64,000 nt of DNA from positions 1,734,501-1,798,500 of the forward strand of contig NZ_CP134494.1 in NCBI RefSeq assembly GCF_031759225.1, written 5' to 3'. Positions 1 to 64,000 of the stretch are shown in pieces. The translations under genes were made by a program, and so were the position numbers. Origin of the DNA: Mesobacillus jeotgali. Its GTDB lineage: Bacteria; Bacillota; Bacilli; Bacillales; Cytobacillaceae. The notes under the pieces were generated by a model. It was not told where the DNA came from. It worked only from the letters and a program-made list of their open reading frames with translations, and made no database searches. Every line of letters begins with the position of its first letter. Positions within the stretch are counted from its first letter, which is position 1.

Positions 1-24
1 CCGGGGGCAACCCCGGCCTTTTTA
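1..24 (+). terminator. Rho-independent terminator of the gene left of the window
   Basis: CCGGGG (1-6), loop GCAA, CCCCGG (11-16), then CCTTTTT. The upstream edge of the stem lies outside the window. By synteny the terminated gene should be pnpA, but that gene is not visible. Confidence 0.75.
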
Positions 25-201
25 TATTCTTTTTCCATGAACAGTATTTACGCTCGCCGGGCTCTTGTGTAAGATCGTTTTTCTGTTCTCTTCCCAGTGC
101 CTGCCGTTCTACCTTGTCCTTCGGCTTCATAAAGTAAAATAAGGCCCTTTTCGTTGTCAGCATGATTATGGGGGGCCTTTACAGAAGAGGAGGCATATTA
201 A

Positions 202-1167
202 ATGAGAAAGCTTGTATTAATTTCTGTTTTATTGATTGCTGCGTGGATCATCGTCAATAATCCATTCTCCCATACATATGTATCAGGACTTAAAAGCGGG
301 ACACTTGAAGTGGCAGGGAATAAGAACTCGTTGATGTCAGAAATTGAAATGAAGGCAATAGAATATGAAATCGAACCATCTGATGCCAGAAAAGATCCAG
401 TCTGGAAGGTAGTTCCCGGCTATAATGGGCTTAAAGTAGATATCAAAAAGTCCTACAGCAAAATGGAGAAGGAAGATAAATTCGATCCGCAAAAGCTGGT
501 TTTCAAGCAGGTACCCCCTCAAGTCCATTTAAGTGATTTACCGCCAATGGCCATTTATAAAGGACATCCTGAGAAGCCGATGGTAAGCTTCATTATTAAT
601 GTTGCATGGGGAAATGAATATTTGACAGGCATGCTGGCGACATTGAAGAAGCATAATGTCACCGCAAGTTTTTTCCTTGAAGGCAGATGGGTAAAGAATA
701 ACCCGGGCATGGCTAAGATGATTTCGGATGCGGGCCATGAGATAGGGAATCATTCATTCACGCATCCTAACATGAAGCAGCTTTCTGCTCCAAAAATCAA
801 TGAAGAAATTCGCAAGACGAATGAAGTGATTGAAGCAGTGACTGGGGTCAAGACTAAGTGGTTTGCACCCCCGAGTGGTTCATACAAGGATGAAGTGGTT
901 GAAATTGCTGCAGCACATAAATTAGGGACCGTAATGTGGAGCGTCGACACGATCGATTGGCAGAAGCCCACTCCAGATAAACTGATCAACAGGGTGATGG
1001 GGAAGATCCATAATGGCGCAATGATCCTGATGCATCCAACAGAGTCTACTGCTGTCTCGCTTGATCAATTGATCACTCAAATTAAAGCCAAGGACCTGCA
1101 GATAGGAACTGTTTCCGATTTATTAAGTGAAAACCGGATAATAACGCCAAAAAAAATGAAAGAATAG
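202..1167 (+). CDS. ylxY: YlxY-like polysaccharide deacetylase family protein
   Basis: 321 aa with an N-terminal hydrophobic segment (about residues 4-20), so secreted or membrane anchored, followed by a NodB/polysaccharide deacetylase fold over about residues 125-310. The metal-binding HSxxH motif is present (HSFTH). The usual first motif TFDDG is replaced by a stretch reading INVAWGN, so the catalytic and metal-binding aspartates are missing. The start follows AGAGGAGG eight bases upstream. It lies between the expected pnpA terminator and mlpA, as in B. subtilis, where ylxY has no established enzyme activity. Activity on peptidoglycan is therefore doubtful; a binding role or altered chemistry is equally possible. 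Confidence 0.85.
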   Translation: MRKLVLISVLLIAAWIIVNNPFSHTYVSGLKSGTLEVAGNKNSLMSEIEMKAIEYEIEPSDARKDPVWKVVPGYNGLKVDIKKSYSKMEKEDKFDPQKLVFKQVPPQVHLSDLPPMAIYKGHPEKPMVSFIINVAWGNEYLTGMLATLKKHNVTASFFLEGRWVKNNPGMAKMISDAGHEIGNHSFTHPNMKQLSAPKINEEIRKTNEVIEAVTGVKTKWFAPPSGSYKDEVVEIAAAHKLGTVMWSVDTIDWQKPTPDKLINRVMGKIHNGAMILMHPTESTAVSLDQLITQIKAKDLQIGTVSDLLSENRIITPKKMKE

Positions 1168-1175
1168 CATTGTAT

Positions 1176-1205
1176 TTGGAAAAAGTAAGTTAAATGGACT
1201 ATACT
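1176..1205 (+). promoter_or_regulatory. Sigma-A type promoter for mlpA
   Basis: -35 TTGGAA (1176-1181), 18-bp spacer, -10 TATACT (1200-1205). It starts just after the ylxY stop codon and lies about 47 bp before the mlpA start, giving mlpA its own transcript. Confidence 0.5.
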
Positions 1206-1251
1206 AAGTAAATGCGGTAGTTTTAGCAGCTGGTTCCAGAGGAGGAATATA

Positions 1252-2484
1252 ATGATAAAGAAATATACATGTCAAAATGGTGTAAGAATCGTACTAGAAC
1301 AAATCCCGACTGTCCGTTCAGTCGCTATCGGTGTATGGATCGGAACGGGCTCCCGTAATGAGAATCCGGAGAACAATGGGATTTCACATTTTCTTGAGCA
1401 TATGTTTTTCAAAGGCACCAAAACAAGGACTGCAAGAGAGATTGCAGAATCCTTTGATAGCATTGGCGGCCAAGTGAACGCATTCACTTCCAAGGAGTAT
1501 ACTTGCTATTACGCCAAGGTGTTGGATAATCATGCACCATTCGCGCTAGAAGTTTTAGCGGACATGTTCTTTAACTCTACTTTTGATTCAGAGGAATTGA
1601 ATAAAGAGAAGAACGTTGTGAATGAAGAAATCAAGATGTATGAAGATACTCCTGATGATATCGTCCACGATTTGCTAAGCCAGGCTGTATACGGTGACCA
1701 TCCGCTTGGTTATCCAATCCTTGGTACAGAAGAAACGCTCCAAAGTTTCACCGGTGAAAAGCTCGAACAGTATATGCATGATACCTATAGACCAGAAAAT
1801 GTGGTCATTTCCATTGCTGGGAACGTACCTGAATCTTTCATTAAGAATGCTGAAGACTTCTTTGGCTCATATGAAGCGAGCAAGGAAAAGATGGAGTACA
1901 TAAAACCGGACTTCCATGCAACACATGCTTCCAGGAAAAAAGAAACTGAACAAGCCCACCTGTGCCTTGGGTTCGAAGGATTGCAGATCGGCCACTCTGA
2001 TGTCTATAGCCTGATCGTCTTGAACAATGTACTGGGGGGCAGCATGAGCAGCAGATTGTTCCAGGAAGTAAGGGAACAGCGTGGTCTAGCTTATTCTGTA
2101 TTCTCCTATCACTCAGCTTACAGGGATAGCGGTATGGTAACGATTTACGGCGGGACCGGCGCTAATCAACTGAATGTTCTATATGAAACAATCCAGGACA
2201 CGCTCGCGAAGCTGCGTGCGGAAGGAATTACCGAGAAAGAACTCAACAACAGCAAAGAACAGCTAAAAGGCAGCCTGATGTTAAGCCTTGAAAGCACCAA
2301 CAGCCGCATGAGCAGGAACGGAAAAAATGAACTTCTGCTCGGAAGGCATCGCTCCCTTGATGAAATCGTCGAACAAATCGATCAAGTGACCAAGGACAGC
2401 GTCGACGGAATGGCCAATAAGATTTTCACAGACAAATATTCCGTTTCCTTGATCAGTCCAAATGGCGAAATGCCAAATTTATAA
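1252..2484 (+). CDS. mlpA: M16 family zinc metallopeptidase MlpA (YmxG)
   Basis: 410 aa, the usual length for a single-chain M16B processing peptidase. The inverted zinc motif HFLEH is at residues 46-50 (H46, H50, catalytic E49), and the third ligand lies in NEEIKMYE around E126. The C-terminal half carries the second M16 domain with the RxxxxY-type segment (REQRGLAYSVF). The start follows GAGGAGG with a good spacing. In B. subtilis the orthologue lies between ylxY and ymxH and has been linked to control of extracellular protease production. It is probably cytoplasmic, as there is no signal peptide. Confidence 0.9.
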   Translation: MIKKYTCQNGVRIVLEQIPTVRSVAIGVWIGTGSRNENPENNGISHFLEHMFFKGTKTRTAREIAESFDSIGGQVNAFTSKEYTCYYAKVLDNHAPFALEVLADMFFNSTFDSEELNKEKNVVNEEIKMYEDTPDDIVHDLLSQAVYGDHPLGYPILGTEETLQSFTGEKLEQYMHDTYRPENVVISIAGNVPESFIKNAEDFFGSYEASKEKMEYIKPDFHATHASRKKETEQAHLCLGFEGLQIGHSDVYSLIVLNNVLGGSMSSRLFQEVREQRGLAYSVFSYHSAYRDSGMVTIYGGTGANQLNVLYETIQDTLAKLRAEGITEKELNNSKEQLKGSLMLSLESTNSRMSRNGKNELLLGRHRSLDEIVEQIDQVTKDSVDGMANKIFTDKYSVSLISPNGEMPNL

Positions 2485-2493
2485 GATATGACT

Positions 2494-2530
2494 AAAACAG
2501 CAGTTTCCTTGTGAAGCTGCTGTTTTAATT
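2494..2530 (+). terminator. Terminator of mlpA
   Basis: Inverted repeat AAAACAGCAG ... CTGCTGTTTT followed by AATTTT, beginning just after the mlpA stop codon. Confidence 0.7.
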
Positions 2531-2592
2531 TTAAGGTAATTTAGCCCTACAAGTTACAGCCCCCGGAAAGATGAAAGACGAGCAGGAATCGT

Positions 2593-3319
2593 GACAGGTT
2601 TGGCCTCTGTTGCTGAAAAGCTGTCAAGAAAACGAGAGAATTGTGACAGGTTTGGTCTCTGTAGATGAAAAGCTGTCAAGAAAACGAAGGAATTATGACA
2701 GGTTTGGTCTCTGTAGATGAAAAGCTGTCAAGAAAACGAGTGAATTGTGACAGGTTTGGCCTCTGCAGCTGAAAAGCTGTCAAGAAAACGAAGGAATTAT
2801 GACAGGTTTGGCCTCTGTTGCTGAAAAGCTGTCAAGAAAACGAGAGAATTATGACAGGTTTGGCCTCTGTAGATGAGAAGCTGTCAAAAAACGAAGGAAT
2901 TATGACAGGTTTGTTCTCTGCAGCTGAAAAGCTGTCAAGAAAACGAAGGAATTATGACAGGTTTGGCCTCTGTAGATGAAAAGCTGTCAAGAAAACGAAG
3001 GAATTATGACAGGTTTAGCCTCTGCAGCTGAAAAGCTGTCAAAAAAACGAAGGAATTATGACAGGTTTGGTCTCTGTAGATGAAAAGCTGTCAAGAAAAC
3101 GAAGGAATTATGACAGGTTTGGCCTCTGTTGCTGAAAAGCTGTCAAGAAAACGAGGGAATTATGACAGCTTTGTTCTCTGCAGTTGAAAAGCTGTCAAGA
3201 AAACGAGTGAATTGTGACAGGTTTAACCTCTGCAGCTGAAAAGCTGTCAAGAAAACGAAGGAATTATGACAGGTTTAGCCTCTGCAGCTGAAAAGCTGTC
3301 AAGAAACCGAAAAATTTGA
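2593..3319. repeat. Tandem repeat array A: 14 units of 52 bp
   Basis: Units begin GACAGGTTT at 2593, 2645, 2697, 2749, 2801, 2853, 2904, 2956, 3008, 3060, 3112, 3164, 3216 and 3268. All are 52 bp except one of 51. Each runs GACAGGTTT, then a CTCTG block with a variable triplet, then TGAAAAGCTGTC, then AAGAAAACGAAGGAATTAT. GACAGgTTT and AAAgCTGTC form an inverted repeat. Units with CAGCTGAAAAGCTG can form a tight hairpin with a GAAA loop. A degenerate half unit precedes the array. It contains no open frame with coding character and fills most of the gap between mlpA and ymxH. Confidence 0.95.
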
Positions 3320-3433
3320 ACATGTTATCCCTACCTCCACAACAATTCACCCCTTTTTTCACGCAAATGTATTCTAAAAACATTATCATATTGATACATA
3401 TAGAATAAGGACAAAGTGACAGGGAGGGGCATC

Positions 3434-3679
3434 ATGAAATTAAGTGAACTTGGCGGAAAGGAAATCGTCGATGCAAAAAGGGCAGAAAGATTGGGTGTTC
3501 TTGGTCAGACGGATTTAGAAATCAATGAACGTTCGGGCCAAATTGAAGCTTTGATCATTCCATCTTTAAAATGGTTCGGACTTCGCAAACAGTCAGGAGA
3601 AGTTAGGGTTCCGTGGAAGCATATAAAGAAAATAGGTACAGACATGATTATCATTGATATTCCTGATGATGAAGAGTAA
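3434..3679 (+). CDS. ymxH: YlmC/YmxH family sporulation protein (PRC-barrel-like)
   Basis: 81 aa. The small beta-rich protein has the KLSELGGKEIVDAKRAERLG opening and the later VPWKHIKKIG segment typical of the YlmC/YmxH family, which is related to PRC-barrel domains. The ATG at 3434 is chosen because AGGGAGGGG sits just upstream; an in-frame GTG at 3416 would place the ribosome site inside the gene. Position between mlpA and dpaA matches B. subtilis. The function is unknown; the family is found in spore formers. Confidence 0.88.
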   Translation: MKLSELGGKEIVDAKRAERLGVLGQTDLEINERSGQIEALIIPSLKWFGLRKQSGEVRVPWKHIKKIGTDMIIIDIPDDEE

Positions 3680-3710
3680 AAGCGGGCACAGAGCCGGCTT
3701 TATTTTTTTT
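3678..3710 (+). terminator. Terminator of ymxH
   Basis: AAAGCGGGC, loop, GCCGGCTTT followed by ATTTTTTTT. It overlaps the last bases of the ymxH stop codon. Confidence 0.75.
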
Positions 3711-3753
3711 GCCATTATTATTCAATAAAAATCTACCCTTATAATATTGTTTC

Positions 3754-3786
3754 AAGCGCTGGCCATAAGGCTGGCGCTTTTCTTTT
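3754..3786 (+). terminator. Second strong hairpin terminator upstream of dpaA
   Basis: Left arm AAGCGCTGGCC, loop ATAA, right arm GGCTGGCGCTT with two G-U pairs, then TTCTTTT. A TATAAT box at 3740-3745 lies only about 10 bp upstream, so any transcript from it would be a very short terminated RNA. The element isolates dpaA from upstream transcription. Confidence 0.65.
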
Positions 3787-3797
3787 ATGGAAAACTC

Positions 3798-3824
3798 ACC
3801 TATTGGAAGTTAGATACATATGAT
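3798..3824 (+). promoter_or_regulatory. Sigma-K type promoter for dpaAB
   Basis: -35 AC at 3798-3799, 17-bp spacer, -10 CATATGAT at 3817-3824, fitting the sigma-K pattern AC-N16/17-CATAnnnT. Dipicolinate synthase is known to be a late mother-cell gene in B. subtilis, which supports the call. Confidence 0.6.
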
Positions 3825-3891
3825 GTTGAAGTAGTTCAAATTGGATGAAATATATATTCCAGGATTAATGGAAAAGAAGGTGATTGTTCTC

Positions 3892-4794
3892 ATGCTGACA
3901 GGAATGCAAATCGCAGTTATCGGCGGTGATGCGAGACAGCTGGAGATTATTCGCAAGCTGACAGAGCTTGATGCAAAGCTTTCTTTAATAGGCTTCGAGC
4001 AGTTGGACCATGCTTTCACAGGTGCCTCAAAAGAAAAGATAGATGAAGTTGATTTTTCCGTCCAGGACGCTTTGATCCTGCCTGTGCCAGGAACAAGTTT
4101 GGAGGGTCAGGTCGAAACGATTTTCTCGAATGAAAAAGTAGTTATTATTAAAGAAATGATTGAAAAGACCCCTGATCATTGCACAGTTTACTCGGGCATC
4201 AGTAATTCATATTTGACCGGGATTACTAAGCAAGCTAACAGGAAACTTGTACAGCTTTTTGCTAGAGATGATGTAGCAATTTACAACTCAATCCCGACTG
4301 TCGAAGGAACGATCATGATGGCAATCCAACATACAGATTTCACCATTCACGGCTCTAAAGTTGCCGTCCTCGGATTAGGCAGAGTTGGTATGAGTGTAGC
4401 CAGGACCTTCCATGCCCTTGGTGCCAAGGTAAAGGTCGGAGCAAGAAAAAGTGAACATATTGCAAGGATTTCGGAAATGGGATTAAAGCCGTTCCTGCTA
4501 TCAGATATTGGAAAAGAAGTGTCAGATATCGATATTTGCATCAATACGGTTCCTCATCAAATCGTTACTGCCTCCGTCATTTCGAGGATGCCAGCTCATA
4601 CCTTGATCATTGACCTTGCATCCAAACCAGGTGGAACGGATTTTCGCTATGCGGAAAAGCGCGGAATCAAAGCTTTGCTTGCGCCAGGCTTGCCGGGGAT
4701 CGTAGCCCCGAAAACTGCAGGGCAAATATTGGCGAACGTTCTTTCTCAGCTGCTTATGGAAGACTTTAATGACCGAAAGGAGAAAGAAGTATGA
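3892..4794 (+). CDS. dpaA: Dipicolinate synthase subunit A
   Basis: 300 aa from an ATG at 3892, where the protein reads MLTGMQIAVIGGDARQLEII, the usual family start. An in-frame start at 3841 would add 17 residues not expected in the family. The N-terminal domain is followed by a Rossmann fold with GLGRVG (about residues 160-165). With DpaB it makes dipicolinic acid from a dihydrodipicolinate-pathway intermediate in the mother cell for spore core dehydration. Overlaps dpaB by 4 bp and is preceded by a sigma-K-type promoter. Confidence 0.95.
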   Translation: MLTGMQIAVIGGDARQLEIIRKLTELDAKLSLIGFEQLDHAFTGASKEKIDEVDFSVQDALILPVPGTSLEGQVETIFSNEKVVIIKEMIEKTPDHCTVYSGISNSYLTGITKQANRKLVQLFARDDVAIYNSIPTVEGTIMMAIQHTDFTIHGSKVAVLGLGRVGMSVARTFHALGAKVKVGARKSEHIARISEMGLKPFLLSDIGKEVSDIDICINTVPHQIVTASVISRMPAHTLIIDLASKPGGTDFRYAEKRGIKALLAPGLPGIVAPKTAGQILANVLSQLLMEDFNDRKEKEV

Positions 4795-5387
4795 GTTTAA
4801 AAGGAAAAAAGATCGGATTCGGATTAACGGGCTCGCATTGTACGTATGATGCTGTATTTCCTGAAATTGAAAAGCTGGTGAATGCTGGTGCTGAAGTTTT
4901 ACCTGTTGTCACATTCACTGTAAAAAATACAGAAACACGATTTGGTAAAGGAGAAGATTGGGTACAGCGGATTGAGGAACTCACTGGCAATAATGTGATA
5001 GACTCGATTGTGAAGGCAGAACCTCTTGGTCCCAAAATCCCGCTTGACTGTATGGTCATTGCGCCGCTTACGGGTAACTCCATGAGCAAGTTTGCGAATG
5101 CAATGACAGATTCACCAGTTCTAATGGCTGCAAAAGCTACATTAAGGAACCAAAAGCCGGTTGTACTGGGTATTTCGACTAATGACGCTTTAGGGCTTAA
5201 CGGCGTCAATCTTATGAGGTTAATGGCGACAAAAAACATTTACATGATTCCTTTTGGCCAGGATGATCCAGTTAAAAAGCCAAATTCCATGGTTGCAAGA
5301 ATGGGGATGCTTTCCGAAACAATCATTGAAGCAATGAACGGAAATCAGCTTCAGCCAGTACTAGTGGAACGTTATAAGGATAATTAA
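4791..5387 (+). CDS. dpaB: Dipicolinate synthase subunit B
   Basis: 198 aa flavoprotein-like subunit (UbiX/Pad1-like fold) opening MSLKGKKIGFGLTGSHCTYD, with the APLTGNSMSKFANA segment typical of the family. Its start overlaps the dpaA stop (ATGA), implying translational coupling and equal production. It works with DpaA in dipicolinate formation during late sporulation. No convincing terminator is seen after it. Confidence 0.95.
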   Translation: MSLKGKKIGFGLTGSHCTYDAVFPEIEKLVNAGAEVLPVVTFTVKNTETRFGKGEDWVQRIEELTGNNVIDSIVKAEPLGPKIPLDCMVIAPLTGNSMSKFANAMTDSPVLMAAKATLRNQKPVVLGISTNDALGLNGVNLMRLMATKNIYMIPFGQDDPVKKPNSMVARMGMLSETIIEAMNGNQLQPVLVERYKDN

Positions 5388-5610
5388 TGCTTAATACCAG
5401 GCTCTTTTCGCACGCCTTGTTATTTGCGCAGTTAAATATTGCGCAATCAGGATACAGGCAACAACGGAAAGGGTCTGGAATCGTATTAGAAGCCAGAAAA
5501 AATAGGTTCCAGAAAGCTTGAATCACAACCAATCCTGTCCCAAATACGACCAATTTAATTTGGAAATGCTTTTCTCCGGCAGTGAAGCAAAATGTTTCTT
5601 TTCTTAATGA

Positions 5611-5638
5611 TTGATTATGATAAAATATAGGATAATAT
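5611..5638 (+). promoter_or_regulatory. Candidate sigma-A promoter for asd-dapG-dapA
   Basis: -35 TTGATT (5611-5616), 16-bp spacer, -10 TAATAT (5633-5638). It would give an untranslated leader of about 115 bases before asd. Confidence 0.4.
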
Positions 5639-5642
5639 ACTA

Positions 5643-5724
5643 GGTGGACTGAACAAGGCGCTTGCGCATTCTATTAGACCACCGGTTTACTTATGGTTCA
5701 AACAACCCCAGCTGAAATGCGGGG
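5643..5724 (+). other. Potentially structured leader upstream of asd
   Basis: GGTGG (5643-5647) pairs with CCACC (5679-5683), enclosing a GCGC/GCGC stem (5658-5661 with 5664-5667). A second hairpin, CCCCAGC with GCGGGG, spans 5706-5724. There is no T-run, and neither lysine-riboswitch nor T-box consensus sequences are present. The rest of the 374-base dpaB-asd gap shows nothing recognisable. Confidence 0.35.
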
Positions 5725-5761
5725 ATATTAAACGATAATTGTAGTGGAAGGGGAAACAGCA

Positions 5762-6811
5762 ATGTCAGAGAGAAAAGGTTACCGTATAGCAGTAGTGGGA
5801 GCAACAGGAGCAGTAGGACAGCAGATGATCCAGACGCTCGAAAGCAGGGACTTTCCTGTATCCGAGCTTTTATTATTGTCATCTTCAAGGTCAGCTGGTA
5901 CAAAGGTCCAGTATAAAGGAAAAGAGATAACAGTACAGGAAGCCAAGCCAGAAAGCTTTGAAGGTGTGGATATTGCCCTGTTCAGCGCAGGAGGAAGTGT
6001 TTCAAAAGCGCTGGCACCCGAAGCAGTCAAACGCGGAGCGATCGTTGTTGATAACACAAGTGCATTCCGCATGGATGAGAACACTCCGCTTGTTGTGCCT
6101 GAAGTGAATGAGGAAGATTTGCATTCTCATAACGGAATCATTGCTAACCCGAACTGCTCTACGATCCAAATGGTTGTTGCTCTGGAGCCATTACGTAAGA
6201 AGTTCGGCCTGGAAAAGATCATTGTATCAACTTACCAGGCAGTATCAGGTGCAGGTGCGGCGGCTGTCGAGGAGCTGGAGGAACAGACACAGGCAATCCT
6301 GAACGGAGAAGAATATGAACCAAAGATTCTTCCGGTGAAGTCAGCGGAAAAGCACTACCAAATTGCATTCAATGCGATCCCACAGATCGATACATTCGTA
6401 GATAACGGATTCACATACGAAGAGATGAAAATGATCAATGAAACGAAGAAAATCATGCACATGCCTGAGCTTCAGGTTGCTGCAACATGTGTAAGGCTGC
6501 CGGTTGGCACTGGTCATTCAGAGTCTGTTTATATTGAGATTGGCCAGGACGGTGTTTCAGCAGCAGACATTAAAGAACTTATGTCTGATGCACCAGGAGT
6601 AGTCCTTCAGGATGACCCTGCACAGCAGCTTTATCCAATGCCTGCATTCTGTGTCGGCAAAAATGACGTATTTGTCGGCAGAATCAGGAAGGATCTGGAC
6701 AATGAAAAGGGCTTCCATATGTGGGTTGTTTCTGACAATCTGTTAAAAGGTGCTGCATGGAACTCAGTCCAGATTGCTGAAAGCCTTGTGAAGCTTGGGT
6801 TGGTAAAATAA
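5762..6811 (+). CDS. asd: Aspartate-semialdehyde dehydrogenase
   Basis: 349 aa. NADPH-dependent reduction of aspartyl phosphate to aspartate semialdehyde, the branch point toward lysine/DAP/dipicolinate and threonine/methionine. The N-terminal [12 protein letters not shown] is the nucleotide-binding loop; the catalytic cysteine lies in NPNCSTIQM (about residue 128) and the substrate motif GTGHSE is present. The ATG at 5762 follows GGAAGGGGAA; an ATG 18 bp upstream would need a site with no Shine-Dalgarno. First gene of the asd-dapG-dapA cluster. Confidence 0.96.
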
Positions 6812-6851
6812 AAGCATAATTGATTAATGACAGAATTTCTGAGGTGTTACG

Positions 6852-8096
6852 ATGAAGATAATCGTTCAAAAATTTGGCGGTACATCTGTACGGGACGAAC
6901 AAAGCCGCAGCCAGGCGATGAGACATATAAAGAAAGCAATCTCTGATGGATATAAAGCTGTTGTGGTCGTTTCTGCGATGGGTAGGAAAGGGGATCCGTA
7001 TGCAACAGACACCCTTCTCAGCCTGTTAGGTGGAAGTGACAGCAAGATCAGCAAGCGCGAGCATGATCTGCTGTTATCATGCGGAGAAACGATTTCCAGT
7101 ATCGTTTTTACAAACATGCTGCTTGAGAATGGGATCAGTGCAACGGCCCTCACAGGTGCCCAGGCAGGGTTCAGGACAAATAGCGAGCATACAAACGCCA
7201 GGATCCTTGATATGAAATGCGACCGTCTGTTGCGGGAACTTGATCAAGTCGATGTGGTCGTCGTAGCTGGATTCCAGGGGGCTGCGAAAAATGGAGATGT
7301 GACAACAATCGGCAGGGGCGGCAGTGACACATCTGCTGCAGCACTTGGCGCAGCGTTAAACGCGGAATGGATTGACATCTTTACCGATGTTGAGGGCATC
7401 ATGACAGCCGATCCAAGGATTGCAGAAAATGCAAGACCTCTTTCAGTGGTCACGTATACTGAAGTTTGCAATATGGCATATCAGGGAGCAAAGGTAATCC
7501 ATCCTCGTGCCGTAGAGATTGCCATGCAGGCAAAAGTGCCGATCAGAATCAGGTCTACCTATTCCGATGGCCTCGGAACGCTGGTTACGGCTCTTAATCG
7601 TGAAAATAAAGGGACTGACATTAAGGAACGACCTGTAACAGGAATAGCGCATGTTTCAAATGTCAGCCAGATTAAGGTTTTTGCAAAAAAAGACCAATAT
7701 AATCTTCAATCTGAAGTTTTCAAGGCAATGGCAAATGAAAACATCAGTGTAGATTTTATCAATATTTCCCCAAATGGGGTGGTCTACACGGTCCTTGATG
7801 AAATGACGGATCGAGCGGTAAGGGTGTTGGAAGGCTTGGGACACACGCCGCAAATTGAGAAGCATTGCGCAAAGGTCTCCGTTGTCGGAGCAGGTATGGC
7901 GGGAGTACCAGGGGTAACTTCGAAAATTGTAACAGCTTTATCAGAAAAAGGCATTCGCATCCTTCAATCCGCTGACAGCCATACAACCATTTGGGTGTTG
8001 GTGAAACAAGAGGATTTAGGAAAGGCAGTAAATGCTTTGCATGATGCCTTCCAGCTCGAGGAAGAAACAGCAGAGTTCGAGCGTCAAGACATATAA
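6852..8096 (+). CDS. dapG: Aspartokinase I (DapG type)
   Basis: 414 aa. The kinase domain begins IIVQKFGGTSV and includes GRGGSDTSAAAL and the FTDVEGIMTADPR substrate segment; two ACT domains follow (about residues 265-400), one with VSVVGAGMAGVPG. Phosphorylates aspartate as the first step of the aspartate pathway. In B. subtilis this isozyme is feedback inhibited by meso-diaminopimelate. The start follows TGAGGTG. Lies 40 bp after asd with no terminator, so probably co-transcribed. Confidence 0.95.
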   Translation: MKIIVQKFGGTSVRDEQSRSQAMRHIKKAISDGYKAVVVVSAMGRKGDPYATDTLLSLLGGSDSKISKREHDLLLSCGETISSIVFTNMLLENGISATALTGAQAGFRTNSEHTNARILDMKCDRLLRELDQVDVVVVAGFQGAAKNGDVTTIGRGGSDTSAAALGAALNAEWIDIFTDVEGIMTADPRIAENARPLSVVTYTEVCNMAYQGAKVIHPRAVEIAMQAKVPIRIRSTYSDGLGTLVTALNRENKGTDIKERPVTGIAHVSNVSQIKVFAKKDQYNLQSEVFKAMANENISVDFINISPNGVVYTVLDEMTDRAVRVLEGLGHTPQIEKHCAKVSVVGAGMAGVPGVTSKIVTALSEKGIRILQSADSHTTIWVLVKQEDLGKAVNALHDAFQLEEETAEFERQDI

Positions 8097-8155
8097 AAAG
8101 ATCTTGCTTCCCAGCATTTGCTGTCGGAAGCCTTTCAGAAGAGGAGTGAACAGGA

Positions 8156-9022
8156 ATGGTTCAATTCGGAAGAGTATCCACAGCAATGGTGACCCCATTT
8201 GATCACAAAGGTCACATTGATTTCGCTAAAACGACCCAGCTAGTTAACCATTTGATTGATAACGGATCAGATTCACTCGTGGTTGCAGGGACAACAGGTG
8301 AATCCCCGACTCTTTCCAAAGAAGAGAAAATCGCATTATTCCAGCACGTCGTGAAGGTTGTAGACAAGAGGGTGCCTGTCATTGCAGGAACAGGCAGCAA
8401 TAACACCTATGCCACCATCGAACTGACAAAAAAGGCAGAAGAAATTGGTGTAGATGCAATCATGATCGTAGCACCATACTATAACAAGCCGAACCAGGAA
8501 GGCTTATACCAGCACTTTAAAGCAGCAGCAGAAGCTACATCTCTGCCTGTGATGGTTTACAATATTCCGGGAAGATCAGTCGTGAATATCCTGCCCGAAA
8601 CAGTGATCAAGCTGGCTGAAATCCCAAATGTTGTCGCTGTAAAGGAAGCTAGTGGTGACTTGAATGCCATGACTAAAATCATTGCAAATACACCAGATGA
8701 TTTCCTTTTATACAGTGGTGATGACGGATTGACCCTGCCGGTTCTCGCAATCGGCGGTACAGGTATTGTCTCTGTTGCATCACATGTGATTGGAAACGAG
8801 ATGCAAGCAATGGTCGATGCTTTCTTCAGCGGAAGAAATGCGGACGCTGCAAAAATGCATCAACGCCTGCTTCCGATCATGGAAGGACTCTTCGCTGCTC
8901 CAAGCCCGGCGCCTGTCAAAACGGCATTGCAGCTAAAAGGCCTTGATGTCGGTTCCGTTCGTTTACCAATGGTGCCTTTAACAGAACAAGAAAGATCAGC
9001 AGTAGCCAAACTTTTTCAATAG
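8156..9022 (+). CDS. dapA: 4-hydroxy-tetrahydrodipicolinate synthase
   Basis: 288 aa, standard length. Condenses pyruvate with aspartate semialdehyde. Visible are the GTTGESPTL substrate-binding motif, the MVYNIPGR tyrosine segment, and the Schiff-base lysine in VVAVKEASGD (about residue 163). The start follows AGAGGAG. The 59-bp gap after dapG holds a 26-bp hairpin without T-run. A strong terminator follows, so the asd-dapG-dapA unit ends here. Confidence 0.96.
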   Translation: MVQFGRVSTAMVTPFDHKGHIDFAKTTQLVNHLIDNGSDSLVVAGTTGESPTLSKEEKIALFQHVVKVVDKRVPVIAGTGSNNTYATIELTKKAEEIGVDAIMIVAPYYNKPNQEGLYQHFKAAAEATSLPVMVYNIPGRSVVNILPETVIKLAEIPNVVAVKEASGDLNAMTKIIANTPDDFLLYSGDDGLTLPVLAIGGTGIVSVASHVIGNEMQAMVDAFFSGRNADAAKMHQRLLPIMEGLFAAPSPAPVKTALQLKGLDVGSVRLPMVPLTEQERSAVAKLFQ

Positions 9023-9027
9023 AACAT

Positions 9028-9057
9028 AAGGCCAGCCAGTGGGTTGGCCTTTTTTTA
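9028..9057 (+). terminator. Terminator of the asd-dapG-dapA unit
   Basis: AAGGCCA ... TGGCCTT followed by a run of Ts. Confidence 0.85.
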
Positions 9058-9063
9058 TTTAAA

Positions 9064-9231
9064 AGTAAAAGCAGAGCCCCTGCATTGCCCAAAAACTGGA
9101 TACCAGAACTCAAACGGTAAAAGCAGGGCCAGTGCATTGCCCGAAAACTGGATTCCAGAGCTCAAACGGTAAAAGCAGAGTCCCTGCATTGCCCGAAAAC
9201 CAGGTTACAGAGCCCGAACGGTAAAAGCAGT
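9064..9231. repeat. Tandem repeat array B1: three full units and one partial, 52 bp
   Basis: Units begin GGTAAAAGCAG at 9064 (first base degenerate), 9116, 9168 and 9220, exactly 52 bp apart. Each has an arm GGTAAAAGCAGAG, a short loop, the opposing arm CTGCATTGCCC, and a 25-base spacer starting GAAAACTGG or similar. The same family recurs at 59812-59943. The array lies between the dapA terminator and the RNase J promoter. Confidence 0.92.
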
Positions 9232-9285
9232 AATCCTTCTAAAGAGAGAGATGTTAATTCCTACACCAGAGGCGATTGAATAAAG

Positions 9286-9315
9286 TTGTAAAGATTTTCT
9301 GTCATCAAGTATAAT
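9286..9315 (+). promoter_or_regulatory. Sigma-A promoter for the RNase J gene
   Basis: -35 TTGTAA (9286-9291), 18-bp spacer, -10 TATAAT (9310-9315), about 50 bp before the start codon. Confidence 0.55.
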
Positions 9316-9366
9316 GATTTTAACTGATAATGGTTCGGATTTTTACAGCACAGGAGGAGCACGGAA

Positions 9367-11034
9367 TTGATAGCAAAAAACGAGAGTATTAAGATTATTC
9401 CACTTGGTGGAGTGGGGGAAATCGGCAAGAATATGTACATCACCGAAGTGGACGGTGATATTTTTGTGGTTGATGCGGGCTTGATGTTTCCTGAGGATGA
9501 GATGCTCGGGATTGATGTGGTCATACCTGATTTTACTTATTTGGTTTCGAATAGTGATAGGGTGAAAGCAATTTTCCTTACGCACGGGCATGAAGACCAT
9601 ATAGGTGCATTAGGCTATATTTTACGCAAAATCAATGTAGCGGTTTACGGAACAAAGCTAACGATCGCCCTGGCAAAGGAAAAAATGAAAGAACAGGATT
9701 TCACTGGTTCGGCTGACTTTCGTGAAATTAATGCAGATACAGTAGTGGATTTCGACAAAGTTTCTGTTTCCTTTTTTAAAACCAATCATAGCATCCCTGG
9801 TTCAGTCGGCATTAGCATTCATACATCTGAAGGTGCAATCGTACATACAGGGGACTTTAAATTTGACCAGGCAGCAGCTCCGCTATACAAACCTGAAGTT
9901 GGCAAGATGGCTGCAATAGGTGAAAAAGGTGTTCTCTGCCTGCTTTCTGACAGTACTGAGGCTGAAAGACCTGGACATACACCTTCTGAATCAACCGTAG
10001 TCGCTGAACTATCCGACGTCTTTTATAATGCACAGGGCAGGATCATTGCTGCCTGCTTCGCATCTGACCTTAACAGGATCCAGCACCTATTTAACAGTGC
10101 ATCAGCAAATGGCCGAAAAGTGGCAGTGGCAGGAAATAGCTTGAAACGGATATTTGATATCGCATTGCAACTCGGCTATTTACAGGTAGAAGAAGATCTG
10201 ATCATATCGGTTAATGAACTAAAGGATTACGATAACAGCCAGGTGGTGGTTTTAACCACAGGAAGTCAGGGTGAGCCCATTGAAGCTCTGCAGAAAATGG
10301 CTAAACAAGTGCATCCGCAAGTAAATATTCAGGCAGGGGACACAGTATTGTTTGCTGCATCTCCTTTAAGGGGAAGCGAAGTGTTTATTTATAAGACCAT
10401 GGATATGCTTTACCGTGCGGGTGCGAATGTAGTATCCAGCAAAAATAGTGTCCAGGTCTCAAGCCATGGAAGCCAGGAAGAATTGAAATTCATGATCAAT
10501 CTGATGAATCCTAAATTCTTCATTCCAGTACATGGTGAATACAAAATGCTGAAGGCCCATAAAAAGCTAGCACAAGCATGCGGGATTCCGGAAGAAAATA
10601 TTTTTATCCCCGATCGCGGAGACGTGATTGAAATTTCAGGGGGGGTACTAAAGTTTACGGAGAAGGTGCCCGCCGGGAATACATTGATTGATGGAATCGG
10701 GGTTGGAGATGTAGGAAACATTGTTCTCCGAGACCGAAGACTGCTATCTCAAGACGGCGTTTTACTTGTAGTGGTGACACTGAATAAAACCGACAGGAAG
10801 ATTATTGCCGGACCGGAAATTATCTCGCGCGGCTTCGTCTATGTGCGCGAATCAGAGAAGCTGATGAATGATTCTGCTGCACTTGTAAGAGAAATCGTCG
10901 AGAAAAATGCTAATAAAGGCTCTTTCGATTGGAATAGTTTAAAACAGGATATCCGGGACTCCCTTCACCAATATTTATATGAAAAAACAAAACGCCGCCC
11001 AATGATCATGCCGATCATCATGGAGGTTAAATAA
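9367..11034 (+). CDS. rnjB: Ribonuclease J, RnjB (J2) position
   Basis: 555 aa beta-lactamase/beta-CASP ribonuclease. The TTG start follows an excellent AGGAGG. Metal-ligand motifs are complete: HGHEDH at residues 73-78, NHS near 141, HTGDF near 163 and the late VHGEY. At the same locus B. subtilis RnjB carries degenerate residues in the first motif (recalled as HGHDEN) and has little activity. The C-terminal segment FLYEKTKRRPMI-type is family typical. The product likely joins RNase J complexes for RNA maturation and decay. Assignment as J2 rests on synteny (dapA upstream, tepA downstream); it could be a catalytically competent J2 or a J1-like paralogue. Confidence 0.9.
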   Translation: MIAKNESIKIIPLGGVGEIGKNMYITEVDGDIFVVDAGLMFPEDEMLGIDVVIPDFTYLVSNSDRVKAIFLTHGHEDHIGALGYILRKINVAVYGTKLTIALAKEKMKEQDFTGSADFREINADTVVDFDKVSVSFFKTNHSIPGSVGISIHTSEGAIVHTGDFKFDQAAAPLYKPEVGKMAAIGEKGVLCLLSDSTEAERPGHTPSESTVVAELSDVFYNAQGRIIAACFASDLNRIQHLFNSASANGRKVAVAGNSLKRIFDIALQLGYLQVEEDLIISVNELKDYDNSQVVVLTTGSQGEPIEALQKMAKQVHPQVNIQAGDTVLFAASPLRGSEVFIYKTMDMLYRAGANVVSSKNSVQVSSHGSQEELKFMINLMNPKFFIPVHGEYKMLKAHKKLAQACGIPEENIFIPDRGDVIEISGGVLKFTEKVPAGNTLIDGIGVGDVGNIVLRDRRLLSQDGVLLVVVTLNKTDRKIIAGPEIISRGFVYVRESEKLMNDSAALVREIVEKNANKGSFDWNSLKQDIRDSLHQYLYEKTKRRPMIMPIIMEVK

Positions 11035-11041
11035 TTATTGG

Positions 11042-11076
11042 AAAAGATACTGGCTCAAACACCAGTATCTTTTTTG
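11042..11076 (+). terminator. Terminator of rnjB
   Basis: AAAGATACTGG ... CCAGTATCTTT followed by TTTT. Confidence 0.85.
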
Positions 11077-11172
11077 CTTCCCGACTTTATTCTTCAGCCA
11101 CCTTTGGACGCGGAATGAAATTGATGATGATGTTCATACTAAAATTATCATGCCTGAAGGGAGCATAAAAGG

Positions 11173-11922
11173 ATGGATAACGATATGAATAAATTCAGTT
11201 CTGAAAACCAGGAGGGCCAGCAGGGGGATAAGGAAAAACCATCAGGCCTTCTTGAAAAGATTCAGCAGCTTGGTCAGACAAATGTCCCCCAGCTTTCCCA
11301 AGATTCGAAGATCCATTGTTTGACAATTGTTGGACAAATCGAGGGACATATGCAGCTTCCACCACATAATAAAACGACAAAATATGAACACTTGATCCCA
11401 CAAATAGTTGCAATTGAACAAAACCAGAATATTGAAGGACTGCTTGTCATCTTGAATACTGTGGGCGGCGATGTGGAAGCAGGGCTGGCAATTTCAGAGA
11501 TGCTGGCATCTTTATCCAAGCCGACCGTTTCTATCGTGCTGGGTGGCGGTCATTCCATCGGAGTGCCTATAGCAGTTTCCTGTGATTATTCGTTCATTGC
11601 TGAGACCGCGACAATGACAATTCATCCAGTAAGGCTGACTGGACTTGTCATCGGTGTTCCGCAAACATTTGAATATCTCGATAAGATGCAGGATAGAGTT
11701 GTGAATTTTGTTACGAAACATTCCAATATTACTGAAGAAACATTCAAAGAGTTGATGTTTGCCAAAGGTAACCTGACAAGGGACATCGGAACGAATGTTG
11801 TCGGCCATGATGCAGTGAAGACCGGTTTGATCCATGAAGTCGGAGGAATAGGCCAGGCGATGAAAAAATTAAATGAATTAATTGATATGAATAAACAAGA
11901 GTCAGAAGTGATTGTACAATGA
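11173..11922 (+). CDS. tepA: ClpP-like serine protease TepA
   Basis: 249 aa ClpP/crotonase-fold protein without signal peptide, with a polar N-terminal tail (residues 1-35). The nucleophile region GGGHSIGVP and the [11 protein letters not shown] segment match the TepA/YmfB family. In B. subtilis it is described as a translocation-enhancing protein and degrades small acid-soluble spore proteins in work on outgrowth. The start has GAAGGGAG upstream, with a second usable ATG at 11185. Its stop overlaps the next gene by 4 bp. Confidence 0.92.
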
Positions 11923-12131
11923 TCCTCTACACGATGATGCCACATGAACAGGTATTCCCGCCGAGTGAAGAGGGAGCCGTTAACCAGGTCATGATCAGCT
12001 ATAACGGAATTCCTATCATGGCTGAATATACAGAGAATCACGAGTACCGGGTAGTCAGGGTAATGAGTACTGACCCAAACCATTATATGGAGCCCTCCTG
12101 TTTGCCTGGTTCTACCATTACTCTCTCTTAG
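11919..12131 (+). CDS. ylzJ: YlzJ-like protein
   Basis: 70 aa, opening [19 protein letters not shown], the characteristic start of the YlzJ family. The ATG overlaps the tepA stop (ATGA), so translation is coupled to tepA. Function unknown; conserved next to tepA in Bacillaceae. Confidence 0.85.
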
Positions 12132-12252
12132 CTATACATTGTTTGACGTGACTGCAATGGAAAACCTTTCCGCACGACCGAAGCACCCCGCGAAAAGATC
12201 AGCAGCGCTGTCTATTTTAAAAAATCGATTGTGCCGTTTCAACTGGCAAATA

Positions 12253-12261
12253 TGATATAAT
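12253..12261 (+). promoter_or_regulatory. Extended -10 promoter upstream of the DNA translocase gene
   Basis: TGATATAAT, an extended -10 (TG at 12253-12254, TATAAT at 12256-12261), with no strong -35. Transcription would begin near 12268. Confidence 0.45.
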
Positions 12262-12280
12262 ATGGATACACTAAAGCATC

Positions 12281-12310
12281 AGCAGCCGAATAAGGCTGCT
12301 TTTCTTCTTA
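12281..12310 (+). terminator. Hairpin with T-tail between ylzJ and the translocase gene
   Basis: AGCAGCC, loop GAATAA, GGCTGCT, then TTTCTTCTT. It either ends the tepA-ylzJ transcript or, because it lies about 15 bases after the extended -10 promoter, acts as a leader terminator for the downstream gene. Confidence 0.6.
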
Positions 12311-12376
12311 CTAAAGTTTGAAGAATAGGCTAGTTGATTATGCTGATAGTGAAGCTATAAAAGTTCAGGTGATAAA

Positions 12377-14710
12377 ATGGCCAAAAAGAAAAGACGGCAA
12401 TCGAGAAAGAAGAATACATTGAAAACAACTGTTCAATATGAACTTGCCGGGCTAGCGCTGCTCGCATTAGCCATCATAGCGATGGCGGATTTGGGAGCTG
12501 TCGGAGGAGCCGTCGTGATGTTCTTCCGCTTTTTCTTCGGAGAATGGTATATGCTCAGTCTCGTAGGGCTGGTCGTGTTCAGTATTTTCATCATGTGGAA
12601 ACGAAGCTTGCCTTTTATATTCCACACTAAATTGATTGGTACATACCTGATTGTAAGTGCAATCCTGCTTTTAAGCCATGTGACATTATTCGAACTTTTA
12701 TCCAATGGCGGCAAGTTTGAGGATCCAAGTGTCATTAAAAACACTTTTGAATTATATGTGATGGAGGCAAAAGGAGAGACTAGCACGAATGATCTCGGAG
12801 GCGGGATGATTGGGGCTGTGATGTTTGCTCTGTTTTACTTTTTGTTTGATGCGGCGGGATCTCAGTTGATTGCCTTCCTGTTAATCATCATTGGTGCCAT
12901 TCTTGTCACAGGCAAAACATTCAGTGAAGTTGCCGGCAAAATCCTGACACCAATCGGAAGCTTTATCAGGGACCAATGGTTTTCATTCATCGAAGACCTT
13001 AAGCACTGGAGAGAGAATCAACAGCATAAAAAGACAGAAAGACAACAGGCGAAGCAAGCTAAAAGCGAGAGCAGCCAAACAGCTGCACAGGAAGTGCCTG
13101 TTGAAAAAACTATTGAACTCGCCGATGAGCCAGCTCCGGAGCCTATCATCTCCAGCTTTGCGGAGCGAGCTTATGCAAATCCTGCTGATTCTCAACCTCA
13201 GCAGACAGAGAAGAAGACAAAAGCTGCAAGTGATACAGAAGATGAGGCGGAAGAGTTGCCGCAGAATATTACTTTTACTGAAGTTGAGAATACCTCTTAT
13301 GAACTTCCGCCAATCGATATATTGAAACTGCCGAATAAAACAGACCAGAGCGGTGAATATGAAATGATTCACGCCAATGCGGCCAAGCTGGAACGCACAT
13401 TCCACAGCTTCGGAGTAAAAGCAAGAGTGACTCAGGTTCATCTAGGACCGGCGGTAACGAAATATGAAGTCCACCCTGATGTCGGTGTCAAGGTAAGCAG
13501 AATTGTAAGTCTTAATGATGATTTGGCCTTAGCATTGGCTGCCAAGGATATCAGGATTGAAGCTCCAATACCGGGAAAATCAGCAATTGGCATAGAAGTT
13601 CCGAATTCAGAAGTAGCAATGGTCTCTTTACGAGAAGTGATCGAGTCGAAGCAGCATAACAAACCAGGTTCCAAACTCCAAATTGGTTTGGGACGTGATA
13701 TTACGGGTGAAGCAGTGCTTGCCGAACTGAATAAAATGCCTCACCTTCTTGTTGCCGGTGCTACAGGAAGCGGTAAGAGTGTGTGTATTAATGGAATTAT
13801 CACCAGTATCCTGATGAAGGCGAAGCCACATGAAGTCAAACTGATGATGATTGACCCCAAGATGGTAGAGTTGAATGTTTATAATGGTGTCCCGCATCTA
13901 CTGGCTCCGGTTGTGACAGATGCAAAGAAAGCATCGCAGGCACTCAAGAAAGTGGTCAGTGAGATGGAAAGGCGCTATGAGCTCTTCTCACACACGGGAA
14001 CAAGGAATATAGAAGGCTACAATGAATATATCAAGAGGTATAATAGCGAGGAAGAAGCGAACCAACCATTGCTTCCGTTCATTGTAGTAATTGTGGACGA
14101 GCTGGCAGACTTGATGATGGTCGCGTCCTCAGATGTAGAAGATTCCATCACCAGGCTGGCTCAAATGGCCCGTGCTGCCGGGATCCATTTGATCATAGCT
14201 ACTCAAAGACCGTCTGTTGATGTCATTACAGGGGTAATCAAAGCGAATATCCCATCAAGAATTGCCTTTGCCGTTTCTTCAATGACAGACTCAAGAACAA
14301 TACTTGATATGGGCGGTGCTGAGAAGCTGCTGGGAAGAGGGGACATGCTGTTCCTGCCTGTCGGGTCATCGAAGCCTGTGAGGGTGCAGGGAGCGTTCTT
14401 GTCGGATGAAGAGGTGGAAGAGGTTGTAAACTATGTCATTGGCCAGCAGAAAGCCCAGTATCAGGAGGAAATGATACCTGAGGATGTTCCTGAGAACACA
14501 TCAGAGGTAGAGGATGATTTGTACGGAGATGCTGTCGATCTTGTAGTGGAAATGCAAACCGCTTCTGTTTCGATGCTTCAGAGAAGGTTCAGGATAGGTT
14601 ATTCTCGTGCAGCAAGACTGATTGATGAAATGGAGCTGCGCGGCGTCGTTGGGCCTTATGAAGGAAGCAAGCCGAGGACCGTCCTTGTGGCTAAGTCTGA
14701 AGAGGCATAA
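12377..14710 (+). CDS. spoIIIE: DNA translocase SpoIIIE/FtsK
   Basis: 777 aa. A basic N-terminus is followed by about four membrane segments (residues 20-190), a charged linker (about 210-310), the alpha/beta motor domain with Walker [10 protein letters not shown] near residue 460 and Walker [13 protein letters not shown], and a C-terminal winged-helix gamma domain (about 710-770) for reading oriented DNA motifs. Pumps chromosomal DNA across division or sporulation septa. Position after tepA-ylzJ matches B. subtilis spoIIIE; the name FtsK is equally used for such proteins. Confidence 0.95.
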
Positions 14711-14730
14711 AATCATGCATTTAAAAAAGA

Positions 14731-14762
14731 CAAAAGTCGGGTGCTCACACCCGACTTTTGCT
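14731..14762 (+). terminator. Terminator of the DNA translocase gene
   Basis: Perfect 13-bp stem CAAAAGTCGGGTG / CACCCGACTTTTG with loop CTCA. The left-arm A-run makes it work in both directions. The rest of the gap to 15018 contains an AT-rich region and a palindrome described separately. Confidence 0.85.
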
Positions 14763-14972
14763 GTGTATGCAGGATAAAACTCCTATAGGTAAAATAATAG
14801 TGTCATACTATTAAAACCGCTTACAAAATCTTATTATAGCAAAAAAATAGGTTTATCGTCCCGGAAAATATGACAATTTTGGTCAATCTAGCTTTTTTCG
14901 ACAAATTGTTGAAACACTATTTATTTATCTCGAAAAAAGTGTTATAGTATTTTCGATTAGTAGGAATGCTAT

Positions 14973-14990
14973 ACATCAGATGTCTGATGT
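14973..14990. promoter_or_regulatory. Perfect palindrome, probable operator of the GntR regulator
   Basis: ACATCAGATGTCTGATGT is a perfect 18-bp palindrome lying 28 bp before the regulator start and downstream of a TATAGT box near 14943. Position between promoter and ribosome site fits autorepression. The binding protein is inferred from adjacency only. Confidence 0.5.
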
Positions 14991-15017
14991 CTTGAGCAAA
15001 GGTTGGAGGAACGCCTC

Positions 15018-15743
15018 ATGTCGATCAAGTCAGATAACCGGCACCTGTATTTACAAGTAATCGATCACCTGAAGCAAGATATTCAAAAAGGTATATATAA
15101 AGAAAGAGAAAAATTACCTTCAGAATTCGATCTTGCCAAACAGCTTGGAGTCAGCAGGGCTACACTAAGGGAAGCATTGCGAATACTTGAAGAAGAAAAT
15201 GTCATAGTTCGCAGGCATGGTGTAGGGACTTTTGTCAACGCCAAACCGTTGTTTGAGTCAGGAATTGAACAGCTGAACAGCGTGACGGGCATGATTGAGC
15301 ATGCAGGGATGAAGCCTGGTACAATCTTCTTGAACTCAACGACTACTGGGCCAACCGAAGAAGATATCCGACGTTTTTCATGTTCGCATGATGATGAAAT
15401 CACACTGGTTGAAAGGGTCAGAACTGCTAACGGGGAACCTGTTGTCTATTGTCTAGACAAGATTCCTTCAAGCATCCTGCCGGAAGATTCTTCTTTTGAA
15501 GATGAGTCATTGCTTCATCTACTTGAAGTTAAATCGAACCGGAAGGTAACTTACGCAGTAGCTCAAATTGAGCCAATTGGCTATCACGAGAAGATTTCGC
15601 CCATCCTTGAATGCGAGCCGGAAACTGCACTGCTTGTTTTAAAACAGATGCATTTCGATGAAAACGATGTTCCGATTCTTTATTCGGTTAATTACTTTAA
15701 AGCCGACAAGTTCAGTTTTCATGTCCTTAGAAAAAGAATTTAA
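15018..15743 (+). CDS. GntR family (HutC/UTRA type) transcriptional regulator
   Basis: 241 aa. N-terminal winged helix (residues 5-70, with [20 protein letters not shown]) and a C-terminal UTRA ligand-binding domain (about 85-235). The ATG at 15018 follows TTGGAGG; a TTG within that site at 15003 is rejected. It precedes a nucleoside-type ABC importer with only 87 bp and no terminator between, so it likely controls that importer in response to a ligand linked to its substrate. Corresponds in position to B. subtilis ymfC. Confidence 0.88.
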
Positions 15744-15830
15744 TTTTTTTAAAGGAAATGAAAACGCTAACTGATTGGTTTTTCAGAACATTCCTGCGAA
15801 ATCACAAACATTCTCTGGGGGGTACAAACC

Positions 15831-16928
15831 TTGAAAAAGCGTAAATTTGGTTTGGTAATGTCATTGCTTTTAGCAGCAGGTACAATGTTGGCAGGTTGCG
15901 GAAGCGACGACGAAGGCGGCAGTTCTAAGGGCAAGGAGTCAGACTTAAGAGTAGGTATGGTCACTGACGCAGGTACGATTGATGACAAGTCTTTCAACCA
16001 AGGTACTTGGGAAGGAATCCTTAAGGCTGAAGAAGAATTCGGCGTAAAGACAAAGTACCTAAAGCCAGCAGGAACTACTGAAGCAGAATACTTAAAAGAA
16101 ATTGGTAACTTATACGATGCAGAATATAAGTTCATCGTTACACCGGGCTTTAAATTCGAAACAGCTGTTTTCCAAGCCCAGGATAAATATGAAGATGCTA
16201 AATTCGTCATTCTTGATGGAAATCCGCACAATGGAGATTTCAACCCAGTTGTTAAAGATAACACTGTAGCTGTATTCTTTGCAGAGCACGAGTCAGGCTT
16301 CCTTGCTGGTGTAGCTGCAGCGGTTGAACTGAAAGAAGGCGAAGCTGGATTCATCGGCGGTATGGAGATCCCTGCTGTACAAAAGTTCAACTGGGGCTTC
16401 CAACAAGGTCTTAAATATGCAAATGAAAACCTTGATACAAATGTAACAATCAAAGCTGAAAACGTAGTTTACCAGGGTTCATTTGACAACGCTGCTGCAG
16501 GCGGACAAATCGCAGCTCAATTCTATGATCGTGGCGTAGATGTTATCTTCACTGCTGCAGGTGGTGTTGGTGTTGGTGCGATCAACGAAGCGAAAAACCG
16601 TGCTAAGGCTGGAGAAAAGGTTTGGATCGTTGGTGTAGACGTAGACCAGTTTGAAGATGGTAAATATGATGGCGATAAGTCAGTCATCCTTACTTCTGCT
16701 ATGAAGAAGCTTGACCAAGTTGCTTACGATATGGTCCAAGCTGAACTTGACGGCAAATTCCCAGGCGGAGAAACTTTGACTTTCGATGCTAAGAACGATG
16801 GAATTGGTCTTCCTGAGAAAAACCCTAACCTAAGCGACGAAACTATGGGCAAGGTTAAAGAAGTTTACGAAAAAGTTAAATCTGAAGAAATCAAGGTCTC
16901 TGCTGAACAGGGAGATTTATTCAAGTAA
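15831..16928 (+). CDS. BMP family substrate-binding lipoprotein of an ABC importer
   Basis: 365 aa. Signal peptide with lipobox LAGC, Cys at residue 23, then the BMP/Med domain (GMVTDAGTIDDKSFNQG, later GVDVDQFEDG). Such proteins bind nucleosides; the B. subtilis NupN/YufN system takes up guanosine. The TTG start follows CTGGGGGG. Followed by a terminator and then the ATPase and two permeases, so the binding protein is probably made in excess over the rest. Confidence 0.9.
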   Translation: MKKRKFGLVMSLLLAAGTMLAGCGSDDEGGSSKGKESDLRVGMVTDAGTIDDKSFNQGTWEGILKAEEEFGVKTKYLKPAGTTEAEYLKEIGNLYDAEYKFIVTPGFKFETAVFQAQDKYEDAKFVILDGNPHNGDFNPVVKDNTVAVFFAEHESGFLAGVAAAVELKEGEAGFIGGMEIPAVQKFNWGFQQGLKYANENLDTNVTIKAENVVYQGSFDNAAAGGQIAAQFYDRGVDVIFTAAGGVGVGAINEAKNRAKAGEKVWIVGVDVDQFEDGKYDGDKSVILTSAMKKLDQVAYDMVQAELDGKFPGGETLTFDAKNDGIGLPEKNPNLSDETMGKVKEVYEKVKSEEIKVSAEQGDLFK

Positions 16929-16935
16929 AATAGTG

Positions 16936-16968
16936 CAAAAGAGACGGTCTCTTCCGTCTCTTTTGTCT
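16936..16968 (+). terminator. Terminator (partial attenuation) after the BMP lipoprotein gene
   Basis: CAAAAGAGACGG, loop TCTCTT, CCGTCTCTTTTG. It separates the binding-protein gene from the ATPase gene and may set different expression levels within one operon. Confidence 0.8.
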
Positions 16969-17167
16969 ATCGAACTCAAAAAGGAAAAATTTTGAACTTT
17001 TTCGAAATGGAAATGTACAGCTCCAGAGCCTGGCTTCCAAATAATCGGCCTTCAAAAGGAAGTAATTGCATCACTTCCCCAGGTGCCCGGTGAATGCTTG
17101 GGAAGCTGACAAGGGCGCTTACGCTATTCTTATAGGTATAGAGTCTAATACAAAGGTGAGTGCTACT

Positions 17168-18691
17168 ATGAGTTATGTAGTTGAGATGTTGAATATCCGG
17201 AAAGAGTTTCCGGGTATCGTAGCCAACGATAATGTTACCCTTACCCTTAAAAAAGGGGAAATACATGCACTGTTAGGTGAAAACGGTGCGGGAAAATCAA
17301 CTTTGATGGGTGTTCTGTTCGGCATGTATCAGCCTGAACGCGGCGTAATAAAAGTTAATGGCCAAGAAGTTAAGATTACGAATCCTAATGTCGCAAACCG
17401 TTTAGGAATCGGAATGGTGCATCAGCATTTTAAGCTGGTAGACAACTTCACTGTAACTGAAAACATCATTTTGGGCAGTGAGCCGCTTAAAGGCATGGTG
17501 CTAGATATTGATAAAGCTGCAAAAAGAATTGAAGAGTTATCAAAGCACTACGGTTTGAATGTAGATCCACATGCAAAAATCGAAGATATTTCAGTAGGTA
17601 TGCAGCAAAGGGTAGAAATTTTGAAAATGCTTTATCGAGAAGCAGATGTTCTGATTTTGGATGAGCCAACAGCTGTCCTTACACCAGCAGAAATCGATGA
17701 ATTGATGAAAATCATGCGTAATCTTATTAATGAAGGCAAGTCTATTATTATTATCACTCATAAACTAAAAGAAATTAAAGCCGTTGCGGACCGCTGTACA
17801 GTCATTCGCCGCGGAAAAGGAATTGGGACTGTCAATGTGGCAGAAACCAGTGAGGCTAGTCTTGCCGAAATGATGGTCGGACGTCATGTCTCTTTCAAAG
17901 TGGATAAGAAAGAAAGTACTCCTGGTGAAGTGGTACTTAAAATAGATTCTTTATCAGTAAAAAATAATAGAAAAGTTATGGGATTAAAAGATTTTTCATT
18001 GGAAGTCCGTGCTGGTGAAATAGTCGGGATTGCCGGGGTTGAAGGCAATGGACAGACAGAGCTTGTTGAAGCAATCACTGGCTTGAGAAAAGCTGAGTCG
18101 GGGACGATCCTGGTCGGTGGAGAAGAGATCACCAACCTTCCAATCCGCCAAAGGAATGAAAAAGGCATCAGCCATATACCGGAAGACAGGCAAAAACGCG
18201 GTCTTGTTCTTGATTACTCACTTGTTTCAAACATGGTACTTCAAATCTACAACAAACAGCCTTTCTCTAAGCGTGGATTATTAAATTATTCTGCTATGAA
18301 AGCGTATGCTCAAAATATCATCACAAACTTCGATGTGCGTTCAGGTGAAGGTGCTGCGTCGATTGCCAGGACTCTTTCCGGCGGTAACCAGCAAAAAGCC
18401 ATCATCGGGCGTGAACTTGAACTTGATCCTAAACTCTTGATTGCTGTTCAGCCGACTCGTGGATTGGATGTTGGTTCCATCGAATACATCCATAAAAGGA
18501 TTATTGAGCATCGCGACAAAGGGAATGCAGTATTGCTGATCTCTTTGGAGCTTGATGAAGTTCTACAGCTTTCAGATCGCATTGCCATCGTTAATAATGG
18601 TGAGCTGGTTGGCGAAGTAATCGCTGCGGAAACAAATGAAAATGAAGTTGGTCTTATGATGGCAGGCGTGGCTAAGGAGAGAAGTATATGA
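17168..18691 (+). CDS. Nucleoside-type ABC importer, double ATPase subunit
   Basis: 507 aa from the ATG at 17168, which follows AAAGGTGAG; the longer frame from 17066 has no ribosome site and an unlikely N-terminus. Two ABC domains: the first with GENGAGKST (about residue 38) and LDEPTAVLTP, the second with degenerate Walker A GVEGNGQTE, signature LSGGNQQKA and QPTRGLD. This is the carbohydrate/nucleoside (YufO/RbsA-like) layout. Overlaps the next permease start by 4 bp. Confidence 0.92.
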   Translation: MSYVVEMLNIRKEFPGIVANDNVTLTLKKGEIHALLGENGAGKSTLMGVLFGMYQPERGVIKVNGQEVKITNPNVANRLGIGMVHQHFKLVDNFTVTENIILGSEPLKGMVLDIDKAAKRIEELSKHYGLNVDPHAKIEDISVGMQQRVEILKMLYREADVLILDEPTAVLTPAEIDELMKIMRNLINEGKSIIIITHKLKEIKAVADRCTVIRRGKGIGTVNVAETSEASLAEMMVGRHVSFKVDKKESTPGEVVLKIDSLSVKNNRKVMGLKDFSLEVRAGEIVGIAGVEGNGQTELVEAITGLRKAESGTILVGGEEITNLPIRQRNEKGISHIPEDRQKRGLVLDYSLVSNMVLQIYNKQPFSKRGLLNYSAMKAYAQNIITNFDVRSGEGAASIARTLSGGNQQKAIIGRELELDPKLLIAVQPTRGLDVGSIEYIHKRIIEHRDKGNAVLLISLELDEVLQLSDRIAIVNNGELVGEVIAAETNENEVGLMMAGVAKERSI

Positions 18692-19764
18692 GAAATACCA
18701 TCGTATCTTTAATATCCATTTTTCTAGGTCTTGTGGCCGGGGGCATTTTGATGCTTTTCATCGGCAGCAATCCGATTGAAGGTTATTCCTATTTGCTTCA
18801 AGGAGCGCTGAAGAACCTAGAGCGTATCGGGAATACTCTTGCTACAGCAACTCCGCTTGTATTCACTGGCTTGTCTGTCGCTTTTGCTTTCCGTACAGGA
18901 CTCTTTAACATTGGGGCATCAGGACAGATGCTGGTTGGGGGCCTTGCTGCTACTGCTGTCGCCCTGACTTTTGATTTTTCACGGCCAATCCTTTTAATGG
19001 TCATGGTCCTTGCAGGACTGGTAGCAGGTGCATTATGGGCTTTCATTCCTGGTTTATTGAAGGCTAAGTTCAATGTTCATGAGGTTGTTTCGACAATCAT
19101 GATGAACTGGATTGCCTACTGGACAATCTACTATATTGTACCAGGTTATTTCAAGGGTGAATTCCTTGAAACAGAATCTAAGAAACTTGCAGAATCAGAA
19201 ACTTTGAGAACACCATTCTTAACAGAAATGTTCGATGGATCATATATCAACTTAGGTCTGTTCCTTGCAGTCATTGCAGTGATCATTATTGCCTTTATCA
19301 TCGATAAGACAACACTAGGCTTCGAATTGAAGGCAGTTGGATTCAATAGATTTGCTGCAGAATATGCAGGTATGAAAGTTAACCGCAACATCATTTTATC
19401 TATGTTGATTTCAGGTGCTCTTGCTGGAGTCGGCGGTGTAGCATTGTACACAGGAAATGCTTCTAGCATTCAAATTGGTATTCTGCCTGCACAGGGATAC
19501 GACGGCATCGCGGTTGCTCTACTGGGTGCAAACCATCCTGTTGGTGTATTCTTCGCAGCAGTGCTGTTCGGGATCCTTTACTCTGGTACTGGATTCATGA
19601 ATGCTATGACCGAAATTCCACCTGAATTGGCGAATACTATTATCGCGATCATCATTTACTTCGCTGCGACGAGTGTAATGATTGAGCGTTTGCTGAACAA
19701 GTTCAAGGCAAAAAAATCAAACAAAGATAAAAGTGGTCCTGTAGTCGAGAAGGGAGATTCATAA
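18688..19764 (+). CDS. Nucleoside-type ABC importer permease 1
   Basis: 358 aa, very hydrophobic with 8-10 predicted membrane segments and the BPD_transp_2 motif (LVGGLAATAVAL; later ALAGVGGVALY). The C-terminus is charged and cytoplasmic. Start ATGA overlaps the ATPase stop. Equivalent to YufP. Confidence 0.9.
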   Translation: MRNTIVSLISIFLGLVAGGILMLFIGSNPIEGYSYLLQGALKNLERIGNTLATATPLVFTGLSVAFAFRTGLFNIGASGQMLVGGLAATAVALTFDFSRPILLMVMVLAGLVAGALWAFIPGLLKAKFNVHEVVSTIMMNWIAYWTIYYIVPGYFKGEFLETESKKLAESETLRTPFLTEMFDGSYINLGLFLAVIAVIIIAFIIDKTTLGFELKAVGFNRFAAEYAGMKVNRNIILSMLISGALAGVGGVALYTGNASSIQIGILPAQGYDGIAVALLGANHPVGVFFAAVLFGILYSGTGFMNAMTEIPPELANTIIAIIIYFAATSVMIERLLNKFKAKKSNKDKSGPVVEKGDS

Positions 19765-19765
19765 G

Positions 19766-20719
19766 ATGTGGTCAATAATAGAACAAATTTTTCCTTACGC
19801 GATTATCTTTACCATTCCTCTTCTTATTACGGCACTCGGCGGACTTTTTAGTGAAAGAAGCGGTATTGTAAATATTGCCCTCGAGGGATTGATGGTCATT
19901 GGTGCATTCTCTGGCGCTCTATCCATCCATTTCCTGAGCGGTGTATTGGACAACCACACTTTGGTCCTCTGGCTTGGATTGCTGGCTGCAATTATTGCTG
20001 GTATGCTATTCTCCATCTTGCATGCGTTTGCGAGCATAAATTTGAATGCCGATCAGATTATCAGTGGTACGGCAATCAATCTGATTGCGACTGCTCTTAC
20101 GGTATTCCTTGCACGTAATATGACTGGAAGTGGAAACATCCGAATCTCAAGCGGTTTCTCACCGTCCAACGTTCCATTCCTTTCGGATATTCCAGTGATT
20201 GGAGATTTGTTTTTCACAAAAACGTATCCAACAACATGGTTTGTATTAGTCATTCTTTTTGTAAGTTCATTCATTTTATACAAAACAAAGTTTGGTCTCC
20301 GTTTACGTTCATGTGGTGAATTCCCTCAGGCTGCAGAAGCAGCAGGGATCAATGTAAGAAGAGTCCGATACAGCGGCGTTCTTATTTCAGGAGCATTCGC
20401 CGGATTGGGCGGTGCCTTGATCATTGTCACACAGTCAGGAGAATTCACAGGAACAGTTGCAGGTCTGGGCTTCCTGGCATTGGCTTCCTTGATTTTCGGA
20501 CAATGGAAACCGCTAGGCGTGCTGGCAGCAACTTTCTTCTTTGGATTTGCAAGTACGATCGCAAACGTGTCACAAGTAATTCCAGAGTTGGCTGTTATTC
20601 CGCCAATCTTATTGAAAATTTTCCCTTATGTCGTGACATTAATCGCGCTCGTAATCTTCTCCAAATCCTCACAAGCTCCAAAAGCTGTTGGTGAAACATT
20701 CGACAGTGGAAAACGTTAA
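19766..20719 (+). CDS. Nucleoside-type ABC importer permease 2
   Basis: 317 aa, hydrophobic with about 8-9 membrane segments. SGIVNIALEGLMVIGAF and GAFAGLGGALI are typical of the second permease of BMP-type importers (YufQ). Begins one base after the previous stop and ends the importer cluster. Confidence 0.9.
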   Translation: MWSIIEQIFPYAIIFTIPLLITALGGLFSERSGIVNIALEGLMVIGAFSGALSIHFLSGVLDNHTLVLWLGLLAAIIAGMLFSILHAFASINLNADQIISGTAINLIATALTVFLARNMTGSGNIRISSGFSPSNVPFLSDIPVIGDLFFTKTYPTTWFVLVILFVSSFILYKTKFGLRLRSCGEFPQAAEAAGINVRRVRYSGVLISGAFAGLGGALIIVTQSGEFTGTVAGLGFLALASLIFGQWKPLGVLAATFFFGFASTIANVSQVIPELAVIPPILLKIFPYVVTLIALVIFSKSSQAPKAVGETFDSGKR

Positions 20720-20733
20720 TATTGTATATTGCG

Positions 20734-20770
20734 AAAAGAGGCACCTCGAAGGGGTGCCTCTTTTGTTTTT
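20734..20770 (+). terminator. Terminator of the ABC importer cluster
   Basis: AAAAGAGGCACC ... GGGTGCCTCTTTT followed by GTTTTT. Confidence 0.85.
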
Positions 20771-20896
20771 ATGTGCGAAAATATTAATCATAGTATTATC
20801 ATAAGAATTTGAACATTCTTTTTAGATTAAATCTTCCATATGTGATAATATAAAGGAAAAGTTTTCTAAAAATAATATCGTCAAGAGGGCATGCAC

Positions 20897-21985
20897 ATGA
20901 AGCTATCATTATATATGGATGATCGTGAAACGGAAAAGATTTTTTCTTATTTGCGCTGGATATTCTTCTTGGTAGGGATTCTAGTATTCTATTATCCTCC
21001 TCTGGCGGACAGGCTGAATTTTACGAAAGAAACATTTCCTTTATTGCTTACAATAGGATTTGTCTACATGGCCGTAACCCAGACTGCTTTAGTTAAAATG
21101 TCGGCGGGAAACGAGTATTTCAATTTACTGACGAAGGCTGGAATTGTTTTCGATTATATTGCGTTAATGTGGCTCCTTGCCTTGACTAATGGAGTTATTT
21201 CTCCACTTTTTCCGATTGCTTATCTGGTCGTCATGCATGCGACGATTTACTGGAGGACAAAAGGTGCCATAATATCCTCCATCTCATTGACGATAGGATA
21301 TTCAACTATTTTTTACGTACATGCTCAATTTGATTTTAATACTACATTTGTTTTTATTTTAAATCTCATCTTCCTTTGGATCATTGGTGTTTTTGGATCA
21401 CTAATCGTCATACGCGAAAGGAAGCATTTAAGACAGAAAGAGATTTTTCACGAGCTGATGTTCACTGACTATTTAACAGGATTATACAATCATCGGCATT
21501 TCCAGGAACAATTAAGGGTTCTAACTAGCGGTAAGCAGAATTTCCTGCTGGTCATGGGAGATATTGATCATTTTAAGCAAATCAATGATCAGTTCGGCCA
21601 TTTAGCCGGCGACGAAATCCTGAAAAAAATTGGCAGGATTTTCCAGGAACTGGCAACGGAATTTGATGCACAGGCTTTTCGTTATGGCGGAGAAGAATTT
21701 GCCTTTCTTTTGCCAGCTATCGAAGAAACCAGTCAGATTCGCTTTTTTGATGACCTCTATGAAAGATTGTCAGCTGAAAAATTCAGTGAGGGATGCGAGA
21801 GTGTCACCATGAGTTTTGGGATTGCTTCTTCAAAAGGTGCAGCCTTGCCGGATAAGCTTCTTGGATACACTGACCAGCTCCTATACAGCGCAAAGGCAAA
21901 TGGGAAAAACCAGGCTAAATTTGAATCTGGTTATACATATTTTTACTCTCAAGCGAAAGATGAAATAGCTGCTTCCAGGCAATAA
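20897..21985 (+). CDS. Membrane-bound GGDEF diguanylate cyclase
   Basis: 362 aa. Residues about 18-175 form five or six membrane segments with no recognised sensor domain; the GGDEF domain covers about 200-350, with LTGLYNHRHF, the DIDHFKQIND metal site and an intact active-site motif GGEEF (in RYGGEEFAFLLP). No RxxD inhibitory site is evident five residues upstream of GGEEF. Should make cyclic di-GMP at the membrane. The ATG at 20897 is preferred over that at 20891 because of its spacing to AAGAGGG. Flanked by terminators on both sides, so a single-gene unit not found at this place in B. subtilis. Confidence 0.87.
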   Translation: MKLSLYMDDRETEKIFSYLRWIFFLVGILVFYYPPLADRLNFTKETFPLLLTIGFVYMAVTQTALVKMSAGNEYFNLLTKAGIVFDYIALMWLLALTNGVISPLFPIAYLVVMHATIYWRTKGAIISSISLTIGYSTIFYVHAQFDFNTTFVFILNLIFLWIIGVFGSLIVIRERKHLRQKEIFHELMFTDYLTGLYNHRHFQEQLRVLTSGKQNFLLVMGDIDHFKQINDQFGHLAGDEILKKIGRIFQELATEFDAQAFRYGGEEFAFLLPAIEETSQIRFFDDLYERLSAEKFSEGCESVTMSFGIASSKGAALPDKLLGYTDQLLYSAKANGKNQAKFESGYTYFYSQAKDEIAASRQ

Positions 21986-22010
21986 AGGCTTCCTATTCGG
22001 GAAGCTTTTT
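21984..22010 (+). terminator. Terminator of the GGDEF gene
   Basis: AAAGGCTTCC, loop, GGGAAGC then TTTTT. It overlaps the stop codon end. Confidence 0.8.
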
Positions 22011-22195
22011 CCATATCAGCTGCCAATTCCTTGAATTAGCTTGAATGTGAAAGGTATAGTTAGAGTATATTTATTGGAATATTAAATATAGACTTCACAA
22101 CGTATACATAAAAGAAGAATGTTTCATTTACATCAATCATGTGAAGAAGAAAGACTGTAAACAAGTCATGGTGTTATAAATAAAGGAGGATTTCA

Positions 22196-23473
22196 ATGGC
22201 TGTCATTTCAGAAAGTATCAAGGATATGAAGGGCTACAAGCTTCATATCGTCAAAACCGAAAAATTCAAGACCAATACAATTGTTTGGAAGATGAAGGCG
22301 CCGCTTACCAGTGAGGATGTCACGAAAAGGGCGCTGCTTCCTTACGTGCTGCAAAGCAGTTCAAAGGCTTACCCGTCAACTTCAAAGTTCCGTTCCTACC
22401 TTGATGAGCTCTACGGTGCTAATTTATTTGTTGATGTCTCAAAAAAGGGAGAATATCAGGTCCTGAGTTTTTCTCTGGAAATTGCCAATGAAAAGTTCCT
22501 GAGTGATCCAGATCCTTTGTTGAAAAAAGGAATGCAATTGATGGCTGAGATTCTGGTGAATCCACTGGCTGAAAATGAAGCATTTGACAAAGATACTGTT
22601 GAAAAGGAAAAACGGACATTAAAACAGCGGATTCAGGCTGTCTATGATGATAAGATGCGATACTCCAATTTCAGGCTCGTACAGGAAATGTGCAAGGATG
22701 AACCATATGCCCTACATGTTAACGGCGAGATAGATGATATTCCGCAAATTGACGAGAAAAATCTCTACGAATACTACAAGAAAGCTTTTGCGGAAGATGA
22801 GCTTGACCTGTTTATTATCGGAGATGTTGATGAGGCAGAAGTCCAGTCGATAGCGCAAGATCTCCTGCAATTCGAACAGCGTACACCAAAAGTTGTTGAA
22901 GCTTCGAAAAGTGTTCATGTGGAAGAAAAAACCGTCAAGGACAAAGAAGATGTCAAGCAGGGGAAGCTGAATATCGGCTACAGGACAAATGTGCTTTATG
23001 GCGATAAGGACTATTATGCACTCCAGGTTTTCAACGGAATTTTCGGAGGTTTTTCCCATTCGAAGTTGTTCTTGAACGTCCGTGAAAAAAATAGCCTTGC
23101 CTACTATGTCGCCAGCCGCCTTGAAAGCCACAAAGGTTTGATGATGGTCATGTCAGGCATTGAATTTGAAAATTTCGAGCTGGCTGTAAAAATAATCCGT
23201 GAACAAATGGAAGCAATGCAAGCCGGTGATTTTACCGATCAGGAAATCGAACAGACGAAAGCTGTGATCGAAAACCAAATGCTTGAAACTATGGATACGG
23301 CAAGAGGGATGGTAGAGGTTCTGTATCATAATGTTGTATCGCGTCAAAATGTCAGCCTCGATGACTGGCTTCAGGGCATGAGTAAAACCACAAAAGAAGA
23401 AATCGTTGATGTTGCCAAAAAGGTACAGCTTGATACGGTCTACTTCTTAACTGGATTGGAGGCGGACAAATAA
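22196..23473 (+). CDS. ymfF: YmfF, inactive M16 peptidase homologue
   Basis: 425 aa with two M16-type domains, but no HxxEH zinc motif where one is expected, so it is probably non-catalytic and pairs with YmfH, as in two-subunit M16 enzymes. Starts after AAGGAGG with the family N-terminus MKGYKLHIVKTEKF a few residues in. The stop and the ymfH start share a base, implying coupled translation and a 1:1 complex. In B. subtilis the ymfFH pair is in the same order. Confidence 0.88.
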   Translation: MAVISESIKDMKGYKLHIVKTEKFKTNTIVWKMKAPLTSEDVTKRALLPYVLQSSSKAYPSTSKFRSYLDELYGANLFVDVSKKGEYQVLSFSLEIANEKFLSDPDPLLKKGMQLMAEILVNPLAENEAFDKDTVEKEKRTLKQRIQAVYDDKMRYSNFRLVQEMCKDEPYALHVNGEIDDIPQIDEKNLYEYYKKAFAEDELDLFIIGDVDEAEVQSIAQDLLQFEQRTPKVVEASKSVHVEEKTVKDKEDVKQGKLNIGYRTNVLYGDKDYYALQVFNGIFGGFSHSKLFLNVREKNSLAYYVASRLESHKGLMMVMSGIEFENFELAVKIIREQMEAMQAGDFTDQEIEQTKAVIENQMLETMDTARGMVEVLYHNVVSRQNVSLDDWLQGMSKTTKEEIVDVAKKVQLDTVYFLTGLEADK

Positions 23474-24768
23474 TGGAGAAAATCACTTTTGAACAGCTTC
23501 AGGAAGAAATGTACTACGAAAAACTGAGTAACGGACTTGATGTCTACATTCTTCCGAAAAAGGGCTTCAATAAAACATATGCTACATTTACGACGAAATA
23601 CGGTTCGATCGATAATCACTTCCTTCCTCCTGGGAAAAATGATTTTGTAAAGGTGCCCGATGGCATTGCTCATTTCCTGGAGCATAAATTGTTTGAAAAG
23701 GAAGATGGTGACGTGTTCCAGCAGTTCAGCAAGCAGGGTGCTTCTGCGAACGCATTCACATCATTCACGAGGACCGCTTATTTATTTTCCAGTACCTCCA
23801 ATGTGGAGAAAAACCTTGAAACGCTGATTGACTTCGTTCAAGAACCTTATTTCACAGAGAAAACAGTTGAAAAGGAAAAGGGGATCATTGGGCAGGAGAT
23901 CACAATGTATGATGACAACCCTGATTGGAGGCTGTATTTTGGCCTGATACAGAATATGTATAAAAACCATCCGGTAAGCATCGATATTGCTGGTACAATT
24001 GAGTCGATTTCACATATAACGAAGGATATGCTGTATGAATGCTATGAAACCTTTTACCATCCAAGCAATATGCTATTGTTCGTAGTGGGCCCTGTTAGTC
24101 CAGAAGAAATCATGGGCTTGATAAAAGAGAACCAGGGAAAAAAGGAATACAAAAATCTTCCTGAAATCCAGCGGAGGTTTGATGAGGAACAGGTTGGAGT
24201 GGCAGAAAAGAAACAGGTTCTTAAAATGAATGTCCAGACGTCAAAATGCCTGGTAGGAATCAAGGCGGCCAATCCAACAGAATCGGGCAGGGAGATGCTG
24301 AAAAAAGAACTGTCTATCAATGTGATGCTGGATATTCTTTTTGGCAAAAGCTCCGAGAATTATACCGAATTGTATGGATCCGGGTTAATCGACGATACAT
24401 TTTCATACGATTACACAGAAGAGCAAGGCTTTGGTTTTGCGATGGTAGGAGGCGATACGAACGAGCCCGATGTCCTGGCCAGCAAGCTGGAAGCCATGCT
24501 GATGGAAGCAAAAGCTGGTCGAGGGTTGACAGCTGAAAACCTCGAGCGGACCAAAAAGAAAAAAATTGGCGCTTTCCTCAGGGCTGTGAACTCGCCGGAG
24601 TATATAGCCAACCAGTTCACACGCTATGCTTTTAATGATATGGATCTGTTTGATGTTGTGCCGGTACTTGAAAGCCTTACACTAGAGGATCTCAAGCAGG
24701 CTGCCAGCGAGCTAATTGCTGAAGAACGGTTCACAGTCTGCCAGGTAGTTCCAAAGGATAAGCAATAA
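23473..24768 (+). CDS. ymfH: YmfH, M16 zinc peptidase
   Basis: 431 aa with the inverted zinc motif HFLEH (H67, E70, H71) and the distal glutamate in GQEITMYDD (near E142). This is the catalytic partner of YmfF. No signal peptide. Likely role in intracellular peptide turnover. The stop is followed by a GC-rich terminator. Confidence 0.9.
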   Translation: MEKITFEQLQEEMYYEKLSNGLDVYILPKKGFNKTYATFTTKYGSIDNHFLPPGKNDFVKVPDGIAHFLEHKLFEKEDGDVFQQFSKQGASANAFTSFTRTAYLFSSTSNVEKNLETLIDFVQEPYFTEKTVEKEKGIIGQEITMYDDNPDWRLYFGLIQNMYKNHPVSIDIAGTIESISHITKDMLYECYETFYHPSNMLLFVVGPVSPEEIMGLIKENQGKKEYKNLPEIQRRFDEEQVGVAEKKQVLKMNVQTSKCLVGIKAANPTESGREMLKKELSINVMLDILFGKSSENYTELYGSGLIDDTFSYDYTEEQGFGFAMVGGDTNEPDVLASKLEAMLMEAKAGRGLTAENLERTKKKKIGAFLRAVNSPEYIANQFTRYAFNDMDLFDVVPVLESLTLEDLKQAASELIAEERFTVCQVVPKDKQ

Positions 24769-24783
24769 AACAACAATTAATCC

Positions 24784-24812
24784 ATGCGCCGGCCCTTGCC
24801 GGCGCATTATTT
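24784..24812 (+). terminator. Terminator of ymfFH
   Basis: Perfect 10-bp stem ATGCGCCGGC / GCCGGCGCAT, loop CCTT, followed by TATTTC (weak T-run). Confidence 0.65.
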
Positions 24813-24838
24813 CATTAGGGTAATCGGAGAGGGGAAAC

Positions 24839-25561
24839 ATGAAAAAATTCGCACTCGTAACAGGAGCAAGTGGAGCGATAGGCAGAGCCATTTCCATGAA
24901 GCTAGCATCAAAAGGTTATTCACTGTACTTGCACTATAATAAGAATGACAAAGGGATAGAAGAACTTGTGTGTCAGATTCAACATTTTGGCGGAGAATAT
25001 ATACCGATCAAGGCTAACCTGGCCACAAAAAATGGCTATTTGGATGTGGCGGCCAACATCTTTTCCATTGACGCGATTGTACATAATGCTGGCCATGCCC
25101 ATTATGGGCTTCTCGAGGATCTGGAGGAGTCTGAAGCAGATGAACTTATCCAGGTTCATCTAATGTCACCTATGATGCTGACAAAGAAACTGATCCCTAA
25201 ATTACGGCAAAAAGAAAGAGGGGGAATTGTCCTAGTGTCTTCTATATGGGGGCAGACTGGTGCATCGTATGAAGTAGCCTACTCAGCTGTTAAAGGAGCC
25301 CAGATAGCTTTTGCCAAAGCGCTGAGCAAAGAGCTGGCAAGTTCCGGCATTCGGGTAAACGCCGTAGCGCCTGGTGCCATTCATACTCCTATGGTTGAAG
25401 ACTTTTCTCAGGAAGAAATCGAGGCCATAACCGCGGATATTCCCACAGGCCGTTTAGGGCAAGCTGAGGAAGTAGCGGATAGTGTTGAATTCCTGCTGTC
25501 TGATAAATCCTCTTATATAAATGGACAGGTCCTGGCGGTGAATGGTGGCTGGCTGACGTAA
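24839..25561 (+). CDS. ymfI: YmfI, short-chain reductase (EF-P modification type)
   Basis: 240 aa classical SDR: TGASGAIG cofactor loop near residue 10, catalytic Ser in VSSIWG and YxxxK in YSAVK, and a C-terminal NGQVLAVNGGW. In B. subtilis YmfI is reported as the EF-P 5-aminopentanone reductase that finishes the lysine modification of elongation factor P; the assignment here is by synteny (ymfH-ymfI-ymfJ). A general SDR function cannot be excluded from sequence alone. Confidence 0.88.
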   Translation: MKKFALVTGASGAIGRAISMKLASKGYSLYLHYNKNDKGIEELVCQIQHFGGEYIPIKANLATKNGYLDVAANIFSIDAIVHNAGHAHYGLLEDLEESEADELIQVHLMSPMMLTKKLIPKLRQKERGGIVLVSSIWGQTGASYEVAYSAVKGAQIAFAKALSKELASSGIRVNAVAPGAIHTPMVEDFSQEEIEAITADIPTGRLGQAEEVADSVEFLLSDKSSYINGQVLAVNGGWLT

Positions 25562-25662
25562 TACAGGTGTGACAATTTTTCAAATCAGCTTCGTCAATGA
25601 ATAATAATCGGCGTACGTATGCAAAATAACCTTGTACTATTTTAGACAAGGAGGTTGTCAAT

Positions 25663-25920
25663 ATGTCCGTATTGGATAATTGGAATCAGTGGAAGGATTT
25701 CTTGGGAGACCGCCTTCATCAGGCGCAGGACCAGGGAATGAATAAAGGAGTAATGGGAGACCTCGCTTATCAAATCGGGGATTATCTTGCCAAGAATGTC
25801 GATCCAAAAAATGAGCAGGAAAGAGTCCTTGCAGACCTTTGGTCAGTTGCAAGCCCGGAAGAACAGCATGCCATTGCTACTATGATGGTTAAATTGGTTC
25901 AGAACAACGGTACAAAATAA
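25663..25920 (+). CDS. ymfJ: YmfJ, DUF3243 family protein
   Basis: 85 aa, soluble and helical, opening MSVLDNWNQWKDFLGDRLHQ, as in the DUF3243 family. Strong AAGGAGG before the start. Function unknown; short proteins of this family are linked to sporulation in Bacillus. Confidence 0.85.
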   Translation: MSVLDNWNQWKDFLGDRLHQAQDQGMNKGVMGDLAYQIGDYLAKNVDPKNEQERVLADLWSVASPEEQHAIATMMVKLVQNNGTK

Positions 25921-25933
25921 TAAGTAAGCTTTT

Positions 25934-25968
25934 GAGAGGGGACCTACAGCTTCCTCTCTTTTTTTTTT
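25934..25968 (+). terminator. Terminator of ymfJ
   Basis: GAGAGGGGA ... TTCCTCTC followed by a long T-run. The remaining bases to 26213 are AT-rich with no gene. Confidence 0.75.
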
Positions 25969-26212
25969 GTGATATTATAGCTGAGGATTTATAAGTATTA
26001 ATTCAATCAATATTGAGAAGTCTCCAAAAAGTGAGCTTTCTATACTGGAGCAAAGAGCTGTGATTTTTCAATTAGAACAAAGCATTTTTCAACTTTTTGC
26101 TTCTGGCTTGTTTTTCCTTTCATCTTCCTTGAAAATCATATAATATAGTAGCTAGATATTCGATGTCAAAATGTGTCGCATTCAAGTGACCTTATAGCAG
26201 AGGAGGAGAACG

Positions 26213-27004
26213 ATGGAAAAGAAAGAATGGTACTTGGAATATGAGATTATGATTAACCGTCCAGGACTGCTAGGTGATATTTCTTCTTTGCTTGGTATGC
26301 TGTCAATAAATATTGTAACGATCAATGGAGTCGACGAAGGAAGACGAGGTTTGTTGATTCTAGCAAAAGATGATGACCAAATTGAACGATTAGAGTCAAT
26401 TTTAAATACAATGGATACAATAAAGGTAATAAAGATCCGTGAACCGAAGCTTCGTGACCGAATGGCGGTCAGACACGGCAGGTACATACAGCGTGATGCA
26501 GATGATAAAAAAACATTCCGGTTTGTAAGGGATGAACTTGGACTACTCGTAGATTTTATGGCAGAATTGTTTAAGATGGAAGGACACAAACTGATTGGGA
26601 TCCGCGGGATGCCGCGAGTCGGCAAGACTGAGTCAGTCGTGGCTTCAAGTGTTTGTGCAAACAAGCGATGGCTGTTTGTCTCTTCGACATTATTAAAACA
26701 GACAATCCGGAACCAGCTGATTGAAGACGAGTACAACGCTGACAACTTATTCATCATTGATGGAATCGTCTCCACTAGGAGGGCAAATGAAAAGCACTGG
26801 CAGCTTGTCAGGGAAATCATGCGCCTGCCTGCAGTGAAGGTTGTTGAACATCCGGATATTTTTGTCCAAAACACGGAATACACAATGGATGACTTTGATT
26901 ATATTATTGAACTGCGCAATAACCCCGATGAAGAAATCGTGTATGACATGGTTCAGAAGAATCACATGTTTACCGACTCTGATTTCGGCGGATTTGATTT
27001 TTAA
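26213..27004 (+). CDS. ymfK: YmfK, DUF3388 protein with ACT-like and P-loop regions
   Basis: 263 aa. Residues about 3-82 look like an ACT-type ligand-binding domain (RPGLLGDISSLLGML). Further on, GMPRVGKT (about residues 131-138) fits a Walker A loop, and LFIIDG some 45 residues later fits Walker B. The start follows AGAGGAGG. Between ymfJ and ymfM as in B. subtilis. Molecular function unknown; the visible motifs suggest a small-molecule-regulated nucleotide-binding protein, which is inference. Confidence 0.85.
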   Translation: MEKKEWYLEYEIMINRPGLLGDISSLLGMLSINIVTINGVDEGRRGLLILAKDDDQIERLESILNTMDTIKVIKIREPKLRDRMAVRHGRYIQRDADDKKTFRFVRDELGLLVDFMAELFKMEGHKLIGIRGMPRVGKTESVVASSVCANKRWLFVSSTLLKQTIRNQLIEDEYNADNLFIIDGIVSTRRANEKHWQLVREIMRLPAVKVVEHPDIFVQNTEYTMDDFDYIIELRNNPDEEIVYDMVQKNHMFTDSDFGGFDF

Positions 27005-27024
27005 CAGTATTGGAAGGTGTTATC

Positions 27025-27912
27025 GTGACTGAGTTAGGAAATATATTAAAGGAAGCACGTGAAACTAGAGGCCTCAGCCTGGACGAACTGCAGTCCATCA
27101 CGAAAATACAGAAGCGCTATCTGCTTGGTATTGAAGAGGGCAATTACTCTATGATGCCAGGTAAGTTTTATGTTCGTGCATTCATAAAACAATATGCAGA
27201 AGCTGTTGGGCTCGATCCGGAACAGCTTTTTGAGCAGCATAAAAATGAAATCCCATCTACATACAACGAAGAGCTGCCAGATCAGCTTTCCCGTGTACAG
27301 TCGAGGAAAAGTATCTCTCCTGACACATCTAAGATCCTGGATTTACTTCCGAAGATATTGATTGGAGTCTTTATAATAGGTGCGATCGCCCTGGTCTGGT
27401 ATCTGATTGTGCAGAATGCAGGTGATGGAGCAGAACAGCCTGCAAATACTGATAAAAGCAAACCGAACATAGAAGAAACACAAGACATTGTAGATGATTC
27501 CGCGGATGAGGGCACAGGAGAGGAAGACGGCGCGGCCGAAGATGAGGAAGAACCAGCCGAAGAAGAGGAAACTGAGCCTGATACACCTGCACAGGAGCTT
27601 ACTGTTGCTTCAAACAGCGGCAGCAACACGGTATATGAACTCAAAGGTGCCGATTCATTTGTCATAAAAATTGTATCACTTGGTCAGACATGGGTCGGTC
27701 TATCAAATGGCTCCAAATCCATTTTTCAAGAAACCCTTGTAAAAGGAAAGAATGAAAGCCGTACAGAGGACTTATCCAACGAAACCAAGGCAGTCATTAA
27801 TATTGGACGAGCACCTGATACCGAAATCTATGTCAATGACCAAAAGTTAGAGTACGCAATATCACCCGATAAAGATATGACCCAGGTGATCACAATCAAC
27901 TTTGTTAAATAG
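27025..27912 (+). CDS. ymfM: RodZ-like protein YmfM
   Basis: 295 aa from a GTG after GGAAGGTG; an upstream in-frame TTG at 27010 would swallow the ribosome site. N-terminal HTH of the RodZ/Xre type (residues 1-75), one membrane segment near 112-132, an acidic low-complexity linker (about 140-200) and a C-terminal DUF4115 domain. RodZ proteins couple MreB to the cell-elongation machinery. Followed by pgsA as in B. subtilis. Confidence 0.9.
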   Translation: MTELGNILKEARETRGLSLDELQSITKIQKRYLLGIEEGNYSMMPGKFYVRAFIKQYAEAVGLDPEQLFEQHKNEIPSTYNEELPDQLSRVQSRKSISPDTSKILDLLPKILIGVFIIGAIALVWYLIVQNAGDGAEQPANTDKSKPNIEETQDIVDDSADEGTGEEDGAAEDEEEPAEEEETEPDTPAQELTVASNSGSNTVYELKGADSFVIKIVSLGQTWVGLSNGSKSIFQETLVKGKNESRTEDLSNETKAVINIGRAPDTEIYVNDQKLEYAISPDKDMTQVITINFVK

Positions 27913-28089
27913 CCCTTTATGCCGAGTATAGCCATTTAAAAGCATGATTTACCAAAATGCCCGTATGGACTTTTGTTTATACGGGCTAAAATTATACTAG
28001 GCATATTTAATGATGATTTTTACATATTGGATATAATGAAGGAAGTCATACTAATGGCTTTGCAATTTTGCACCTTGGAGGAAAAGAAT

Positions 28090-28668
28090 ATGAATTTGCC
28101 AAATAAGATTACGGTTTCACGAATTTTATTGATTCCGTTATTCATGATCATCATGATTATTCCGTTTTCATGGGGGGATATCTCCCTTCTTGGTACAACC
28201 ATGCCGGTCACTCATTTTGTAGGAGCGTTAATCTATATCTTTGCGTCTGTGACAGACTGGGTTGACGGTTATCTTGCGAGAAAGCACAATTTAGTTACGA
28301 ATCTTGGGAAATTCCTTGATCCGCTTGCAGATAAACTGCTTGTTTCTTCTGCATTGATTGTGTTGGTTGAACTGGGGTATGCCCCAGCGTGGATTGTCAT
28401 CATTATCATCAGCCGTGAGTTTGCCGTAACAGGACTTCGTCTGCTGTTGGCAGGCGGTGGTGAGGTTGTTGCAGCAAAAATGCCTGGTAAAATTAAAATG
28501 TGGGCACAGACAGTGGCCATTTCCGCCCTCTTGCTGCACAATATCATTTTTGAAGCATTCTCCATTCCATTTGCAGACATTGCATTATGGGTGGCGATGT
28601 TCTTTACTATTTGGTCTGGCTGGGATTACTTTGCTAAAAATAAGCAGGTATTCAGTAATTCCAAATAA
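28090..28668 (+). CDS. pgsA: CDP-diacylglycerol-glycerol-3-phosphate 3-phosphatidyltransferase
   Basis: 192 aa from the ATG at 28090, which follows TTGGAGG and gives the family N-terminus MNLPNKITVSRILLIP; earlier in-frame starts lack this. Integral membrane protein with the CDP-alcohol phosphotransferase signature D-G-x2-A-R-x8-G-x3-D-x3-D (DGYLARKHNLVTNLGKFLD). Makes phosphatidylglycerophosphate for phosphatidylglycerol synthesis. Confidence 0.95.
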   Translation: MNLPNKITVSRILLIPLFMIIMIIPFSWGDISLLGTTMPVTHFVGALIYIFASVTDWVDGYLARKHNLVTNLGKFLDPLADKLLVSSALIVLVELGYAPAWIVIIIISREFAVTGLRLLLAGGGEVVAAKMPGKIKMWAQTVAISALLLHNIIFEAFSIPFADIALWVAMFFTIWSGWDYFAKNKQVFSNSK

Positions 28669-28691
28669 TTGAGTAATCAGGGGGACGAGAA

Positions 28692-29939
28692 ATGAATGCC
28701 GAAATCATCGCCGTGGGATCTGAATTGCTCCTTGGGCAAATTGTCAATACGAACGCCCGATTCCTATCCAGGCAGCTTGCCGACCTGGGAATCAATGTTT
28801 ACTATCATACAGTCGTCGGGGATAATCCGGATAGATTGAAAAGCGCAATGGAAATCGCCCAGAAGCGGGCAGATCTCATTATCTTTACAGGCGGTTTGGG
28901 TCCAACGAAAGATGATCTGACGAAAGATACAATTGCCGGACAGCTTGGAAAGCAGCTTGTGCTTGATGAAGAAGCGATGAAGTCTATCGAATTATATTTT
29001 GAAAAAACGAACAGGGTAATGACTGAGAATAACAGGAAGCAGGCTCTGGTGATCGAGGGGTCCACTGTCCTGAAAAATGATCACGGAATGGCTCCAGGGA
29101 TGTTCCTTGTGACTGGCGGGAACAAGTACATGCTTCTCCCAGGTCCCCCTTCCGAAATGGAGCCAATGTTCTTGAAATATGGTCAGAATGCAATTGCAGG
29201 CTTGTCTGGCAATAAAGCTAAAATTGAATCTAGAGTCTTGAGGTTCTTTGGGATTGGCGAGGCAGCTCTGGAATCGGAAATAGAAGATTTGATTGACAAA
29301 CAAAGCAATCCAACCATCGCACCACTGGCTGGAGATGGGGAAGTTACCCTGAGGCTTACAGCGAGGGATGACTCAACGGGAACTGCACAGGCATTGATTG
29401 ATGAAGTGGAAGCTGCAATCATGGCCAGAGTCGGTGAACATTTTTATGGGTACGACGAGACTTCGTTAATGATAGAGCTTACTAAGTTGCTAAAAAATAG
29501 AAACATGACTTTATCGGCGGCAGAAAGCCTGACAGGGGGCATGTTCCAGCAGGAATTGACTTCAATTTCTGGTGCAAGCAGTTTGTTCAATGGCGGGGTG
29601 GTCTGTTACTCGAACGAGGCTAAAATAGAACTGGTGAAGGTGATGCCTGAAACGATTGAAAATCATGGGGCAGTAAGCAGCGAATGTGCTGCAGAGCTAG
29701 CGGCAAATATTGCTTCAGTTACGAATTCTGACATTGGCATCAGCTTCACGGGAGTCGCTGGCCCTGACAGCCTGGAAGGTCATCCAGCTGGAACAGTTTT
29801 CATCGGGGTACATATCAAAGGCTTGCCATTACATGTGGAAAGATTGAGCCTCAGTGGATCGCGGTCGGCCATCAGGAAAAGGTCAGTAAAGTTTGGCTGC
29901 CAGATCATAATTAATAGATTGACAGGAACACGGAAGTGA
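28692..29939 (+). CDS. cinA: CinA: competence/damage-inducible MoCF and deamidase protein
   Basis: 415 aa, two domains. N-terminal MoCF-like domain (about 1-170) with [11 protein letters not shown], and C-terminal CinA domain (about 255-410) with AAESLTGGM and GVAGPD, the NMN amidohydrolase-type fold. It stands before recA, as in B. subtilis and S. pneumoniae, where cinA-recA are co-regulated. Here a strong terminator overlapping its stop codon separates it from recA. Confidence 0.94.
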
Positions 29940-29958
29940 TGCACTTCCGTGTTTTTTT
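29927..29958 (+). terminator. Terminator of cinA
   Basis: Perfect 12-bp stem AACACGGAAGTG / CACTTCCGTGTT with loop ATG, then a T-run. The cinA stop codon lies inside the stem. Confidence 0.9.
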
Positions 29959-30114
29959 GTGCTCCTGACTATGCCGAATGGAAAATTTCATCCGGTGTTT
30001 AAAATAGGCAGATTCTTTGCTGAAATCGTATTTTAATGGGTATATACCATAGTAAAATGAGAGAATGAAGTATCGAAAATTCATTTTTGAAGCTTTTTCT
30101 CCTTCTAAAAAAAA

Positions 30115-30128
30115 CGAATAAATGTTCG
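30115..30128. promoter_or_regulatory. LexA/DinR (SOS) box of recA
   Basis: CGAATAAATGTTCG matches the Bacillus consensus CGAAC-N4-GTTCG with one mismatch and sits just upstream of the recA -35 box. Confidence 0.7.
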
Positions 30129-30137
30129 ATTTTTTAA

Positions 30138-30166
30138 TGGACAAACACCCTTGAAAAAGGTATAGT
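30138..30166 (+). promoter_or_regulatory. Sigma-A promoter of recA
   Basis: -35 TGGACA (30138-30143), 17-bp spacer, -10 TATAGT (30161-30166). The adjacent LexA box would allow repression until DNA damage. Confidence 0.65.
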
Positions 30167-30242
30167 AATAGTAGGCTTTAAATAAGAGATTTGCGGCCAG
30201 GCAGTATGCTGGTTCGTTTTTATATAAAAGGAGGAAATTTGA

Positions 30243-31283
30243 GTGAGTGATCGTCAAGCTGCCTTAGATATGGCGTTAAAACAGATTGAAAAGCAATTTG
30301 GTAAAGGCTCAGTTATGAAATTAGGGGAAAAGACAGACACTAAGATTTCTACTTCTCCAAGTGGATCCCTTGCATTGGATGCTGCACTGGGAATAGGTGG
30401 ATATCCTCGCGGACGTGTGATTGAAATCTACGGACCTGAAAGTTCCGGTAAGACAACAGTTGCCCTTCATGCGATTGCAGAAGTGCAGGCTAATGGCGGC
30501 CAGGCGGCATTCATTGACGCTGAACACGCTCTTGATCCTGTTTATGCACAGAAGCTTGGAGTGAACATCGATGAACTTCTTCTTTCCCAGCCAGACACGG
30601 GAGAGCAAGCACTGGAAATCGCAGAAGCGCTTGTGCGAAGCGGCGCAATTGATATTATTGTTATTGACTCCGTTGCAGCTCTTGTTCCAAAGGCCGAAAT
30701 TGAAGGAGAGATGGGCGATTCCCACGTTGGTCTTCAGGCCCGTTTGATGTCCCAGGCATTGCGAAAGCTTTCAGGTGCAATCAACAAGTCCAAGACAATC
30801 GCGATCTTCATCAACCAGATTCGTGAGAAAGTCGGCGTTATGTTCGGTAACCCTGAAACGACACCTGGCGGACGCGCATTGAAGTTCTATTCAAGCGTGC
30901 GTCTTGAAGTGCGCCGTGCTGAAACATTGAAGCAGGGCAATGATATGGTCGGTAACAAAACGAGGATCAAAGTCGTCAAGAATAAGGTCGCTCCTCCGTT
31001 CCGCACAGCTGAAGTGGATATCATGTACGGTGAAGGGATTTCCCAAGAGGGAGAAATCATCGACATGGGATCAGACCTTGATATCGTCGATAAGAGCGGT
31101 TCTTGGTATTCCTACAATGGTGAGCGTCTTGGACAGGGAAGGGAAAACGCAAAAATGTTCCTTAAAGAAAACCCGTCCATCCGTCTTGAAATCAAGCAGA
31201 AGATCCGTAATCACTACGGCCTTGACGGCGAGTTCACTGTAACAGAGAGTGAAGATGACCAGGAAGAACTCCCATTAGATTAA
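30243..31283 (+). CDS. recA: RecA recombinase
   Basis: 346 aa, full length. Walker [10 protein letters not shown] at residues 64-72, the MAW-like and L1/L2 DNA-binding loops ([20 protein letters not shown]) and an acidic C-terminal tail. GTG start after AAAGGAGG. Strand exchange, LexA co-protease and recombinational repair. Single-gene unit with its own SOS-type promoter and terminator. Confidence 0.99.
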
Positions 31284-31302
31284 TAGTTTAGCTATACTAG
31301 TC

Positions 31303-31345
31303 AACAAGGTCTCCTGTAAGCCAGGAGGCCTTGTTTGCGTTTTTT
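31303..31345 (+). terminator. Terminator of recA
   Basis: AACAAGGTCTCCTG, loop TAAG, CCAGGAGGCCTTGTT, then TGCGTTTTTT. The remaining bases to 31490 show no gene or clear signal. Confidence 0.88.
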
Positions 31346-31489
31346 CGCTTGTTAATAATATTGAGGAAACTTAATTTTTTCATTCTTGAGGGAAGTTGGG
31401 CATGGGACGAATAACCACACATACATCCGGAAAAATAAGAATTAATTGAATAATTAATCAAACCGTTGGAATACAGATGGGACAAACCC

Positions 31490-31518
31490 TTGACAATAAA
31501 ATATGGCAGCTTTACAAT
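31490..31518 (+). promoter_or_regulatory. Sigma-A promoter of rny
   Basis: Consensus -35 TTGACA (31490-31495), 17-bp spacer, -10 TACAAT (31513-31518). Gives an approximately 130-base leader. Confidence 0.7.
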
Positions 31519-31653
31519 TAAAAATGTATATTTTACATTTTCATGGTATTAAAAACGTTTAAAAGCATTTGAGCTGTATATTGATGCTTGTAACAATGTA
31601 CATGCCGACACTTTAAAAAACGTAACACAAGTTCATAGCAAGAGGAGGTGAAA

Positions 31654-33219
31654 ATGATGGATCTAATTATTTCAATCATCTCCATTTTGCTTGGCCTATT
31701 CGTCGGTGCAGTTGTTGGCTATTTTTATCGTAAATCCGTTGCGGAAGCAAAAATTGCAGGTGCCAAAAACGCCGCAGAACAAATTGTTGAAGATGCGAAG
31801 CGTGAGGCAGAGGCTATGAAGAAAGAGGCCCTGCTGGAGGCTAAGGATGAAAATCACAAGCTGCGTACTGAAGCAGAACGTGAAATTCGTGAACGAAGAA
31901 ATGAACTGCAAAAACAAGAAAATCGTTTATTGCAAAAAGAGGAGAATCTTGATCGAAAAGATGAGTCGTTGAACAAACGCGAAAATCTTTTAGAGAAGAA
32001 AGATGACGCTCTTTCCAGAAGACAACAGCATATTGAAGAGATGGAAAGCAAAGTGGACGAGATGGTACGAAATCAGCAGACTGAACTAGAACGCATCTCG
32101 GGCTTAACGCGTGATGAGGCTAAATCCATCATTTTGGAGCGTACTGAGCAAGAACTTGCTCACGACATTGCACTAATGATTAAGGAAAACGAAAACAGGG
32201 CGAAAGAAGAATCCGATAAGAAAGCGAAAGAAGTACTTTCACTTGCCATTCAAAGGTGTGCAGCAGATCATGTTGCAGAAACGACTGTATCGGTCGTAAA
32301 CCTTCCGAATGACGAAATGAAAGGGCGTATTATCGGTCGTGAGGGACGGAATATCCGCACCCTGGAAACGTTGACGGGAATTGATCTCATTATTGATGAC
32401 ACTCCGGAAGCAGTTATCCTTTCTGGATTTGACCCTATCAGACGTGAAACAGCCCGTCTAGCTCTAGACAAGCTTGTCCAGGATGGACGTATTCATCCGG
32501 CTCGAATCGAGGAAATGGTGGAAAAAGCGCGCCGTGAAGTTGACGAACATATTCGTGAGGTTGGGGAACAGACTACCTTCGAAGTGGGAGTACACGGACT
32601 GCATCCAGATCTTATCAAGATTCTTGGCCGCTTGAAATATCGTACAAGCTACGGACAGAATGTACTTAAACATTCTATGGAAGTAGCCCAATTGTCCGGA
32701 TTGCTTGCCGCAGAACTAGGTGAAGATGAAACTCTAGCTCGCCGCGCAGGACTCCTGCATGATATCGGAAAGGCTATTGACCATGAGGTAGAAGGAAGCC
32801 ATGTTGAAATCGGCGTAGAGCTCGCTACTAAATATAAGGAGCATCCAGTTGTTATCAACAGTATTGCTTCTCACCATGGTGATACTGAGCCGACTTCGAT
32901 CATTGCAGTACTTGTTGCTGCTGCTGATGCATTATCAGCTGCAAGGCCAGGTGCCCGCAGCGAAGCGCTTGAAAACTATATCCGCCGTCTTGAAAGGCTG
33001 GAAGAGATTTCTGAATCCTATGAAGGAGTCGAAAAATCATTCGCAATTCAGGCAGGGAGAGAAATCAGGATCATGGTTAGGCCAGATCAAATCGATGACT
33101 TGCAGGCACACCGCCTCGCACGGGATATTCGCAAGAAAATCGAGGAAGAGCTCGATTATCCTGGACATATCAAGGTTACAGTCATTCGTGAGACACGGGC
33201 AGTTGAATATGCAAAATAA
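31654..33219 (+). CDS. rny: Ribonuclease Y
   Basis: 521 aa from the ATG at 31654; an ATG at 31657 is equally spaced to AGAGGAGG and cannot be excluded. One N-terminal membrane segment (about residues 2-22), a long coiled coil (about 30-190), a KH domain ([16 protein letters not shown]) and an HD domain with [12 protein letters not shown]. The main endonuclease starting mRNA decay in Bacillus, anchored at the membrane. YmcA, encoded 8 kb downstream, is one of its specificity factors. Confidence 0.97.
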
Positions 33220-33246
33220 AGCGGTGCTTCGGCGCCGCTTTTTATA
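33218..33246 (+). terminator. Terminator of rny
   Basis: AAAGCGGTGC, loop TTCG, GCGCCGCTTT, then TTA. It begins at the rny stop codon. Confidence 0.85.
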
Positions 33247-33339
33247 TTGCATGCTCACTTAGCTGGTTTTCCTATAGTCTCGATGTTATGATACAATTTT
33301 TACATAAATAACTTAATTTGAAGGCAGGAATGAGGATAA

Positions 33340-34137
33340 ATGAGAATTTTATTTGTAGGGGATGTCGTAGGTTCCCCTGGCAGGGATATGGTTACGGAAT
33401 ATTTGCCTAAGCTAAAAGGAAAATTTCGACCGACTGTTACCATCATAAATGGTGAGAATGCAGCGAGCGGTAAAGGAATAACAGAGAAGATTTACAGGCA
33501 GTTTCTCGAGCAGGGCGCCCAGGCAGTGACTTTAGGCAACCACGCGTGGGATAATCGTGATATTTTTGAATTCATCGATTCTGCTAAATATCTGGTAAGG
33601 CCAGCCAATTTTCCTGAAGAAGTACCTGGGAAAGGGATAGTCTATTTAAAGATCAACCAGGAGGAACTGGCAATAATCAACCTGCAGGGCCGTACTTTCT
33701 TGACGCCAATAGATTGCCCATTTAAAAAAGCAGATGAATTGATTGAGGAAGCGAGAAAACGCACTTCCCTCATCTTCGTCGATTTCCATGCCGAGGCAAC
33801 TAGCGAAAAGCAGGCGATGGGCTGGTATCTTGATGGAAGAGTTTCCGCCGTGGTCGGGACGCATACTCATGTCCAGACAGCAGATGAGAGGATTTTGCCC
33901 TCTGGTACAGCCTTTCTGACCGATGTAGGCATGACCGGGCCTTATGATGGTATATTGGGAGTAGAAAAAGAAGCAGTACTTAGAAGGTTCATGACAAGCC
34001 TGCCAACACGCTTTGAAGTAGCCAAGGATGGAAGAAACCAGCTATCTGCAGTATTGATAGATTTGGACAAGAAAACTGGCAAGGCAGTGAAAATCCAGAA
34101 AATCCTGATTAATGAAGATCATCCTTTTTATGAGTAA
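33340..34137 (+). CDS. ymdB: YmdB metallophosphoesterase
   Basis: 265 aa, the family length. Metal-binding motifs GDVVGSPGR (N-terminus), NGENAASGKG, GNHAWD and GTHTHV are in the expected order. B. subtilis YmdB is a phosphodiesterase acting on cyclic nucleotides and needed for biofilm and motility switching. It follows rny, as in B. subtilis, with its own ribosome site and a terminator after. Confidence 0.95.
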   Translation: MRILFVGDVVGSPGRDMVTEYLPKLKGKFRPTVTIINGENAASGKGITEKIYRQFLEQGAQAVTLGNHAWDNRDIFEFIDSAKYLVRPANFPEEVPGKGIVYLKINQEELAIINLQGRTFLTPIDCPFKKADELIEEARKRTSLIFVDFHAEATSEKQAMGWYLDGRVSAVVGTHTHVQTADERILPSGTAFLTDVGMTGPYDGILGVEKEAVLRRFMTSLPTRFEVAKDGRNQLSAVLIDLDKKTGKAVKIQKILINEDHPFYE

Positions 34138-34159
34138 AATATTTGGTTAACAATCCTTC

Positions 34160-34203
34160 AGACTGCAGGAAAGCTCATTAGAGTTTTTCTGCAGTCTATT
34201 TTA
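34160..34203 (+). terminator. Terminator of ymdB
   Basis: AGACTGCAG ... CTGCAGTCT with an extended AAA/TTT pairing and a following ATTTTA; a long-loop hairpin. Confidence 0.65.
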
Positions 34204-34258
34204 CTTGGTTATCGAAGGCTTATGGAATTCCATAGGCTGAGGATACTACCAACTTAAG

Positions 34259-34629
34259 GAAAGGTATCCTTATGCCGAGGAAAGACGGATCATAAGGGCA
34301 CGATACTCGAAGAAAGGTACCCTTATGATGATGGGATATTCTTCGAAAGGGCACCATTAAGATAGAAAGATACCCTTATGAAGAGGGAGGAGCCGTCAAA
34401 AGGGCACCATTAAGATAGAAAGATACCCTTATGAAGAGGGAGGAGCCGTCAAAAGGGCACCATTAAGATAGAAAGATACCCTTATGAAGAGGGAGGAGCC
34501 GTCAAAAGGGCACCATTAAGGTAGAAAGATACCCTTATGATGATGGGATATCCTTCGAAAGGGCATCATTAAGGTAGAAAGATACCCTTATGAAGAGGAA
34601 ATGGACAACATAAGGGTGCGTGCAATCAA
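34259..34629. repeat. Tandem repeat array C: seven units of 53 bp
   Basis: Units begin GAAAGRTAYCC at 34259, 34312, 34365, 34418, 34471, 34524 and 34577, exactly 53 bp apart. Each contains TACCCTTATG and an opposing AAGGGCACC about 18 bases later (inverted repeat), then ATTAAGATA or similar. The three central units are almost identical, while the outer units diverge and form the best stem (ACCCTTATG with CATAAGGGT in the last). No coding potential. Occupies half of the ymdB-spoVS gap; bases 34630-34770 show nothing further. Confidence 0.95.
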
Positions 34630-34770
34630 CCCGGTAACGCATCCTAGCATAGAACCCAAACATTGCTTCCGCAGATATATCAATAAAAAAAAATCCTTCC
34701 CAATAATATTACTCAGCAATCAGCTCTAACAACAAAAATCATCTTCGTCACTCAATGCTTTTTTCTGCTT

Positions 34771-34800
34771 AAGGTCATATGTGGGCTTCCTCCTGAATAT
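34771..34800 (+). promoter_or_regulatory. Possible sigma-H promoter of spoVS
   Basis: AAGGTCATA followed after 14 bases by TGAATAT, resembling the sigma-H pattern AGGAWWW ... GAAT. Known sigma-H control of spoVS in B. subtilis motivates the call; the match is imperfect. Confidence 0.3.
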
Positions 34801-34875
34801 AGTAGCAGTGGAACAGACTAACCTGGATGTCCAAGTAAGGTGTCCGGGACGGGATAAAATAAGGAGGAGCCAGGA

Positions 34876-35136
34876 ATGGAGATATTAAAAGTTTCAGCAA
34901 AATCTAATCCTAATTCTGTAGCTGGTGCGCTTGCTGGAGTACTGCGCGAAAGAGGGGGCGCAGAAATTCAGGCTATCGGGGCGGGTGCATTGAATCAGGC
35001 CGTTAAGGCAGTAGCGATCGCAAGAGGGTTCGTAGCACCTAGCGGAGTCGATTTAATTTGCATCCCGGCATTTACTGATATCCTGATTGATGGCGAGGAA
35101 CGGACAGCCATTAAATTGATTGTTGAACCCAGATGA
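34876..35136 (+). CDS. spoVS: Stage V sporulation protein S
   Basis: 86 aa, exactly the B. subtilis length, beginning MEILKVSAKSNPNSVAGAL. Alba-like small protein of very high conservation, needed for later stages of sporulation. Strong AAGGAGG before the start. Stands after ymdB as in B. subtilis. Confidence 0.97.
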   Translation: MEILKVSAKSNPNSVAGALAGVLRERGGAEIQAIGAGALNQAVKAVAIARGFVAPSGVDLICIPAFTDILIDGEERTAIKLIVEPR

Positions 35137-35271
35137 AAGCGCCAGCGCACCTATAGATAGATTAAGTTCTTTCAAGAATTTGCAAGGGTTATCTCAGCCT
35201 GTTTGCTACTAGCAAGCAGGTTTCTTTTATTTTTTGGAGTATAATGATGAATATAAAGAGGAGGGTATCCC

Positions 35272-36207
35272 ATGAAAATCTTTGATGCTCATTGTGATGT
35301 TCTATATAAATTATTCGTTGATCCAACGCTTGATTTTTCTAAATCTACGGAACTGCAGGTGAATCTTGAAAGGCTGGAGGTTTCGAATACCAAAGTCCAG
35401 TTATTTGCCATCTATGTTCCTGAATCCGTTCACCCTGACCTGAAATTTGAAGCTGCACTAAGAATGGCAGATTTATTTTATGAGAGAGTCCTGAAGCCCC
35501 ATCCTCACTTAAAGCTGGTAAAAGACAGAGGAGACATTGACCAGCTTGCTGAGAATGAAATAGGGGCTGTTCTGACACTTGAGGGGTGTGATGCAATTGG
35601 ACAAGATTTATTGAAATTGCGAACCTTGTTGAGGCTTGGAGTGTGTTCTGTAGGCCTGACATGGAACTATGGAAACTATGTGGCAGATGGGGCCCTGGAA
35701 GAGCGGGGAGCGGGCCTCTCAAGGTTTGGCCGTCAGGTTGTCCAGCTGCTGAATGAAACAGGGACACCCTGTGACGTTTCACATTTATCTGAACAGGGAT
35801 TTTGGGATGTTATGGATAGAGCTGATCATGTGTTTGCATCCCATTCAAACTGTTATTCGCTTTGCCAGCATCCTCGAAACCTTAAGGATGATCAGATCAA
35901 AGCACTAATTGATCGGGATTCCGTAATAGGTGTTACCTTTGTGCCAGAGTTCTTGTCAGGTAAAAAGGATTCTGCTTCCATTCAGGATGTCCTCCGCCAT
36001 CTTGATCACATTTGTTCTCTCGGAGGAGAAAATCATGTGGGTTTTGGGTCGGACTTTGATGGAATTGAATTTTCAGTGAGGAATCTCGAAGGCAATGAGC
36101 AGTATGAAAACCTTTGGAACGAACTGCAAAAATATTATTCTGATATACAAGTGAATAAGTTCCTATATAAGAATATGGCTTCAAGACTGCCTGTGCAAAG
36201 TCGCTGA
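35272..36207 (+). CDS. Membrane dipeptidase (peptidase M19 family)
   Basis: 311 aa without signal peptide. M19/renal dipeptidase features: FDAHCDVLYKL with the HxD metal site at residues about 5-7, LTLEGCD with the bridging glutamate, CDVSHLSEQGF, FASHSNC and GFGSDFDG. Hydrolyses dipeptides, possibly with D-residues. B. subtilis has tdh-kbl near here instead. The stop codon lies in a small hairpin and two further short hairpins follow (36217-36246). Confidence 0.9.
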   Translation: MKIFDAHCDVLYKLFVDPTLDFSKSTELQVNLERLEVSNTKVQLFAIYVPESVHPDLKFEAALRMADLFYERVLKPHPHLKLVKDRGDIDQLAENEIGAVLTLEGCDAIGQDLLKLRTLLRLGVCSVGLTWNYGNYVADGALEERGAGLSRFGRQVVQLLNETGTPCDVSHLSEQGFWDVMDRADHVFASHSNCYSLCQHPRNLKDDQIKALIDRDSVIGVTFVPEFLSGKKDSASIQDVLRHLDHICSLGGENHVGFGSDFDGIEFSVRNLEGNEQYENLWNELQKYYSDIQVNKFLYKNMASRLPVQSR

Positions 36208-36354
36208 ATCCAGCGAGGAAGGACAATTACTTCCCGTGGAACCACGGCCATCTCTGCGAAAGACTTATAATATTTTAATAAATAAAAAAATATTCATATT
36301 TTGGTCAATAATTATTCTTAAAGGGTTGCTTTTTTATTCACATAGGTCTAGAAT

Positions 36355-36368
36355 TGTAAGCGTTTAGT
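36355..36368. promoter_or_regulatory. Candidate CcpA (cre) site upstream of korAB
   Basis: TGTAAGCGTTTAGT matches 12 of 14 positions of TGWAANCGNTNWCA. It lies 137 bp before korA. Matches of this quality occur by chance, so confidence is limited. Confidence 0.35.
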
Positions 36369-36504
36369 ACCATCCATTTGCTAGATTTCAGCATGAAATG
36401 CAAGATATAAACCGCTTAATTCTAGTGAATTACTTGGAAAAGTGCTACACTTAATAACGAAGCGTTTTTACATATTTTTTTACGTATCTAAAGGGGTGTA
36501 AGAG

Positions 36505-38238
36505 ATGATCAATCAACTTTCATGGAAAGTTGGCGGACAGCAGGGAGAAGGAATTGAATCTACCGGGGAAATTTTCTCTATTGCATTGAACCGTCTAGGC
36601 TACTACTTGTATGGCTACCGTCACTTTTCATCACGTATCAAGGGCGGACACACAAATAACAAGATTCGAGTGAGCACTACAGAGGTTCGATCTATTTCTG
36701 ACGATTTAGATATTCTTGTAGCTTTCGATCAGGAAACGATCGATGTAAACTACAAAGAATTGCATGAGAACGGCGTAATTATTGCTGATTCTAAGTTTGA
36801 CCCAAAAAAGCCTGAGGACACTCAAGCTGCGATGTATGCGGTTCCATTTACGGAAATGGCTACAGAATTGGGAACATCTCTTATGAAAAACATGGTTGCC
36901 ATTGGTGCGACTAGTGCAATTTTAGACTTGGATATCCAGGTTTTCGAAGAAGTCGTCCAGGAAATTTTCGGACGCAAAGGACAACAAGTTGTCGATAAAA
37001 ATATGGAAGCTATCAAAGCTGGCTACGAATATACGAAACAACAATTAGGCGGCGCTGAGACAATGCAGCTTGAAAAAGCTGATGGACAGAAGCGCATGTT
37101 CATGATTGGTAACGACGCAATTGCTATGGGTGCACTTGCAGGCGGCTGCCGTTTCATGGCTGCATACCCAATCACACCTGCTTCAGAAATCATGGAATAT
37201 TTGATCAAGAAGCTTCCTGCTCTTGGCGGAACAGTAATCCAGACGGAAGACGAAATCGCTGCTGTCACTATGACGATCGGCGCTAACTACGGTGGTGTAC
37301 GTGCCCTTACAGCTTCAGCTGGACCTGGTCTTTCATTGAAGATGGAAGCAATCGGTCTTTCTGGTATCACAGAAACTCCGCTTGTCATTGTTGACACACA
37401 GCGTGGCGGTCCGTCAACAGGACTTCCTACAAAACAGGAGCAGTCAGATTTAATGGCAATGATTTATGGTACTCATGGTGAGATTCCTAAAATTGTTTTT
37501 GCTCCAAGTACTGTTCAGGAAGCATTCTACGATGCAGCTGAAGCATTCAACCTCGCTGAAGAATATCAGTGCCCTGTCATTATGCTGACTGACCTTCAGT
37601 TATCTTTAGGAAAGCAGACAGTTGAACCGCTTGAGTTCGACAAAGTGGAAGTACGCCGCGGCAAATTGGCTACGGAAGCACTCCCTGAAATTGACAATAA
37701 AGGCTACTTCAAGCGTTATGAAGTAACTGAAGATGGTGTTTCACCACGAGTGATTCCTGGAATGAAGAACGGAATCCACCACGTTACTGGTGTTGAGCAC
37801 GATGAAACAGGAAAACCATCAGAATCTGCTGCTAACCGTATTGCGCAAATGGATAAGCGTATGCGCAAAATCAGCAATCTGAAATTCAATACGCCTATCC
37901 ACAAGAATGCTCCGCATGAGGAAGCTGATCTGTTGATCGTAGGTTTCAACTCTACAAGAGGTGCAATTGAAGAAGCAATGGGTAGGCTTGAGAAGGATGG
38001 TTTGAAAGTGAACCACGCACATGTGCGCCTAATACATCCATTCCCGGCTGATGAAATGATGCAGCTTGTTCAATCTGCAAAGAAAGTTGCGGTTATCGAA
38101 AATAATGCGACAGGACAGCTGGCAAACATCATGAAAATGAATGTCGGAAGTCATGAGAAGATCCATAAGATCCTCAAGTATGACGGAAATCCATTCTTGC
38201 CGCAGGAAGTCCACACAAAATGCAAGGAGTTGTTCTAG
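36505..38238 (+). CDS. korA: 2-oxoacid:acceptor oxidoreductase alpha subunit (2-oxoglutarate type)
   Basis: 577 aa fusion of the gamma domain (residues 1-180, with GQQGEGIESTGEIF) and the pyrimidine-binding alpha domain (about 195-570, with GGCRFMAAYPITPASE and GGPSTGLPTKQEQSD). With KorB it oxidises a 2-oxoacid, most likely 2-oxoglutarate, to acyl-CoA, passing electrons to ferredoxin. The start follows AAGGGGTG. Tightly coupled to korB. Confidence 0.93.
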   Translation: MINQLSWKVGGQQGEGIESTGEIFSIALNRLGYYLYGYRHFSSRIKGGHTNNKIRVSTTEVRSISDDLDILVAFDQETIDVNYKELHENGVIIADSKFDPKKPEDTQAAMYAVPFTEMATELGTSLMKNMVAIGATSAILDLDIQVFEEVVQEIFGRKGQQVVDKNMEAIKAGYEYTKQQLGGAETMQLEKADGQKRMFMIGNDAIAMGALAGGCRFMAAYPITPASEIMEYLIKKLPALGGTVIQTEDEIAAVTMTIGANYGGVRALTASAGPGLSLKMEAIGLSGITETPLVIVDTQRGGPSTGLPTKQEQSDLMAMIYGTHGEIPKIVFAPSTVQEAFYDAAEAFNLAEEYQCPVIMLTDLQLSLGKQTVEPLEFDKVEVRRGKLATEALPEIDNKGYFKRYEVTEDGVSPRVIPGMKNGIHHVTGVEHDETGKPSESAANRIAQMDKRMRKISNLKFNTPIHKNAPHEEADLLIVGFNSTRGAIEEAMGRLEKDGLKVNHAHVRLIHPFPADEMMQLVQSAKKVAVIENNATGQLANIMKMNVGSHEKIHKILKYDGNPFLPQEVHTKCKELF

Positions 38239-38239
38239 G

Positions 38240-39106
38240 ATGGCGACTTTTAAAGAATTTCGCAATAATGTAAAACCAAACTGGTGCCCAGGCTGCGGCG
38301 ACTTCTCTGTACAGGCGGCCATGCAGCGTGCGGCTGCAAATGTGGGTTTAGAACCTGAAGATCTCGCGGTAATTTCTGGTATCGGCTGTTCAGGCCGTAT
38401 CTCTGGATATATCAATTCATACGGTTTCCATGGTATCCATGGACGTGCACTACCTATTGCACAGGGCGTAAAGATGGCCAACCGTGATTTGACAGTCATC
38501 GCTTCTGGTGGTGATGGAGACGGATTCGCAATCGGTATGGGACATACAGTCCATGCAATCCGCCGAAACATCAACATCACATACATTGTCATGGACAACC
38601 AGATTTACGGTCTGACAAAGGGACAAACATCCCCGCGTTCGGCTGCTGGCTTCAAGACAAAATCAACTCCTGCAGGTTCCATCGAGCAGGCCATTTCTCC
38701 AATGGAATTGGCTTTGACAGCTGGCGCTACTTTCGTGGCACAAAGCTTCTCGACTGACCTGAAAGACTTGACAGCGCTGATCGAAGCTGGAATCAAGCAT
38801 GAGGGTTTCTCATTGATCAACGTATTCAGCCCTTGTGTAACTTACAACAAGGTAAACACTTACGATTGGTTCAAAGAAAACCTGACAAAGCTTAGCGATA
38901 TTGAAGGATACGATCCATCAAACCGTGAAGCAGCAATGCAGACTTTGATGCAGCATAATGGATTGGTTACAGGACTAATCTATCAAAATACAGAGCGTAA
39001 GTCTTATCAGGATCTGGTAAGCGGTTATTCTGAAACTCCGTTGTCAAAAGCAGACCTTAAGCTTGATCAAGCTCATTTTGATAAGCTGGTTGCTGAATTC
39101 ATGTAA
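38240..39106 (+). CDS. korB: 2-oxoacid:acceptor oxidoreductase beta subunit
   Basis: 288 aa. TPP- and Fe-S-binding subunit with WCPGCGDF near the N-terminus, SGIGCSGR, and the TPP motif GDGDGFAIGMGH. The ATG at 38240 lies one base after the korA stop codon, with AAGGAG inside the end of korA; a longer frame reaching back to 38141 overlaps korA and is rejected. Forms the KorAB enzyme of the TCA cycle or anaerobic 2-oxoacid oxidation. Confidence 0.94.
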   Translation: MATFKEFRNNVKPNWCPGCGDFSVQAAMQRAAANVGLEPEDLAVISGIGCSGRISGYINSYGFHGIHGRALPIAQGVKMANRDLTVIASGGDGDGFAIGMGHTVHAIRRNINITYIVMDNQIYGLTKGQTSPRSAAGFKTKSTPAGSIEQAISPMELALTAGATFVAQSFSTDLKDLTALIEAGIKHEGFSLINVFSPCVTYNKVNTYDWFKENLTKLSDIEGYDPSNREAAMQTLMQHNGLVTGLIYQNTERKSYQDLVSGYSETPLSKADLKLDQAHFDKLVAEFM

Positions 39107-39128
39107 TAAAAGCAGAGTGTATTTCAAT

Positions 39129-39162
39129 AAAACCCCAATCGTCCAGGATTGGGGTTTTATTA
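39129..39162 (+). terminator. Terminator of korAB
   Basis: AAAACCCCAATC ... GATTGGGGTTTT; symmetrical and able to work in both directions. Confidence 0.85.
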
Positions 39163-39435
39163 TTCTTGTAAAATTGGGATAATTAGTGACAAGCATCACG
39201 CCAATATGCTTAGCTTTAAGGTAATATAGAAGACTAAGCCAGCTTTTTTTACCAGGAAAGCTGTATTTCCAGTGCCTGCTATTGTTTTCATAAGTTCAAG
39301 AGTTTATACTATTATAATGTGTATATTTAATATTTTCAGGGTGAAATATAGCCCTTTTAAAAGTAGAAAGCAGTGACGAGCAGCAGTGCAGATTCCATAG
39401 TTGCCTGCTCGCTTTCTAATGAAAGGAGATCTATA

Positions 39436-40980
39436 ATGAACGAGAATCAACGCTTGGAAGGACAGCAAGTACAGACTGGGAATTCTTCGGACAAAAAATC
39501 CAGCAAGGATTACAGCAAGTACTTTGAATCGGTATATACAGCTCCTTCCCTGAAGGATGCGAAAAAACGCGGCAAGGAAGAAGTCAAGTACCACAAGGAC
39601 TTCGATATCCCTGAAGAATTCATTGGAATGGGCCAGGGACGCAAATTCTACATCCGCACATATGGCTGCCAGATGAATGAGCATGATACAGAAGTCATGG
39701 CTGGTATTTTCCTTGGCCTTGGCTATGAGCCTACGGACAGCGTCGAGGATGCAAATGTCATCCTTCTGAATACATGCGCAATCAGGGAAAATGCTGAAAA
39801 CAAGGTGTTTGGTGAACTAGGCCATTTAAAGCATCTAAAAAGAGAAAAACCTGATCTCCTATTGGGAGTTTGCGGCTGCATGTCCCAGGAGGAATCGGTC
39901 GTCAATAAAATTCTCAAAACATATAACCAGGTTGATATGATTTTTGGTACACATAATATCCATCGCCTGCCGAATATTCTGCAGGAAGCTTATATGTCCA
40001 AAGAAATGGTTGTTGAAGTCTGGTCCAAGGAAGGAGACGTCATTGAAAACCTTCCGAAGGTCCGCAAAGGGAATATCAAGGCATGGGTCAACATTATGTA
40101 TGGATGCGACAAGTTCTGCACATACTGCATCGTTCCTTATACACGAGGCAAAGAGCGAAGCCGCCGCCCGGAAGACATCATCCAGGAAGTCCGCCAGCTT
40201 GCAGCCCAGGGCTATCAGGAAATTACCCTGCTTGGCCAGAATGTAAACGCGTATGGTAAAGATTTTACAGACATCGAGTATGGTCTAGGTGACCTGATGG
40301 ATGAAATGCGCAAGATCGATATCCCGCGTGTCCGTTTTACAACAAGCCATCCTCGTGATTTTGACGATCACCTGATTGAAGTGCTGGCTAAAGGCGGAAA
40401 CTTGATGGATCACATCCATCTGCCTGTACAGTCAGGTTCTACTGATGTATTGAAGATTATGGCGCGAAAGTACACCAGGGAACAATATCTGGAGCTCGTG
40501 CGCAAGATCAAGGCAGCAATCCCTAATGTTACATTGACAACAGATATTATCGTAGGATATCCGAACGAGACAGATGAGCAATTCGAAGAAACAATGTCTC
40601 TTGTCCGTGAGGTAGGCTATGAATCAGCCTATACATTCATTTACTCTCCAAGGGAGGGCACACCTGCTGCTAAAATGCAGGATAATGTCCCGATGGAAGT
40701 GAAAAAAGAACGCCTGCAGCGCCTGAATGCACTTGTGAACGAGCAATCCGCGCAGTCCATGAAGAAGTATCAGGATCAGATTGTTGAAGTTCTGGTTGAA
40801 GGCGAAAGCAAAAACAACCCAGATGTTCTTGCAGGGTATACCAGCAAGCTGAAGCTTGTCAATTTCGTCGGTCCGAAGTCTGCAATCGGCAAAATCGTCA
40901 AGGTGAAAATCACAGATGCAAAAACATGGTCATTAAACGGGGAAATGGTAGAAGAAATACAACCAGTTGAGGTGAAGTAA
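39436..40980 (+). CDS. miaB: tRNA-2-methylthio-N6-dimethylallyladenosine synthase MiaB
   Basis: 514 aa from the ATG at 39436 after AAAGGAG. An N-terminal extension (about 65 residues) is followed by the UPF0004 domain with TYGCQMN, NTCAIRE and CGCM (three cluster cysteines), the radical SAM motif CDKFCTYC, and a C-terminal TRAM domain. Adds methylthio groups to i6A37 of tRNAs. YmcB in B. subtilis. Followed at once by ymcA. Confidence 0.96.
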
Positions 40981-40981
40981 G

Positions 40982-41419
40982 TTGGCAAAATACAATAAAG
41001 ATGACATTATCCAGCGCTCAAGAGAAATCGCAAGAATGATTGCGGAAACAGAAGAAGTTGACTTTTTCAAACGTGCAGAAGCACAGATCCATGAGAATGA
41101 AAAAGTGAAAACACTTATTTCTTCTATTAAAGGCCTTCAAAAACAGGCTGTTAACTTCCAGCATTACGGAAAAACAGAGGCGCTGAAGAAGACTGAAGCA
41201 AAAATTGCTCAATTAGAGCAGCAGCTAGACGAGATTCCGGTGGTCCAGGAATTCAAGCAATCACAGCTCGATGTGAATGAATTGCTTCAGCTAGTGGCAA
41301 CAACTATTTCCAATACGGTAACAGATGAAGTGGTTGCATCAACTGGTGGAGATGTGCTTCGCGGTGAAACGGGAGCATCTTTGAAAAACGGAGAAAGCTG
41401 CCATACACATAACCATTAA
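40982..41419 (+). CDS. ymcA: YmcA, RNase Y specificity and biofilm regulator
   Basis: 145 aa, helical YlbF/YmcA family (ETEEVDFFKRAEAQI is the family core). The TTG start lies one base after the miaB stop, with GAGGTGAAG upstream. With YlbF and YaaT it forms the Y-complex that binds RNase Y and supports sporulation, competence and biofilm formation. The C-terminus CHTHNH is Cys/His rich, fitting the Fe-S cluster binding reported for this complex. Confidence 0.93.
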   Translation: MAKYNKDDIIQRSREIARMIAETEEVDFFKRAEAQIHENEKVKTLISSIKGLQKQAVNFQHYGKTEALKKTEAKIAQLEQQLDEIPVVQEFKQSQLDVNELLQLVATTISNTVTDEVVASTGGDVLRGETGASLKNGESCHTHNH

Positions 41420-41433
41420 TCATTGAATAGAAG

Positions 41434-41466
41434 ATGGCACCCTGTGATATAGGGTGCCATTTTTTC
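41434..41466 (+). terminator. Terminator of miaB-ymcA
   Basis: ATGGCACCC, loop TGTGATAT, GGGTGCCAT, then TTTTTC. Confidence 0.88.
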
Positions 41467-41588
41467 ATTACTTTATATTTTCTGAGCTGTTGACTATATA
41501 CCCCTTTTTATCCATTCAAGTTCTCCTTTTTGATTGCCATTTAGAAACCAATTCAATCTTAAATTCCCCATCAACTTTCTTCAATTGG

Positions 41589-41616
41589 GAACATTCGAGC
41601 TATATGGGCATACAAT
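41589..41616 (+). promoter_or_regulatory. Sigma-E type promoter P1 of cotE
   Basis: -35 GAACATT (41589-41595), 13-bp spacer, -10 CATACAAT (41609-41616), a full match to the -10 consensus CATACANT. Confidence 0.6.
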
Positions 41617-41659
41617 GAACTATGCCTAAGTTTTTACCAGCGGTTCTAAAATTAATCGC

Positions 41660-41686
41660 ACACTAGTCTAATATCACGCATAGGAT
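41660..41686 (+). promoter_or_regulatory. Sigma-K type promoter P2 of cotE
   Basis: -35 AC (41660-41661), 17-bp spacer, -10 CATAGGAT (41679-41686). A second promoter downstream of P1 matches the known two-promoter layout of B. subtilis cotE. Confidence 0.5.
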
Positions 41687-41719
41687 GAATTGAAAAAGAT
41701 TGAGGAGGTTTCGCTCGCA

Positions 41720-42262
41720 ATGGGAGATTACAGAGAGATTATTACGAAAGCCGTCGTAGCGAAAGGACGCAAGTTCACGCAGTCCAATCATACGATCAAC
41801 CCAGCGCATAATCCGAGCAGCATTCTGGGCGCTTGGGTCATAAACCATAAGTATAAGGCAAAAAAAGTAGGGAAAGTGGTCGAAGTAAACGGGTCTTACG
41901 AGGCCAATATCTGGTACTCCTTTGATGATAATACAAGAACTGAAGTAGTGACGGAGAAAGTAACTTACTGCGATGTCATCAAACTGAAGTACCGTGATCC
42001 TGATTGCTTGGATGACCATGATGTCCTGGTCGAGGTTCTGCAGCAGCCTAACTGCATAGAAGCGGTCATTTCGCCTAATGGCAATAAAATCATCGTTCAC
42101 GTCGAGAGGGAATTCCTTGTAGAGGTCATCGGTGAAACAAAGGTATGTGTTGTCACTCATCCAGGCGGATGCGACTGCGATGATGATGAGTGGGGCCATG
42201 GTGTCGATGATGACGAATTTGAAGATTTGAACCCAGACTTCCTTCTAGGAGAGGAAGAATAA
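41720..42262 (+). CDS. cotE: Outer spore coat morphogenetic protein CotE
   Basis: 180 aa from the ATG at 41720 after TGAGGAGG; the protein then begins [19 protein letters not shown], as in the family. An upstream in-frame start at 41690 would put the ribosome site inside the gene. The C-terminal tail is acidic and contains [11 protein letters not shown], more Cys/His than I recall in B. subtilis CotE. Directs assembly of the outer coat. In B. subtilis mutS follows directly; here an accessory block begins. Confidence 0.95.
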
Positions 42263-42267
42263 CTTTG

Positions 42268-42299
42268 AACTAGGAAGCTTGCACTTCCTAGTTTTTTTT
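42268..42299 (+). terminator. Terminator of cotE
   Basis: AACTAGGAAG, loop CTTGCA, CTTCCTAGTT, T-run. Confidence 0.88.
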
Positions 42300-42385
42300 G
42301 TTCCATAGTATAAAGAGGCACGGGATATCGAAGCGGGTGAAGAACCGTCCTTCTCATGTACAGTGCCTTTATTGTGGACCTTAAC

Positions 42386-43297
42386 CTAAAGGAAGAAGTT
42401 AGGCTTTTCAGTTGTACTGCAAACATGACAGCAATCAGATTCCTCCCAGGCATGGAAGCCACTTTTGCATTGTGTGCATGTGTTCTGATGCAGGTTGTAA
42501 GAGACAGGTGGCGCCTGATTAATCTTTAGCTCCACTTTGATTGCACTTGTACCGCAAATGTCCATGCATAGATTGCACCCAATACATTGGTTCTCGTTCA
42601 ATATTAGCTCCTTTTCACCGAGGCTGAATATGCCAGGCGGACAGACATTAAAACAGCCTTCACATAATGTACATTCATCCTCGCTAATCCTCACTTTATA
42701 AAATGACCAATCTTTAAAAAGGGCTGATGGTTTAAAATTGTTCTCGTTGAAACGCCATTTTACAGGTGTCACAGAAGAGAGGACGGTTTTCTTGCTGTCT
42801 GATGAAAGCTTTGCAAAAAAATCGCGCCTTGATAATCTGGGCTGCTCTTTTTCCTCCAAGACAATCTGGTTTGTAGCCTGAAGCTGCTCGAGCTGCATTG
42901 CACCAAGGATTTCATTGACTTGGCTAATCCTGTCTACTAAATCCGCATTTAATGCATGCTGATGAATAAAGCGTATTCCTTTTTTATGGTAGTAAAGCAA
43001 TTCCATTATGGCTGGAAGTGGTGAATTCTGCTCGAGCAGGAGATATTTCTGGATGACCTTTCTTGAAGGCGATTGCCCTTTGACCGCCTGTACTGGACAG
43101 GCTGTGATACATACGCCGCAAGATGAGCATCTTTTATCATCAATGAGTATCTTGCCATCCTCAAAAATGATGGCTTCATCTGGGCATTCGTCCATACAAG
43201 CAGAGCAGGTACTTAGCGGACTGATCTTCCTTGTGCAGGATTCCGAGATATCGAGCTCGTAGCTAAGGCTTTCAAGCCAATTAGTTAACAGAGACAT
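42386..43297 (-). CDS. Polyferredoxin-like 4Fe-4S protein with C-terminal Cys-pair ribbon
   Basis: 303 aa from an ATG preceded by GAGGTG. Cys motifs: CSACMDECP and CSSCGVCITACP near the N-terminus, CTLCEGCFNVCP and CIGCNLCMDICG in the middle to C-terminal part, and CTQC ... CHVC at the end, which looks like a zinc ribbon or rubredoxin-like site. The region between the ferredoxin pairs is a helical 100-residue spacer. Divergent from the TorD/molybdoenzyme operon, so probably an electron carrier or maturation partner for it. Longer N-terminal extensions in frame have no ribosome site. Exact role unknown. Confidence 0.8.
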   Translation of the reverse strand: MSLLTNWLESLSYELDISESCTRKISPLSTCSACMDECPDEAIIFEDGKILIDDKRCSSCGVCITACPVQAVKGQSPSRKVIQKYLLLEQNSPLPAIMELLYYHKKGIRFIHQHALNADLVDRISQVNEILGAMQLEQLQATNQIVLEEKEQPRLSRRDFFAKLSSDSKKTVLSSVTPVKWRFNENNFKPSALFKDWSFYKVRISEDECTLCEGCFNVCPPGIFSLGEKELILNENQCIGCNLCMDICGTSAIKVELKINQAPPVSYNLHQNTCTQCKSGFHAWEESDCCHVCSTTEKPNFFL

Positions 43298-43471
43298 TAT
43301 AGTCACCTCAAGTGCATTATTCTTTACTTTCATTTTACGATTAAACCTATGAAAATGAGGCGAGTTTGCCGGATATTCAAACTTATGTAAAAGAAAGTTC
43401 ACAAATATAGAACAGTAAAACTGATGGATCATCAATAAAACCAATAAATATCAGCCTTGTCCATTGAACTT

Positions 43472-43489
43472 GTGTAAAAAGTCTTACAC
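43472..43489. promoter_or_regulatory. Palindrome between divergent ferredoxin and TorD genes
   Basis: GTGTAA-N6-TTACAC is a perfect 6+6 palindrome in the 305-bp intergenic region. Spacing resembles FNR/CRP-type sites (TGTGA-N6-TCACA), but the half-site differs. It may regulate both divergent units. The rest of the gap is AT-rich with no clear promoter pair. Confidence 0.4.
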
Positions 43490-43602
43490 GTTGTTAGGTG
43501 AAATCCTTCAGATACTATAGGGGGATTAGCCACAGAATGTATATTGTTTCACAAACTCTAATGCCATATAGTGAAGGTGTAATCGAAAGGTGGTGAATCC
43601 CG

Positions 43603-44217
43603 GTGATTGGATTAAATAACAAAACAGAGTGTGCGAACGATTTTTTAATCCTTGCAGATTTATATAAGCTTCCAACTATAGATATCTGGGATGAGATTAA
43701 AGAACAGGATCTTCTAAAGAGGCTGGAAGCATCTATCAAGGATCATTACAATATTGCTTTATCTTTAGAGGAATTTCTGCCTGAAAATTATGCTGAATTT
43801 CAGGAAATATACAAGAGCTCAATTGGTAGCACGCAAACAGATGCGGCACTTCCGATTGAATCGCTGTATAAACCGTGGACACAGGATGAAACGTGCACTC
43901 TCCCCTTTGCAAGGGATAAGGGCTACGTCCTGGGTGATTCTGCGTTACATATCAACTATCTGTTAGAGAAGCTGAAGATCGAGATTCCTGTTGAACTACA
44001 GGGCATGCCGGATCACTTGGCAATCCTGCTGGAGTTGCTGGCCTATTTCATAGAACATGCTCCAGAACAGTTTATTGCAGAATTTATTGATGATCATTTC
44101 GATTGGCTGGAGGAATTCGAATCCCAGCTTTCGAAAGCAACAGAGCATCTCTTTTATCAGAGAATGACGAGATTATTGATCGGAACTGTGAAGGCATATC
44201 GAAACACTTATCTGTGA
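43603..44217 (+). CDS. TorD family molybdoenzyme chaperone
   Basis: 204 aa, all-helical, with the conserved EFLPENYAEFQEIYKS type N-terminal half and a C-terminal DHLAILLELLAYF segment that matches the H-L-x2-E-L-E region of TorD/DmsD chaperones. These bind the Tat signal of a molybdoenzyme and help cofactor insertion. GTG start after AAAGGTGGTG. The Tat-bearing catalytic subunit is encoded just downstream. Confidence 0.82.
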   Translation: MIGLNNKTECANDFLILADLYKLPTIDIWDEIKEQDLLKRLEASIKDHYNIALSLEEFLPENYAEFQEIYKSSIGSTQTDAALPIESLYKPWTQDETCTLPFARDKGYVLGDSALHINYLLEKLKIEIPVELQGMPDHLAILLELLAYFIEHAPEQFIAEFIDDHFDWLEEFESQLSKATEHLFYQRMTRLLIGTVKAYRNTYL

Positions 44218-44249
44218 ATCCTGCAATTTTAAAGGTGGTGATGCTTTTA

Positions 44250-44381
44250 GTGATGGATAAACAATTGAAAAAAACTATTGTAATAGAATCAATTCCATCA
44301 GCCAGGTACTGTGTGGAGGCGTCAAGAAGTTTCCTTTTAGCAATGCTGGAGGAAGCATCAAGATATCGAAGCTTGTCTTGA
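44250..44381 (+). CDS. Small 43-residue protein between TorD and the molybdoenzyme
   Basis: Begins at GTG (44250) nine bases after AGGTGGTG; ATG at 44253 is also possible. The sequence is basic and amphipathic (MMDKQLKKTIVIESIPSARY onwards) with one Cys and no membrane segment. The ribosome site and operon position support translation. Not recognised. Confidence 0.5.
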   Translation: MMDKQLKKTIVIESIPSARYCVEASRSFLLAMLEEASRYRSLS

Positions 44382-44445
44382 ACATACTTAAAGGCATATA
44401 ACCAAAATGTTTTATCGTTCGGGAGTAAAAGGAGGGCAAGTTAAA

Positions 44446-46641
44446 ATGGTAGAGACAAAACTATCACGTCGTGGATTTATCAAGGCTTCTGCTGCTACTG
44501 CTGCTTTGGCATCTGCAGGAACAGTAGGCTTTAATGAATGGTCCAAGAATTATGTAAAAGCAGGAGCAAACGCAGTAGTCAAGGAGATTCCTAGTACATG
44601 TAATGCATGTTCCAGTAAATGTGGGATGATTGGCCATGTCAAAAACGGCCGTTTATGGAAACTGACAGGGCATCCTGATCATCCTTATTCGAAAGGAAAG
44701 CTTTGTGCCAGAGGGCATGGTTACGCTACTGTTGTTTATTCAAAGGATAGGCTGACACAGCCTTTAAAAAGGATTGGTGAAAAGAAGTTCGAGCCGATCT
44801 CTTGGGAACAAGCTTACAGGGAAATTGCAGAAAAGTTAAACAAGATTATAAAAGCGCATGGTCCACAATCTGTGGCACTAACCGAGGATCCTCGTGCTTC
44901 AGGGAAATTCTATTCCCCTCGTTTTATCAATGCGCTTGGATCTGCCAACTATTATACACACCATGTAGTATGCTCTAATGCAAGGGATGCCGGTTTCCTT
45001 CACACAGTAGGCGTAACGGCAACGAGTGCAGATATCAGTAATGCAAAATACATTATGTTCATCGGCAGAAGCTATGGAGACGGAATTAGACCAAGCTCCG
45101 TACAATCATTGGCATCTGCGAAAGACAATGGAGCCAAGATTGTCATTGTCGATCCCCGTTTGAACAATACAGGTAATCTTGCGACAGAGTGGCTGGCAAT
45201 ACGACCAGGCACTGACTTGGCTCTTGTGCTGGCTATGTCACATGTTTTGATTAAAGAAAATCTTCACGATATGGAATTCATTAAAAACTTTACAGTGGGT
45301 TTTGAGGAATATGCGCAAGAACTGAAAAAATACACACCAGAATGGGCAGAGGGTATCACAGGTATCCCTGCAGACGCGATCACACGTATTGCCACTGACA
45401 TGGGGAAAGCCAAACCGAAGGCACTGATTGAGCAATCGTGGAGAGGAGCCTTCGGATGCAACTATGAGAATAGTACAGAAACCGGGCGTGCAGTAGCAAT
45501 GTTCAATGCTTTGCTAGGAAACTACCAGCAAAAAGGAGGAAGCATTTTTGGCGGAAAACCAACGCTAGGAAAACTGGATAAGGCAAAACATCCAAGTCCA
45601 AAGGAACCAGAAGTTCCAAAAGCTGGTTCCAAGGAATTCCCTATTGCTTATCCAGAGAATGGTGTTGCAACAATTGTGGCAAAAGAAGCACTGGAAGGCA
45701 AGATGAAAGCTGCCATCTATTATCATTCTAATGCTGCGCTTGGGTATGGAAACCCTAAAGTAATGAAGGAAGCTCTTTCTAAGATGGATCTTGTTGTGGC
45801 GATAGATGTGCAAATGTCTGAAACAGCGCAACTGGCACATTATGTACTTCCGGAAGTTACGTATATCGAACGCGATGAAGTAATTGAAGGGTTATCCGGA
45901 AAGGTGCCCGGAATCGCACTTCGCCAGCAAATGGTAGATAAGGTACATCCGGAAACAAAACCAATTCATGAAATCTATACTGAGTTAGCTAAAGCTTGCG
46001 GAGTAGGTCAGTATTTCAATTTTACCCTTGATGAATTGAATGAAACGATGCTCGCACCGACAGGTATAACGTACAAACAGCTTAGGGAAAAAGGAACAAT
46101 CATGTTCCCGAACGAGGAAATTACAATTGGGGAATTGCCGAAATTAAAGACTCCTTCAGGAAAAGTTGAATTTTACAGTGAAACGTATAAAGCAGCTGGC
46201 TTCAAGCCGATTGTCGAATGGATTGAGCCGAAGGTCAGCCCTGCTGATGATTCCTTCCGTTTGATTACAGGTAAACAGGCGATTCACAGTCATACTCAGA
46301 CTGCGAACATACCAATCTTGATGCAGATTACTAAGGATTATGATTTAGAGAGAATCTGGATCAACCCAGTCCGTGCAAAAGCGCTGGGAATCAAGGATGG
46401 CGATATGGTTGAGTTGAAATCAAGTGAAGCAACCAGCAAGATAAGGGTTAAAGTTACTGAAAGAATCCATCCAGAGGCAATTTTTGTCCCAAGTCATTAT
46501 GGCATTACGTCTAAAGACTTGAAGACTGGTTACGGTGTTGGCTTTGGATATATGGAACATGTCCCTTTTGATTTTGAAAAATGGAGTGGATCGGGAAATA
46601 TCCACGAAGTAATCGTGAAGGTTAGGAAGGTGAATGGCTGA
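44446..46641 (+). CDS. DMSO reductase family molybdopterin oxidoreductase, PsrA/PhsA-like catalytic subunit
   Basis: 731 aa. Twin-arginine signal SRRGFIKA at residues 5-12 with hydrophobic stretch, then a 4Fe-4S site CNACSSKCG ... KLCARG, the molybdopterin domains, and a molybdenum-ligand region VCSNARDAGF in which cysteine is the likely ligand, as in polysulfide, thiosulfate and arsenate reductases rather than DMSO reductase. The C-terminal domain (about 615-725) binds the second pterin. Exported folded by Tat and anchored by the NrfD subunit. The ATG follows AAAGGAGGG; the upstream in-frame start would bury the Tat motif. The substrate cannot be told from sequence. Confidence 0.9.
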   Translation: MVETKLSRRGFIKASAATAALASAGTVGFNEWSKNYVKAGANAVVKEIPSTCNACSSKCGMIGHVKNGRLWKLTGHPDHPYSKGKLCARGHGYATVVYSKDRLTQPLKRIGEKKFEPISWEQAYREIAEKLNKIIKAHGPQSVALTEDPRASGKFYSPRFINALGSANYYTHHVVCSNARDAGFLHTVGVTATSADISNAKYIMFIGRSYGDGIRPSSVQSLASAKDNGAKIVIVDPRLNNTGNLATEWLAIRPGTDLALVLAMSHVLIKENLHDMEFIKNFTVGFEEYAQELKKYTPEWAEGITGIPADAITRIATDMGKAKPKALIEQSWRGAFGCNYENSTETGRAVAMFNALLGNYQQKGGSIFGGKPTLGKLDKAKHPSPKEPEVPKAGSKEFPIAYPENGVATIVAKEALEGKMKAAIYYHSNAALGYGNPKVMKEALSKMDLVVAIDVQMSETAQLAHYVLPEVTYIERDEVIEGLSGKVPGIALRQQMVDKVHPETKPIHEIYTELAKACGVGQYFNFTLDELNETMLAPTGITYKQLREKGTIMFPNEEITIGELPKLKTPSGKVEFYSETYKAAGFKPIVEWIEPKVSPADDSFRLITGKQAIHSHTQTANIPILMQITKDYDLERIWINPVRAKALGIKDGDMVELKSSEATSKIRVKVTERIHPEAIFVPSHYGITSKDLKTGYGVGFGYMEHVPFDFEKWSGSGNIHEVIVKVRKVNG

Positions 46642-47177
46642 TGGCACGGTATGGAATGGTAATTGACACAAGGAAATGCGTCGGCTGTTATGCTTGCCGG
46701 GTAAGCTGCCAGATGCAGAATGAGCTTCCGGTAGAAGAATCTTATATTAAGTTTTATGAAAAGGAAACAGGGGTTTTCCCAAACGTCAAGAATGAAATCA
46801 TCCCTGTACAATGCCAGCACTGTGAGGATGCACCATGTGTAAGTGTCTGCCCGACCAAGGCAACCTACACGACAAAAGAAGGCATCGTTCTAGTTGACGC
46901 AGATAAGTGTATCGGCTGCAAGTATTGCATGGTGGCATGCCATTATGGCGCGAGAACACAGGATCATAATACAGGAGTTGTTGAGAAGTGCCGCTTCTGC
47001 GCCGAGTTGGTCGCAGAAGGTAAGCAGCCGGCCTGTGTCAGCACATGCATAAGCAACGCCAGGATATTTGGTGATCTTGATGATCCGAATAGCGAAGTTT
47101 CTAAAGCAATCGTGAAAATGAATGCCCAGCCGTTAAGGCCGGACCTAGGAAAGGCAAAAATCTATTACGTGAGGTGA
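46641..47177 (+). CDS. 4Fe-4S electron-transfer subunit (PsrB/PhsB/NrfC-like)
   Basis: 178 aa with four ferredoxin-type clusters: CVGCYACRVSC, CQHCEDAPCVSVCP, CIGCKYCMVAC and CRFC ... CVSTC. The start overlaps the catalytic-subunit stop by one base. Transfers electrons between the NrfD quinol-oxidising subunit and the molybdoenzyme. Confidence 0.93.
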   Translation: MARYGMVIDTRKCVGCYACRVSCQMQNELPVEESYIKFYEKETGVFPNVKNEIIPVQCQHCEDAPCVSVCPTKATYTTKEGIVLVDADKCIGCKYCMVACHYGARTQDHNTGVVEKCRFCAELVAEGKQPACVSTCISNARIFGDLDDPNSEVSKAIVKMNAQPLRPDLGKAKIYYVR

Positions 47178-47182
47178 TTATA

Positions 47183-48079
47183 ATGGTTTGGGGAACAATT
47201 ATCGCTGCCTATTTATTCCTTGCTGGACTAAGTGCCGGTGCGTTTTTAACATCTTCCTATGCAGCAAGGAGGTATCCTGAGGCAAAGACAGTCAGGTTTG
47301 TCGGAAGGTTAATCAGCCCCATCCTGATGGGGATAGGTCTATTGCTTCTTATTGTCGATGCAGAAGCAGGTCTTAAGGATCCTTTGCGGTTCATCTATTT
47401 GTTTACAAATTTCAGTTCTGTCATGACAATCGGTACTTATTTCATCAGCTTTTTCATGATGGCTGCAGCCTATATCGCCTTGATGGAATTGCTGAAAAAA
47501 GATACAAGCAAAATTGTGGAGTATGTCGGCATCATATTTGCAGTAGCAACAGCCATTTACACTGGCTTCCTGATTGGTGTCATCGGGGCTGTGCCACTAT
47601 GGAATACAGCAATCTTGCCAATCCTGTTCGTCGTGTCTGCGTTTTCAACTGGTATTGCCGGCACTATGCTGGTGTCAGCCATAATGGATAAAAAGGTGGT
47701 CCATATGGTAATGTCCATCAAAAAAATCCACTTAACATTATTGGTTGCCGAAGTATTGCTGATTTTCACAATGTTCCTGATTACTTCATCAACGAATGAA
47801 TCTGCTGCACAATCTGTATCCATGATCCTTTCAGGAGAGTACAGCATTTTATTCTGGCTGGGACTGGTTGTTGTAGGGTTGATCGTACCAATTGCAATCG
47901 AGGCTCTGGAATTATGGAATTCAAAAAAACTTCACCACACACCGGCAGGATTGGAAGTAGCGGCTTCAGGCTCACACGGAATCGCCGCAACTATGATCAC
48001 TGAAAGTGCCGTACTGGCAGGCGGTTTCATTCTCCGCTACTTGTTGCTTGCAGCAGCAGTTCCGGTAATATTCTTATAA
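47183..48079 (+). CDS. NrfD/PsrC-like membrane quinol subunit
   Basis: 298 aa, about eight membrane segments, matching the NrfD family (LFLAGLSAGAFLTSS near the N-terminus, ALELWNSKKLHH near the C-terminus). The ATG follows GAGGTG; a GTG nine bases earlier overlaps it. Anchors the complex and oxidises menaquinol. The three-gene ABC set fits PsrABC/PhsABC respiration. Confidence 0.9.
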   Translation: MVWGTIIAAYLFLAGLSAGAFLTSSYAARRYPEAKTVRFVGRLISPILMGIGLLLLIVDAEAGLKDPLRFIYLFTNFSSVMTIGTYFISFFMMAAAYIALMELLKKDTSKIVEYVGIIFAVATAIYTGFLIGVIGAVPLWNTAILPILFVVSAFSTGIAGTMLVSAIMDKKVVHMVMSIKKIHLTLLVAEVLLIFTMFLITSSTNESAAQSVSMILSGEYSILFWLGLVVVGLIVPIAIEALELWNSKKLHHTPAGLEVAASGSHGIAATMITESAVLAGGFILRYLLLAAAVPVIFL

Positions 48080-48091
48080 GTAAATGGAAAG

Positions 48092-48119
48092 AAGACCTGG
48101 ACAATGTCCAGGTCTTTAA
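48092..48119. terminator. Bidirectional terminator after the NrfD gene
   Basis: AAGACCTGGAC, loop AAT, GTCCAGGTCTT. Lies between convergent genes, and its edge overlaps the stop codon of the small minus-strand gene. Confidence 0.8.
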
Positions 48120-48331
48120 GCATTGATAGCATTATCTCGTTTTCTTTTTTTCTTTTTAATGAAGTTAATTATCTGCAAAATTATATTGCTGAAAATAAGC
48201 AGAGAAAATGGCCAGAAAAAGTATGGACTTTTCTGATTGATCCAGTCTAGCTTAAAATAGCTCTCAATTGCAGAAAATATAAAAATAACCATAAAAATAT
48301 TACGTGTAAAGGTTTCTGATTTTTCTAACAT
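48116..48331 (-). CDS. Small two-segment membrane protein
   Basis: 71 aa from an ATG after GGAAAGGAAAA. Two hydrophobic stretches (about residues 12-28 and 38-56) and a strongly basic C-terminus (KKKKRKR). Not recognised; convergent with the molybdoenzyme operon. Confidence 0.6.
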   Translation of the reverse strand: MLEKSETFTRNIFMVIFIFSAIESYFKLDWINQKSPYFFWPFSLLIFSNIILQIINFIKKKKRKRDNAINA

Positions 48332-48430
48332 AACAGTTTTCCTTTCCAATAATTTACTATAGTAATTCTATAAAATTTAGCGAAATCCTCTGACTATCAT
48401 GTCTATAATGAGCGAGAAGGGATGTACATT

Positions 48431-48505
48431 ATGAATTTTCCAGCTGTGGATTTTACGCCGAGTGTTACTGAAGGTATGCAATATAAACATATTTTAAAAG
48501 AGTGA
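48431..48505 (+). CDS. Possible 24-residue peptide or gene remnant
   Basis: ATG after GAGAAGGG, reading MNFPAVDFTPSVTEGMQYKH and ending at TGA 48505. Could be a short peptide or the remains of a longer gene. Not recognised. Confidence 0.25.
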   Translation: MNFPAVDFTPSVTEGMQYKHILKE

Positions 48506-48578
48506 GTACTTAAAAGAAGGTAGACAAGGCAAGTTTAGAGAATTATATTTTCAACGTTCGTGTAAAAGAGGGATGTAT

Positions 48579-49016
48579 GTGGAGATACATTTTACAATAG
48601 CATGGAGCTCAGAAGAGGGGCCCAGTGCCTTTCCGCTTCCCGATGATTATGAGTATTGGAGAGCTTTAGTCCCGCATTTTTTGAATAAAACAGATTCTAT
48701 AGAGATTCATTGCTGGAATGAAGAGCAGGAAGCGATCAAGGAAATTCAATCTGAACTTGATTGTTCTGTTCATGTTGGTGACAACATGACTATTTTTAAA
48801 GGCAGTAATGTTCAAACCTTACCAGATATTCTGTTGAATAAGTATGAAATGAAAAATAAGTTCAAATGGTTTACCGTTAATCTTATTCGCCATGGAGAAA
48901 TCATTTTTCATTCTGGCCACTGGGCTACGGAGTTTGCTGTCACCGCAGAAAATGCCGAAGAAGCTGCTTGGGTCCAGTCGGTAACACCAAAGGATACAGA
49001 ATTTTTCTTTTATTGA
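48579..49016 (+). CDS. Hypothetical protein, 145 aa
   Basis: GTG start at 48579 is preferred because AAGAGG lies six bases upstream; an ATG at 48573 abuts that site. Soluble and acidic, rich in Trp/Glu, with no recognised domain or signal. Single gene facing a convergent aldehyde dehydrogenase, separated by a shared terminator. Not recognised. Confidence 0.7.
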   Translation: MEIHFTIAWSSEEGPSAFPLPDDYEYWRALVPHFLNKTDSIEIHCWNEEQEAIKEIQSELDCSVHVGDNMTIFKGSNVQTLPDILLNKYEMKNKFKWFTVNLIRHGEIIFHSGHWATEFAVTAENAEEAAWVQSVTPKDTEFFFY

Positions 49017-49049
49017 CTGTCTTATCAAAACTCGATTGCCTTCACTAAA

Positions 49050-49083
49050 AAAGCTGAACCTCATTTAATCAAGGTTCAGCTTT
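49050..49083. terminator. Bidirectional terminator between convergent genes
   Basis: AAAGCTGAACC ... GGTTCAGCTTT with A-run before and T-run after, so it serves both the 145-aa gene and the aldehyde dehydrogenase. Confidence 0.85.
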
Positions 49084-49090
49084 AAGTATG

Positions 49091-50545
49091 TTAAAATGGA
49101 TATTTGCGCGGGTTGGTCTGTGCGGAAATCCATTGTACAGTCGTAAATTCTTCCAGCGACCATTCACCGCCGAACCTTCCAAGACCTGAATCCTTTTCGC
49201 CGCCAAATGCTACGAGCGGTTCGTCGTTTACGCTTTGGTCATTAACATGGACCATTCCGGATTGGATTTGCTTGGCTACTTCGACACCTTTTTCAACAGA
49301 TCCTGCGTGCACGCCTCCACTAAGTCCGAATGATGTGTCATTGGCGACAGTAATGGCTTCTTCTTCACTTTCGACAGGAATGATTGTTACAACTGGGCCG
49401 AACATCTCGTTTTTCGCTGTTGCAACATCATTGCTCCCGGTTAGCACGTAGGGGGTCATCAGAGTGCCATTTGCTGATCCTTCCAACACCACTTTAGCTC
49501 CTTCGGATTTCGCCTTCTCGATCTCGCCAAGAATGCGATCGACTGCCCCGCGGTTGATCAATGGACCGATTAGCGTATCAGGCTCACTCGGATCCCCAGC
49601 TTTCAGGCTTTTCGTCTTTTCCACAAACCTTTCAACGAATTCATCATAGAGGTCCTTGTGGACTATCAACCGGTTTACTGCCATGCAAATTTGCCCGTTG
49701 TGCATGAATTTACCGAAGATGGCGGAATTTATCGCATGCTCGATATTCGCATCCTTTAGGACGACAAGTGCATTGTTTCCGCCAAGCTCCAAGGCGACCT
49801 TCTTTATGTTCTTGCCACAAAGGGCGCCGATATGCCGCCCTACACCGGTGGATCCTGTAAACGAAATCATCCGTGGAATAGGGTTCTCTACGAATGAATC
49901 ACCAATTTCACCAATGTCGGCTACAGTTACATTAAGCAAGCCTTTTGGCAGACCTGCTTCTTCAAAAATTTTCGCTATAACAGTACCGCCACTCATAGCC
50001 GTCTGCTCATCCGGCTTTAAAACGACTCCATTTCCAACGGCAAGGGCTGGTGCAACAGAACGCATGGATAAATACATAGGAAAGTTAAAAGGACTGATGA
50101 CACCAACGACACCAAGTGGTTTGCGGTACACGCGGTTTTCCTTGCCTGGAACGAGGGAAGGCACCATCTTGCCGTCCATTCTTAAAGGAAATGATGCTGA
50201 CTCTCTTGTAATGGCGATGCAGAAATCTACCTCCACATTCGCTTTGATATGGGTAGAGCCTGATTCGGCTACTAGTAGCTCAACCAGTTCTTTTCTTCTT
50301 TCTGACATAATGCGGACAGCATTTTCCATGATCGTAGAACGCTCGAATGGATTGACGTTCTCCCATTCTTTCTGCGCTTTCCTGGCAGAAGCATACGCTT
50401 CTTCAATATCCTCAATGCCAGCCATCTTGAATTCTGCGAGAACTTCTTCATTATACGGGTTAGTATCCATATAGTTGCTCTGGCCAGTGCCATCCCGCCA
50501 TTCACCATTAATATATTGTTTATTCAAATCTTTATACTGTTCCAT
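49091..50545 (-). CDS. Aldehyde dehydrogenase (aromatic or aliphatic, NAD(P)-dependent)
   Basis: 484 aa. Features of the ALDH superfamily: SPFNFP, LKPDEQTA, GSTGVGRHIG, the catalytic glutamate in ALELGGN and catalytic cysteine in NGQICMAVNR, and C-terminal EMFGPV. Overall resembles the YfmT-like vanillin/benzaldehyde dehydrogenases. Start ATG after GGAGTGAG. Oxidises an aldehyde to the acid; the substrate is inferred only. Confidence 0.9.
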   Translation of the reverse strand: MEQYKDLNKQYINGEWRDGTGQSNYMDTNPYNEEVLAEFKMAGIEDIEEAYASARKAQKEWENVNPFERSTIMENAVRIMSERRKELVELLVAESGSTHIKANVEVDFCIAITRESASFPLRMDGKMVPSLVPGKENRVYRKPLGVVGVISPFNFPMYLSMRSVAPALAVGNGVVLKPDEQTAMSGGTVIAKIFEEAGLPKGLLNVTVADIGEIGDSFVENPIPRMISFTGSTGVGRHIGALCGKNIKKVALELGGNNALVVLKDANIEHAINSAIFGKFMHNGQICMAVNRLIVHKDLYDEFVERFVEKTKSLKAGDPSEPDTLIGPLINRGAVDRILGEIEKAKSEGAKVVLEGSANGTLMTPYVLTGSNDVATAKNEMFGPVVTIIPVESEEEAITVANDTSFGLSGGVHAGSVEKGVEVAKQIQSGMVHVNDQSVNDEPLVAFGGEKDSGLGRFGGEWSLEEFTTVQWISAQTNPRKYPF

Positions 50546-50751
50546 AATCTCACTCCTAGTAATATCAAGTCTCAATATTTTTACCCTTGAAAAATAACTT
50601 TAAAAGTAATCAGACAAAAAGGAAGGAGATTCTTAAAAAAACACGAAAAGTAAAGTATTGAAAAATATTCCATATTTTAAGTTCGATTTATAATATATAC
50701 ATTTTTTGTTTTCACAATGATGATAACTTTTTAGAATGAAGGGATGCAAAA

Positions 50752-51210
50752 ATGATAACGTTCGGTGAAATAAAATCAGGTATAAGCTATACATGGCGGC
50801 CAGGTGTGTATGGAATCATATTAAAGAAAGAGGAAAATTTGGTTGCATTAATCGATACGGGTGCCGGAAAATATTTTCTTCCAGGCGGTGGAATAGAAGA
50901 AAATGAAAGTCATGAGGAGTGTCTAATACGAGAAGGCAAAGAAGAAATGGGAAAGCTTCTTGAACTCGGTGAATGGATCGGCAAAGCACAACAATATTTT
51001 TACTCTAAGAAGGATTCAGCATATTATCAAGTTCAAGGGGATTTTTATTTTGCCAAGATAGTTGGTGACACGGAAGAACCTACTGAGCCTGACCATTATC
51101 TCAGGTGGCTTGAAACTGGGGAAGCTGTGAGTAAGATATTTCATGACCATCAGCGCTGGGCCCTTCAAAAGGCCTTGGCTATGATTGAAAATAAGGAACA
51201 GCGCATTTAG
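50752..51210 (+). CDS. Nudix hydrolase
   Basis: 152 aa with a full Nudix box from GGGIEENESHEECLIREGKE to EEMG (G-x5-E-x7-R-E-x2-E-E-x-G) at about residues 45-67. Likely hydrolyses a nucleoside diphosphate derivative. Single gene; substrate unknown. Confidence 0.88.
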   Translation: MITFGEIKSGISYTWRPGVYGIILKKEENLVALIDTGAGKYFLPGGGIEENESHEECLIREGKEEMGKLLELGEWIGKAQQYFYSKKDSAYYQVQGDFYFAKIVGDTEEPTEPDHYLRWLETGEAVSKIFHDHQRWALQKALAMIENKEQRI

Positions 51211-51381
51211 ACTGAATTTGTCTATTATTGTTGGGAAATAGCAAATGAACCAAAATACTCTTTCCTTTCTGGCCTTCTTAATGGTAATGTTAGCTTAATC
51301 ACAATCCTCCTTATAAAATTTGTTTGACCATAGGTAAAAATGGGAAAATATTTCTTAGAACAGTAAATAATGAGGGAGATT

Positions 51382-51525
51382 ATGATTAACAACTATGAAT
51401 ACCGGATCTTTTATGAAGAATTGAAGAGACTTTATAAAGAGTACCAGCGCTGTGAAGATGCCACTATAAAGAAATTTATATCGATGGACATCAAACTTTT
51501 AGAGAATGCGCTGGAAGCCATTTGA
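51382..51525 (+). CDS. Small 47-residue helical protein
   Basis: ATG eight bases after GAGGGAG, opening MINNYEYRIFYEELKRLYKE and ending at TGA 51525. Predicted amphipathic helices, no membrane segment. It lies 27 bp before the DnaB-like gene and may be in the same transcript. Not recognised. Confidence 0.55.
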   Translation: MINNYEYRIFYEELKRLYKEYQRCEDATIKKFISMDIKLLENALEAI

Positions 51526-51552
51526 TTAAGTAAATGAAGCAGGAGATTTTCT

Positions 51553-51882
51553 ATGAATAAACAAAAATTAACCGATCCAGAATTCCTTACTTTTTGTGAG
51601 AACGCCATGCCAATTGAAGTAGTGGAAAAATTCACTGATAATAATATCCGCGGACTTGAGAATATTGCACTAAGGTCGATTTCAACCCGCAGCAAACTTC
51701 CGGCCAATGTAGTCAATCTTCTCGTTGCTTATTTTTACAGCCATTACGGAAAACAGGTATATAACCGCAATGACCTCGCCCGTTTATATGATTACTGGGC
51801 ATCCAAGGATGTCAGGACCATGGCTCAGGCAACGGAAATGATCGATGAAGATATCGAGGCAGTTCTCAACACGTTGAAATGA
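51553..51882 (+). CDS. Small DnaB/DnaD-domain-like protein
   Basis: 109 aa. Residues about 48-95 (LPANVVNLLVAYFYSHYG, then LARLYDYWASKDVRTMAQA) follow the pattern of the DnaB_2/DnaD C-terminal domain of Bacillus replication-initiation proteins (P-x2-V-x-N-L-L ... W-x4-V-x-T-x2-A). It lacks the other domains of DnaB or DnaD. The start follows AGGAG. A DNA-binding or adaptor role is inference. Confidence 0.6.
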   Translation: MNKQKLTDPEFLTFCENAMPIEVVEKFTDNNIRGLENIALRSISTRSKLPANVVNLLVAYFYSHYGKQVYNRNDLARLYDYWASKDVRTMAQATEMIDEDIEAVLNTLK

Positions 51883-51896
51883 TATTATTACGTCAG

Positions 51897-51923
51897 AACA
51901 GGCTAACTTAAGCCTGTTTTTTT
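51897..51923 (+). terminator. Terminator of the DnaB-like gene
   Basis: AACAGGC, loop TAACTTAA, GCCTGTT, T-run. Confidence 0.85.
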
Positions 51924-52032
51924 GTGAATTCTTACATCACATGTTCTAAGATACGAAATTGCCATTTTCCATGAAGGAATATCGCTGAAAATACCGAATT
52001 GTTTATTGAATAATTGGAAAGTGGGTGGGAAT

Positions 52033-52530
52033 TTGCTTGAAACAGCAAACGTAAGACTTGCTGTCAGTGATGACGGACAGCGAATCATTAAGTTGCTTAA
52101 AACTATTGCGCAATGGATGCAGGGCCATGGCATCAATCAATGGCAATACTTACTAAGTGGTGGCGATGATAATGAAATTTTGGAAGCTGTAAAACACCAG
52201 GAAACATATATTGTCCAGTCAGATGAAGAATTAATCGCTACCTTCACCCTCTCGAATACCCAAAGTGAATGGGACAGACATATATTTGGTGAGTCAAATG
52301 AAGAAGACTCGGTCTATCTCCATAGGCTTGCTATTTTACCAAAACATATGGGCAAAGGTTTGGGAAAAGAAATATTGCAATGGATTGAGCAAAATTATTC
52401 AACTGACAAGAACTACCTTAAATTAGACTGTGTTGCTGACAACAGCAAATTGAATCAATTTTATTTGGCAAATGGATTTCTATACCTCGGTGAAACAGAC
52501 CAACACAGTAAATATCAAAAAAAGTTGTAA
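52033..52530 (+). CDS. GNAT family N-acetyltransferase
   Basis: 165 aa from a TTG after GTGGGTGGGA; an earlier in-frame TTG at 52006 is weaker. The GNAT core is YLHRLAILPKHMGKGLGKEI, with acetyl-CoA loop MGKGLGKE, and LNQFYLANGFLYLGE as the C-terminal strand. Substrate unknown. Its natural terminator was interrupted by the IS element that begins 11 bases after the stop codon. Confidence 0.82.
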   Translation: MLETANVRLAVSDDGQRIIKLLKTIAQWMQGHGINQWQYLLSGGDDNEILEAVKHQETYIVQSDEELIATFTLSNTQSEWDRHIFGESNEEDSVYLHRLAILPKHMGKGLGKEILQWIEQNYSTDKNYLKLDCVADNSKLNQFYLANGFLYLGETDQHSKYQKKL

Positions 52531-52588
52531 GGCCCTTATCAGGCCACTGAAAATCTGCCGATTTTTTAGATTTTCATGATAACCAAAC

Positions 52589-52637
52589 AAAAAAGCCGAT
52601 CCAACTCCATATTTTTGGAATTGAATCGGCTTTTTTT
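52589..52637. terminator. Terminator of the transposase gene
   Basis: GCCGAT ... ATCGGC with further pairing CTCCA/TGGA, flanked by A-run and T-run, so bidirectional. Inside the left end of the IS. Confidence 0.75.
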
Positions 52638-52661
52638 CCAGTTTCTTGTCCCCTTTGGCCT

Positions 52662-54119
52662 CTATTGTTGCCCTTTCAGTTTTAAAATTCTTTTTAAATT
52701 GACCGTGAAAATGGCCATGGCGCCTTGCATTTCCATGCCAATTAGACCCGAGGATGTGGCTACATCATACCCGTGTCTGTGTTTCAACTCGCTATTCTTC
52801 GCTTCAATCTTATAGCGCTCCTTGGACTTCTGCTTAAAGTATTCACTTTCCTGAAACTCTGCCTGGTCTAGGTGTTCAGTTGACTTCAAGGAAACAGAAT
52901 ACGTCTTACTTTTCGCACCTTCTTTATAACAGCCTTCCCTTAAGGGGCAACGCTTGCACTTATCAATATCAAAATAATAGGTATCTACCTGGTTCGTTCC
53001 AGTGTTTTTCTTTCCGGTTCGAGCCTTTCTGATTGCGAGGTGTCCTGCTTTACAGACATACATCCCAGCGTCCTTATTAAATTCGAATTCGTCTTCCTTT
53101 GAGCGGAATCCCTGGGTAACACTTGGATTCAATTTTGCGACCAAGTTTATTTTGTTTGTTTTACTGTACTTAATATTGTCTTTTTCTGAATACGCCGCAT
53201 CGCCGATCACAGTCTCAACCTGTATACCTGCGTCTTCGCTTTTCTCAATAAGAGTTTGAAGTTGCTTGCCATCGTTTTTCTCGCCTGTCGTAATGACAGC
53301 TGCCGTTATGATTCGTTCCTCGCTCATTGCCAGGTGGGTCTTGTATCCAAAGAAAGAGGAATCTGCCGTCTTGTGTCCCACTTTCGCATCATGATCCTTT
53401 GAGCATTTGATCTGTTCAAGGTCATCTGCGACCGTCTCTTTCAATAAGTTAAGCTGTTCTTTTACTACCGGGTATTGAATCAGGGTCTCTTCCTTTTCAA
53501 TCACTTCAATGAGTTTCTGTGAATAGGCAATTTCATCCTCCAACACATCAGTCTTTGTCTTGGAAGGAAATTTGGATTTCATGGATTCATCGATTTGGTA
53601 AATTGCCTTCCTTAGCTTCTTGGAACGCTCCATCAGAACTTCTTTCGGTTTCATCTGATTATAACGGGCTTTTGTATGAGTGGCATCGACAATAATGGAT
53701 TTGCTTTTGATGATCTCTTTTTCTAAAGCAATCTCCACCGTTTTATTAATAAGCAGATCCAGGAGGTTAATATCCTTTAACCTCAATTTACGGAATTTGG
53801 TCAGGGAGCTCGGGTCTATAACTTCCTCTTCTGGAGTCATATCCAGAAAATATTTGAACGACATATCATACTTCGAACGATCAACAATATCCACGTCCGA
53901 AAGGTCATGGATGGTTTTTAATAATAGATATTTGAACATGCGAATGGGATCGATTGCGTTCCTGCCGTTATCAAGGCAATACTTATCCTTGAGCTCTTCA
54001 TAAACAAAGGTAAAGTCAACCAGATCATTAATCTGACGCAACATATTATCCTTTGGCACGATAAGGTCATAGAGACCCATATAAGGACTTAGTTTGATTG
54101 ATTGTTGCATTGACATCAT
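52662..54119 (-). CDS. IS1182-family DDE transposase
   Basis: 485 aa from ATG 54119 after GGGTGG. N-terminal DUF772-type domain (residues about 30-115), DDE residues in IIVDATHTKA, VIGDAAYS and IEAKNSELKHRHG, and a Cys cluster CKRCPLREGC near residue 375. No frameshift or stop, so it looks active. The A/T-rich coding style differs little from neighbours. Confidence 0.93.
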   Translation of the reverse strand: MMSMQQSIKLSPYMGLYDLIVPKDNMLRQINDLVDFTFVYEELKDKYCLDNGRNAIDPIRMFKYLLLKTIHDLSDVDIVDRSKYDMSFKYFLDMTPEEEVIDPSSLTKFRKLRLKDINLLDLLINKTVEIALEKEIIKSKSIIVDATHTKARYNQMKPKEVLMERSKKLRKAIYQIDESMKSKFPSKTKTDVLEDEIAYSQKLIEVIEKEETLIQYPVVKEQLNLLKETVADDLEQIKCSKDHDAKVGHKTADSSFFGYKTHLAMSEERIITAAVITTGEKNDGKQLQTLIEKSEDAGIQVETVIGDAAYSEKDNIKYSKTNKINLVAKLNPSVTQGFRSKEDEFEFNKDAGMYVCKAGHLAIRKARTGKKNTGTNQVDTYYFDIDKCKRCPLREGCYKEGAKSKTYSVSLKSTEHLDQAEFQESEYFKQKSKERYKIEAKNSELKHRHGYDVATSSGLIGMEMQGAMAIFTVNLKRILKLKGQQ

Positions 54120-54237
54120 TGGAACCACCCATTTCAGCTAAATTAATTCTATTATAAAATAAAAACCGCCCAAATCCCTTAAAAAAGTCAGGATTTGAAC
54201 GGTTTATAGTTTGTCTAAATAAGGTTTAGTAGCACTA

Positions 54238-54371
54238 GGTTGATTGGAACGGAAGGTGCGTAGACTCCTGCGGGATCAGCGGGACAGGTGAGACCCCGCA
54301 GGCGCTTTAGCGCTGAGGAGGCTCACCGCACGCCCCGCGGAAAGCGAAGCAACCTGGAGTGGAAATCAACC
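54238..54371. repeat. 134-bp GC-rich Bacillaceae-type repeat inside the IS right end
   Basis: Ends GGTTGATT / AATCAACC are inverted. Internal pairs include TCCTGCGGG with CCCGCAGG, and GAGG-CTCACCG with an upstream CAGGTGAG. From memory, very similar elements (GACTCCTGCGGG ... GGAAATCAAC) are common between genes in many Bacillaceae. No open reading frame. Confidence 0.8.
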
Positions 54372-54417
54372 GGTCCTATTTAACAAGCTATCCAGTGGGG
54401 ACTTTTTCAGTGGCCTC

Positions 54418-54440
54418 GGCCCTTATAGGGTCTTTTTTTT
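54418..54440 (+). terminator. Original terminator of the GNAT gene, now right of the IS
   Basis: GGCCCTTATAGGGTC with following T-run. The left nine bases are repeated at 52531, next to the GNAT stop codon, so the hairpin was duplicated in part by the insertion. Confidence 0.7.
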
Positions 54441-54555
54441 TCGGATAAATAAAGCATAGATTTCACTTAATGTTAATAAACGTGGCGGGGTGACGGCAAG
54501 AAAAGGGGTTAAAATGGAGGTGCGAAGAAGGAATGTGTTAGTGAGGGATTAGTTC

Positions 54556-55578
54556 ATGGAGATGCAAACTGAGTTTTTATCAGAGATTGTTGACCATCTG
54601 CCCGAGGGCATGATTGTTATGGATAAAAATCGGACAATTCATTACCTTAATGAAAAAGCTTTTGACATGACTGGCTGGAAGCTTGGAGAGACGGTGCCGT
54701 ACTGTACCTATTGCCAGGAACGGGAAGTGGAAGAGAATGAAAATCGCTGTATTCTGACTACCGATGACCCGATTCCTTTTTTCAACTCTCATCTGGCAGT
54801 GTATGAAGGACTTGAAGAGTTTGAAATGTCATTGAAAAAGATGACTATATCGGAAGAGATATATTATGTGCTAAGGATCCGGCCGCCTGTACAGAATGAA
54901 AATAGTGAACGGGCCCGCTTTCATGAGCTGCTTGTTCAAGAAACGTTGCTGGCACAGGAGGCTGAGCGTAAAAGGATTGCCATGGAACTTCATGATCATA
55001 TCGGCCAGAGTGTCTATAGCATTTTCCTTGGTCTCGAGGTTATCAAACAGAATATAAGCGTTGATAAATATCAAAATCATGTTACCAATATGGTCAATGT
55101 CATGGAAAAAACCCTTCAAGATATTAAACGCCTGACTAAAAGCCTCAGACCTGAAATCGTCTATGATATCGGTTTGGAAAAGTCCCTGGTGCAGGCCGTG
55201 AAGGACTGGAAAAAGCTGTACCAGATAGAAATTTTCCTGGATATGGATATAAATCGCGAGCATGATTTGGATCCTGAAAAAGAACTGCATCTATTCAGGA
55301 TTATCCAGGAAAGTATCACAAATTCAGTCCGCCACGGAAAAGCCAATTATTTTTCGATTCATTTAAAAAGCAACTATCAATATATCTTTTTCCAATTATA
55401 CGACAATGGTAATGGCTTTATTTCAGAGGGTTGCAAAACGAAAGGGCTCGGTCTGAAGCATATGTATGAACGCTGCAAAATGCTTGATGGCGACATCAAG
55501 TGGATCAGTAAAGAAGGCGGTCCAACTAGGGTGGAAGGGTTTGTATCTTTAATAAAAGCGGAGGGAGAGAGAATATGA
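54556..55578 (+). CDS. Sensor histidine kinase, PAS plus HisKA_3, NreB-like
   Basis: 340 aa without membrane segments. PAS domain (about residues 5-120), dimerisation/phosphoacceptor helix with ELHDHIGQSV (about 143-152), and HATPase with FRIIQESITNSVRHG and GLGLKHMYERC. The PAS carries CTYC ... C with spacing C-x2-C-x11-C, identical to the first three cluster cysteines of the oxygen sensor NreB, but the fourth position is Thr. Likely cytoplasmic redox or ligand sensing. Start after GTGAGGG; overlaps the regulator gene by 4 bp. Confidence 0.87.
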   Translation: MEMQTEFLSEIVDHLPEGMIVMDKNRTIHYLNEKAFDMTGWKLGETVPYCTYCQEREVEENENRCILTTDDPIPFFNSHLAVYEGLEEFEMSLKKMTISEEIYYVLRIRPPVQNENSERARFHELLVQETLLAQEAERKRIAMELHDHIGQSVYSIFLGLEVIKQNISVDKYQNHVTNMVNVMEKTLQDIKRLTKSLRPEIVYDIGLEKSLVQAVKDWKKLYQIEIFLDMDINREHDLDPEKELHLFRIIQESITNSVRHGKANYFSIHLKSNYQYIFFQLYDNGNGFISEGCKTKGLGLKHMYERCKMLDGDIKWISKEGGPTRVEGFVSLIKAEGERI

Positions 55579-56201
55579 ACCTGATGATTATCGATGATCA
55601 TGAAATCGTCCGTGACGGTTTAAGCATGCTGCTGCAGCAATCTTTTTGCATTGATGGCAGGATTTGTGCCTGCGATGGCTATGAAGCTGTTAAAGCTGCG
55701 GCTGAATTTCCCGCCGATCTCGTACTGCTTGACCTTTCAATGCCAGGCGGCCTGGACGGTATGACAACCCTGGAAAGGCTGCGGAAACTGCTTCCGGATG
55801 CCAAAATAGTCATTTTTTCGATGCATGATGATATCATGTATCAAAAGAAGGCTTATGAGGCAGGGGCAGACGGCTATTTAATCAAACAGCTGAAGCGGGA
55901 CGATCTAATCCAATCGCTTGATAAAATTCTGGCCAACCAGAAAGTGTTCGATACACATATATGGGAAGATGATTCGGATGGTGACCAAGTCAATCTTGTC
56001 GACCTCCCGATCACAAAGCGTGAAAAGGAAGTTTTCATCCTGACTGTTAAAGGATATTCCCAAAAAGATATCGCTGAAAGGCTGGATATTTCAGTGAAGA
56101 CCGTGGAAAACCATCGTCAAAAAATCGGTGAGAAGCTAGGTACCCATAAACGGTATGAATGGGTCGAAACAGCACGAAAATATAATGTATTCCAACCTTA
56201 G
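55575..56201 (+). CDS. NarL/LuxR family response regulator
   Basis: 208 aa. Receiver domain with acidic pair DDHE and phosphoacceptor aspartate in LLDLSMPGG (about residue 54), and LuxR helix-turn-helix (ITKREKEVFILTVKGYSQKD onwards, residues about 142-200). Cognate of the preceding kinase by the ATGA overlap. Probably activates the ABC exporter genes that follow. Confidence 0.92.
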   Translation: MNLMIIDDHEIVRDGLSMLLQQSFCIDGRICACDGYEAVKAAAEFPADLVLLDLSMPGGLDGMTTLERLRKLLPDAKIVIFSMHDDIMYQKKAYEAGADGYLIKQLKRDDLIQSLDKILANQKVFDTHIWEDDSDGDQVNLVDLPITKREKEVFILTVKGYSQKDIAERLDISVKTVENHRQKIGEKLGTHKRYEWVETARKYNVFQP

Positions 56202-56228
56202 AGCAGGACAAACATGTCTTGCTTTTTT
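56202..56228 (+). terminator. Terminator of the two-component operon
   Basis: AGCAGGACA, loop AACA, TGTCTTGCT (one G-U pair), then T-run. It begins one base after the response-regulator stop. Confidence 0.8.
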
Positions 56229-56405
56229 ATATGGGCGAATTTTTCATTCTGTCACAAGAAAGCCATGGTCTCGGCATTTGCGGGTCCCAGGGTTAATCCA
56301 TGAGAATCTTTTCTAAATATATTCATATATTTATTGGAATTTATTTCATGGAACAAAAGTTTCTGAGATAATTAAATTATGATAGGACGAAAGTAGGTGT
56401 TCTGA

Positions 56406-57347
56406 ATGGAAGTCTTGGAAGTAGTGCAATTGACTAAGAGGTTTAAAGAGTTCGAAGCAGTCAAAGATGTTTCTTTTTCCGTAAAGAAGGGTGAATCATT
56501 TGGTCTTCTTGGACCCAATGGTGCAGGAAAGACGACCACGATCCAAATGATTTCAGGTTTATTCCCTCCGAGTTCAGGAGGTATTCGTATTGCAGGCATT
56601 GATATGGTCAGACAGCCAAAGCAGGGGCAAGGGCTTTTAGGGATTGTTCCGCAGGAGATTGCTCTCTACCAACAGATGAGTGCGAGGGAAAACCTGTCAT
56701 TCTGGGGCAGAATGTATGGTTTAAGCGGCAGCCATTTGCAAGAAAGGATTAAAGAGGTGCTTGATATCATTGGTTTGACTGACCGGGCCGGGGAAAAAGT
56801 CGAGACGTTTTCCGGTGGAATGAAGAGAAGAGTAAACATAGGTGCTGCGATTTTACATAACCCGGAGTTACTGATTATGGATGAACCGACAGTTGGGATT
56901 GATCCTCAATCCCGTAGCCATATTCTTGATACGGTAAAAAGGCTAAATGCAGAAGGGATGACGGTCATCTATACAAGTCACTATATGGAGGAAGTTGAGT
57001 ATCTTTGTGAAAAGATCGGCATTATGGATCAGGGAGAATTCATCGTATCAGGAACCATTTCAGAGTTAAGAGAGACAATCGGTGATCGCTCACGTATTGT
57101 CATGAACTTTTCCGGAGCAGCCAAGCTTGAGAACCTAAAAATGGCATTAGCTCCATCGATCCCTGAACATGATCTGTCAATAAATCATGATGAATTGGCG
57201 ATTTTTCACAAAGAACCACAAAAAGTTCTTAGTGAATTGATTCAGACCGTCACGGGTGCCGGCTTTGAAATCACATCAGTAGAAGTCGTGGAACCGAACC
57301 TTGAGAGTGTGTTCCTCCATCTTACTGGCCGAAGTCTAAGGGATTAA
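56406..57347 (+). CDS. ABC exporter ATP-binding subunit (LnrL-like)
   Basis: 313 aa. Walker A GPNGAGKTT (about residue 38), signature FSGGMKRR, Walker B LLIMDEPTVGIDP, then a C-terminal DUF4162-type domain. The order kinase, regulator, ATPase and two ABC-2 permeases equals that of B. subtilis lnrJKLMN (yfiJKLMN, linearmycin resistance). Substrate here unknown; a lipid-active or antimicrobial exporter is inferred. Confidence 0.9.
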   Translation: MEVLEVVQLTKRFKEFEAVKDVSFSVKKGESFGLLGPNGAGKTTTIQMISGLFPPSSGGIRIAGIDMVRQPKQGQGLLGIVPQEIALYQQMSARENLSFWGRMYGLSGSHLQERIKEVLDIIGLTDRAGEKVETFSGGMKRRVNIGAAILHNPELLIMDEPTVGIDPQSRSHILDTVKRLNAEGMTVIYTSHYMEEVEYLCEKIGIMDQGEFIVSGTISELRETIGDRSRIVMNFSGAAKLENLKMALAPSIPEHDLSINHDELAIFHKEPQKVLSELIQTVTGAGFEITSVEVVEPNLESVFLHLTGRSLRD

Positions 57348-57361
57348 AGGAGGGGATGGAT

Positions 57362-58543
57362 ATGGGGTTTTGGTGGCTGGCGTTAAAAGATACCATTCTC
57401 ATGGCAAGGGACCGGAAAGCACTGCTGACACTCGTTCTCATGCCAATCTTATTGATCGGAATCCTTGGTGCAGCGTTTGGTAATATGATGGATGAAGAAG
57501 AAGCACCCTCCATAAAAAAATTCAAGGTCGGTATTGTTAACCATGATCAAGGTCAATTAGGGAGTGTGTTGTCTCAAGAGGTGTTCATGACAGGCCTTCC
57601 AGAGCTGATTTCTGCAAAGGAGATGACGGAAAAGGAGCTTGATGATCATTTGCAGCAGCAGGTAATTTCCGTAGGAATCATCATTCCCCAGGATTTTTCT
57701 GATCATATCATTTCGGGTGAAGAGTCTGATGTGCACGTCGTCTCCATTCCGTCGGCATCTATTCAATCATCGATCGTCGAGAATGTCGTGCTTCAATTCA
57801 CTCAGGCAGCAGCTGTGAATGTAATAGCCATGGAGGTTGCTGGTCCAGCCGGCAACAGCGAAACTCTTCCTGCTATGTCGGCAGCTGATTATGACGTTGT
57901 CGAAGAAGTGGCGGTAGAACAAGATCAAAAACCAGTGGGGTCATTCCAGTATTATGCTGCTGGCATGGGTGTCATGTTTTTACTGATGACGGTTATTACC
58001 GGAGTAAGCGCAATGATTGATGAAAAGGAACAAGATGTATACAACCGTCTGCTGGTTACCAAACTGTCGAATCAGCAATACTTAATCGGCAAGTTTATTG
58101 GCTTACTGTTTATGTCGTCAATTCAATTTCTCATTATCATTCTTGGAACACATTATCTTTATCATGTCCGTTGGGGAGATTCTATCACAGGTGTCTTGAT
58201 AGTCGGCTTTGCTTTTGTTTTTAGCGTGTCCGGGCTAGGGGTTCTCCTGGGTGCCCTTGTCAAAAAGGAGAAAACCTTCAATGCGGCCGGAATGCTGGCA
58301 ACTCAAATAATGGCAGCTGTCGGCGGGAGCATGGTCCCCTTGTATATTTTTCCCGATTGGGTCAATACGGTCGTGAAAGTCCTTCCCAATGCCCTTGCCC
58401 TCCAAACATTCCTGGAGTTGATGTCAGGTGCAGGAGCGGGGAAAGTTTGGCTTGAAGCAAGCATTTTAATTGCAATTGGTCTTGGGTCACTCCTCATTGC
58501 GTTTTTATCGCTGTCGGCAAGAAGGAGGGCTTCGCATGCGTAA
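57362..58543 (+). CDS. ABC-2 type permease (LnrM-like)
   Basis: 393 aa, one N-terminal membrane segment, a large extracellular region (about residues 50-190) and five C-terminal membrane segments. The ATG at 57362 follows AAAGGAGGGG with good spacing; another six bases upstream abuts it. Overlaps the next permease by 8 bp. Confidence 0.88.
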   Translation: MGFWWLALKDTILMARDRKALLTLVLMPILLIGILGAAFGNMMDEEEAPSIKKFKVGIVNHDQGQLGSVLSQEVFMTGLPELISAKEMTEKELDDHLQQQVISVGIIIPQDFSDHIISGEESDVHVVSIPSASIQSSIVENVVLQFTQAAAVNVIAMEVAGPAGNSETLPAMSAADYDVVEEVAVEQDQKPVGSFQYYAAGMGVMFLLMTVITGVSAMIDEKEQDVYNRLLVTKLSNQQYLIGKFIGLLFMSSIQFLIIILGTHYLYHVRWGDSITGVLIVGFAFVFSVSGLGVLLGALVKKEKTFNAAGMLATQIMAAVGGSMVPLYIFPDWVNTVVKVLPNALALQTFLELMSGAGAGKVWLEASILIAIGLGSLLIAFLSLSARRRASHA

Positions 58544-59666
58544 AGTTTTACCGATTGCATTCTTACATTTGAAAACTATGTTTAAAACGCCATCGGCAAT
58601 TATTCTGATGTTTGTCATGCCGATTTTTTTCAGTATTATTTTTGGAGGGATTGGTTCTGAAGGAACATCAGGGGATAAACCGGTCGTGATGATGGCAGCA
58701 AAAAATGATGAAAGTAACAGCAGGATTATCGATTTAATGTCTTCAAACAGCCAGTATAAATGGCTTAAGGCGGATGAGAAAAAAGCTCGGGAAGCTGTCG
58801 AAAAACAAGAAGCCATGGCAGCGGTAATCATTACAGAATCAGTAGCAGAGAATCATGAACTGAAGAAGCCGCTTTTTCAAATAGTGGTTCAGAGGAAAAC
58901 GCAGGAGTTTCTTGCACTAAGCAGTTATGTTGAAGGTGTTGGAAGGACTGTTACTTCAGCACTTGAAATGTCTCCCGGACAAGAACCTGCTGCTTTCAAT
59001 GCTATACTCGAGAAAGCTTCAGCTCGTGAACCATTGGATATCAGCAGTGAAATCATCCAAAAAGAAGAATCAAAAACTGGTTCCGTCGGCATGCTGGCGA
59101 TCGGCTTTACAATTATGTTCATGATGTTCGGAATTTCAGGAGCAGCCTCCGCCATTCTTGATGAAAAGGTCGGAGGAACATGGCAGCGCCTGCTTACCTC
59201 ACCAACGACGAAAGCTCAGGTGATGACTGGTTATTTATTTTCCTATTTCTTGATGGGAGCAATCCAATTAACCGTCCTCATGATCGTTATGTACGTAATT
59301 TATGGTTCCATGTGGGGGAATTTATTCTATTTCATCCCATTTGCAGCACTGGTCATCATCACGATTGTCGGATTTGGCCTCATGATGGCAGGCATCGTAA
59401 AAACAAGACAGCAGGCAAGTGCATTGAGCGCTGTGTTAATTGTCAGCACCTGCATGCTGGGAGGAGTTTATTGGCCAATTGAGATAGTCCCTGAATTCAT
59501 GCAGCAAATAGCCAAAGCGGTGCCTCAAAGCTGGATGATCACAGGATTCCGTGAAATCGTCAGTGGAAGCCTGTATCTCCCTGCGCTCCGTAATTCCACA
59601 GCAGTCTTGCTTGTATTCAGCCTCGTGTTCTTCACAATTGGCTTGAGAAGGATGAAATATGAGTGA
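58536..59666 (+). CDS. ABC-2 type permease (LnrN-like)
   Basis: 376 aa with the same layout as its neighbour: membrane segment near residues 20-38, extracellular part to about 180, then five or six membrane segments. ATG after AAGGAGGG. Likely heterodimer with the previous permease. Confidence 0.88.
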   Translation: MRKVLPIAFLHLKTMFKTPSAIILMFVMPIFFSIIFGGIGSEGTSGDKPVVMMAAKNDESNSRIIDLMSSNSQYKWLKADEKKAREAVEKQEAMAAVIITESVAENHELKKPLFQIVVQRKTQEFLALSSYVEGVGRTVTSALEMSPGQEPAAFNAILEKASAREPLDISSEIIQKEESKTGSVGMLAIGFTIMFMMFGISGAASAILDEKVGGTWQRLLTSPTTKAQVMTGYLFSYFLMGAIQLTVLMIVMYVIYGSMWGNLFYFIPFAALVIITIVGFGLMMAGIVKTRQQASALSAVLIVSTCMLGGVYWPIEIVPEFMQQIAKAVPQSWMITGFREIVSGSLYLPALRNSTAVLLVFSLVFFTIGLRRMKYE

Positions 59667-59669
59667 TGT

Positions 59670-59705
59670 TTACCAGTCCTTATTGAGGACTGGTAATTCT
59701 TTTTA
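59670..59705 (+). terminator. Terminator of the ABC exporter operon
   Basis: TTACCAGTCC, loop TTATTGA, GGACTGGTAA, then TTCTTTTT. Confidence 0.85.
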
Positions 59706-59811
59706 ATGGGATTCTATCGAAAATTATTTTTTGTCGAGTTATAATAGATATTTAGAATAAGAGTCGAAACATGATTCTTGGATTGACCGAATAAGAAAGA
59801 ATAGACTAATT

Positions 59812-59943
59812 GGGTAAAAGCAGAACCGCTGCATTACCCGAAAACGGACAAAAGCATGAAGTATGGTAAAAGCAGAGCGTCTGCATTGCCCGAAAAAGAG
59901 AAACAAGATGAAAAACGGTAAAAGCAGAACATCTGCATTACCT
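59812..59943. repeat. Tandem repeat array B2: three units of 52 bp
   Basis: Units begin GGTAAAAGCAGA at 59813, 59865 and 59917, exactly 52 bp apart. The same arms as array B1 at 9064-9231: GGTAAAAGCAGA and TCTGCATTRCC. The spacers differ from B1 except for the opening CGAAAA. Ends 35 bp before mutS. The rest of the permease-mutS gap shows only a terminator and an AT-rich stretch. Confidence 0.93.
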
Positions 59944-59977
59944 TAACAATAAAGCAAAGCGAATTTTGGAGGATAAT

Positions 59978-62638
59978 ATGGCTACATATACCCCTATGAT
60001 CAAGCAATACCTGCAAGTAAAGGCGGATTACCAGGATGCCTTTTTATTTTTTCGTTTGGGCGATTTTTATGAAATGTTCTTCGAGGATGCGTTAAAGGCA
60101 TCCCAGGAGCTTGAGATTACACTGACAAGCAGAGAGGGCGGCGGTGAGGAACGGATTCCGATGTGCGGTGTTCCTTACCATTCAGCTCCCAACTATATTG
60201 AGCAATTGATCAACAAAGGCTATAAAGTCGCGATATGTGAACAAACCGAAGATCCCAAGACGGCAAAAGGTGTCGTTAAGCGGGAAGTTGTCCAGCTAAT
60301 CACTCCGGGAACAGTGATGGAGGGACGAGGGCTTTTAGAAAAAGAAAATAATTTTATCGCTACTGTCTCGGTTTTTGATGGAAACATTTATGGGTTTGCC
60401 TGCAGCGACCTGTCCACAGGGGAAAGCAGGGCTACGCTCATAAACGGCAGCATCGAAGATCTTATTAACGAATTATCAATTTCAGGCGCAAAGGAAGTTG
60501 TCATTGAAAGCTCGCTTTCTCCGGAAATCCAGAAAAAGCTGAAGGAGCGGTCTATTCTTGCCCTTTCAATTGAGGACAACATCAAAGTGAATGAAAATTT
60601 CTCGTTGCTATTTGCGGACCTCGAGAATGAACAGTTAAAAAACACAGCTTCAAGATTATTCAATTACTTATACAGAACTCAGAAGCGCAGCCTGGACCAT
60701 CTGCAAAAGGTATCGGTCTACAAGGTCCAGCAGTATATGAAAATTGATTATTTTTCGAAGCGCAATCTTGAATTGACAGAGACAATACGATCGACAGCAA
60801 AAAAAGGAACACTTCTATGGCTGCTTGATGAGACAATGACCGCAATGGGCGGCAGGATGCTGAAGCAATGGATTAACAGGCCTTTGATTGATAAAGGAGA
60901 AATCAGCCGCCGCCAGGAATTGGTCCAGCTTTTTGTCGGACAGTTTTTTGAACGCCAGGAACTAAGGGAGAAATTGAAAGAGGTTTATGATCTCGAGCGC
61001 CTGGCTGGCAGGGTTGCTTTTGGAAATTTGAATCCAAGGGACTTGATGCAGCTAAAAAGATCTTTATTACAGGTACCAGCTTTAAAACATATTTTGGAGA
61101 GCCTTCCCCATGAAGAGGCTGCCATCATGGCAGATAGACTTGACCCTTGCGAGGAGGCAGCCGATCTGCTTGAACAGGCAATCGTAGATAACCCTCCTAT
61201 TTCTGTGAAGGAAGGGAATATCATCCGGGATGGCTATGATCATCAGCTAGACCAATACCGAGATGCCAGCAGGAATGGGAAAACGTGGATTGCCATGCTG
61301 GAACGGGACGAGCGTGAGAAAACAGGGATAAAGTCCTTAAAGGTTGGCTACAACAGGGTGTTTGGCTACTATATCGAAGTAACGAAGGCGAATCTGCATC
61401 TTCTTCAGGAAGGCCAATATGAGCGGAAGCAGACTTTATCGAATGCCGAGCGCTTTATCACACCTGAGCTTAAGGAAAAGGAAGACTTGATCCTTGCGGC
61501 CGAGGAAAAAAGCGTCGAGCTAGAATACCAGCTGTTTACCGGAATCCGCGAAAGGATTAAAGAATTTATTCCTAGATTGCAAGGGCTTGCCAGAGCATTG
61601 AGTGAGCTGGATGTCATTCTAGGCTTTGCAGAGCTAAGTGAACAGCGCCACTATGTAAGACCTGAGTTCTCGGCGGATAGGAAAATCGTCTTGAAGGATG
61701 GCCGCCACCCAGTTGTCGAAAAAGTGATGGATGCACAGGAATATGTGCCAAACGATTGCTTTATGGACAATGACCGAGAAGTTTTGCTTATTACTGGACC
61801 AAATATGTCTGGTAAAAGCACATATATGCGCCAGGTTGCCCTGACGGCGATCATGGCACAAATCGGCTGTTTTGTGCCTGCGGCGGAGGCTGTTATGCCG
61901 ATATTCGACCAGGTTTTCACCAGGATTGGGGCGGCAGATGATCTTGTTTCGGGACAAAGTACTTTCATGGTAGAAATGCTAGAGGCAAAGAATGCTATAA
62001 CCAATGCGACGAAGGACAGCTTGATTCTTTTTGATGAAATCGGCCGCGGCACCTCCACTTACGATGGAATGGCACTTGCCCAGGCGATGATAGAATATAT
62101 TCATGATAAAATTAGCGCAAAGACGCTGTTTTCGACTCACTATCATGAAATGACTTCACTGGAAAATGATTTGGGTAAATTGAAGAATGTGCATGTCAGC
62201 GCTGTTGAGCAGAATGGAAAGGTCGTTTTTCTTCACAAAATCAGGGAAGGTGCAGCGGATAAGAGTTACGGCATCCATGTTGCCCAGCTTGCTGAATTGC
62301 CGGCAGACCTGATCGAACGCGCTGCTGAAATCCTGCAAATACTTGAACAAACGGACACGCAGGTTTCATCAGCACTTAATCGTCAGGAGAGTATCAGCTC
62401 TGTACGGGAAGCTTTGCACAATGAGCAAGAGAAACAAAGCATGCTTCAGGCGGCAGAAACAGCAGCCGCGGCTCAGCTATCATTTTTTGATGAAGAGCCT
62501 GAACAGAAGAAAGCTAGTGTTGCAAACAAGAAGGAAAAACAAGTTCTTGACCAATTAGTCGGCCTGGAAATCCTTGATATGACTCCTTTGCAGGCCATGA
62601 ATATGCTTTATGAGCTGCAAAAAAAGCTGAAGAAGTAA
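59978..62638 (+). CDS. mutS: DNA mismatch repair protein MutS
   Basis: 886 aa, typical. N-terminal mismatch-binding domain with [11 protein letters not shown], and ATPase domain with GPNMSGKST and [14 protein letters not shown]. The ATG follows TTTGGAGG; an in-frame TTG in that site is rejected. In B. subtilis the upstream neighbour is cotE; here it is the ABC exporter unit. Confidence 0.98.
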
Positions 62639-62677
62639 CGCAGTTTATAAGAGTAATAAAATGCTGGAGGTGACGGA

Positions 62678-64000
62678 ATGGCGAAAATTATTCAGCTTGA
62701 CGATGCCTTATCAAACAAGATTGCGGCCGGTGAGGTAGTTGAACGGCCGGCATCGGTTGTTAAGGAATTGCTGGAGAACGCAATTGATGCTAATAGTACC
62801 GTGATTGAGATTGATCTTGAGGAAGCTGGACTAGCCAGGATCAGGATTACTGACAATGGAGACGGCATAGAGGAAGACGATGTTCTCGTCGCCTTCCAGC
62901 GGCATGCCACAAGCAAAATCAAGAATGAAAATGACTTATTCCGAATCAGGACTCTAGGGTTCAGGGGCGAGGCGCTGCCGAGTATCGCGTCCGTTTCACG
63001 ACTTGAAATGAAAACATCTACCGGTATCGAAGGCAATAAAGTGGTCATCGAAGGCGGGAAGATAGAGTCGCTAGAGAAGGCAGACAGCCGAAAAGGAACG
63101 GATATCATCATTTCAGACCTGTTTTTCAATACTCCGGCACGGCTTAAATATATGAAGACAATCCATACCGAACTTGGCAATATTACGGATGTCGTAAACC
63201 GGCTGGCGCTGGCAAATCCAGAGATTTCTTTCAGGCTTGTCCATAATGGCCGCCAGCTTCTAAAGACGACAGGAAATGGAGACGTACGCCAGGTGTTGGC
63301 CGCCATTTATGGCATTAATATGGTGAAATCCATGATCCCTATTTTGGGAGAATCATTGGATTACAAAATTAGCGGCTATATCTCGATGCCGGAAATCACC
63401 AGGGCATCAAGAAACTATATTTCGACGATGATCAATGGCCGTTTTATCAAAAATTACGCTCTTGTAAAAGCGATTCAGGAAGGCTATCATACATTACTCC
63501 CAATCGGCAGGTATCCGGTTGTCCTCTTGAATATTGAAATGGACCCGCTTTTGATTGATGTGAATGTACACCCGTCCAAGATGGAAGTTCGATTGAGCAA
63601 GGAGCAGGAATTGAATGAGCTTGTCTCGAGTGTCATAAAAGGTGCTTTTAAAACGAAGGAACTGATTCCGGCCGGGATGGTCACTCAGAAGCAAGAAAAA
63701 CCAAAGTCAGAACAAACCTTTATGGATCTCGATCATCTGCCTGAGGCTGAAAATAAGCCCAACATGGTCCCAACTACCAATGGTGGAAGGCCATTTGTTG
63801 AGGAGAGGGCTGTTGAGCTTGGGAATAGCTATAAAACTCCTGATCTCAGCAACAGCTATAAAGCTGCTGAACTAGCAAATAATCCACAGCAGGAAGCTCC
63901 AGACTGGAGAAATGCTTTTGTCGCTCAAGAGAAGCCTATAGCTACATCAGGATCACTGGTTGAGGATGAACCTTTACAAGATGATAAAGAAGTGATTGCT
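62678..64000 (+). CDS. mutL: DNA mismatch repair protein MutL, 3' end outside the window
   Basis: First 441 codons visible, frame open to the edge. GHKL ATPase motifs NAIDAN, DNGDGI and the loop [15 protein letters not shown]; transducer domain with [12 protein letters not shown]. From about residue 340 a low-complexity linker begins with a duplicated [16 protein letters not shown] stretch. The endonuclease domain expected in Bacillus MutL is beyond the window. The start follows CTGGAGGTG, 39 bp after mutS. Confidence 0.97.

Follow-up and report, generated by a model that had tools for sequence, protein, structure and literature searches.

Intergenic arrays of 52-bp units in Mesobacillus jeotgali: palindromic boxes, helical phasing and direction along replication

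The intergenic tandem arrays of Mesobacillus jeotgali belong with the constant-length 52-nt repeats of Bacillus that are already in print (PMC8161180). Within their units, A/T dinucleotides follow the turns of the helix, and most arrays run along replication; because of these two properties, the arrays may be shaped DNA and not code. In our judgment they are probably a feature of double-stranded DNA kept in a five-turn register, with conserved geometry and largely free sequence, which is bound or wrapped by a putative protein. The work followed up a sequence-only reading of one 64-kb stretch of the chromosome, referred to below as the window. The observation made in that reading was confirmed, and its interpretation was supported in part.

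Arrays of the window and their period in the genome

Four arrays were located in the window (Table 1), of which B1 and B2 form a single family and are both short. The sequence-only reading had described one unit length across differing sequences, an inverted repeat in each unit and a position strictly between genes. All three were found: TRF gave 52 bp for A, B1 and B2 and 53 bp for C, with coordinates that differed from the earlier ones by a few bases; the units carry TGACAG/CTGTCA in A, GGTAAAAGCAG/CTGCATTGCCC in B and CCCTTATG/CATAAGGG in C; and all four arrays lie between ORFs. Wraparound alignment gave 6.75 copies for array C, compared with 5.4 by TRF. Only one other TRF array was present in the window (27 bp x 2.0, 63827-63878), and a tRNA scan of the window gave no match.

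Table 1. Arrays of the window and example box pairs (window positions)
Feature	Position	Strand	Basis
Array A	2584..3311	+	TRF: 52 bp x 14.0, 89% matches; class I boxes
Array B1	9065..9230	+	TRF: 52 bp x 3.2, 85% matches; class II boxes
Array C	34311..34598	+	TRF: 53 bp x 5.4, 91% matches; class III boxes
Array B2	59813..59942	+	TRF: 52 bp x 2.5, 81% matches; class II boxes
Class I box pair, 27 bp, array A example	2622..2648	+	Sequence, class I pattern
Class II box pair, 27 bp, B1 example	9116..9142	+	Genome-wide pattern; contig 1743616
Class III box pair, 27 bp, first of C	34296..34322	+	Sequence; degenerate unit ahead of TRF start

Array A is flanked by a peptidase-like gene (1252-2484), with profile matches below cut-offs only, and a YlmC/YmxH-family gene (3434-3679) that scored above cut-off. 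The neighbors of array B1 are dapA (8156-9022) and an RNase J-family gene (9367-11034), both above cut-off, and a terminator-like hairpin (9028-9051) stands immediately ahead of the array. Array C has a TIGR00282 metallophosphoesterase gene (33340-34137) on one side and, on the other, an 86-aa ORF (34876-35136) that had no NCBIfam match and is presumably SpoVS. Array B2 is located immediately upstream of mutS (59966-62638, above cut-off).

The survey of the period covered the window and 40 stretches of 20 kb at even spacing, together 864 kb of 4,634,919 bp (18.6%). Non-coding arrays were counted at a score of at least 50, with coding arrays filtered by ORF. A period of 51-53 was found in 34 of the 57 non-coding arrays (51 in one, 52 in 28, 53 in five), which extrapolates to ~182 such arrays in the genome. 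Fourteen arrays had a period of 19-21, and the remaining periods were 12 and 15 (two each) and 23, 26, 34, 42 and 91 (one each). A laxer ORF filter left 56 non-coding arrays, 13 of them at 19-21. All coding arrays in the sample had periods that are multiples of 3. By the test that the sequence-only reading had itself set, whether other arrays of the genome keep to this period, the shared length therefore goes beyond coincidence. In the 20-kb flanks of one gene from 80 named Bacillaceae, 13 of the 19 arrays with a period above 30 had period 52, coding and non-coding arrays being counted alike. The periods had also been called exact. This applies to the arrays but not to every unit, as 84 of 507 complete units were off the TRF period of their array, some merely because the TRF consensus was one base short. 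Compensated indels were infrequent: of 98 units that carry an indel, just 14 had a net change of zero. Each of the six class III units measures 53 bp, and thus length goes with family.

Palindromic boxes and helical phasing

The unit consists of a 27-bp imperfect palindrome and a 25-26-bp linker. One of three such palindromes was present in 56 of 69 arrays compared from this genome: TGTC-N19-GACA (class I), GGTNA-N17-TGCCC followed by GAAA (class II) or GGGYAYC-N13-GRTACCC (class III). The outer span from TGTC to GACA was 27 in 337 of the 367 spans of 8-64 bp, and the distance from box to box was 52 in 245 of the 271 distances below 80. A boundary rule, with the left box first and the right box last, was followed in 24 of 38 class I arrays and 3 of 12 class II arrays, which is a tendency of class I only. 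The arrays near contig positions 532,200 and 2,745,500 showed matches on both strands. The 27-bp rule is shown only for the present genus, because 3 of 25 published units from other species have a best hairpin with a span of exactly 27.

Divergence within arrays amounted to 10.6% per site (3155 of 29,788), and substitutions and indels stood at 3155 to 190 in raw counts. Classes I-III can barely be aligned with one another. The suggestion that unrelated sequences had converged on one period holds insofar as the sequences differ, but was overstated, since A, B and C share the 27-bp box-pair geometry and box sequences are common to arrays at many loci in the genome and the genus. Because of this sharing within the genus, descent and spread contribute. 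Identical class I boxes occur at 51 bp in a second genus, and copy number differs at one orthologous site.

The proposed helical register was borne out inside the units, where A/T dinucleotides repeat every 10.4 bp. For 42 non-redundant units, the power of WW dinucleotides at the fifth harmonic gave z=12.2, compared with 1.6 or less for the other harmonics up to 15. The fifth-harmonic share of variance was 0.189 versus 0.071 in 7408 array-free intergenic 52-mers and 0.062 in 5677 coding 52-mers. The fifth harmonic was the highest for WW in every class; AA/TT alone gave no such peak, neither for class II nor for six units outside the classes. Measured from the dyad, the phase came close to 180 degrees in every class I unit (36 of 36) and every class II unit (8 of 8). 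The less conserved linkers keep the phase of the whole units, with a weak signal in the non-redundant class I linkers (r=0.19, p=0.03, positive in 9 of 15). Independent sets also showed the fifth harmonic, with z=9.4 for 27 published units of other species and z=5.7 (27 units) and 4.1 (14 units) for units of relatives, and the 20-21-bp arrays gave z=4.4 at two turns. Single arrays were noisy, with 29 of 63 above the 95th percentile of intergenic controls. The phasing makes "five helical turns" measurable and no mere numerical coincidence, and published units from other species show it as well. It need not mean bending, because the title of one paper reads "Selection for ancient periodic motifs that do not impart DNA bending" (PMC7537859, title).

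Direction of the arrays and explanations considered

Of the assignable arrays, 28 of 29 in this genome run in the direction of the replication fork, as do all 20 in three relatives. The sole assignable array against the fork, at contig ~2,267,025, lies close to the terminus with lagging-strand genes on both sides. Direction cannot be read from the class III boxes, which are symmetrical (25 and 20). The direction of the arrays tracks replication and not the adjoining genes, and together with the phasing it points to a function at the DNA level. Terminator-like hairpins were detected at 53 of 66 gene ends facing arrays and 356 of 472 ends without an array; the scan is uninformative, because 113 of the 247 5' flanks of genes scored positive too. 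Convergent and divergent gaps stood at 16 to 6 with arrays and 78 to 120 without when all 81 sources were used (p=0.005). In the unbiased part the figures were 6 to 3 and 33 to 54 (p=0.15), and this enrichment was not relied on.

As a feature of double-stranded DNA, one unit of 51-53 bp makes up five helical turns. Its A/T steps recur every ~10.4 bp and hold a constant phase relative to the palindrome, so that all palindromes come to lie on one face. The array DNA may bend in a single direction, and a putative DNA-wrapping or architectural protein would assemble along this platform. By analogy, the candidate is perhaps a ubiquitous protein, for example gyrase or one of HU type. Copy number would shift by slippage or unequal exchange, with selection holding the register. 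Replication slippage had been offered earlier as a possible cause; alone it would leave the 10.4-bp phasing unpredicted, although slippage or unequal exchange is the natural source of copy-number change. More tentatively, it is possible that ~180 replication-oriented DNA-shape arrays per genome extend chromosome-wide as wrapping platforms for a universal machine (gyrase, a nucleoid protein), with selection on geometry only (five-turn register, dyad, 10.4-bp A/T phasing), drifting sequence and the 20-21-bp arrays as a two-turn version. Array DNA would then be the bacterial counterpart of nucleosome-favoring satellite DNA.

The arms of the palindromes covary, which would also be expected if the arrays were transcribed into repeated hairpins (small RNAs, sponges), as proposed by Subirana and Messeguer. 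Stem pairs showed 12 double changes within arrays versus 5.5 expected, 8 of the 12 being paired, and single changes in stems gave G-T in 30 cases and A-C in 17. RNA-seq reads over the repeats of B. coagulans agree with such a role (PMC8161180; accessible part of PMC8625621). However, G-T and A-C are equally frequent among class I consensus mismatches (14 and 14; shuffling gives 20.3 and 28.9), and an Rfam 15 scan at gathering score yielded 0 matches in the 64-kb window. Direction that follows replication instead of adjoining genes also argues against an RNA role, and fixed spacing with 10.4-bp phasing would be unexpected; we consider this role unlikely.

The covarying arms are likewise a point against a double-stranded platform and in favor of hairpins on the lagging-strand template, where single-stranded palindromic units would fold at the fork and gain copies through replication slippage, as selfish elements or as processing sites. 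The fork direction and the copy-number variation at one orthologous site fit such hairpins, whereas the 51-53-bp length and the phasing of units and linkers are not predicted, and the symmetrical class III boxes have no direction; this origin seems rather improbable. It is about equally doubtful that a single ancestral 52-bp repeat spread and diverged, its length being inherited and not selected. Boxes shared at many loci and a length tied to family speak for descent only. Against it, lengths hold at 51-53 despite the divergence within arrays and the poor alignment between classes, class I boxes recur at 51 bp in a second genus, and the phasing is present in unlike units.

Published 52-nt repeats and other known systems

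The sequence-only reading knew of no named system with this layout, which did not hold. Subirana and Messeguer (2021) described constant-length 52-nt and 20-21-nt repeats of Bacillus, variable in sequence and of function not known, and stated "no obvious explanation" for the constant 52-nt length; their published arrays of 51-53 nt number 1886, and for B. selenatarsenatis (now Mesobacillus) the counts given were 49 for repeats of 51-53 nt and 30 for those of 20-21 nt (PMC8161180). The present arrays agree with these in period, non-coding placement, the many sequence families of one length per genome, the companion 20-21-nt class and partial conservation between strains. As in that study, all four window arrays are non-coding with a length that is not a multiple of three, and 20-21-nt repeats accompany them in the same genome, as in the species that the study calls intermediate; the unbiased sample held 13-14 such arrays, with periods of 19-21 bp. 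The study also required at least four repeats, which A (14.0) and C (5.4) reach; B1 (3.2) and B2 (2.5) fall short and would therefore escape its detection. A literature search on 52-bp arrays returned only the papers of Subirana and Messeguer. The text of PMC8161180 holds no 27-bp geometry, 10.4-bp phasing or replication direction, and the terms "leading strand," "curvature," "palindrom" and "orientation" are absent from it. Beside the literature found, the 27-bp palindromes, the 10.4-bp phasing, the replication direction and the covariation of arms seem to be new.

The arrays were also compared with other known systems. Gyrase binds some BIMEs. Like the arrays, the REP, REPIN and BIME elements of enterobacteria and pseudomonads are short intergenic imperfect palindromes, at times in tandem clusters; the definition of a REP further includes a GTAG or CGTC tag and a partner transposase (accessible part of PMC3733652; see also PMC3116915). 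Y1 transposase matches in the genome comprised three near-identical copies (97.6-99.5%) within a repeated segment of ~0.76-0.8 kb. They look like an insertion sequence, and Y1 transposase was set aside as a candidate partner of the arrays. The fork-arrest sites of the RTP/Ter system of B. subtilis are imperfect palindromes of ~30 bp that are oriented with respect to the fork, in which they resemble the arrays. However, none of 21 genus genomes had an RTP-family match above cut-off; six weak matches fell short of it, and the B. subtilis control was positive. The arrays, for their part, are scattered from origin to terminus. RTP was rejected as binder, and with this candidate no protein binder of the arrays was found in the 21 genomes. 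CRISPR likewise has palindromic repeats at regular spacing, but here the linkers repeat too, as part of the whole 52-bp unit, in place of unique spacers.

Repeat period in the window and beyond

The three intergenic families had been proposed to obey a common constraint, perhaps that of five helical turns. TRF recovered all four window arrays at the places and with the periods that had been read from the sequence (52 bp in A, B1 and B2, 53 bp in C), and each lay between ORFs, as that reading had held. The shared period was then checked across 864 kb, made up of the window and 40 stretches of 20 kb taken at even intervals, with genes called by our own crude ORF caller and non-coding arrays accepted at a TRF score of at least 50. 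The shared period exceeded chance by this test, in which 34 of 57 arrays had periods of 51 (1), 52 (28) or 53 bp (5). A period of 19-21 bp was found in 14 arrays, and the remaining nine had periods of 12 and 15 (twice each), 23, 26, 34, 42 and 91 bp. Together the arrays of 51-53 bp occupy 13,147 bp; extrapolation to the genome, a single contig of 4,634,919 bp in which the window takes up bases 1,734,501-1,798,500, gives about 182.

The sequence-only reading knew of no named system of this layout, a view that is superseded: Bacillus repeats of constant length (52 nt and 20-21 nt) and variable sequence have been described, with B. selenatarsenatis among the listed species (PMC8161180). There, 20-21 nt was equated with two helical turns, and small RNAs or a nucleoid protein that polymerises along DNA were proposed. 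The present arrays resemble the published repeats in period, variable sequence and the companion 20-21-nt class. Their 27-bp geometry, 10.4-bp phasing and replication polarity are unreported in the literature searched, which took in few subscription papers.

Box pairs and helical phasing

Unit anatomy was analyzed in an enlarged set of 69 arrays (40 further stretches added, some picked for known arrays). In a common frame, 56 of the 69 consensus units fitted one of three 27-bp imperfect palindromes: class I, TGTC-N19-GACA (38 units); class II, GGTNA-N17-T(A/G)CCC (12 units, GAA next in most); and class III, GGGYAYC-N13-GRTACCC-like (6 units, all of 53 bp). The other 13 matched no class exactly. 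Of 367 outer TGTC-to-GACA spans between 8 and 64 bp, 337 measured 27, another 9 measured 25, 26, 28 or 29, and 21 had other lengths. Distances below 80 between successive right-hand boxes numbered 271, of which 245 were 52, 8 others lay in 50-53 and the remainder were mostly 18 and 34, from secondary matches. Alignment of whole units was less regular: of 507 complete ones, 423 matched the period of their array, a shortfall due in part to TRF consensuses that are one base short in some arrays.

If 52 bp is meaningful as five helical turns, A/T steps are expected every 10.4 bp. That expectation was borne out by WW dinucleotides, which gave z=12.2 at the fifth harmonic and between -3.8 and 1.6 at the others up to 15 (42 non-redundant units); in the same units AA/TT gave 9.1 (sixth harmonic, 2.6) and AAA/TTT 5.9. 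WW autocorrelation along arrays had maxima at 10, 21, 31, 42 and 52 bp. The fifth-harmonic variance share was 0.189 (63 units), against 0.071 in array-free intergenic (7408) and 0.062 in coding (5677) 52-mers; by class it was 0.205 and 0.230 (class I, two parts), 0.144 (class II), 0.183 (53-bp units) and 0.128 (six unclassed). Counting against phasing, only 29 of 63 single units passed the intergenic-control 95th percentile, and AA/TT alone gave no fifth-harmonic peak in class II or unclassed units.

Phase relative to the 27-bp dyad was about 180 degrees in 36/36 class I and 8/8 class II units. Because a dyad permits only 0 or 180 and boxes are shared within a class, the informative points are the agreement of two classes and the in-phase linkers. 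The less conserved class I linkers gave r=0.37 (30/36 positive; non-redundant 0.19, p=0.03, 9/15), class II 0.39 (9/10; non-redundant 6/7) and class III 5/5 (p=0.05). The 27 units printed in PMC8161180, from 13 species or strains, gave z=9.4; of 25 with a hairpin, 17 lay <40 degrees from 180, 2 <40 degrees from 0 and 6 elsewhere. Just 3 of these 25 had a best hairpin spanning exactly 27, which leaves the 27-bp rule shown within the genus alone. Relatives' units gave z=5.7 (27 units) and 4.1 (14 units unlike our own arrays). Bending may accompany the phasing; PMC7537859 cautions that periodic motifs do not necessarily bend DNA.

We lean towards reading the arrays as platforms of double-stranded DNA whose units keep a five-turn register and which some protein would bind or wrap. 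With geometry fixed and sequence free, that protein would more likely recognize DNA shape than be a specific repressor, and selection may act on the units; gyrase or an HU-type protein would be a guess by analogy. A role as RNA or single-strand hairpin stays in consideration, since the palindrome arms covary and single changes lean to G-T over A-C (30 vs 17). Where arrays differ, arm pairs were complementary in 60/105 cases in class I (shuffled arms, 38.0±5.4; 15 non-redundant units) and 52/90 in class II (34.6±4.9; 10 units). Outer extensions covaried in class I only (59/120 vs 43.6±5.3 shuffled), class II showing no excess (27/80 vs 24.0±4.0). PMC8625621 reports transcribed repeats in B. coagulans.

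Orientation relative to replication

GC skew reverses in the interval 2.37-2.465 Mb; on that basis the terminus was placed at about 2.39 Mb and the origin close to base 1. Density of 51-53 bp arrays falls from origin to terminus, from 5.0 to 2.5 per 100 kb. In sampled stretches, 184 class I boxes ran with the fork and 2 against, and class II boxes 24 and 0. Genome-wide, the class II pattern had 14 forward sites, all <1.97 Mb, and 4 reverse, all >3.36 Mb (reversed-pattern control, 0). Direction was assignable in 29 of 69 arrays, 28 with the fork and 1 against; flanking genes of the 28 were same-strand (18), convergent (6), divergent (2) or both opposed (2). In three relatives, 20/20 arrays matched local GC skew (19/20 stretches), in two cases despite majority coding on the opposite strand. 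GC skew by itself is insufficient to explain class II direction: read on the leading strand, the class II box pair (GGT...TGCCC) has a higher C content than the reverse would.

Relatives and other repeats

The array A site has 14.0 TRF copies here, 8.3 in ISL-55, 5.9 in ISL-37 (following a run of N) and 3.3 in M. selenatarsenatis (at a contig end); by eye, ISL-45 and M. boroniphilus have about two units and three further stretches (L055, L082, L094) zero. The flanking gene is most similar, among named genomes, to that of Bacillus sp. ISL isolates and Mesobacillus, in a comparison that may omit the record of the window itself. L094 (JAGGQZ010000001.1) is titled Chryseobacterium sp. ISL-80, probably wrongly, since its locus protein is 94% identical to the Mesobacillus-like gene here. 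The class I pattern occurred in 27 of 193 family genomes, and 19 of these belong to the genus, which is represented by 21; its reversed-pattern control gave 3 hits overall. Class II occurred in 19 of the 21 (control, 8 hits); in genus g11, class I boxes are spaced 51 bp.

A second intergenic class has 20-21-bp units, equal to two helical turns, with z=4.4 at the second harmonic (26 units). Among arrays of 19-22 bp, 17 of 29 bore a recurrent motif, which was TCGCTATA, TCGCCAATAAAA or TATCGACC; by our reading of orientations, 15 of these 17 followed the replication direction. Other repeats are tabulated. The two-copy repeats (99% identity) bore no noted likeness to the 52-bp arrays.

Positions of example 20-21-bp arrays and of other repeated features
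Feature	Stretch	Position	Remark
20-21-bp array	L152	643,757	own contig
20-21-bp array	L154	863,887	own contig
20-21-bp array	L204	1,841,998	own contig
20-21-bp array	L181	4,092,467	own contig
Y1 transposase gene	L187	4,305,398	own contig; one of three near-identical copies, in IS200-like repeated segment of ~0.76-0.8 kb
Y1 transposase gene	L188	359,260	as L187
Y1 transposase gene	L189	1,517,440	as L187
Long, strongly repetitive, 15-bp and 276-bp periods	L155	986067-987049	own genome; partly coding by own ORF calls
Two-copy repeat, 123 bp	L080	17697-17935	relative
Two-copy repeat, 125 bp	L127	15445-15705	relative
40-bp x 4.0 array	L230	495-654	another genus; adjoins 52-bp array
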